Source: Limanda limanda (taxonomy: Eukaryota; Chordata; Actinopteri; Pleuronectiformes; Pleuronectidae). From it: a stretch of DNA of 64,000 nt. Within the stretch, counting starts at the first letter, position 1. Each line of letters begins with the position of its first letter. The notes beneath the pieces are model-generated. The model was not told the origin of the DNA, ran no database searches, and worked only from the letters and a program-made list of their open reading frames with translations. The translations under genes were made by a program, and so were the position numbers. Location: assembly GCF_963576545.1 (NCBI RefSeq), contig NC_083636.1, positions 8,001,856 to 8,065,855 on the forward strand. Reading direction: 5' to 3'. Below, in pieces: positions 1 to 64,000 of this stretch.

Positions 1-3000
1 AACCAATGGGGTGTGAAGTCCTTTCCTCATTAGAGGTAACTGTATCTCCTGCTTTTCACTGCCACTGGAAAGAAATGTACACATGGAAGAAAGGAGCCTT
101 TGTTATCGTGCGTCAGTATGAACGTTGTGGCCCAGATTCACTAAAGGTTTGCACAAGGAATAGTGTGCTCTGAGCTGACCAGATAACAAAGACAGGCAAA
201 TGTGTGCAGTCAGAGGAAAGCTGAGATCGGTGCAGGTTAAGAAAGAAGATGAAGAAGCCTCTTTGCACCTGTCAGTCAAACTGCTTCGAAGTCTTAAGTT
301 TTTACGTGTTCGTTTTCCATTTTAATTGAAGGATTAGATTGAGAATTAGCTGAGCGGTGATAAAGGTTCTCCAATCTCAAATTTCAGATCAGGTGGCTCA
401 ACTGTAGCTCACCTGGTTAAGCAACAGCCCATCATCCCAGCTCTGTCTGTCTCCATTGTCAGTTAAAGGCAAAACAGCTATAAGAATTATTAAACCCCAA
501 ACTCTTATCAAATCACACGTTGTTCCATTGCACTAACTTTCTGAATGACGTGAAAAAAACAAACATACAATCAGTAATAGATTTAGAAGATTCTGACCAA
601 ACACTGTACGCTAACCCTAATACCTGTGTGGAGGTAATGCTACTGTTCCCAAACCCTACAAGGAATTGTGCGATATATTTTTTAGTATTCAAAATATTGT
701 CAATAATTGTCTTTTACGTTGCATTAATCAATGTTTTTATGTCAACTATGGATGAAATGAACTTTAAGCTGATTCTTTCATCAACTCTCATCAACAGCAC
801 AGACAAAGTTAGCAGTTAGCCAATACAACTAAATTGTATCAGCTAAATAGCAACATTTTCTTCAGAACTTGGTGGAAAGCAAAACAAAGCTACATTTCAG
901 ACTTACTTTGGCCAAGTAGCCAGAAACACAACTCGGGTCAGTGGTAATCATGCTGTTGTTTTCCAAAATGTTGTTGGTTCAATCACCGACTCCTCCAGTC
1001 CACATGCTGAAGTGTTCTTGGGCAGGTACATTATGTGTTAGACCAGACCTACCTAGACTAAAGCAGCTAAACCACATACTGCTTTGAGCCAGAATGTAGT
1101 CGTTGCTCATGAATTCAGCTTTTTAGTTGTTAGAGAGAATATATTATTTGTTACATAGACTCATCAGTGTCCGAATTGTCTTACATGTTGATGTTGAATG
1201 GTTTTACAGTTTGGCAGGCCTCTTGAGTTTAATGTTGAGGTAGCAGTGGGCAATACAGTATGAGCAGGGTAGCTTAAGAGAGATGTTGTGACAATCCCCT
1301 GCACTGACAGGTCTGCTGTGACACTGACACCATGCTCAGGAAGACATTGTTTCACCTGACAACTGACAGATGTTGCTTATTCCCTGATTTCTTCTTCCTC
1401 TCATACAGTGTAGTGCTTACAGTGTTGCCTGCCATTTTTAATACAGCTGGTCTTATATATAATATATTGCATCTTACAAAAACAACCCTGTTGCCTCCTA
1501 GACCAATAGACCTAATATAGTGTTACTCTCATTCTCAACCTGCAAACTGGATTTTCACAGCTTGATATTCCCCAACAAATACTGTAGCTGAAGACTGAGC
1601 CGAAAGACTGATCCGATTTTATCAAATTAATCAAACAAACCCCACTTCAAAAGGCTGCTGTGAGTGAACGGATTGAGCAGTGCCAAGTTCTCAGATTTAC
1701 GTCAAACACATCATTCACAGGAGGTGTTTGCCAAAAGCAGCTTTTGTCCAAAGTGACCTAATCACATTAGCGGCAGAATGTTGGACTGATTGCAAATAAA
1801 GCAAGAGCAATTAGCAGCGCCCATGGCCCTGCTCTGATCTGGCTTAGTGTTACTCATTGAACAGTCTCTATTGATTCCCCACGGCCATTAGACGGACACC
1901 CACGGCTCTTTGGTCACTTTGTCCACAATAACACCTCTTTGCTGGCTGGCAAATTGGTCTCTCCTAGTGCTGTGCAGCTGCAGCCAAGTTCTGTACCTAT
2001 TGTGTTCATGTCATGTCAGGTCATGTCATACAGGCCAGTTGTGTTTATGAAACTTGAGTGGGAATAGTTGGACTGAGACTGGCTGAAAAATCTGGTGGCA
2101 GAATTAAAAAGTGTCGGTACTCTATCTGGAGGAAAAATACTACATATTTGGTCAAAAGTCAGACCTGAATCAGATTTTTCTGTTTTACTTATTTGTATTT
2201 TGGGGGGAAAAGCATTTTACTAAAACCACCTAAACTCCTGTAACACTGTAGTGCACTATTGGTTCTCGCACAATCTGTGGATTTTTTTGCATCACTGAAA
2301 GTATGTCTGACGAGCTCTGGAGTCATGTTTAGTTGGTCACCTTGTCTGCAGAACATGCAGAAAGGGAAACACTGTGAAAGTTTGGGGTAAGTGCTTGCTA
2401 ATAGCTTGTCAGTAATGTTTTACCCACTTTTGTTAAAACACTACACATTGTGTGTCTGCTGAGCTCATTTGCTCATTTAAGAAAAAATTAGTCACACACT
2501 AACATAATTAGCTTATTTAAAATCCTGGAGGCGTCCAACTGGTTGTATAACAGTTCTAGTAGAAGAAACACGACAGACTCCATCAAAACTGCTATGTTAT
2601 TATGTTTTTAGTTCTGGGGCTCATTGCAAAATTATTGTCACCGTCTTCCTAAGACTCATTTGTATTTACGTAAGATGTGCATGGAGTCATTGTGTATATG
2701 TGAAACACGATAGATTGTTCTTGATTGGAATCCTTGCAATGTAATGTGGTTAAACTGCCTTTAATTAAAAGATATTGAATTGAACATCAAAATGTTGGAT
2801 TGATTTTAGTACAAAAGAAACAGTAGTAGCTTTGCAGTAACTGCCGTTAACCTTTGCAGTGTAGTATTGATGGAAAATATCCTGTCTGAATTGATGTGTA
2901 CATTTATTTATTTAAAATTAAATTATTTATTTGTTGCTTGACTAACTTATACTGCTTTGACTGAAAGCTGTCAGTGGCTTCATAATTAACTTTATATCTA

Positions 3001-5984
3001 TTAAGAACATGAGGGCTCAGAAATATTAATACATTATTAGTGGCATTAGCAAGACCTCGGGAAAAGTCCACGTAGTTTTACATGGCGCTCAGAAGTGCTG
3101 AATGATGTCCTCAGAGCTGCTGTAAATTTGCTCCTCTGCTGGCGGCGAACACTGTTTGTCTCATGTTTTTACGTGAATAGAAGAGAGGTGAATCATCATC
3201 AAACCAGACGAGCAGTTTCTGTGCTTTTATTGCATTTCTGTCCGAGGAAATGCAGACGATGGCTGCCCTGCAGTTCTGTTGGCAGACACAAAGCTGCAAT
3301 TTCCAAACGACGTGGCCCCAAATGCTTGTAAAGGGCCAAAGCGTTAAGAAATACGATGTTTGGAGGAGTCCTCCAACATTTAATCGTTTCTTTAAATATG
3401 CTCCACATCTTATCCTTTACTCTGCAAAACACAATTGACAGTTTTGTTCCAATTATCTCAAGTAGTTTGGGATGGCGAGACTCATTACTGGCTTTGAAAT
3501 TACTACTTTTGCTGCAGGCCCTCATCTCTAATCAATATCTTCAGCAGTTATTACCAGTTGTTGAGAACAGTTGGATAGATTTCACTGCTTTGTGCCGTGA
3601 TTATTGATATATGTTTTCCTGGTAATCCACTCAGCAGTTTAACAAGGACTGAAAAGACGACGACACGTCAAAGTGCTGCAGTTTTGAAGAGCTCATTTTG
3701 TCAGAGCATAGTCCGTCTCACTATATAGATGGAAACACATGTTATATCATTATAGGATATACAACCTCTGTCTGCCTATTAAATGCCAGGTTTTTTCATT
3801 GGTGAAAATGCATCTGCAGGAATATGGGATTGTTTCTTCACACACTGAGACGTGACTATCCTGATGACAGAAGCAGGCAAACAAACTAGCTACAAAAGCA
3901 CAAAAACCCCTTCCTGAACAGAAGGTCACACTACTTTGCTCAGTCTCAGAGCTTTCCCAGAGTTCTTGTCACCACTAGCCTCTCCCTGGGGCACGTCTGC
4001 ATCCCAGACTACCAATACCATGTCTCTCTGGGACTGCTTGATAGACAAAAGTGACATTTCTCATAAGGAAATATATAAGTACATATCCATTTGGAACAAG
4101 GACTTTTGGGAGGTTGTGCTGTACCAGGGGGAAATATTTCATCTCTGTCTTCTGCCAAATATAAATGAGATCTGGTCCAATATCTCACCATGTCAGTCCC
4201 TTTCCAGATCAGAGTGCAGCTCACCAGGCTCCATTTATATTTATTCTAGGATTTTAACCAATAACCTATGAGAAGGGGTGTGGGAAGTATGAAGTGAGCA
4301 AAGTAACAATAACACACAAGGCAACAGTAAACATATCCACTCTAACAGGGGACTGCGTCACTGTCTGGGCCAATCAGGGACAATATTTAACTTTGTGCAG
4401 TGAGCTGAGTTGAAGGGGAATACTGTGTTGAGCCAAACATCGCCTTTGAACAAGTTATACCTGACAAAGCACAGGTCAAAGAACCAACTCAAACATCTGA
4501 CCAACCTTTTAGCACCTTTATAGGATAATTAAAAACACTATAACTGAGCCTGATGAGAAAATGATTTTAAATTGAGTCCACTAACCCCTTTTCATGAAAG
4601 CTGAATAGTTGAGATTGAAATATAAATATATCAAAAGTTATTAAAGCCCTACAACAAAGAAATGTAATTGAAGCTTGATATTCTAAAGTTTAACCATAAA
4701 TTTATTATAAATAAAAAAGTAATACAACCAAATGGAAAGAACTTGAATTACGAAATAAACATATAAACATATAAAGATGTAAACATAAACGTCTTTTCTG
4801 CATTGTTTATTCTGTAAAATAAAAAAAATCATATTATTGTATATTGGTCAAGATACACCAATGCAAATATGTGTAAAAGTCTCCTTATTGGCCAAATAAT
4901 AACCCGGTCAAGCTCTTGCTGGAAACATGAAAACAATTCATGGAGCTTTCAGTAGATGAAAAAATTTATAATTAATAGTCTGATAAGAAGGTGTTTTTTC
5001 ACAATGACAAATTGCCACTGGTTAGTAAGCCTCTGTAATCATCATAAATTATATATTAGTTGTGCGAAAACGGAAAACTTGACCAGCATAACATCCCCAA
5101 CTGAAGGGAGAGATGGTAGGCAGAGCTATCTACTTGGCTTTTCATTTGTCTGAGTGATGTTTTTTAGCTTCATCTGATATACTAACTGGTCCAAAACACA
5201 ATAATGATTGCTCACTTGAAATGTATGATGTCAACATTGGAGGGAAACTGATTGTTTTCTGTAGCTTAATTCAGTCCGTCCTGCTTAATATCTTTGTGTT
5301 CAGGCTTCTCTCTGATGCTGGCACTCAGCCTACCATTTAAATTAGTTGTGCAGTAAACACACACATTAAACACGCTCCCTTCCTCAAGAGATGCCATTTT
5401 GGCAGCTAGATTGGCTTTGCCAATTTCAAGCGATGTGCTCATTATAAATCAAACCACACTCAAACCATCTTGCACTGCAGTGTTTTACTCTCCTGAGTTT
5501 CTGATTGTTTCCTCTAATGCAAAGGGATTTGCTGCAATCATGAGCAGTGTAATTAGATGAGCTGGTATTGTTGGTAAGACAAAGAAATTAGATCTTTAAT
5601 GAAGCTCATTGTAATTCAGTCCTCACGGTGAACCTCCAAAAAATATCACCTGGATCTGTATTTGTCCTCAGCTCTACTATGAGCTTTAACATCTTTCAGT
5701 TCATTGTTTTTGTTTTCTGGCCAACAGCAGTAAACAACTTCAATCACAAGTCCGTTCAGCTGTGTGGTGTTTCAGTGGGAACAGTGACTATTGAAAAAAA
5801 CACTAATCAGAGTATGTTAACAAGATCAATCATTCAGAGTAAAGTTGTAAAAAAGCCAAACTGATTTACTGAAGTATAGAAAACAGAGATGAGGTCAGAT
5901 GAGTCATCCTTTCCCATATTATTAACTACTGAAAGTTTGTGTTTACACAATATAGTTTCAGTTGGTAGAGTCCAAAACAAAGCT
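1..5984. other. Non-coding stretch, probably rerg intron
   Basis: No open frame here looks like a protein family I recognise, and no exon with convincing splice sites was seen on either strand. Because the first coding exon of rerg lies at 16.9 kb on the minus strand and its later exons are not in the window, this is most likely inside a long rerg intron. Two blocks (about 1715-1990 and 5380-5600) are low in simple repeats and rich in homeobox-type TAAT/ATTA words, so they could be conserved enhancers, but that is a guess without alignment. Confidence 0.45.
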
Positions 5985-6295
5985 AAAAGTAAAATAAATA
6001 TTGGACATCAAATCATCAAGTTTCCCTGAGTGCAAATTAATTCTGCTCCATGTCTGCTGGGGGATGAAACCATAGACTATATATAAAGATGGACGACACG
6101 TCTTAACTTTCTCCCACTATCCAGAAAAGAAACCAAAATATCTTGGATATGAACGCTACCGTTTCAGCTTTGAATCATGACCTTTCACCTCATTTTTATA
6201 GTATGAAATAAGTAATTCTAACCAAACTTATCAGAAAATATTAATCGTATCTAATTACTTCTAAAACATCTGAGGGTTTAACTCATTTGAATTCG
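5985..6295. repeat. Left part of dispersed segment A
   Basis: This stretch is a diverged copy of the spacer that follows plexin copies 1 and 2 (from 38392 and about 55125). The match begins at a shared AAAGTAAAATAAATATTGGA and runs to the shared GGTTTAACTCATTTG. In the two spacers about 270 extra bases are present that look like the rest of a short inverted-repeat element carrying the AGATGGACGACA-type end. The similarity stops abruptly at both edges, so 5985 marks a likely duplication breakpoint. Confidence 0.65.
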
Positions 6296-8599
6296 ATGCC
6301 TCCAGTAATATGAGCACTCACATCTATTCAGTAACTACACAGAGGTGTGTCGAGATCTAACTCAACGGTCTCCAAAGCAGGTGACGCAAATACCTCGTAG
6401 GAAGAAAATCAATTAGTTTTTGCTTCGCTGATTCACAAACACAGTTGTCAGTTCATCCAGTTAAAAGCGCCACTCTACCTCATACAGTATGAAAGCTTCA
6501 ACTTTTCAATGCGCCTCTAGTTGAATACACTTAGCCTTTGCACTACTAAGAGGCATGTCCCTTTGTTTGAGCACAACAAGTCGCAGTATATATCGAGTTC
6601 ACTTTGAATGACAGTAAAGGTCAAACAAACTCCCCTGCGCTCCACTTTGGACGAGCTCCACAAGCTCACAATGGCAGCGAGGGGGGGGGGGGCAGCCATT
6701 CTCCTTAGGGCCCCGCGGCTCTGCAAAATGGTACACCAGAGAGGCTTTGATTTCACATCTCTGAAGATGCAAAAGGAAAAAAGCTTGCAGTTGTGGGGTT
6801 AGAATGGGAAGGGCGTGAGGATTCAGACACTGCATTCATCCCTTTAATTTAGTCTAACAATAGCACCACAGCGCTATTCATAAAAAGCCATGTGTGAGGC
6901 AGATGGGGGCTGTGGTTACAGGCATGAAGGTAAAGACATGTACCAGGAAAAGCTGAGAGAAAGGGAAGTTTATTTTACCTATAAAACAGACAACCTGTGT
7001 ATTATAGCATTTATACAAATATCTTGTCCACACTGAAGCAACTGTAAGCACTGTTGTTGAGCAAGAAAACACATCATTGTTTCTAACATTTTATCAGGCC
7101 TGTTATTTGTATTTAAAGAGGGATAATATGTGATCAAATACTGCCTCAGAAAACCAACTTTGATTCTGCTTTTGTCTTTTCTACAATATAGAAGAGGTAT
7201 ACTGTTTTTGTTTTTGGAGTGATTCTGATTACCTTAACACACATCAAGTGTTGAAGGACATGTTGTGAAATGTGTTTCTGTTATGTGACTGTCAGGTGAA
7301 CGTTCACAGTGGAAGTAGCTTTGCTTGATGTACATAATTGAAAAGCAGCAGAATCTTGAGTCTTTCTTTAAGGCAGTTGATTTGCTTACTGGGAAATGCT
7401 CAAATTTTTATTTGGTAAGAAGATCTGAACCGCCCTCTGTTTGGTAAATGCAGTTAACCATATGCCAGTAAGCTTAGCTTAGCATAAACACTGGAAGCAG
7501 GTGAGAAATGCTAGCCTGACTCTGGAAAGGACTCAAAATCCTGCACCAGGATGTCTAAAACACATTTATTAACATCTGTATCTTATATATTTCATTGATC
7601 AATGCAAAAACTTAACTGTGAAAGTAAGTTGCAGTATTATCAGTCTTATGTGGCAGACTATGTATTGCTCCACGTATTCCTTTAACACTCTTAACTTGCC
7701 TTGAACATGCTTTGAATCCTGTATAACCCGCACAACTAACCGCCACACTTGGAACAGTGTCTCCCAGATGTGTAGGTGCATTTTTGAGGGGGCACACATT
7801 CACTATTGTGTAGATTTGGCAGCAACGTGTGGTGGCATCAAACCTGCATATAATACAGCCCACATGGCATTTGACCAGCCAAGATAGATCTTAGTTTGCG
7901 TTTTCTTAGACTGCCTTCTCACTGATGCCAGAAGGTAGTTATGGACTGAGAATCTAAGTCTACTTTTATTAAGCCCCAAAGAAATGCAGAATAAAGTTTT
8001 AAATTAAAACTGGATAATAAAAAAAGAAAGCAGATGTCACTTAATGTAATTTTAAAAAGAATGAGAGGGAACAGTGTTAATAAATCAAATATCACTGAAT
8101 ATTAATGAGCCAGAACCTCAGCCGATAAGCAGCTTCAGAAGCAATAGAAGAAAATACATAATGGATCCCTCATGAAATTTTAAAAGCACTGCTAATCTCA
8201 AGAGAGTAAGGTTTAAAGCAAGCCGGGAAATAACAGTGATGACGCAAACCAGTCGAGGACCGTGACGGAAGTCAGGTACCAAAAGTGGAGAAACGAACAA
8301 TAATATGTGAGGCTGGGAGAGTTGGAGGTGTGCTCTAAAAATAATAAAAATAAAAAGGCATTAACATTAAAGAATCCCACCTTAACGTGGCATAATCATT
8401 TCCCTTTATGGGTCCACCACTTCATACACGTGTGTTTCAAGAGGCGGCTGATTAATTGGTTTTCTCTTATTAAACTGAGAAGAGGCACAGAACATTGGCT
8501 GGCAAGAACGTTACTCCAGAAATATCCTTTCTGGCAAAAAACAATATTTGTTTAACCTTTGAGTGTGAAGAGCGAAGGAGTGCCGTTGAATAGAAACAC
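6296..8599. other. Non-coding block missing from the downstream copies of segment A
   Basis: The flanking parts of segment A are directly joined in the spacers at 38.98 and 55.68 kb, but here 2.3 kb separates them. Either the block was deleted in the downstream copies or inserted here. It contains a run of G at 6681-6691 and no ORF that I can support as a gene. Confidence 0.45.
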
Positions 8600-9290
8600 A
8601 GGAGGAGGTCTGACACTGAAGCAGTCTGATCGGCCTTCAGAGAGCTCAACAGAGCTCATAGACTCACCTTGTGCCTCTCTGAGGACAAGGGGAAGCTCCA
8701 GGCAGCGGGTAATGTGTTCATTATATGTGGAAGTGGAGGAGGATGGAGAGGGACAATGACGAATTTCAGCTTCTCTGACAGTTTAGTGAAGCTTCAGAGC
8801 TATTAGGATACATGAACAGATGGACTACCTGCATCCAAAAAGTCTACATGTATGGGCATAGACTGTATATAAAGGTTTGGACAACATGTCTCCATTTACA
8901 GAAACAGTTCCTGGTGATTTCTGCGTTGCTGATATTTCTGACTGTAGACCGTAAATGTTCGATGAGGATCAGCATGAGAAATCATGTTTCTGAGGAAATT
9001 CTTTATACCACGGTTTTACAAATTCTTTTAAAACACTTCTTTTGACACCCCATCTACCAAACAAGACTAAATTAAAGATGTTTCTCATGTCCATATTATG
9101 CTGATGAGTCAATTACTGAAAGAACAGAGACATGTGTCACAGCTAATTATCTGACGCACGAAGTGTATCACATTGACGCACTCAGTTCCTTTTCCTTCAT
9201 CTCAAGTTGGTCAGGTTGTATCTCGCCTTTGAACAAAATGAGAGATTTATGTGATTAACTCAATTCGATCAAATAGAAGGACAATGCTTT
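8600..9290. repeat. Right part of dispersed segment A
   Basis: From GAGGAGGTCTGACACTGAAG onward this is homologous to 38983-39810 and to 55680-58100 (the latter interrupted by a Tc1-type element). It includes the word CATAGACTGTATATAAAGG, a motif also found in the other part of segment A and typical of dispersed fish elements. A stretch of about 120 bases near 9054 is missing relative to the spacers. Homology ends near GGACAATGCTT at about 9290. Confidence 0.65.
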
Positions 9291-12200
9291 TTAATCATTG
9301 GAAAAAACACCCTGCGACAATGTTCTTGATTCTTTTTTTCCTTGTGCCAGATTTTTGAATTATACCCAGTTAAAATAAATTTCCGTCACTCGCGAAGACC
9401 ACAGATTTCCTTATTATATAACTTTTTGAAGAAATAACCTCTCAGGGTTCATGTCTTTCCCATTCCGTCCTGAAAGTATTTCATCAAATCATTTTTCTTA
9501 ATCTGTATCTGGCAAAGATAACACACGCACATCCAAAGATTCCCACAGCATTAAATAAAAGTTGTTTTTTTAAATTTGGGAATTTCAGTTCTTTTCCATC
9601 ACACTCCCTCATCAACCTCATCACTCATCCCCCACACAGAAATCCTATTCAGTTTCACAATCTGATGTTAATATAGTACACACCTGGTCCTGGTTGTGCT
9701 GCTGCCAAGGCCTTTTCACCCACACTGCAGCAAAAAGCTCTGAACTCTCAGCCCAAACCGAGCAAACAAGAACAATTTAAAATAATGAAGTCTTAGCTTA
9801 GTTTGGTAGTTTAAGTCTTATGTAACACACATTAGCTCATAAAAGTCGCTAAATGTTCTGTACAGTGGACACAGCCCTCTCTGAACACATCACTCCAGTT
9901 GCTCTTAACGCCACTTAAAAACCTTTTCAGATCTCTTATCTAAAAGAGTAGAACATACCTCTGACACACTGATAAGAGCGTTTGCACTGCAGCTTAATGT
10001 ACTCAACGAATCGTACCTTATAGCTGCTCAGATTGTCTGGCATGACAGAGTTTATCTGGGAAGGCAAAACAGGCAGCCAGCTTCACAGCTGTGGGCTCTC
10101 TCAGCTGTCAAAGGCCAAAGACGTGTCTGGAAACTTTCAGCAGCAGGATGAGCAACTGTCCCAGTGTCTCTACATCCTGTTAATTGCTCATTGGCACAGA
10201 GCGGGCAGCTATGCACAGAAAAGCCTGATGGATGTGAAAGCCCGTCATTTATTTGATTACTTTCCAGGACTTTAATTTCCTGCAGCAGACATCACACAAA
10301 GTTGATTTTGGGAGCAGCATGATCACTACAAAAGTGATTTGAGTGTGAGAGGTTGGCTGTGCCATGTTTCAGCAGGAAGCCAATTTCAGAGCTATTATCA
10401 TGAGCTCACAAAGTAATGCTGTCAAATCCATTTAGAGACCAGCTGCTATCTCATTACATTGTCCTCTACATTGACTGTTTTTCTGTACATTAAAAGGAAT
10501 AAGAGATCCCCGATACAACAAAGTTTTATCTAATCGACAATATTACAACATTACACCTCACAGGCATTTTGAAGTCAGCTCAGCAGAGACCATTTCTCTA
10601 CATGATGGGTTTTTGGGATGCCTCCTTCAGGAGACTGTCTGCAGAGTGATTCTTATTTTTCCAACAGGGAGGTTGTGTTTTTGTCATTGTTTGCTACCCA
10701 CTCAAGTTCGGAGCGGATCCAAATAAATGAGCGCATCCAGGAATTTTTTTCACTTTCTTTAACATTGTGAAATACGGCGTTACAATACATGAGAGTTTTA
10801 TCTGTTGTACAGATATGTCTGTAAGATATGGTAGGACAGAGTGCTAGTTGCTGGTTGTAAATGTAAATGTCAGTTGTATTGCAAATTATAAAAAAAGCAA
10901 AATGAGAGAATACTTTACCTCACTGGAATGTAACCTCACATGCTGTAGTGTCAAATCAAAGGCATTTTTACATTGATTAACTTCCTGGTCCTTTAAAGCT
11001 GCCATGACATAACAGTGATTCATCAACAGAAAAATGTAAATAAAGAGCACGGAGGTAAAGTTGGTGTAATTTGTTTCCCCTTCAGCAAAGCATTAGATGA
11101 GACCAGAACCTTTTGATGTGACGGACAGGGGAAAAAGGCAGATCCAAGTGGTGATACTTCGTCTGTTATTGCTCTCATGGTGAAAAAAAAAAAAGATCTT
11201 TACATTGTCATTCCCCAGTATTCAATATGTTTCCTCACAGTAACAGTCAGCACCTTGTCACAAAACTCATAAAAACATGGATTTGCGGATTTTCAGTGTC
11301 GGCTCTCAGTCCAACATAGCTGTCTGTTTGTCCAGCAGCATTGTTTTGTTGTGGATTCGTCTAGCCTGCCTGTTTACATCATGTTCCAGACCACCCTGTG
11401 CATGAGACTGATTCATTGTCCCTTCCCGCTTTTGGAAGTGCAGGTTAACAGTTGTATTAGTAACCCTAACACAGGCACACGTTGGCCACCTCCTTTCTAA
11501 TTGTTCTGTTCTCTGGCTGAGGTAAGGTGGGACATTGGTTCTGCGAAAGGGACAAAACGTTTTCCAACCCCATTTTTTCCAAAGTACACTGTATGTAAAT
11601 GTTTTGTTTTGTAAATGTTTAAAAGTAGGGTCGTGACTAGCATTCAGTTGGTAATTTAATATCTGATTTGTATTTTTAATTGAATTATAAATCATTAAAG
11701 TACTTTTATCAAATTTAGGAGTTTCAAATAATATTAATAAGAGCTTCTGTGGTTCAGCTTTTCAAGAGCTATATGTTGGTATTTTGCTTTTTGTTGCATT
11801 AATTGATTTTGCCAACATTAGCATTTATTATGAGCTGTATCTATGTCCAGGATTACGCAAAAACTACTGAACCAATGTTACTGAAACATTGTGGAAGGAC
11901 GAGGTATAGGCCAAGTTTTGGAGCAGATGTAGGATCTTCTTTTCTCTTTGATTAATATTGCAAAAAAGGACTTTTTTGACATTTCTTAAGAAATAATGCA
12001 AAGTTTTTGATGAAAAAAATCTGACATATTTACGACACAATCAAGCTGCAATTTAGTGCAGCTTGATTGAATGTAAATGGACTGTTGAGCCTTGCTGGAG
12101 GTATGTTCTCTATTGAATGCCTTTATATTGCTCTTCTCCAGCAATCTGGTTCTGAAGCTGCTTGATGCTCTGTTATGTTCATTAGCTAGCCGACTGCTGG

Positions 12201-14208
12201 TTGGTTGAGAGGAGGTAAAGAGCGTTCTAAGATAGAAGCCTGCTGCGAATGAAGCACACCAGAAAAGATGCAGGCCATAAAACCAAAGCAATCAGCTAGA
12301 GGGCAGCTACAACGTTTCACAGGGTTGAGCTATATGAGCTGCAGAGCTGGTGGTTATTATTCTCTGTTTGTTTATCGCTTCAAGCCAAACCATTTTGTTT
12401 GAGTGTGGTCATCTGTGCAGCTTTAATGACAGTGAATTTACTTTATCTATCAGTCTTCATAAATTTTTATGTACATTTTTTTTAACGAACTGACTAAACT
12501 ACAGAGAAATTTTGCCAGCGAGTTCTTTAATTCATGATATAAATCCTGTGTGTGTGTGTGTGTGCATGCATGCATGAGTGCGCTTAGCAGAGTCCAAGCT
12601 GGAGATACAGTAATTGGACAAATTTCTCTTATTTCCTGAACCCCAGTTTCTCCTCAGCTGAGCCAATACACCCAAGGCTTCCAAGTGCCAGAGCAGCCAC
12701 ACTCAACTTAATACACTCTGCTCTTTGTGAGCGCTAGATCGCTCTGCAGGAGTCCAGGTCAGACCATCACAAAGAGCCCGGTTAACCCTCAAAGCCGCCA
12801 AGACACCCAGTGGCTCTGCTGCTACTCTTTTTGTTTTCCCCCAGCCAGCAGTAGGAACATAACAGCCTCTGGATGTGAATGATCACTATTTGAGTGAAAA
12901 TACACTGAACTCCAACTAAAACAAGTACCATTCACATCACATCACTTACCCACATGCTCAAGTACTGCTATCCAAAATAAAGATGGAAGAATTGGTGGAT
13001 TTCGAACATAAATATTGTCCAAGCACAGAGAAGCTCCATCATGCAAAATTTCAGTTAACTGAATGGTAACAGGTGATGTTGATTTAAACTAGTCAGGCTA
13101 GTGACATAGCTAATGGAATTGCCATGTTGATCAGGAAATCAGTCCACAACTTTTGTTCAGACTTAACTAACAACTATCAGATAAATTGAAGGATAAACAG
13201 AGGATGACTTTGGAAATCCCCTGACTTTTTCCTCCAGCACCACCATGCGATTTCAAATAAGGGCTTTGAGTGACATATCTTAACAAATATCTGGGAATTT
13301 TGAGTTGTATTAATAAAGGAAAAATACCACCTACAATCAGAGTGCCCAGAAGATAAATCGAATGATTCTGAATGCCCTGAATTTTTTATCTGCAAAAACT
13401 TAAGTTTGAAGTTTCTGCAGGTATATATAAATAGAATTTCTCCACGAGTGTAATCTGTAAAAAAAGGCATACAAGTACAATAAGATGGTGAATATGGGAA
13501 ATAATATATCTGCTAAATGTTAGCATTTTCAGTTGCGTCTCTTACTCTTATTGGTCAATACAATAACATTGTGAAAACAGAACGAGCAGTAAAAAATGTT
13601 TTTCTGGGAGGTGAAACTTTAATGTTAAACACTTCAAACCGCTTTACCTAAAATGGACAGATAATATAGTTTTATTTACAGCAAATGAGTCCCCCTCCAC
13701 CACACCAGAAGGTTTTGAAACATGTCAAATCTGTATAACATCAGTGTTTAGTTTTTCCTTCCTGTTATATTGGACATTAAGTAGGAATCTAATTTACAGC
13801 CCAAGTCCAGATGTTTGCCATTGTGAAGAAATACGATTAATTAGAATCTGTGGGCTTCCACTAAAGAGCTATATTTAGATGAGAGCTGTTCATTGTTCAC
13901 TGAGGCAACATGTAGCTTCAGAAGTGGAAACAATGACTACTCTTGTGCTGTGTGCATCATAGAGAGCAACAGGAGCCATGAAGGTGACAGGATAGCATCA
14001 GGAAAATCTGCTAAACTGCTTGAATCCGTCCACGTGAAAATCCAATGTTAGGATGTAGTCAGTGTTGAAGGGTTTTCCAGCAAGTAGGCAATGAGTTCAT
14101 TATGAGGACAAGACAAAAGGCAGGATGGAAATTAGACTCCTGACACCCTCATTTGACTTAAGACAAATTTTCTCTCTTCTTCCACACTGCTGACTTAAGC
14201 CCAGGCAT
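9291..14208. other. Non-coding stretch, probably rerg intron
   Basis: No gene could be supported. There is a short TG run near 12547-12565 followed by CATGCATGCATG. Blocks at about 10030-10290 and 12600-12830 are non-repetitive and could be conserved non-coding elements. The 80-codon ORF at 10033 has no recognisable domain and no usable splice context. Confidence 0.45.
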
Positions 14209-14852
14209 CAGGGGTCTCATTTATAAAAGAGTGCGTAGGATTCATACTAAAAGTGTACGTACGTACAAAAACCGGAAATGGCGTCAATGCAAAAGATAAT
14301 TCCGATTTATTAAACCGATTCCCTCACATTAGTGGATCCTCACCTCCTCTGGGATATTATTTGGAAAGTTTCTTCATTTCTTTTAAGTAATCTCCAGTGC
14401 GCTCTGTGCGCTCTCTGGCACAGTCCCGTTCACTGCAGCTATGTGATGATACACGCACAGTGTTAGAAGATATAATTAAAACCTATTAATGACTCGGCAC
14501 CGTAACTCGGCTGTTAAATCGAATCTGAACCTAATTTTCTATAAGTTGTTTTATATTTTTCAAATTAAAATGCTCGTGTGGAGCAGATACGTCGCGCGAG
14601 CAAAACTAAGCTGTTGATTTCAATGTAAATTATGAATTGGATCAATAATCTGCTGCAGTTCACCACCTCACGTCTGTGTCGCCGTTGTCCCGTCTCCAAA
14701 ACGGTCGTAAGCATGGGTCTAAGTTTGTGTAGAAATACGCACATTTTCCCGTCAAGTTTGTTTTTATAAATCCCAACGTTGGCGTGAGAGGTGGCGTACG
14801 CACGTTTCAGGCCCGTTTTGTGCGTACGCAACGGTTATAAATGAGACCCCTG
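14209..14852. mobile_element. Non-autonomous DNA transposon with terminal inverted repeats
   Basis: The two ends are inverted copies of CAGGGGTCTCATTTATAA (14209-14226 and 14835-14852). A second layer of GCGTACG-rich words lies just inside each end. The element is 644 bp and has no transposase ORF. The CAGGG terminus is reminiscent of hAT elements, but I cannot find a matching 8-bp target duplication in the flanks, so the superfamily is left open. Confidence 0.75.
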
Positions 14853-16881
14853 GTCAGGAGACAAAAACACGATTGAACTGTCTGGAAATCTGTTTTAAGT
14901 AGAACAATCCATCAGCCTTAGCTCCATTTATGACCTCAGTGACAGAGCGTTGCCAATACAAACCTTAAGGGAATAGTCGATTTGTCATGTTTGCCATACA
15001 TTATTATTGTAGCATGGAATAGTAGCATTGTGGCATGGTCTACAGATCCAGCATCATCCCCCCCCCCCCCCCCCCCACTCACCTACCCACTCCAAAAATA
15101 TCATACCATTTTATTTATTTATTTTTTTTTAACTTGGCAGACACTAGTGGTATGGGGAATCGTTAGCAGGTTTCCAACCATGATGGCTGTGGTCCTCTGT
15201 ACAAAGTTGATTATATCATTTACTGGGTTTCTCACAAAATTGTTGCTGAGAACTTTCGTAATCAGCCAATCCCTGGGGGGCCCCTTCTCTGCCTAGAGAC
15301 CTACCCAGTTGGAACATCCCTGCGGCTGTGGTTTTGATTGAAACGTCTGATAAGTTGGTGAACATTTATGTCAGCATGTTAATAATGTCACTGTGAGCAA
15401 ATTGGTGCCATAGTTTAGCTTAAATCACCTCTATTCCTTAGCACAGCCTCACAGAGCTGGTAGCTTGGCTGCAGGCTTTTAGCCTTTTGTCAGCAAGCTA
15501 TGTCTTCAAAGGTACTTGGATCATAGCACAGATGTCTGCCGTCCACTGAACGATAAAATACAGTATTTTTTTGCCTTGGGTGAAACCAGTTATTAAATCC
15601 AATACAGACTATATTCTGCTTTTCTTCTTTGGTCCAACATCAAGTCAGCTTTGGCAAGCAAGTGCGTAGTCTGTGGAAATTCTGGATTTAGACACTTGTG
15701 TTGCTTCGATGAAAGGTGTTATCACATAAGGCAGAAAGCAGATATCTGATCATAGAAATACCTTGGAGGATACAAACCACGGTCAGATAACAGGCGGAAT
15801 ATTGACTTTTCCCCCTAAGGTTATTTTAGGAAAGCTGTGTAACTGAACAGTGGAGTATAGCATGCAGAGTGATCAATGTTGCTTTATCGGCCCCTGACTT
15901 AAAACCTGTACTGAAAGTGTAAAGTTGTGAACTCGCAACTGGAACTGCTATTATATTTAGCTAAATATCACTAGCTGCGATTGTTTTGAGTTATGGTTTG
16001 ACTGCGGTTGTATCAGATTGGAAATGAACGTGTTCTTGTGAGTTTTCTAATTCAATAATCATCACAGAGGTTCCAAAGAAATGAGCAGTGACAGTGCCTG
16101 AAGCCTGACCAATAACCTAATCAACCATTTCTGTCATTTCAAATAAAAACATGAGGCTGGCTACAGAACAGGGAAGTCACTGTAAAAACTGAGTGTGGGG
16201 GGGTGGGGGGGGAAGGTCCATTGTCAAGGTAAAGCAGGCTAACAACACACATCTTACTTAAAAAAGAAAAGCTGCAGATTGATACTTCACGGTTTCCGTT
16301 TCCACAAACAAGGTTTCAGAGTTCCACGTCAGACCGCCACTCGCCTTTCAGCCAAAGGATATGAACTCCTCAGTCATTATACTTTGTAGAATTGTCCTTG
16401 AGTTGACCTCCTTAGGCATTTTAATGGCCTCCTTCAACATGGAAGAGCAAGTTTTTTCGAACAGCTGATTGCAACACAGAAGCAATACGTCTTGATTTGC
16501 AGCTGGCAGGAAACATATGGTCTGTGTTATTGTCTTAGCTACTGGAGAAAAAACCGTGCGGGGCGCCAGCTGAGGCCGAGCTATTGCCGCTGCTTACAGA
16601 GGAATGCTGCAGCCCAATGGTAGTGACTTGACAGACTTATCTGTGGGAGGGAGGTACTTAAGCCAGACCAAAAACAACCTCCTACTGTACCGTTGACAAC
16701 GCAAACATTGTGAGAAAGGTTTACAGGGTGACTGAGGAAAACATTAGAAAGCAGAGGTCATCCTGAGACACACAGAGCTGCCATCAGACCAGATGCAGAG
16801 AGAAATAAACTATGAATTTTGAGAGACACTTTTGTAAGAACTCACATGCAGGCAAATAAACACAAACACACAGCTGTTTAC
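14853..16881. other. Non-coding stretch 3' of the rerg coding exon on the minus strand
   Basis: This lies in the intron that follows the first coding exon of rerg. A G-rich run is present near 16196-16213. No exon or RNA gene was seen. Confidence 0.45.
15058..15076. repeat. Poly-C tract
   Basis: An uninterrupted run of 19 cytosines. It has no evident coding role. Confidence 0.9.
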
Positions 16882-16942
16882 CTGACTTTCCCACTCCCGC
16901 TCTCCCGAACATGGCCAGCTTCACCTCCGGGCTTTTGGCCAT
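16882..16942 (-). CDS. rerg: rerg first coding exon (Ras-like GTPase, P-loop)
   Basis: Read on the minus strand, the exon encodes MAKSPEVKLAMFGRAGVGKS and one extra base before a clean donor (TCAG then GTAAAC). From memory this matches the N-terminus of RERG, a small Ras-related GTPase that lacks C-terminal lipidation and restrains growth. The P-loop (G1 box) is GRAGVGKS at residues 13-20. An acceptor (TTTCCTCAG) sits at 17017-17025, so the whole exon is about 16882-17016, with some 74 bases of 5' UTR before the ATG. The start is the only in-frame ATG. Switch and effector-loop exons were searched for at lower coordinates and not found, so the rest of the gene lies left of the window. The paralogue RERGL is a less likely alternative. 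Confidence 0.85.
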
Positions 16943-17016
16943 CACGGCAGCTGCGATCAGCAAAGCTTGGCGAGCCAATCAGTGGGCTCCGAGGTCAGCC
17001 ATCCGTCCAGGAGTGT

Positions 17017-24058
<7,042 letters not shown>

Positions 24059-24460
24059 CAGAGCTCGCTGGATGCAGTAACAATGTCCCGATGATACAAT
24101 GCTGATCTGGATTTACAAAAAAATAAGTTGTCAGGTCCGCCGATTAGAAAAAAAAAAGAAGAAGATGCGTCTGACCTTCCCAGATGCAGATGTGGGCGCA
24201 CCGCTGGATGGGAGGAGGGATGTGTGCCGCTGGATGGAAGGACAGAGACCGAGCAGCAGCTCTCACTGGGATGAATGAAGCTCTGAAACGAAGGGTCAGT
24301 GAAAATATACGTAGCGGAGCTGCTGGAGATCCCGACACTCTGCTGCCTCTGACCGGGCTGCTGCTGCATGCCGCTGCATGTCTATACCCAGGGAGACAGC
24401 GACCTCTAGCGACCGAGAGTGGAAACAAGCTCCGAGCAGGAAGGTCCTGAGTCAAACAAC
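24059..24460 (-). promoter_or_regulatory. rerg: Candidate rerg promoter and non-coding first exon
   Basis: This is a GC- and CpG-richer island in A/T-rich surroundings. On the minus strand it ends in a good splice donor (AGCTCTG then GTGAGTGG at 24051-24058), with no coding frame continuing into the rerg exon. Its position upstream of that exon fits a 5' UTR exon with its promoter. The stretch from about 24155 to 24470 recurs almost unchanged at 39.98-40.29 and 58.29-58.60 kb, without the donor. ORFs of about 88 codons run through all three copies, but they resemble no known protein. The assignment rests on geometry alone. Confidence 0.4.
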
Positions 24461-24467
24461 CCTCTGT

Positions 24468-24650
24468 CCTTAAAGGGATAGTTCTATCCAAAAATGATAA
24501 TTCACTCATTATCTACTCACCACTTTGCCGACGGAGGGTTGTGGGTAGTGTTTCAGGGGTAAACAGCCCAATCCATTACAATTGAAGTGAATGGTGAGCG
24601 CTTCTTTAAACGTAAAAAAAACAACATAAAAGGCCTAGAGCATATAAGAG
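24468..24650. repeat. Dispersed fish repeat (TTAAAGGGATAGTTC type), copy 1
   Basis: It begins with TTAAAGGGATAGTTCTATCC and continues with AAAATGATAATTCACTCATT, a pattern recognisable as a dispersed element common in fish genomes. Longer versions lie at 40297-40560 and 58610-58880. The right end here is truncated. Confidence 0.6.
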
Positions 24651-24734
24651 GGTAGAGCATATTTTCAGCACACATGTACACACGTATGGCACCAATTCAT
24701 GAAAGGTCAGCATTTGCTTGTGTTGTCATTTCAG

Positions 24735-24897
24735 AAAAAGGCGGACAACCTGGAGATGATGACAGCAGGGTGGTCAGTATGGAGAGGTCGGGTAGAAAAT
24801 CAGTATCCCTGCATCGTGAAGGCCAAAGAAACAACTTGGAAGATGTGACTTTTTCATGAAATTCACAGCATTCCAAATGCTGAATTAAAGCAATTAA
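24735..24897 (+). pseudogene. Relic plexin exon 14 upstream of copy 1
   Basis: After an intact-looking acceptor (CATTTCAG) the sequence reads KKADNLEMMTAGWSVW and, further on, QYPCIVKAKE. This aligns with exon 14 of the array genes (KKADKLEMMETELSVW and HYPCTMTAKE). It then hits a stop (TGA), and the donor is lost. It therefore derives from an older plexin-C1-like gene that stood before copy 1. Confidence 0.8.
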
Positions 24898-26636
24898 GGT
24901 AACTCGTTTATTTAAACTGCACCAACCTGGACAGTACTTCTTCAGGAGACACAAATGTGAACATGAATCAAGGTTTGATTATGATTCTGTATAATTGTGT
25001 CCAGGTATGTTCAATAACCCAGTGTAATGTTGAAGGATTTTCCTGCTGCTTTCAATTGAGTCTGGGGATCCAATAGTGGTAGAAATACTGATTGAGAACC
25101 TTTTCCGCTGCATTGATATTCATTTATTTTGTCAGCTTGGTTTAAATCAGTAACTGTTTTTCTTTCAGTGTTGGTCTTAAGACGCCACCATCAGTTTTAA
25201 TCCTCACTGATTCCCCCTGAACCAGAATCAAACTTACAATATTGAAATGCATCGTCAGCGTCTTTGCTCAAGGAGGCCCCCTTTAGTTTTTAAAAGGTTT
25301 GAAAACATTTCGATTTGGAGCGTCCTTCTGAGAGCCGCTGTCCGTTCCTTGCTGACTAAAAATAGTTGCTGAGATAGGTCAAGAAATAGTCCGCTTATAA
25401 CACCCTGTAATACCACACTTTTTTTACCCACGTTTTACAGATTTAACAAACAATATTAACCAGTGACTTTTAAAGGTGTCGGTGCCATTGAGAGCCTTTC
25501 TGACATTGACCCTTTTTTTACAGTCTGTGTGTGAAGCCTTTTTTCCTCAGAAGTGTCATTGGTAGTTTTGTTCCTTGTGTTTAGAGGAACATGGGCTCAA
25601 GTTTGACTCTTGCACTGCTCAGTACATCAGTTTTACTGCAGACATTAAACCTTTGACACATTATCTCCACAGTGACCCCTCAAGGAGGAAAGACCCTCAC
25701 CAAACGAGTCCTCAATGCAGTCAGCAAAGTATGTCAGTGCGGCCTTGATTCATGCCCCGAGGATCACCTGTGTCATCAACTCCATGTCAAAATGGATGCT
25801 CTGATAAAGTGTCACATTGTTAAACCGGAGCAAATCTGGAACTGAACTCGACAAAAAGAGTGAAACCTAAGAATATTACACGCCTCTTAATGGCTAAATG
25901 ATAAATAAAAACAGTAGAAAAGGAAACTTTAAACTACATCAGGAAAACATGTGGGCCTCCGTGACAAGACCAAACTAATTCTGAAATATGGGCATCATTC
26001 AGACAAACTGGAATCGCTTTAGATTCAACTCTTTCGGTTCAACCACAAGAGGGCAGTATACGACTCTTTAAAATATTCTGTATTTTATGTTGCTAACTGT
26101 TTATAAGTCTTCTTTTTTTTACGATTAAGCGGTAATGCCAGTGATAAAGTAGCTGGAACTAGAATGTATACTCTCATGGAGTCATGCTTATAATTTGATC
26201 GTATTGATTATTTGAACGTCAAAGAGGAAAAAACTTTGCAGAGTGGATCGTCATCGAGTCGTTTCTTGTTGACATCTTCTGTGTTTCATTCTGCTCTGTG
26301 GGCAGTGGGAAGTGGTGGTAGCAGCTTATCAAGTTATAAAGTACAGGGGGGGGGGATATCAGCAGGAGGCTGTGGTGGTCAGGAATCATCCCAGGAGCGC
26401 ACGCGTCATTGGGTATATCAGACTGAAACTCTGTAGATCTGGTTTTAAACACGATTAAAGTGGGATCAATTTAGCTGAATGAATCCAATAATGAGTCAGA
26501 GTCATCATGTCATTGAGATAGTTGTTTTTCGTTTTCGATGCGCGCTCCCCTCCCACTTTGACCACTTCTGTTTTCTGCTGAGGCGCTGCGCTTTTACGCA
26601 CGGCTCCAGTGACAGTGTGGTGGAGTGTGTGGTGCC
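24898..26636. other. 5' flank of plexin copy 1
   Basis: This sequence is shared with 41040-42567 and 59602-61339, so it is part of the duplicated unit and probably carries the promoter. No clear TATA box was assigned. A G-run near 26346 varies in length between copies. No ORF resembling a known protein was seen. Confidence 0.5.
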
Positions 26637-26657
26637 ATGCAGGCCGTCAGTGTGTGA
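26637..26657 (+). promoter_or_regulatory. Upstream ORF in the 5' leader of copy 1
   Basis: The leader carries a six-codon ORF (MQAVSV, then stop) 37 bases before the main ATG. The same ORF is present before copy 2 and copy 3. A short uORF in this position could lower translation of the main frame, but that is inference. Confidence 0.5.
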
Positions 26658-28284
26658 GGGTTTTCCCAGTTAAAGCTGCCATCGCTGCTCTAAGATGATC
26701 CTGCTGCCTGGTCTGCTTGTTATTCTCTGGGGAGAAGCGGCTCTGTGTCTGGAGCCGGATGGAAGCTTCGCTTTCAATAGAGATATCCAGCACTACGCCG
26801 TGGCCACCAACACGGTTTAGGTTGCTACAAATGATACACTGTACCAGCTGAGCCACGACCTGACCCTGGTCCAGCGCGTGTCCCAGAGAGGAGTTCTGAA
26901 GGGCGGGGCCCAGGTGGACGAGATGCAGTTTCACAGGGTTTCTGAGACGGATTTCTCGACCTCAACTTTTAACATCAACGTGTTGCTTCCATTGGTTGAG
27001 AGTGATACTTTGATCAGCTGCGGGGTGATCGACAAAGCGTGTGGCCACTGCGAGATTCTGAAGCTGATGGACATCTCCAGCCTCCAGCACAGTGAGAGCA
27101 TCCAGGTGGGATCCCTGGATCCCAGCAGCGCGTCCGTCGCAGTCTTGGTGAAGGTGGAGAAGAATCCAACCAAGAACGACACGTACATTCTGACCGCGAT
27201 AGAGCAAAGTCCGAAGCAGAAGGAGAGGCCCAGATGCACAACTGACTTACACACTGTCCAGCTCCAGAATGCGGAGGAGAACCAGACTGGAGGCATATTT
27301 GCTCTCAGTGGCGATAGAGGCGTGCCATCTATCCAAAGCAGTGACAAAGTGGAGTTTGTGGAGTTTGTGGATGGGTTTCAGATCAGTTCCACCATGTATC
27401 TGCTCTCCAACGTGCGCTCTGCTGATACAAGCAACAGAATCCGTCTGATTTGGCTCGAGGGTAAAGGCAGCAAGACACTGACTCTCAAGTCGCTGCGAGG
27501 TGCGACTCTCAGGGTCTCTGAAGCCGGGGGTCACAGACTCGTGGCCTCCTCGGTGATCCCGGGGGCGCAGCCGGTGCTGTGGAGCGGAGTGTTCAGTGCG
27601 GACGTGGGACGGACCAACACCGAGCTGCTTGTGTTCGACATCAGCCCGGATTTCACCGGAAAAGGGAATACAGATCCAGACTTCTACAGCGGCAAGAGGA
27701 CCAGTGCCCCCTAGGTAATGGGTCCATTTCTGAAGCTTTTATATATTCGATAACAAAATAATTAATATCAATATATTGGTTATCCAGTAACTGTAAGTAG
27801 GCAGCCAGTGGGTTGTATGAGAGTCTAGCTGGTAGCTACTGAGTTGATCTTATTGAAGAGCAAAATATATAAGAAATAAAGTGTAAAGTGACATGAATTT
27901 GATTCATAAAAAAAATAAAATCCAACCCTAAGTTCATCATATCAATTTCTGTGCTGGACATACAGCTTCAGTCATTGGACTTAAAACATGACTCTCTTTA
28001 CCTGAGGACTTGGTATTGAGCCTTGAGTAATGACATGTTATTTCAAGTACCTCTTCTTTGAGCTCTGTTGGCTCCAGATGTGACGATCAATGTGTTTGTG
28101 TTTGTCAGCCGAAGACACTGAGGCCGAAAGCCGTGTTCTTCAGGCAGAGCAACATGACCTCTGTGCTGGCAGTGAGGCACAATACCTGGGTGGTTTTCTT
28201 CATCGGGACTGGAGATGGGCAACTCATTAAGGTGTGTGTCATCTCAATCTGTGCTATCTTTCATCTGTTTTCGTTGTATCAATT

Positions 28285-28480
28285 AAGTCAGTCAGTCAAG
28301 TTTTATTTTTATAACCCATATTCACAAATTGGGCTTCTAGGGTGTGACATTCTCTGTTCTTAACCCTCAGCAAGAATAAAAAAAAGTACCAAATAAAACT
28401 CATTTTAGCCAAGGGGGAAATAAAAGCTGCAGGGGATCCCTCTCCCAGGACAGACAGAGGAATGATAGATGTCACCTAGA
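28285..28480. repeat. Dispersed fish repeat in intron 2 of copy 1
   Basis: It starts with GTCAGTCAAGTTTTATTTTT and contains GGGATCCCTCTCCCAGGACAG. The same family lies at 44213-44400 and 62993-63180, and in a different subtype at 40753-40962 and 59068-59280. It is recognisable as a dispersed element common in percomorph fish. Confidence 0.65.
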
Positions 28481-28983
28481 GCACAGCACATCAACAAAGT
28501 TACAATATTTACACATTGATGAGAAAGGACAACGTGTTTGTTTCCATTTTCTTAAATGATGTCGAACTGTAACTATTCAACGCTAAATAAACATTACAAA
28601 CGGAGAGCGTACAGGCATCACTATGACATTTTTCTTTAACCTGAGCAACGCAACATACAGTTGCATCATATCCTGTATAGGCTGATGTTGACGACATTTA
28701 CATTTTCCCTTTTACACAGTAAAAGCCGTTTTTTTTTTTTTTTTATTCACCGATATTATCTCTACCTTTTAAATATTCAACACCACAGTAGCTCAGTTTC
28801 TTAGAAACATAACCAGAGCTGTACTCTTGTCATCAGCTCGCTGTGGATAAGGACTATCACACCTCCTGTCCCACGGTGCTCTACAGAGCTGATGACGATC
28901 GCCAAGTGTTTCCCAAGATTCAGCTGGATCCGGTTGATCGTAACTATGTGTACGTGCCAGTAAGAAACCAGGTTAGTGCATTT

Positions 28984-29152
28984 CTGGATCAGCGGAGTTT
29001 TGTTGTCCCGCGGCATTCTGGCTGCGGGTGAGGACGGCAGCCCGGTGTCCTACTCTCGTTCGCACGTTATAATCGCGCACGTTGTGATTAGGAAATCGCG
29101 TTTTATCATATCGAGATTTTATCGCAAATGCAATTAATCGTTCAGCCCTAAT
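28984..29152. mobile_element. Fragment of a DNA transposon in intron 3 of copy 1
   Basis: About 170 bases are present here but absent from the same intron of copy 2 (46060-46080). The right end reads AATTAATCGTTCAGCCCTAA, typical of the ends of hAT-like non-autonomous elements in fish. The left end is not recognisable, so it is probably truncated. Confidence 0.55.
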
Positions 29153-32100
29153 TGTACATGTAAAAACATACTTGTTGTGAACGGATAATTCTGATCCAAC
29201 TTATCTATGCTGTTTTTTATATCGTTTTAAAGTGTAGCTAATCGTTGTGTTTTGTTCTAGATGAAGCGTGTTCCTGTATCAAATTGCAGGACGTACAGAG
29301 ATGTGAAGGAGTGTTGGTCTGCACAGGATCCGCAGTGTGTCTGGTGTGGCTCAAAAGATAGGTGAGGAAACATCTGCATCTTTAAACAATCTGTTAACAG
29401 CTTTCCGAACAATTGTAAAGTCAGTTCTCAGATCTTTTTCTTTTTCTAGTTGCACGTTTGAAGACGACTGTGTAGATTCCGACTGGTTGTCCATTCCTGA
29501 GGATTATCAAGAGAAAATGGTTTCCCACAGTGTTGCTAAGGAGCCAACTGGCCAGGTAGAGATAAAGGACAGAGTTTGAACTATCATCAGTTGTGTCTGT
29601 CGCTTGTTTGTCCTTTAAACCCTCACATCCCGACCTCTCTCAGATCACACTGAACATCCAGACTCACCTGACCGCAGGCGAGAAGGCATGGTCTAACTTC
29701 GCCTGTCAGTTTTCTGCGAGGTCCAGTGCGATTCACTGCACCAGTGGCCCTGCTTCGATGTTCCCACAATGCACCTGCATCCTCCCTAATGGCACACTTC
29801 CTGAAGAAGGTTAGTAATCTTTGATAAATCTAATCGCATGTGAATGAGATGCACGCAATTTCCTAGGTATAGAATAGCTGTGTGCGTGAATGGCATCTAC
29901 TAACATTCAGTTGGTATTTACTAGCTGCATCTCAGTCTGCGTCTCATAATGGTGAAAGTGAAACTACCAGTGCCAGGATACTGCCACATTACCTCTGTCT
30001 TTCTTTGGACTAACTTTCCTCTTCAAGTAACTGTTTTATGACTGAAAACTATGATGAGATGAACTTTCTTTGCTGTAATGTTCATTGTTTGGTTTATCTC
30101 TGCAGTCTTTGTAAAAATTAGACTTGGGACGACGCAGTTATCGGAACGACTGACGCTGACCAAGTGCTCTGACATCGGGGGTCCGCCAACCTCTGTCCTG
30201 TAAGTCCACCGCTGCTCTACACAAATCAAACACTTACTGTGATCACATGTTTAATATCGATCATAGGTGAAAAAGATAAACCGTGCAAGTGCTGAAGAAA
30301 TTATCAGTTTCTACGATGGAGTAATAGAGCCAGTCAATGGATAAAAAAATCTGCTCTTGAAAATGAAGTCGCAATTTTAAGGTACAGTATGTGTCAGAGG
30401 CGGAATATCAGGAGATCAGCCCGTCAGTTGAGGGAGTACGGAGGATATTCTGTCTTGTAGAGAAGGAAAATAGCTGCGTGATATGTAAACAATATTTTGG
30501 CAGTTTTTTTCTCCTAAAACTAAGAATTTATTTTCACAATGCCATGCCTTTTTTCTCATAGAAATTTACTTCATTCTTGTAAAATGTAACATTATCCATG
30601 GGCCTAATACTTTGTTGTAAGTTCCCAGTTAGTTTATATGAAAAGAAAAACCTTGTCTGTAATTTTGGCATTTTTGGTGCCTATTTTGTAAGGTCTGATT
30701 TCCCTTTAGGTGTCGGCAGTGTATCGAGGCCGGATGCGGCTGGAACAAAAACAAGTGTTCCTGGGCAAATGAAGGAGTTAGAAATGTAATTATACCCATT
30801 TTCATCTATCTACCATACGTTTTTCCAGTCTTCCTATGTATTGTACCACATTGGAGACATTATTTTATCGTAAAATTGATGTTGAAACCCTGGTGGACAT
30901 TCACCTCAGCAATTATCAAAAAACTCGATCAAATATTGGACAGAAAATTTGTTGATTTTGCTTTGATTTAAATCCCAATCTCATCATGTCTTCCCTTGTC
31001 AGGAATACCAAATATTATTTATTTTTATTTTTCTCTGCACATTCATGCAACATGTAAATTATAAGGAATTAAAGTAGTTGGATTCTACCATGCTAGCTGT
31101 CTTCTACTGTTATCTTAGCTGTTAATTCCTTTGAATGTCTGTAAACCTGCTGAATTTACTCCTCTTGCTTCCTCCTGCAGGACAGTGTTTGCAAAAGGAT
31201 GGTGTCAGGAACAAAGTTTTCTGTGAGTCCGAACCCTCGACTCCCACACACGTGCTTCCCTCTGAAGTTCACGTTATTCACATTCAGTCCAATTCAAAAC
31301 ATCAGTAGGCAGTACTAATAATTATCTGTGTGTTTTACCTTGAGACGCCAGAGATCTCCTCCATCGCTCCAGGCGTTGTGTCTTTCTACGGCAGAAACCA
31401 CGCAGTGTTATACGGTCGTAACCTCAGTGACGTGACCAGAGTGAGGATACAGGCGCACACAGAATGCAAGCCACAAGAGTGAGTCAGCTCACGGACGACT
31501 AAGATTATGCATTATGCAAAGAGAACAGGCGTTAAAGGGAAATAACACCTGTCGTATACTTGATACATTCTTCAAGGTGACAGTATTGACAGGTGACTCG
31601 ATACATGTCAGTGTCCTGTCAATACATATGAATGTGCTTCTCTTTCCTAAAGCCAGAAACTGGGTGATGTAAAATATTGCTCTGCTCACAGACGTAACTA
31701 ATTACTTGGTTTTTTATCTTTAAACATTTTTTGAAAGCGATGGTAATTATCAAAAAAGACAAACTCTGCAATAGAAAAATGTTGCGCTACTGAATGTGTT
31801 TATCCAGCGATGGACAGAATAACTTATACGTGTGATCTTTCACTTTAAAACAATATAACTCTGACAGACTTTTTGGTGTCTGATGGTAAACTTGAAATTA
31901 AATCTGTTTTAGGGTTCTTGTGACCTTGGGCGTTGTTCATTTCAGCTTCTTTTTTAAGGTTGTGATATGATATATGATGTATAACACCTGTAGACTTGTA
32001 GACTATAAAAAAGCATTTAAGTGAGATTAAATTGATGTTTAATTACGTCCTTATGTTTCCACCCTCATCCCGTGCATACCTGTCAGATCTCCTGTTTGGA

Positions 32101-33894
32101 ACAACACGGGCACGAGTCTGACGTTCCACATTCCCAGTGCGGATAGTAAAGGCGTGGTCAAAGTCTGTGCCCTCCTCCCAGACGGTAGTTGCCACGGCAG
32201 CAGCAACATCACCTACCAGTCATCCCCATCCTGCTCCAACATTGTACCAAACAGCACCTGGCTCAGGTATGTTAAGATTTGTTGGTTATTTCATCCTGAA
32301 TTGTACAATGTCACTCAGTAGAACGCATACCTCCACCAAGTTTGCCACATTTAAATTAACTAGATCCAGATTTTTGGATCCAGACTAAATTCCACACAGT
32401 CTTAAATATCCCTCCCCTAAACGTGTCTGTTTTAATAATCCTCTTGAGACATCAATAAAAATGATGTAAAATGCCTTGTAAACAAATTCTGGATCGGCAC
32501 CGAAATTAGATAAGTTCAACCCTGACCCATAATGCATCCTTTCTACTAACTAACAAACAAACCCCCCTAAAAACATGAAAGTCTTTTACTTGCAGCAACT
32601 TCCACTTCTGCCTTTGTCTTTGACACTTTGCAAAAACTTGATACATTTTTTTGTGGTATGGACTATATAGGACATGATCGTTTTATAACACAGCAGGTGT
32701 GCAAAGAAAGTAATGTGACGTAATTTAGTCTTTTTAGGTTTTAGAACCTCTGTGATGTCATCAAGGTTTGAAGGGAATCTGGATGCTTCATTTAATGTCA
32801 GTATTATGGTGACAGGCTCATTAAACGGTTTTCTAAGGCTTAACTCAATTAACTAATTGAGGTAAATAAACCTCAGAAAACCGTACTGCGATAAACATAT
32901 TAGCGAGTTGAACCCCCAGCCCCTTTCTCTCTCTCTCTGTCTCTGATTGGCTGCTGCCCTGTCTCCTGGTAGTGGGAAGAGGAAGTTGACAATCATAGGC
33001 TCTCATCTGGACTTTGTGGAAGGTGTCACACAGAGCCACGCCCCGCAGGAAGTCCGACTTCCTGAAAACAGGACCTATCAGGTGGGTCTGTAGACGGACA
33101 GTGTTCCACTGTCTGGTTTAACGTCACACTGAATTACACTACACTGTCACGACATGGCAAATAATCCCAAGTAACCTTTAGCATTATGTCTAGTTTTTGA
33201 CATAACCGTAGTAATAGTCACATGTATCTTTTCAAAGTCACAAACACTTGCCGCTTTCAGACTTTTTTTGGGACGTTTCTTTCCAGACCCTTAATGTTCT
33301 GGAAATGCTGATGCTGTTGTGAACGTGTCTGCCCAGACAGTCTTCTGCTGCCTTCTTCATGTCTGAAAAACAAACTGTAGATAATGTCCAGATCCAATTT
33401 TCCAGAGTCCGTGACTGAAAACAGCAAGAAGCTCATATGTCAAACCTTGTCACATTATTACATCATGCTATTAAAATTTTTTATTAGGATTAACCCCTTG
33501 GGATGCATCAACTTGTTTTCAGTAAATTGACAAAATATGGAAAGATGATATGGATTGAATATTTGCTGGTAAATTATTCCAATCAGAAAAGCTTTAAACA
33601 ACTGCTTTGTGTTTACAAAATACATATTTGTACATGTAATATTTATTGTTTGTACTTGTACGAAATGTGGAAGGCCATTTGTTTCTGAAGCCTCAGTAGA
33701 AACAAGTAGTGTATTTGTTTGTCAGATATGTTTTGTGTTTGCTAAGCAAAATGCATTAGTTTGTTCATGGTGTGTTCAGCTGTTTGCAAGGGACAGGAAA
33801 TATCACATGAGTAGTTTTGTTATTAGTTTTGTTATTATTTGTTGTTAGCAGCGAGCCAGGGTTGTACTTTAGTGAGACGTAAAATCTGTTTGAG

Positions 33895-34200
33895 TCGTGT
33901 ATATTACCGTATAATTTACATAAAGATGAACACAACATTCCGAAACATATTGTGGGGAGATCATTGAGTTAAAAAAAAGAGAAGAGCAGTGGATGAAGAC
34001 TTGAGCCTTGTTTCACACCTCGTTCCTGTTTTCATGTATCAGATCTGTTTTTTTGTAAAACAACACATTGTTTCCTGTTATGAAGATGAGAGCTGAACCT
34101 TAGTATAGAATTGTAAAACTGTTTGTTTAAAAGAAGGCAGTGATCAACCAGATCAAAAGCTTTCTTCAAATCGATGAAGATTGCTCCTGTTTATTTATTA
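33895..34200 (-). mobile_element. LINE reverse-transcriptase fragment in intron 12 of copy 1
   Basis: Minus-strand translation gives AIFIDLKKAFDLVDH (34141-34188), then GVKQGSSLHPLLFS (about 33980-34020) and LYVNYTVIY, where an active enzyme has a YADD-type motif. These are consecutive motifs of a LINE reverse transcriptase palm. Stops interrupt the frame and the catalytic Asp pair is lost, so it is dead. Confidence 0.8.
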
Positions 34201-35276
34201 TCATTAGTTAGTTTAAGTAAAGCTATAGCTGTGGAGGGATATGATAGAAATATGTATCAGTATATCATATTCTATATAAAACAGAATGTTCTTTTTAATT
34301 CTCTGCAGAATCTCACCTTTGAAACAGTTGCAGCTGTAAATGCACAGGGGGCTTTTCCCAGCACAGTTTTTCTGAAAGTAGGCAATGAAACGTTGCCCTG
34401 CACCCCAACCATCACCTTCTACCCAGAGCCCAAGTTTATCAGCTTCAATTCCAACCGTGTGGGGGACTACGTGCGCATCACCATAGAGGTAAAGAATTGT
34501 TCTCATCTTTTTATCACACATTCACAAACACGGAGCCTTAAAAAGTTCAGCGTTGGTTCTTGTTTTCATCTCAGAAAAAGGCAGACAAACTGGAGATGAT
34601 GGAAACAGAGCTGTCAGTATGGGGCGTTGATGGAGGACATCATTACCCCTGCACCATGACGGCCAAAGAAAGTCACAGGGAGACTGACACATTTGCCTGT
34701 GAAATCCAAGGCACACAGGTTGCTGAATTTCAGCTGTTAATGGTGAGTCTAAAAGTCACAGAAACAGAGCAAGCCAGATCTTATTCATATAGTTACAAAG
34801 TAGTAAACATGTATTTGTGCATTCTCAAATTTCTTTCAAATATACTGTGATAATTGCTTATTTACAGATAAAGTATGGGGACGAGACGGTAAAACTCCAA
34901 CCTAAATCATCGTTTCCGTTCATTGGGGTGCTGCTCGTTCTGTTGCCGATATCCTGCATTATCATCATCAGTGAGTACAAAAAGTCGAGCTGAGCGATTT
35001 GAGCCATGTCGTTCCAACAAGAAAACTATTTCCTCTTTTTTTATCTGTGAAATTCAACCACTTGGTTTTGACCCCCAGTGGTGGTGATGGTTAAACTAAG
35101 CAAACAGAAGAAGCTCACCGCTAAGATGAACAGTGACATGGAAAACCTGGAGCTGGACATCAGGAATGATATCAGACAAGGTCAGTCACAAAGTCCCACC
35201 CTGTGTCCGTATGCAATGAGGAAGGTGCGGATCAAGTATCAACGCTTTAATAGAAACTTCCATCCCGACAGCGTAA

Positions 35277-36239
35277 AGGCCAATTTATGCCTCTCCGTTT
35301 TTTCTATTACGGACAGATAAGACCGCCCTATCCGTCGTGAAACGCCCTCTCCGAGTGCTTCGGACAGCTTTTCGTACACGTCTGATTTTTCTAACTATCC
35401 GTCTTCATGTTAGAGACCCGACGGACCGCTCTTGGCTGTGATTGGTCCGCGAACGACATCATTTCCGTATGACGTCATTTCCGTATTTCCGGACCTCAAA
35501 CTTCCTGTTTACTTGTAGCAACAAACACGAACACAACTATGATTCTACGATTAATGTGACGTGTGTGTTAAGCCAGCGGAGTTGTCCGGCTGACGGTGGC
35601 TCATTAGAGCACTGAGGGCATGTGTGCACGGTCACATATGGTTATAACGAGCTTTCAAAACGGCGCTAGCAGGCTAGGCTAGCCACCATGCTAACTGCGG
35701 TGGTAACAGTGCAAGAACCCGCCGTCACGACTTTAATTCCACTTCTATCATGACACTGTTTCTATAATACCGTCAGGTTAGAAGCAAACACTGGATAGTA
35801 GTTAGTGCCGGGAGTCCCTGCTGACTGTGTGTGGAAGCTGGGGGGGAGCTAGGTCCGGGTAGCTTCTAGCTACATGTAGCCTCAAGCAGATTCAAGCTGT
35901 GGAATCAGCAACACAGTTCGGAAACAAGACCGGGGAACCGCTGCGCTAAGAAACGATTACATCAGCATCTTGACCCGCTGGGTGTCACTTTATTTAGTTC
36001 TGTTAGTTGCCATGGTTCAGTGTGTGGGAGGCAGGCTAACATGTAAACAGAGACACGTGGACTTCTTCTTCCCAAATGGGGTAGGCTTCTCTGAGCTCGT
36101 CTTCCGTTGCGCCACCTATGGGTTTGGCGGGGAATTGTTTTTAGACGGATAGTCGTCGGAGAAGTAAAAATCAAAAAGACTCTTTGCCCCCCGCTGAGAC
36201 CTCTCCGAGAAACGGATACGTAGAAGTATATAAGAGCCT
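35277..36239. mobile_element. Harbinger-like non-autonomous transposon
   Basis: A 963-bp insertion is flanked by TAA on both sides (35274-35276 and 36240-36242); copy 2 has a single TAA at the empty site (53048-53050). The ends begin AGGCCAATTTATGC and AGGCTCTTATATAC when read inward. A 3-bp TWA target and such ends are typical of PIF/Harbinger elements. No transposase ORF was seen. Its interior is more CpG-rich than the surroundings. Confidence 0.8.
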
Positions 36240-36822
36240 TAATCCTCTTCCTCTGTTGTTCATCTGCAGCCTTGCTTTAAACAGAATCAGACGTGTTCCT
36301 TCTGGTGCATTTACAACAATATATTCATACCCATTAGATAAATGAACAAATTGACACGAGGGTTCCTGTATGTCTTCAAGTGTTGGACAGCATTCAGCCA
36401 CTTTGTATATGAAAGTGAGGTGACATCACAATGCCCCACTTTAGCACAATGCACGTCTTAAAGAGACGGGAGTTAAAATCAAGTGTTTCAGACGTTGAGG
36501 AGGAAAAGAGGAGCTGCAGCAACGGATAGTATGAAGAAGGCGACGTGTTTGTAATTAGATGAAGACGTCCTTTTCACTGATCATTAGAGCATGTCAACAT
36601 TTTCAAGTTATTACCCCAATTCAAACGATGAACCTGAATATAGGCATAATATGTCTCCTTGAATAAGTAAGATAAGAATAGTTATAGTATAAAGTGTTGT
36701 TTTACTATCCAAACTAAAGTCAAGTATTGAAAAGTTAGTTGCAGAACCGCATCCTGTTGTGACTTCAAAATGGAAACTTGCTTCACAAGTTAGCTTTTTT
36801 TTTTATCTCACACTGCTGAGGT

Positions 36823-36961
<139 letters not shown>

Positions 36962-37291
36962 ATACTTCACAGAGGTGGTTCAATGGTCTGGCGAGGTTGA
37001 CATGCAACAACCCACAATGACTTCCCCTCAACAGTGATGTGATGGCACTAAATTAGATCTGTGAGCCTTTGCTTCTCCTGTCGCTTCCTGTGCACTTTCT
37101 CAAACGTCATCGCAGCGAAACACTAAGATTGAGTGTCTTCTATAGAAATGACTGCACGAGTTTTCTTAATATAAGAGGATAAATCTGCTACAATCTAAAG
37201 TCTTTGATGACACGTGGCCCCACCGAACATTATTTAGAAAAAAACAATGTCATTGTAAAAAGCAACTGTGTTGTAAAATGCCCTTTTCCAG

Positions 37292-37396
37292 ATTAAAGAC
37301 AAGTTGAACGAGAACGGCGCCCCCACCGAGCTGACGGAGCAACTGCACCATTTGAAAACGCAGTTTGACGGACTGAAGAGCTGCTCCTGGAGCTGA
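37292..37396 (+). pseudogene. Retained terminal plexin-C1 exon, out of phase (copy 1)
   Basis: After a good acceptor (CCCTTTTCCAG) a 34-codon frame ends in a stop. Its pattern (IKDKLNENG, then QLHHLKTQFD, then SCSWS) fits residue for residue in spacing with the C-terminus of plexin C1 as I remember it, which ends in KCKWM. It is therefore the last exon of a full-length plexin. Exon 16 ends in phase 1 while this exon opens in phase 0, so joining them reads GAT then TAA (37294-37296). The RasGAP exons that should lie between are absent. Exon 14 ends in phase 0 and could join this exon in frame. Confidence 0.75.
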
Positions 37397-37522
37397 GCTG
37401 CCTGAGCCAGGACAGGAAGGTGGCAGTCATTTGTGTGTTAAGTAGTAATTGTCAGGGTTTCCTAATTTGTCAGTGACACGTATCATGTCTGTAGTTCATT
37501 TGTGTCGAGCATATAGTGGTTA

Positions 37523-37717
37523 AAGGTTCATTGTGTAGGATCTAGTGCCATCTAGCAGTGAGGGTGGAGATTGCTACCAACTGAATACCCTATGCTATGA
37601 CCTCTTAAGCAACGAGGATTCAGGTGATGGCATACCTATCCAAAGATGATTAGGAAAAGGATTGTCTATTTAAGTTTAATGGCCATAGATTGTCCTAAAT
37701 CCTCCACAATGAATCTT
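37523..37717. mobile_element. Short inverted-repeat element (MITE), copy 1
   Basis: The left end AAGGTTCATTGTGTAGGAT and the right end, read inward as AAGATTCATTGTGGAGGAT, are inverted repeats. The family (AAGGTTCAGTGTGTAGGATT) is common in fish. It lies in the 3' UTR region and also occurs at 54258-54452, so it predates the array duplication. Confidence 0.7.
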
Positions 37718-37965
37718 CCACTGTTCACTGTTGCGATATGAAGTTAAATACACAAAGTCAAGTGTCACAAAAAGTGTTTATCGGTAATTCATAGTCTTTT
37801 ATCAATATCATTCATGTAAAGCAGGGTGGACGTGACATCCAGTCGGTATAAACATTGTGTAATTCACAGCCTGGAGTCTGTTAAACTTTTGTATCAACTC
37901 TGTGACTCAAGAGAAAAAGTATAAAAACATCATCAAATCACAGTAGCGAGACGTGTAAATGCATC

Positions 37966-37971
37966 AATAAA
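37966..37971 (+). terminator. Candidate poly-A signal, copy 1
   Basis: AATAAA lies about 570 bases after the terminal exon and before the convergent minus-strand exon. The equivalent hexamer follows copy 2 at 54705-54710. Confidence 0.5.
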
Positions 37972-38077
37972 CGTTCAAAGTATTTGGTAAAAAAACAACA
38001 CACTGTTGGTGTCTTTGACTGGAAACCTGGGCTTGTTGTATTGCAAGTTTAATGTGAAGCAGTGTAGGGGTCAGAGG

Positions 38078-38197
38078 TCAGGCTGGGGCCCGGTCAGTCT
38101 GCGCCACAGATCCCAGTTCTTCCAGCTGCAGCTGCTGGGCGCTCTCCAGATCCTGGAGCCTGCGACGCAGCAGAGACAAGTCCCTCTGGTTGAGGTC
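38078..38197 (-). CDS. Terminal exon of a convergent coiled-coil gene (possibly cep83), copy 1
   Basis: On the minus strand a strong acceptor (TGTGTTCTGCAG) opens a 39-codon frame, DLNQRDLSLLRRRL through to QTDRAPA and a stop. Its heptad-like Leu/Glu/Gln content fits the tail of a coiled-coil protein. In human and many vertebrates the gene CEP83 lies next to PLXNC1 in convergent orientation, so cep83 is a reasonable guess, but I could not confirm the sequence. No upstream exons were found between the copies. The exon here is probably a duplicated, orphaned fragment, with the functional gene to the right of the array. Confidence 0.5.
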   Translation of the reverse strand, partial: DLNQRDLSLLRRRLQDLESAQQLQLEELGSVAQTDRAPA

Positions 38198-38391
38198 CTG
38201 CAGAACACACAGGAAGAGCAAGGTGACGCTAAAACAGCCTCGACTCACACGAAGGTACGGAACCAACTCTCTGCAATTCATTGTGTTCTATCTGGTTATT
38301 ACTGTGGTCGACAAGCTGGGACACTTGTCACATTTGAACACTATACTGTACTATATCCTTGCTGTCTCAGAGCAACTTCACACTGCAATAA

Positions 38392-39810
38392 AAGTAAAAT
38401 AAATATTGGACGTCAAATCATCAGGTTTACCTGAGTCCAAATTAATGCTGCTCCATGTCTGCTGGGGGATGAAACCAAAGACATACATATATATATATAA
38501 AAGATGGACAACACGTCTTAACTTTCTCTTACTATCCAGAAAAGAAACCAAAATATCTTGGATATGAATGCTGCTGTCTCAGCTTTCAATCATAACGTTT
38601 CACCTCATTTTTATAGCATCAAATAACTAATTATAACCAAAGGTATCAGAAAAAAATTAGAACTTGAACATCAGGGTGAAAACAATTAACTTTAAATGAG
38701 AAGCAGTCAACGGGTTTTTTGATTTCATTTAGTTTTTAGTTTGTTCCAGGTCCCCGCCATTAGCATACAGGAGGCTCTTTGTTACACTGCAAGCAGTCAT
38801 GTCGTCCATCTTTTCATACAGTCTATACAGATGAATGTTTAGGCTGATTCAAAGTTGCCAACAACCAATTAATGCAGGTTAAATGGAAAAAAAAGTAAAT
38901 CACATCTCTAATTCATTTTACTGCCAAATACCATTCATCATATCTATTTACTTCTAAAACATTTGAAGGTTTAACTCATTTGGAGGAGGTCTGACACTGA
39001 AGCAGTCAGATCGGCCTTCGGAGAGCTCAACAGATCACGTGAATGACAGAGACTCAGCTTGTGCCTCTCTGAGGACAAGGGGAAGCTCCAGGCAGTGGGT
39101 AATGTGTTCATTATATGTGGAAGTGGAGGAGGATGGAGAGGGACAATGAGGAATTTCAGCTTCTCTGACAGTTTAGTGAAGCCTCAGAGCTTTTAGGATA
39201 CATGAACAGATGGACTACCTGCATCCAAAAAGTCTACATATATGGGCAAAGACTGTATATAAAGGTTTGGACAACATGTCTCCATTTCCAGAAACAGTTC
39301 CTGGTGATTTCTGCGTTGCTGATATTTCTGACTGTTGCCATCTAGACAGACAGACTTAGTTAATGTTTGATGATGATCAGCATGAGAAAGCATTTTCAAA
39401 TATGTTTCTGAGGAAATTCTTTGTACCGCGGTTTTACAAATTCTTTTAAAACACTTCTTTTGACACCCCATCTACCAAATATATTCCTGTGAGAAGAAGT
39501 TTTTATAATGACATACATTTTTAGCAAACACATGATCAAGTTGAGTTTTTAGTTGTTTGTACAGTTACTTGATCATTTCATGCTCATGACAAGACTAATT
39601 AAAGATGTTTCTCATGTCCATATTATGCAGATGAGTCAATTACAGAAAGAACAGAGACATGTGACACAGCTGATTATCTGACGCACGAAGTGTGTCACAT
39701 TGACGCGCTCAGTTCCTTTTCCTTCATCTCAAGTCGGTCAGGTTGTATCTCGCCTTTGAACAAAATTAGAGATTGTATGTGATTAACTCAATTCGATCAA
39801 ATAGAAGGAC
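38392..39810. repeat. Spacer between copies 1 and 2, homologous to segment A
   Basis: This matches 5985-6295 followed directly by 8600-9290. It contains a short element whose inverted ends read AGATGGACAACACG (near 38503) and its reverse-complement relative (near 38800). No gene was seen; the minus-strand ORF at 39193-39471 recurs with frame breaks in the other copies. Confidence 0.65.
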
Positions 39811-39975
39811 AATGCTTAATAATCAGTTTGTCTTTGTTAAGGTTGACACAAAATGCTAACACTAACATTATTGATCGATGCAGTTTACTTCCCTAACATA
39901 AAAAGAAATCAAAGATTAGGGTTATTTTTTTTTCTCTCTAAAACCACTAAGACTATAGACCTCTGATAGCAAGTT

Positions 39976-40290
39976 GACGAAAAAAGAAGATGCGTCTGAC
40001 CTTCCCAGATGCAGATGTGGACGCAGCGCTGGATGGGAGGAGGGATGTGTGCAGCTGGATGGAAGGACAGAGACCGAGCAGCAGCTCTCACTGGGATGAA
40101 TGAAGCTCTGAAACGAAGGGTCAGTGAAAATATACGTAGAGGAGCTGCTGGAGATCCCGACACTCTGCTGCCTCTGACCGGGCTGCTGCTGCATGCCGCT
40201 GCATGTCTATACCGAGGGAGACAGCGACCTCTAGCGACTGAGAGTGGAAACAAGCTCCAAGCAGGAAGGTCCTGATTCAAACAACCCTCT
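39976..40290 (-). promoter_or_regulatory. Duplicate of the candidate rerg first-exon island (unit 2)
   Basis: Nearly identical to 24155-24470, but the part with the splice donor is missing and the junction lies near GACGAAAAAAGAAGATGCG. If the original is a promoter, this is an orphan promoter placed upstream of plexin copy 2. Confidence 0.45.
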
Positions 40291-40296
40291 GTCCTT

Positions 40297-40560
40297 AAAG
40301 GGATAGTTCTATCCAAAAATGAAAATGCACTCATTATCTACTCACCACTTGGCCGATGGAGGGTTGAGGGAAGTGTTTCAGGGGTAAACGGACCAATCCA
40401 AAACAATTGAGATAAATGGTGAGCGCTTCTTTAAACATAAAAATCGAATGCCTCCATGCTGCTCCTGTGGTGTTTGTGGTGTTTAAGTGTCTGTAAGCCC
40501 CGCATTCAGATTCCACCTTTAAGTCTGGCTCCTCTCGAATCACACAGAACGCCTTAGTCT
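40297..40560. repeat. Dispersed fish repeat (TTAAAGGGATAGTTC type), unit 2
   Basis: Same family as 24468-24650, with a longer 3' part (CTCCTGTGGTGTTTGTGGTG). No coding content. Confidence 0.6.
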
Positions 40561-40752
40561 TTTGTGTAATAGCTGGCTGGATTATAAATCATTGTACATT
40601 GTATTTTTCACTAGTATGAGCATTTTTTAATTATGTGTTGATGTATGGGGCAATATACAAAACCAACTGCTGCAGAATTCTCACCTGCAGCTAAGAAACA
40701 CAAGCGATTTTACCAGCACTGTGTCTGAACACTTGCGCTGCTCCAATCAATT

Positions 40753-40962
40753 TGTCAAATTTTATTTGTATAGCCCATATTCACAAATCACAATTTGTCT
40801 CATAGGGCTTTAGCATGGTGTGACATCCTCTGTCCTTAACCCTCAGCAAGAGTAAGGAAAAACTACTAAAACCCTTTTAACAGGTAAAAAATACGTAGAA
40901 ACCTCAGAGAGCCACATGTGAGGGATCCCTCTCCCAGGACGGACAGAAGTGCAATAGATGTC
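40753..40962. repeat. Dispersed fish repeat before the relic exon, unit 2
   Basis: It starts near TTTGTCAAATTTTATTTGTA and contains CATAGGGCTTTAGCATGGTG and GGGATCCCTCTCCCAGGACG. Its end abuts relic exon 13, so it probably inserted into or next to that exon. Confidence 0.65.
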
Positions 40963-41039
40963 CACTGAAATACGCTTCTATTCGGACCCAGAGTTTACTG
41001 GTTTCACATCCACGTGGTTTCCTACTATCCACCATAGAG
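40963..41039 (+). pseudogene. Relic plexin exon 13 upstream of copy 2
   Basis: The sequence reads RFYSDPEFTGFTST and ends CACCATAGAG before GTAC. It aligns with the end of array exon 13 ([14 protein letters not shown], ending ATCACCATAGAG before GTAAAG). A frameshift breaks the second half. The wording DPEFTGF is closer to the remembered human plexin C1 (DPRFTGY) than to the array genes, which suggests an older paralogue. Confidence 0.7.
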
Positions 41040-42567
41040 GTACATTGATATTAACTTTGTCAGCTTGGTTTAAATCAGTAACTGTTTTTCTTTCAGTGTT
41101 GGTCTTCAGACGCCACCATCAGTTTCAATCCTCACTGATTCCCCTGAACCAGAATCAAACTAGCAATATTGAAATGCATCGTCAGCGTCTTTGGTCAAGG
41201 AGGCCCCCTTTAGTTTTTAAGAGGTTTGATAACATTTCGATTTGGAGCGTCCTTCTGAGAGCCGCTGTCCGTTCCTTGCTGACTAAAAACAGTTGCTGAG
41301 ATAGGTCAAGAAATAGTCCGCGTATAACACCCTGTAATACCACAGTTTTTTTACCCACGTTTTACAGATTTAACGATATTAACCAGTGCCTTTTAAAGGT
41401 GTTGGTGCCATTGAGAGCCTTTCTGACGTTGACCCTTTTTTTACAGTCTGTGTGTGAAGCCTTTTTTCCTCTGAAGTGTCATTGGTAGTTTTTTGCCTTG
41501 TGTTTAGACAACATACAGTATAGCTTAAGTTTGACTCTTGCACTGCTCAGCACATCAGTTTCACTGCAGACATTAATCCCTTGACACATTATCGCCCCTG
41601 TGACCCCTCAAGGAGGAAAGACCCTCACCAAACGAGTCCTCACTGCAGTCAGAAAAGTATGTACGGTGCGGCCTTGATTCATGCCCCGAGGATCACCTGT
41701 GTCATCAACTCCATGTTAAAATGGATGCTCTGATAAAGTGTCACATTGTTAAACAGGAGCAAATCTGGAACTGAACTCGACAAAATGAGTGAAACCTGTT
41801 AATGGCTAAATGATAAATAAAACAAATAGAAAAGTAAACTTTAAACTACATCAGGAAAACATGTGGGCGTCAGTGACAAGAACAAACTGATTCTGAAACA
41901 TGGGCATCATTCACACTAACTGGAATGGCTTTGGATTCAAACTCTTTCGGTTCACCCACAAGAGGGCAGTATACGACTCTTTAAAATATTCTGTATTTAA
42001 TGTTGCTAACTGTTTATAAGTCACTACCGCTTAATCATTTTTTTTATGATTAAGCGGTAATGCCAGTGATAAAGTAGCTGGAACTAGAATGTATACTCCC
42101 ATTGAGTCATGCTTATAATTTGATCTTATTGATTATTTGAACGTCAAAGAGGAAAAAACTTTGCAGAGCGGACATGTCATCCAGTCTCTTTTTGTTGACA
42201 TCTTCTGTGTTTCATTCTGCTCTGGTGTGGTCAGTGGGCAGTGGTGGTAGCAGCTTATCAAGTTATAAAGTACAGGGGGGGGGTGGATATCAGCAGGAGG
42301 CTGTGGTGGTCAGGAATCATCCCAGGAGCGCACGCGTCATTGGGTATATCAGACTGAAACTCTGTAGATTTGGTTTTAAACACGATTAAAGTGGGATCAA
42401 TTTAGCTGAATGAATCCAGTAATGAGTCAGAGTCATCATGTCATTGAGATAGTTGTTTTTCGTTTTCGATGCTCCCTCCCCTCCCACTTTGACCACTTCT
42501 GTTTTCTGCTGAGGCGCTGCGCTTTTACGCACGGCTCCAGTGACAGTGTGGTGGAGTGTGTGGTGCC

Positions 42568-42588
42568 ATGCAGGCCGTCAGTGTGTGA
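42568..42588 (+). promoter_or_regulatory. Upstream ORF in the 5' leader of copy 2
   Basis: The same six-codon ORF (MQAVSV) as before copy 1, ending 37 bases before the main ATG. Confidence 0.5.
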
Positions 42589-42625
42589 GGGTTTTCCCAG
42601 TTCAAGCTGCCATCGCTGCTCTAAG

Positions 42626-54029
<11,404 letters not shown>

Positions 54030-54034
<5 letters not shown>

Positions 54035-54118
54035 AGACAAGTTGAACGAGAACGGCGCCCCTACTGAGCTGATTTGAAAACGCAGTTTGAAGGACTGAAG
54101 AGCTGCTCCTGGAGCTGA
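54030..54118 (+). pseudogene. Retained terminal plexin-C1 exon, decayed (copy 2)
   Basis: Same exon as 37292-37396, but 16 bases are deleted (GAGCTG joins ATTTGAAAAC), which shifts the frame into a stop. This agrees with the exon being 3' UTR after the Asp-stop at 54030-54034, under no protein-level constraint. Confidence 0.78.
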
Positions 54119-54257
54119 GCTGCCTGAGCCACGACAGGAAGGTGGCAGGAGCCGGTAACCGTCATTTGTGTGTTAAGTAGTAATTGGCAGGGTTTCCTTA
54201 TTTGTCAGTGACACGTATCATGTCTGTAGTTCATTTGTGTCGAGCATTTACTGGTTA

Positions 54258-54452
54258 AAGGTTCATTGTGTAGGATCTAGTGCCATCTAGCAGTGAGGGT
54301 GGAGATTGCTACCAACTGAATATCCTATGCTATGACCTATTCAGTAATGAGGATTCAGGTGATTGCATAACGATCCAAAAATGATTAGGAAAAGGATTGT
54401 CTATTTAAGTTTAATGGCCATAGATTGCCTTAAATCCTCCACAATGAATCTT
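54258..54452. mobile_element. Short inverted-repeat element (MITE), copy 2
   Basis: Counterpart of 37523-37717 with the same AAGGTTCATTGTGTAGGAT end. Confidence 0.7.
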
Positions 54453-54704
54453 CCACTGTTCACTGTTGCGATATGAAGTTAAATACACAAAGTCAAAAGT
54501 GTCACAAAAAGTGTTAATCTGTAAATCATAGTCTTTTATCAATATCATTCATGTAAAGCAGGGTGGACGTGACATCAACAGTCGGTATAAACATTGTGTA
54601 ATTCACAGCCTGGAGTCTGTTCAACTTTTGTATCAACTCTGTGACTCAAAAGAAAAGGTATAAAAACATCATCAAATCAAAGTAGCGAGACGTGTAAATG
54701 CATC

Positions 54705-54710
54705 AATAAA
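54705..54710 (+). terminator. Candidate poly-A signal, copy 2
   Basis: AATAAA in the same context (TGCATCAATAAAC) as at 37966 in copy 1. Confidence 0.5.
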
Positions 54711-54816
54711 CATTCAAAGTATTTGGTAAAAAAACAAAACACTGTTGGTGTCTTTAATTGGAAACCTGGGCTTGTTGTATTGCAAGTTTAATGTGAAGCA
54801 GTGTAGGGGTCAGAGG

Positions 54817-54936
54817 TCAGGCTGGGGCCCGGTCAGTCTGCGCCACAGATCCCAGTTCTTCCAGCTGCAGCTGCTGGGCGCTCTCCAGATCCTGCAGCCT
54901 GCAACGCAGGAGAGACAAGTCCCTCTGGTTGAGGTC
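54817..54936 (-). CDS. Terminal exon of the convergent coiled-coil gene, copy 2
   Basis: The 39-codon frame and acceptor are kept from the copy at 38078-38197, with one residue change (LLRRRL to LLRCRL). No upstream exon is visible in the following spacer, so this is most likely an orphan duplicate too. See the copy 1 entry for the cep83 hypothesis. Confidence 0.48.
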   Translation of the reverse strand, partial: DLNQRDLSLLRCRLQDLESAQQLQLEELGSVAQTDRAPA

Positions 54937-55124
54937 CTGCAGAACACACAGGAAGAGCATGGTGACGCTAAAACAGCCTCGACTCACACGAAGGTACAGC
55001 ACCAACTCTCTGGAATTCATTGTGTTCTATCTGGTTATTACTGTGGTCGACAAGCTGGGACACTTGTCACATTTGAACACTATACTGTCTCGGAGCAACT
55101 TCACACTGCACTAAGTGTAAAAAT

Positions 55125-55804
55125 AAATATTGGACGTCAAATCATCAGGTTTAAAAATTAATGCTGCTCCATGTCTGCTGGGGGATGAAACCATAGACAT
55201 ATATATAAAAGATGGACAACACGTCTTAACGTTCTCTTACTATCCAGAAAAGAAACCAAAATATGAATGCTGCCGTCTCAGCTTTCAATCATAACGTTTC
55301 ACCTCATTTTTATAGCATCAAATAACTAATTATAACCAAAGGTATCAGAAAAAAATGAGAACTTGAACATCAGGGTGAAAACAATTAACTTTAAATGAGA
55401 AGCATTCAATGGGTTTTTTGATTTCTTTTAGTTTTTAGTTTGTTCCAGGTCCCGACCATTAGCATACAGGAGGCTCTTTGTTACACTGCAAGCAGTCATG
55501 TCGTCCATCTTTTCATACAGTCTATACAGATGAATGTTTAGGCTGATTCAAAGTTGCCAACAACCAATTAATGCAGGTTAAATGAAAAAAAAAAGTAAAT
55601 CACATCTCTAATTCATTTTACTGCCAAATACCATTCATCATATCTATTTACTTCTAAAACATTTGAAGGTTTAACTCATTTGGAGGAGGTCTGACACTGA
55701 AGCAGTCAGATCGGCCTTCAGAGAGCTCAACAGAGCTCATAGACTCAACTTGTGCCTCTCTGAGGACAAGGGGAAGCTCCAGGCAGCAGGTAATGTGTTC
55801 ATTA
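55125..55804. repeat. Spacer after copy 2, left part (segment A)
   Basis: Homologous to 38392-39110 and to 5985-6295 plus 8600-8720. It is interrupted on the right by the Tc1-type element. Confidence 0.65.
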
Positions 55805-55806
55805 TA

Positions 55807-57383
55807 CACTGCCCAAAAAAATTAAAGGAACACTTTGAAAACACATCAGATCTCATTGTGAAAAAAAATTATGTTGGATATTTATACTGATATGGACAGT
55901 TTAATGTCTTAAGAACAAAAGGATGCCACATCTTTGATGGAAATAAAAGTTTTCAGCCTACAGAGGGCTCAATTTTATAGACACCCCGAAAATCATAGTG
56001 AAAAAGTGATGTGGCAGGCTTGTCCAATTTGCCAAAATTCAATTTCAACTCAAAATGCTTCTCAATATCTTGTGTTGCCCCCACGTGATTGTATGCATGC
56101 TTGACAACGTCGCGGCATGCTCCTAATGAGACAACGGATGGTGTCTTGTGGGATGTCCTCCCAGATCTGTCTAAGGGCATCAGTGAGCTCCTGTAAAGTC
56201 TGAGGAGCAACCTGGCGGCGTCTGATGGACCGAAACATAATGTCCCAGAGGTGTTCTATCGGGTTTAGGTCAGGTGATCGTGAGGGCCATTCAATTGCAT
56301 CAATTTCTTCATCCTCCGGGTACTGCCTGCATACCCTTGCCACATGAGGCCTGGCATTATCGTGCATCAGGAGGAACCCAGGACCTACTGCACCAGCGTA
56401 GGGTCTGACCATGGGTTCAAGGATTTCATCTCGATACCTAATGGCAGTAAGACTGCCGTTCTCTAGCCTGTAGAGGTCTGTGCGTCCCTCCATGGATATG
56501 CCTCCCCAGACCATCACTGACCCACCACCAAACCGGTCATGCTGAACGATGTTGCAGGCAGCAGAGCGTTCTCCTTGGCTTCTCCAGACCCTTTCACGTC
56601 TATCACAGGTGCTCAGGGTGAACCTGCTCTCATCTGTGAAAAGCACAGGGCGCCAGTGGCGGACATGCCAATTCTGGTGTTCTATAGCAAATGCCAATCG
56701 AGCTCCACGGTGCTGGGCAGTGAGCACAGGGCACACTACAGGACGTCGCGCCCTGAGGCCACCCTCATGAAGTCTGTTTCTGACTGTTTGGGCAGAGACA
56801 TTCACACCAGTTGCCTGCTGGAGGTTATTCTGTAGGGCTCGGGCAGTGCTCAACCTGTTCCTACTTGCACAAAGCAGCAGATATCGGTCCTGCTGATGGG
56901 TTGAGGACCTTCTACGGCCCTGTCCAGCTCTCTTAGAGTAACTGCCTGTCTCCTGGAATCTCCTCCATGTTCTGGAGATTATGCTAGGAGACACATCAAA
57001 TCTCCTTGAAACGGCACGCATGGATGTGCCATCCTGGAGGAGTTGGACAATCTGTGCAGCTTCTGTAGGGTTAACAAATCGCCTCATGCTCCCAGTAGAG
57101 ATAATGACTCTAGCTAAAGCCAACACTAATGGAAAACCAGTCGAAGTGATCAAGAGGGAGAAACTTGAAATGGCCTCCACATGCAAAACCACTCCTATTT
57201 TGGGGGTCGTCTCATTGTTGCCCCTCTAGTGCACCTGTTGTTAATTCCATCAACACCAATGCAACTGAAACTGATGAACAACCCCCTCTGCTACTTAACT
57301 GACCAGATAATTATCAAAAAAGTGCAATTGAATTCATGCCATACCCTGATAAAAAAGTGTTCCTTTAATTTTTTTGAGCAGTG
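55807..57383. mobile_element. Tc1/mariner transposon, apparently complete
   Basis: A 1577-bp insertion is bounded by TA on each side (55805-55806 and 57384-57385). The empty site CATTATATGTGG is seen at about 39110 and 8720. The inverted ends begin CACTGCCCAAAAAAATTAAA and CACTGCTCAAAAAAATTAAA and run for about 29 bases. It encodes one transposase on the minus strand. Confidence 0.95.
56062..57087 (-). CDS. Tc1-family transposase (DD34E), full length
   Basis: 341 aa, the usual length for a Tc1 transposase, starting [15 protein letters not shown]. The upstream in-frame ATG at 57192 would add 35 residues not typical of the family. The N-terminal half holds two helix-turn-helix parts ([20 protein letters not shown] and [11 protein letters not shown]) joined by a basic GQGRRR linker that acts like the GRPR hook. 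The catalytic triad is visible: Asp in LFTDESRF, Asp in LMHDNARPH, Glu in NPIEHLWD, with exactly 34 residues between the last two. No stop or frameshift is seen. It binds the element's ends and moves it by cut-and-paste into TA sites. Confidence 0.93.
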
Positions 57384-57385
57384 TA

Positions 57386-58100
57386 TGTGGAAGTGGAGGA
57401 GGATGGAGAGGGACAATGAGGAATTTCAGCTTCTCTGACAGTTTAGTGAAGCCTCAGAGCTATTAGGATGAAGGAACAGATGGCATCCAAAAAGCTTAAT
57501 ATAGCTATGGATAGAGACTGTATATAAAGGTTTGGACAACATGTCTCCATTTCCAGAAACAGTTCCTGGTGATTTCTGAGTTTCTGATATTTCTGACTGT
57601 TGCCATCTAGACAGACAGACTCCGTAAATGTTTGATGATGATCAGCATGATAAATCATTTTCAAATATGTTTCTGAGGAAATTCTTTGTAACACGGTTTT
57701 TACAAAATCTATTAAACACTTCTTTTGACACCCCATCTACCAAATATATTCCTGTGAGAAGAAGTCTTTAGTTTTTATAATGACATACATTTTTTGCAAA
57801 CACATGATCAAGTTGAGTTTTTAGTTGTTTGTATAGTTACTTGATCATTTCATGCTCATGACATGACAAGACTAAATTAAAGATGTTTCTCATGTCCATA
57901 TTATGCAAAAGAGTCAATTACAGAAAGAACAGAGACATGTGACACAGCTGATTATCTGACGCACGTAGTGTGTCACATTGACGCACTCAGTTCCTTTTCC
58001 TTCATCTCAAGTTGGTCAGGTTGTATCTCGCCTTTGAACAGAATGAGAGATTTCTGATTAACTCAATTCGATCAAATAGAAGGACAATGCTTAATAATCA
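57386..58100. repeat. Spacer after copy 2, right part (segment A)
   Basis: Continues the homology to 39111-39810 and 8720-9290. No gene. Confidence 0.65.
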
Positions 58101-58284
58101 GTTTGGCTTTGTTAAGGTTGACACAAAATGCTAACACTTACAAAGAATTTAGAAACATCTGTGATTGCTTGACAAAATGATTGATCGATGCAGTTTACTT
58201 CCCTAACATAAAAAGAAATCAAAGATTAGGGTTATTTGTTTTCTCTCTAAAACCACTAAGACTATAGACCTCTGATAGCAAGTT

Positions 58285-58600
58285 GACGAAAAAAGAAGAT
58301 GCGTCTGACCTTCCCAGATGCAGATGTGGACGCAGCGCTGGATGGGAGGAGGGATGTGTGCAGCTGGATGGAAGGACAGAGACCGAGCAGCAGCTCTCAC
58401 TGGGATGAATGAAGCTCTGAAACGAAGGGTCAGTGAAAATATACGTAGCGGAGCTGCTGGAGATCCCGACACTCTGCTGCCTCTGACCGGGCTGCTGCTG
58501 CATGCCGCTGCATGTCTATACCCAGGGAGACAGCGACCTCTAGCGACTGAGAGTGGAAACAAGCTCCGAGCAGGAATGTCCTGATTCAAACAACCCTCTG
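58285..58600 (-). promoter_or_regulatory. Duplicate of the candidate rerg first-exon island (unit 3)
   Basis: Near-identical to 24155-24470 and 39976-40290, again without the splice donor. Confidence 0.45.
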
Positions 58601-58609
58601 TCCTTAAAA

Positions 58610-58880
58610 GGAATAGTTCTCCCCAAAAAAATGAAAATTCACTCATTATCTACTCACCACTTGGCCGATGGAGGGTTGGGGGAAGTGTTTCAGGGGTAAA
58701 CGGACCAATCCAAAACAATTGAGATAAATGGTGAGCGCTTCTTTAAACATAAAAAAACTAATGCCTCCATGCTGCTCCTGTGGTGTTTGTGGTGTTTAAT
58801 TGTCTGTAAGCCCCGCATTCAAATTCCACCTTTAAGTCTGGTCCGTCTCAAATCACACAGAACAACTTAGTCTTTTGTGT
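58610..58880. repeat. Dispersed fish repeat (TTAAAGGGATAGTTC type), unit 3
   Basis: Counterpart of 40297-40560. Confidence 0.6.
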
Positions 58881-59067
58881 AATAGCTGGCTGGATGATAA
58901 ATCATTGTACATTGTATTTTTCACTAGTATGAGCATTTTTGAATTATGTGTCGATGTATGGGGCAATATACAAAACCAACTACTGCAGAATTCTCACCTG
59001 CAGCTGAGAAAACACAAGCGATTTTACCAGCACTGTGTCGAAACCTTGTGCTGCTCCAATCAATTTA

Positions 59068-59280
59068 TCAAATTTTATTTGTATAGCCCATATTCACAAA
59101 TCACAATTTGTCTCATAGGGCTTTAACATGGTGTGACATCCTCTGTCCTTAACCCTCAGCAAGAGTAAGGAAAAACTACTAAAAACCCTTTTAACAGGTA
59201 AAAAATACGTAGAAACCTCAGAGAGAGCCACATGTGAGGGATCCCTCTCCCAGGACGGACAGAAGTGCAATAGATGTCCA
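59068..59280. repeat. Dispersed fish repeat before the relic exons, unit 3
   Basis: Counterpart of 40753-40962; it ends directly at relic exon 13. Confidence 0.65.
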
Positions 59281-59283
59281 CTG

Positions 59284-59601
59284 AAATACGTTTCTATTCG
59301 GACCCAGAGTTTACTGGTTTCACATCAACGTGGTTTCCTACTATTCACCATTGAGGTAGAGCATATTTTCCGCACACAAGTACACACATATGGCACCAAT
59401 TCATGAAAGGTCAGCATTTGCATGTGTTATCATTTCAGAAAAAGGCGGACATCCTGGAGATGATGACAGCAGGATGGTCAGTATGGGGAGTTCGGGTGTA
59501 AAATCAGTATCCCTGCATCGTGAAGGCCAAAGAAACCACTTGCAAGAAGTGACTTCTTCGTGAAATTCACAGCACACCGGATGCTGAATTTTAGCATTTA
59601 A
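59284..59601 (+). pseudogene. Relic plexin exons 13 and 14 upstream of copy 3
   Basis: Both relics occur here in gene order: exon 13 end at about 59284-59355 (FYSDPEFTGF, ending TTGAG before GTAG) and exon 14 at about 59439-59601 (KKADILEMMTAGWSVWGV, then a stop, then QYPCIVKAKE). The intron between them is about 80 bases, as in the array genes. This is the best-preserved trace of the vanished older gene. Confidence 0.82.
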
Positions 59602-61339
59602 GGTAAATTTATTCAAACTTCAACAACCTGGACAGTATATGTCTTTTGGAGCAACTATCTATATAAAAATATGAACATGAATCAAGGTTTGATTATGATT
59701 CTGTATAATTGTGTCCAGGTATGTTCAATAACCCAGTGTAATATTGAAGGATTTTCCTGCTGCTTTCAATTGAGTCTGGGGATACAATGGTGGTAGAAAT
59801 ACTGATTAAGAACCTTTTCCGCTGCATTGATATTCATTTATTTTGTCAGCTTGGTTTAAATCAGTAATTAATCCTCACTGATTCCCCCTGAACCAGAATA
59901 AAATGAGCAATATTGAAATGCATCGTCAGCGTCTTTGCTCAAGGAGGCCGCCTTTAGTTTTTAAAAGGTTTGATAACATTTCGATTTGGAGCATCCTTCT
60001 GAGAGCCGCTGTCCGTTCCTTGCTGACTAAAAATAATTGCTGAGATAGGTCAAGAAATAGTCCACGTATAACACCCTGTAATACCACACTTTTTTTACCC
60101 ACGTTTTACAGATTTAACAAACAATATTTACCAGTGACTTTTAAAGGTGTCGGTGCCATTGAGAGCCTTTCTGACATTGATCCTTTTTTTACAGTATGTG
60201 TGTGAAGCCTTTTTACCTCTGAAGTGTCATTGGTAGTTTTTTGCCTTGTGTGTACACAACATACAGTATAGCTTAAGTTTGACTCTTGCACTGCTCAGCA
60301 CATCAGTTTTACTGCAGACATTAAACCTTTGACACATTATCGCCACAGTGACCCCTCAAGGAGGAAAGACCCTCACCAAACGAGTCCTCACTGCAGTCAG
60401 CAAAGTATGTACGGTGCGGCCTTGATTCATGCCCCGAGGATCACCTGTGTCATCAACTCCATGTCAAAATGGTTGCTCTGATAAAGTGTCACATTGTTAA
60501 ACAGGAGCAAATCTGGAACTGAACCTGACAAAAATAGTGAAACCAAAGTATATTGCACGTCTCTTAATGGCTAAATGATAAATAAAAACAATAGGAAAGG
60601 AAACTTTAAACTACATCAGGAAAACATGTGGGCCTCCGTGACAAGAACAAACTAATTCTGAAATATAGGCATCATTCAGACAAACTGGAATGGCTTTGGA
60701 TTCAACTCTTTCGGTTCAACCACAAGAGGGTAGTATACGACTCTTTAAAATATTCTGTATTTTATGTTGCTAACTGTTTATAAGTAATTTTTGTTACGAT
60801 TAAGCGGTAATGCCAGTGATAAAGTAGCTGGAAATATGAATGTTAACTCCCATTGAGTCATGCTTATAATTTGATGTTATTGATTATTTGGAAAAACAAC
60901 TTTGCAGAGCAGACATGTCATCCAGTCGTTTCTTGTTGACATCTTCTGTGTTTCATTCTGCTCTGGTGTGGTCAGTGGTCAGTGGTGGTAGCAGCTTATG
61001 AAGTGGAAAGCAAAGGGGGGGGTTCTCGCCCACCGCCCCACGACTTTGTCCTGTGGGGATATCAGCAGGAGGCTGTCGTGGTCAGGAATCATCCCAGGAG
61101 CGCACTCGTCATTGGGTATATCAGACTGAAACTCTGTAGATCTGGTTTTAAACACGATTAAAGTGGGATCAATTAAGCTGAATGAATCCAATAATGAGTC
61201 AGAGTCATCATGTCATTGAGATAGTTGTTTTTCGTTTTCGATGCGCGCTCCCCTCCCACTTTGACCACTTCTGTTTTCTGCTGAGGCGCTGCGCTTTTAC
61301 GCACGGCTCCAGTGACAGTGTGGTGGAGTGTGTGGTGCC

Positions 61340-61360
61340 ATGCAGGCCGTCAGTGTGTGA
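61340..61360 (+). promoter_or_regulatory. Upstream ORF in the 5' leader of copy 3
   Basis: Same MQAVSV ORF; one T fewer in the following T/C run changes the spacing to the main ATG by one base. Confidence 0.5.
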
Positions 61361-61396
61361 GGGTTTCCCAGTTCAAGCTGCCATCGCTGCTCTAAG

Positions 61397-64000
61397 ATGA
61401 TCCTGCTGCCTGGTCTGCTTGTTATTCTCTGGGGAGAAGCGGCTCTGTGTCTGGAGCCGGATGTAAGCTTCACTTTCAATAGAGATATCCAGCACTACGC
61501 CGTGGCCACCAACACGGTTTACGTTGCTACAAATGATACACTGTACCAGCTGAGCCACGACCTGACCATGGTCCAGCGTGTGACCCAGAGAGGAGTTCTG
61601 AAGGGCGGGGCCCAGGTGCCGTTTCACCGGGTTTCTGAGGCGGATTTCTCGGACGCAACTTTGAGCATCAACGTGTTGCTTCCATTGGTTGAGGACGATA
61701 CTTTGATCAGCTGCGGGGTGATCGACAAAGAGTGTGGCCACTGCGAGATTCTGAAGCTGATGGACATCTCCAGCCTCCAGCACAGTGAGAGCATCCAGGT
61801 GGGATCACTGGATCACAGCAGCGCGTCCGTCGCAGTCTTGGTGAAGGTGGAGAAGAATCCAACCAAGACCGACACGTACATTCTGACCGCGTTAGAGCAA
61901 AGTCCGAAGCAGAAGGAGAGGGCCGAAAACTGCTCAACTAACTTAGCCACTGTCCAGCTCCAAAACACAGAGAAGAACCAGGATGGAGGCATATTTTCTC
62001 TCATTGAAAATCAAGGCACGCCATCGATCAAAAGCATTGACAAAGTGGAGTTTGTGGAGTTTGTGGATGGATTTCAGATCAGTTCCACCATGTATCTGCT
62101 CTCCAACGTGCGCTCTGCTGATACAAGCAACAGAATCCGTCTGATTTGGCTCGAGGGTAAAGGCAGCAAGACACTGACTCTCAAGTCGCTGCGAGGTGCG
62201 ACTCTCAGGGTCTCTGAAGCCGGAGGTCACAGACTCGTGGCCTCCTCCGTCATCCCGGGGGCGCAGCCGGTGCTGTGGAGCGGAGTGTTCAGTGCGGACG
62301 TGGGACGGACCAACACCGAGCTGCTTGTGTTTGACATCAGCCCGGATTTCACCGGAAAAGCGAATACAGATCCAGACTTCTACAGCGGCAGCAGAGAGTC
62401 CAGTGCCCCCGAGGTAATGGGTCCATTTCTGAAGCTTTTATAGATTCGATAACAAAATAATTAATAATCAATATATTGGTCATCCAGTAACTGAAAGTAG
62501 GCAGCCAGTGGGTTGTATGAGAGTCCAGCTGGTAGCTACTGAGTTGATCTTATTGAAGAGCAAAATATATAAGAAATAAAGTGTATAACTAATAAGTGAC
62601 ATGCATTTTATTCATTAAAAAAGTAAAATCCAACACTAAGGCTAGACTTACAGCTTCAGTCATTGGATTTAAAACATGAACATGACCCTCTGTACCTGAG
62701 AACTTGGTATTGAGCCTTGAGTAATGACATGTTATTTCAAGTACCTCTTCTTTCGAGCTCTGTTGGCTCCAGATGTGACGATCAATGTGTTTGTGTTTGT
62801 CAGCCGAAGACACTGAGGCCGAAAGCCGTGCTCTTCAGGCACAGCAACATGACCTCTGTGCTGGCAGTGAGGCACAATACCTGGGTGGTTTTCTTCATCG
62901 GGACTGGAGATGGGCAGCTCATTAAGGTGTGTGTCATCTCAATCTGTACTACTGATATCTTTCATCTGCTTTTATTGTATCAATTATGTCAGTCAGTCAA
63001 CTTTTATTTGTATAACCCATATTCACAAATTGGGCTTCTAGGGACATTCTCTGTTCTTAACCCTCAGCAAGAATAAGAAAAAGTACCAAATAAAACCCAT
63101 TTTAGCCAAGGGGGAAATAAAGCTGCGCGGGATCCCTCTCCCAGGACAGACAGAGGAACGATAGATGTCACCTGGAGCACAGCACATCAACAAAGTAACA
63201 ATATTTACACATTGATGAGAAAGGACAACGTGTTTGTTTCCATTTTCTTAAATGATGTGGAGCTATAATTATTCAACGCAAGATAAACATTACAAACGGA
63301 GAGAGTACAGGCATCACTATGACATTTCTGTTTAACCTTTTAACCTGAGCAACGCAACATACAGTTGCATAATATCCTGTATTGTTGATGGCTAAGTGAG
63401 GCAACGTAGTGCAAGTCACACGATGTGGACACGACGAGGGGACAGAAAAGCCAGCACGAAGAGTTGAAGATTTCAACACGCTGCATTTTTTATTTTCTCC
63501 GATGGTGTGAGCTCTTAGAGAAAACCCAGCGTCCTCCATTAGGACTGAAAGGCACGAGTGGATCAATGTTTGCCTCAACAATCACAATGGTGGCGGCCAT
63601 TAGCTCGTGTCCTGAACTACACACAGTCCACTGCTTCAACACAGCCACTCATCGCAGCAGCTGATGATGTTTCCATGATTTCTTCTTTACAGTGTTAGCA
63701 AACCCAACTGGATTAAAATTTAACAATTGGTCAAAAGCAGCAATAATAAAGAAAGAAAGAAGTTTAGGATTGTGTCAAATTGGAATTAAAGGGTTAAGAA
63801 AAACAAACTTCAATCTGATTTAGATTAATAATAATCAGCAAGTGTTAATTCACTCTGATGAACATTACTTTGTTTTTATTTCCCCCTTGCACTGTCTTGC
63901 TGACGTACATATATACACACTCTCGCATATCAAGTGTGTGTTATTCAATAGCTGAAAATAGTCCATAAAAAATTGCTATTTATTGAAGAGCTAACATGTG
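61397..64000 (+). CDS. Plexin-C1-like gene, copy 3 (5' part only)
   Basis: Two exons are in the window: 61397-62413 (339 codons: signal peptide MILLPGLLVILWGEAALC and most of the Sema domain) and 62804-62926 (41 codons, with GTGDGQLIK). The window ends in intron 2; by offset from copy 2 the next exon would lie near 64.7 kb. Both exons are open with good splice sites, so this copy is probably functional. Whether it keeps a RasGAP tail or is truncated like copies 1 and 2 cannot be seen. From residue about 220 on it is almost base-for-base equal to copy 2. Confidence 0.88.
62993..63180. repeat. Dispersed fish repeat in intron 2 of copy 3
   Basis: Counterpart of 44213-44400, with a few substitutions. 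Confidence 0.65.

Follow-up and report, generated by a model that had tools for sequence, protein, structure and literature searches.

A plexin-C1-like gene without RasGAP exons beside full-length plxnc1 in the common dab

To our knowledge, vertebrate plexins are regarded as signalling receptors that carry a RasGAP region. Plexin-C1 (PLXNC1) serves as receptor for Sema7A and for A39R, the semaphorin mimic of poxviruses. Can a copy of its gene that lacks the signalling region encode a receptor of its own, and what would such a receptor do? The question is raised by a stretch of 64,000 nucleotides (the window) from the common dab, Limanda limanda, for which the original prediction described a tandem array of GAP-less plexin-C1-like receptors. 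All coordinates below are on the scale of the window, (+) strand.

Three plexin-C1 copies at one locus

At this locus a signalling receptor is accompanied by two GAP-less twins, one open and the other broken. A whole-genome search, whose count is a lower bound, turned up these three plexin-C1 copies and no others in the dab genome. Over exons 1–16, copies 1 and 3 are 89–100% identical to copy 2, so that their likeness to copy 2 is not a matter of chance.

Copy 1 (26,695-35,180) is a GAP-less plxnc1 duplicate with 16 exons for the ectodomain, the transmembrane helix and the juxtamembrane segment. Since its exon 1 contains two in-frame stops, copy 1 is a pseudogene as assembled. The layout predicted for copies 1 and 2 (ectodomain exons, membrane helix, juxtamembrane exon and no RasGAP) was found in both, but exon 1 of copy 1 is not open. 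Compared with copy 3, about 7.9 kb holding the RasGAP exons is absent from the GAP-less copies, with one edge of the missing part at a GT repeat and with the last plxnc1 exon surviving. In copy 1 the junction (36,852-36,995) is a GT repeat, after which the terminal part of the penultimate plxnc1 exon persists as a remnant recognised by eye, and the retained last coding exon lies at 37,292-37,393 (97% identical to plaice residues 1474–1508). The GT repeat at the junction of copy 2 lies at 53,655-53,814, and its retained last exon at 54,030-54,115. This last exon is all that copies 1 and 2 have left of the cytoplasmic RasGAP and RBD region, whereas copy 3 has both domains.

The third unit, from 61,397, had also been taken as GAP-less, which proved wrong. 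Copy 3 is an ordinary full-length plxnc1, with exons 1–2 inside the window (61,397-64,000), exons 3–16 past its end (64,755-71,572) and RasGAP/RBD exons on the same strand at approximately 72,661-80,684, starting about 9 kb beyond the window edge. It is the full-length plxnc1 for which a search of the flanking sequence had been proposed. Of the predicted array, the lack of RasGAP in copies 1 and 2 stands, but copy 1 is broken and the third unit is plxnc1 itself. We rejected a cluster in which copy 2 shares a RasGAP region with other units; the RasGAP exons of the locus are single and located beyond copy 3's own ectodomain exons. A transcript joining exon 16 of copy 2 to RasGAP exons looks unlikely, because the 16 ectodomain exons of copy 3 all stand between exon 16 of copy 2 and the nearest RasGAP exon.

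Upstream of copy 3 there is a broken remnant resembling exons 13–14, with several stops (59,214-59,618), and related pieces were found upstream of copy 1 (24,708-24,899) and of copy 2 (40,961-41,014). These remnants may or may not belong to the older GAP-less family; the best scores with a GAP-less query were 55.8 and 70.9 bits, against 54.7 and 68.9 bits for full-length queries.

Coding capacity and domains of copy 2

Exon 1 of copy 2 (42,626-43,633) encodes the signal peptide and the greater part of Sema, exons 2–14 (44,024-52,510) the remainder of Sema, the PSI and PSI-like domains and the IPT region, exon 15 (52,653-52,755) the membrane-proximal end and the transmembrane helix, and exon 16 (52,865-52,966) the juxtamembrane helix, which terminates in NDIRQ in phase 1. 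All introns are GT-AG, and exons 1–16 are in phase. Spliced together, exon 16 and the surviving last exon would be out of frame, with an Asp-stop within the latter. Joining the exons of 42,626-52,966 to the exon at 54,030 reproduced the predicted reading frame, open over 942 codons with splice phases in register and ending with the Asp-stop; an AATAAA follows the last exon at 54,705. Messages with a stop inside the last exon are expected to escape nonsense-mediated decay, and because the Asp-stop falls there, the copy 2 message would be expected to do so as well.

Two other ends were considered. An alternative in-frame terminal exon (53,301-53,371) yields a model of 964 amino acids. It is open and spliceable, but it does not align to copy 3 and its equivalent in copy 1 has a stop, so that the retained last exon is preferred and the 964-aa end is less likely. 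The NCBI model of dab copy 2 (P0002; 914 amino acids) runs into intron 15 and ends there, without exon 16. This model would suit a gene whose main product stops just past the membrane helix and is possibly shed as a soluble trap. We consider such a product very unlikely, as the 914-aa model still holds the membrane helix, and exon 16 and its splice sites are kept in all three copies.

In exon plan and ectodomain the copies are the same as PLXNC1; copies 1 and 2 differ from it in the absence of RasGAP and RBD, copy 2 ending with the Asp-stop after the juxtamembrane helix. Pfam placed PSI and TIG above cut-off on copy 2. The Pfam Sema model gave no match to copy 2 at E <= 1, and the window is absent from the results of a genome-wide Sema scan. 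The putative Sema domain of copy 2 is assigned from the match to human plexin-C1 (6vxk; E 4.6e-58, best stretch 273–944) and from the predicted fold, whose Sema propeller agrees with those of 6vxk and 3nvq. The accessible text of PMC7181871 gives Cys412-Cys703 as the inter-domain disulfide between Sema and IPT2 of human plexin-C1. C388 and C657 of copy 2 align to this pair (with 34 as the offset to the human numbering), and the two cysteines are invariant across 56 sequences. Copy 2 has the ectodomain of a class C plexin, with Sema, PSI and IPT homologous to plexin-C1, and like a decoy receptor it is without a signalling domain.

Probable gene conversion, selection and the likely role of copy 2

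Mean identity between copies 2 and 3 is 90.5%. Against this background, an 845-bp stretch at the Sema end is an exact match (43,472-44,316 in copy 2, 62,252-63,096 in copy 3), running from the end of exon 1 through intron 1 and exon 2 into the start of intron 2. Recent gene conversion between the two copies, in either direction, is therefore the likely origin of this tract.

We give a probability of roughly 0.55 to the following explanation: copy 2 arose by tandem duplication of the full-length plexin-C1 gene next to it and lacks the RasGAP exons except the last, its exact Sema-end stretch likely derives from recent conversion, and its predicted product is a receptor anchored in the membrane, likely sharing the ligands of plexin-C1 but unable to signal. 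As described in the sources available, the RapGAP of plexins becomes active when ligand brings two cytoplasmic domains together in a dimer; since two such domains are required, pairs of plexin-C1 with a GAP-less partner would be non-productive. Copy 2 would compete for semaphorin, either a host ligand of the Sema7A type or a pathogen mimic, as a decoy or dominant negative, and the most likely role that we infer for it is that of a decoy or dominant-negative partner.

Somewhat unlikely, in our view, is that copy 2 is a recent pseudogene, left behind by tandem duplication and deletion, stop-free so far and kept tidy by nothing more than chance conversion from copy 3. The dN/dS between copies 2 and 3 is 0.95 (0.88 and 0.76 for the pairs with copy 1); decay of copy 2 is compatible with this ratio, from which purifying selection is not evident. 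In a simple neutral simulation the probability of zero stops in copy 2 was 0.19, and sister copy 1 carries two stops. Neither the stop test nor dN/dS proves function of copy 2. On the other side, all coding indels of copy 2 are multiples of three (9 of 9), 30 of 30 Cys columns are kept and all splice sites are intact, each by itself a weak point in support of function. In plaice and flounder, GAP-less models are likewise open and end as copy 2 does, and GAP-less siblings are listed beside full-length plxnc1 in many fish.

GAP-less plexin-C1 in other fish and its meaning

A multi-copy GAP-less family had been predicted from the window, which itself contains one open GAP-less copy; "plexin-C1-like" protein models running from Sema to the transmembrane helix without RasGAP, as in dab, do occur in dozens of fish beside full-length plxnc1. 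The comparison across species is one of automatic protein models, the DNA-level comparison being confined to dab. Sema halves cluster by species in 12 of 14 cases. Short and full-length rows are on equal-sized contigs in 18 of the 20 species giving both (hand count among the matches listed), the exceptions being Scomber scombrus and Cyprinodon variegatus. For Anabas, the Sema row of the short model does not differ from that of the full-length one. Because these results come from automatic models, the pairing may be partly artefactual, and shared exons or annotation could lie behind part of it.

The tails group differently. In a quick tree of the transmembrane and tail region (105 columns), 27 of the 39 short rows form one clade with a distinct membrane helix and short tail (about ..RILLIPC..VIICRWQKKLTAEMNKL), a type that is absent from the flatfish copies; in this tree the short models of dab, plaice and flounder cluster with full-length tails. 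Seven short models from further fish families are likewise not part of this clade and are perhaps partial. The tree of exons 13–16 combined gave 19 changes, with 9 of 500 shuffles as low, and an intermediate picture. A single gain of GAP-lessness for all fish is not supported, the flatfish shorts being outside the tail clade in a tree of few columns.

The short tails of the main clade are alike between fish families. This would suit a GAP-less twin that handles ligand as a co-receptor or adhesion partner, aiding plexin-C1 by presentation in cis or trans or by reverse signalling through Sema7A rather than blocking it, and copy 2 does keep the ectodomain and membrane anchor. Such a role seems unlikely; it requires a positive contribution that nothing here indicates, and dimer activation, as it is described, needs two GAP-bearing tails. 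A decoy or co-receptor reading fits the anatomy of the GAP-less plexin-C1 family.

Mammals have truncated or secreted plexin isoforms (plexin-B1), which likewise hold a plexin ectodomain without the signalling region; these are forms of one gene, whereas copy 2 is a gene in its own right from which an internal part is deleted. A closer resemblance may be to paired immune receptors, whose binding ends are alike and whose tails differ. Siglec-11/Siglec-16 (PMC5701461) and the CEACAM families (PMC2832619) are described, in the accessible parts of these papers, as paired receptors whose likeness is maintained through gene conversion, with binding ends homogenised within species and differing tails. 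As far as these parts go, they pair an inhibitory with an activating receptor, whereas the dab locus sets a signalling plexin beside a tail-less one that may or may not have an opposing function. The 845-bp tract and the within-species pairing of protein models in other fish both point to a binding end converted between genes. Tentatively, plexin-C1 of bony fish may be a paired-receptor system, made up of a receptor that signals and a RasGAP-less twin whose ligand-binding Sema half gene conversion holds to the same form. In this view the twin would have disappeared and arisen anew repeatedly (one tail type common to percomorphs, an independent internal deletion in right-eye flatfish and another tail type in a salmonid), and the system would guard permanently against mimics of semaphorins or restrain signalling by Sema7A.

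Literature searches on tandem plexin-C1 genes of teleosts, on plexin-C1-like names and on a viral semaphorin of grouper iridovirus returned no paper, within a collection made up mainly of open-access journal articles. Among the related papers listed, on plxnc1 and fish, the titles and opening lines of abstracts describe no GAP-less plexin genes. The dab locus shows a possible origin of such a gene, in which a single internal deletion removes the signalling exons and the surviving last exon provides the stop. If the explanation preferred here is true, a GAP-less sibling kept matched in ligand by conversion would act as a naturally occurring dominant negative of semaphorin signalling, both in the immunity and in the nerve wiring of fish. 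Nature would then also have provided a test of whether plexin-C1 can signal with fewer than two partners that carry GAP.

Structure of copy 2 and loss of the RasGAP exons

Within the window (C1:8,001,856-8,065,855 of an assembly of 717 Mb), 17 exons could be joined for copy 2, each intron being GT-AG and the phase being kept throughout. Exons 1–16 run from the signal peptide to the juxtamembrane helix, with NDIRQ as final residues. Using the full-length plaice protein as query, tblastn located the last coding exon of plxnc1 beside copy 2 (54,027-54,115) and beside copy 1 (37,289-37,393, 97% identity). Exon 16 of copy 2 ends in phase 1, and joining it to this retained exon gives GAT TAA (Asp-stop) and a total of 942 residues, in agreement with the open frame of 942 aa with matching phases in the original prediction. 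The GAP-less models of plaice (P0003) and flounder (P0004) share the C-terminus NDIRQD with copy 2. As the stop of copy 2 would sit inside the last exon, its message is predicted to escape nonsense-mediated decay. A dab protein named plexin-C1-like is 100% identical to copy 2 across 94% of the query; the NCBI dab model has 914 residues, and its C-terminal end comes from read-through into intron 15. A Pfam search of copy 2 matched PSI and TIG and returned no Sema match at E ≤ 1; the putative Sema domain rests on the match to plexin-C1 and on the predicted fold.

The array had been predicted to lack the RasGAP. This holds for copies 1 and 2; copy 3, the full-length plxnc1 that was to be sought in the flanking sequence, contains, by Pfam, a complete Plexin_cytopl domain (E 1.5e-165) and the RBD. 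On the window scale, copy 3 begins at 61,397; the last of its ectodomain exons ends at 71,572, and the RasGAP/RBD exons extend up to the TGA after 80,684 (RasGAP exon edges from a home-made spliced alignment, of which the first few short exons are artefacts), for a product of about 1,516 residues. Exon 1 of copy 1 contains two in-frame stops. Searched against the whole genome, the copy 2 protein matched these three copies alone, which is a lower bound.

Past exon 16, the alignment of copies 1 and 2 with copy 3 breaks off at 72,370 and resumes at about 80,279 or 80,320, leaving in both GAP-less copies a gap of about 7.9 kb that comprises every RasGAP exon except the last. The 5' edge of the gap lies at a GT repeat, which is long in copy 1 (36735-37019) and copy 2 (53544-53840); the corresponding site in copy 3 carries no more than a short GT tract. 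In copy 1 the repeat is followed by bases matching, as judged by eye, the end of the penultimate RasGAP exon. The near-identical gap edges suggest that a single deletion, followed by duplication, gave rise to copies 1 and 2.

Upstream of each copy, plexin-C1 remnants resembling exons 13–14 were observed (24708-24899, 40961-41014 and 59214-59618, the two longer ones with stops); these may be relics of an older GAP-less sibling gene that persists in other fish. Between copies 2 and 3, a Tc1-like transposase lies on the minus strand (56062-57225), with an open frame of 387 aa containing a Tc3-type HTH (PF01498, E 4.5e-22) and DDE_3 (PF13358).

Probable gene conversion and tests of selection in dab

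Exons 1–16 of copies 1 and 3 are 89-100% identical to those of copy 2. Copies 2 and 3 have a mean identity of 90.5% (15,019 aligned columns), with 96.1% across the whole of exon 1. Their longest exact match, 845 bp (43,472 versus 62,252), runs from near the end of exon 1 through intron 1 and exon 2 into the first part of intron 2, and is followed in length by matches of 210 and 198 bp. At the DNA level, this supports a probable recent conversion at the Sema end between the signalling and GAP-less dab genes, which are physically separate.

No purifying selection on copy 2 was evident from dN/dS (0.95 for copy 2 versus 3, 0.88 for 1 versus 2 and 0.76 for 1 versus 3) or from a neutral simulation, in which copy 2 stayed stop-free in 19% of runs. 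These values speak for the reading of copy 2 as a pseudogene, which we consider less likely than that of a decoy. In each of the 12 pairs of full-length proteins compared, conservation was lower in the Sema region than in the cytoplasmic region (dab-plaice, 84.5% versus 95.1%), which would fit a contested ectodomain; this comparison covers plexin-C1 alone.

GAP-less models in other fish

Three protein searches (the best 120 each of 265, 135 and 182 matches) yielded 170 proteins. From these best-120 sets, 69 had at most 1,044 residues and lacked the RasGAP motif used, a motif that overlooked eight longer rows (seven with a RasGAP Pfam label) and was present in four rows below 1,100 residues; part of the short rows are clearly partial models. 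Among the matches listed, short rows (without RasGAP) and full rows (with RasGAP) were on matching contigs in 18 of the 20 species with a contig given for both. One 'Plexin-C1' model of 1,406 aa without RasGAP label (P0153, Merluccius polli) has two consecutive ectodomain pieces and is perhaps an annotation fusion of two neighbouring genes.

For the trees, 69 proteins hand-picked from the 120 of one search were combined with the three dab copies, giving 72 rows: 39 short (three from dab, two of these one protein) and 33 full. On the Sema tree the short label required 28 changes (shuffled mean 24.1) and 493 of 500 shuffles were as low; short and full rows are therefore intermixed. A species' own rows clustered in 12 of the 14 species with both forms, the exceptions being plaice (with flounder) and Sarotherodon (with Oreochromis). 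On the TM/tail tree (105 columns, quick method) the label required 9 changes, a value reached in 0 of 500 shuffles, and a single clade (support 99) takes in 27 of the 39 shorts. Outside it fall five flatfish rows and seven from other fish (Pagrus P0028, Cebidichthys, Lycodopsis P0038, Anoplopoma, Melanotaenia, Semicossyphus and Labrus), 12 in all, which may be partial models or represent additional losses. In 21 of 22 short/full pairs, some of them between congeneric species, identity was lower in exon 15 than in exon 1; dab copy 1 was the sole exception. The same drop in likeness along the protein was seen in a cusk-eel short (P0158) and a salmonid short (P0164, Salvelinus alpinus), a GAP-less plexin-C1-like protein of 927 aa that is 96% identical to full-length rows across 883 residues and has a TM and tail unlike theirs.

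Judged by these groupings and exon identities, short and full Sema halves mostly match within a species, and the main tail type is an old one. Since the copies in flatfish bear full-length-type tails, their GAP loss looks like a separate event. Fish other than dab are known from protein models alone, and splicing of shared exons could produce the pairing there.

A possible decoy plexin

According to Wang et al. 2013 and a 2020 cryo-EM paper (PMC7181871), semaphorin joins two plexin molecules, the RapGAP is switched on by the dimer, and the juxtamembrane region of one partner acts on the other. If a partner had this ectodomain and juxtamembrane helix but no GAP, it would be expected to take up ligand in competition with signalling plexin-C1 and to form dead pairs with it. 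It could instead serve as a co-receptor for plexin-C1, which we regard as less likely. The preferred reading is that copy 2 may be a membrane-anchored decoy or dominant-negative twin. The principle of paired receptors and decoys is already known, and no description of a separate, conversion-matched GAP-less plexin gene was found in the literature covered.
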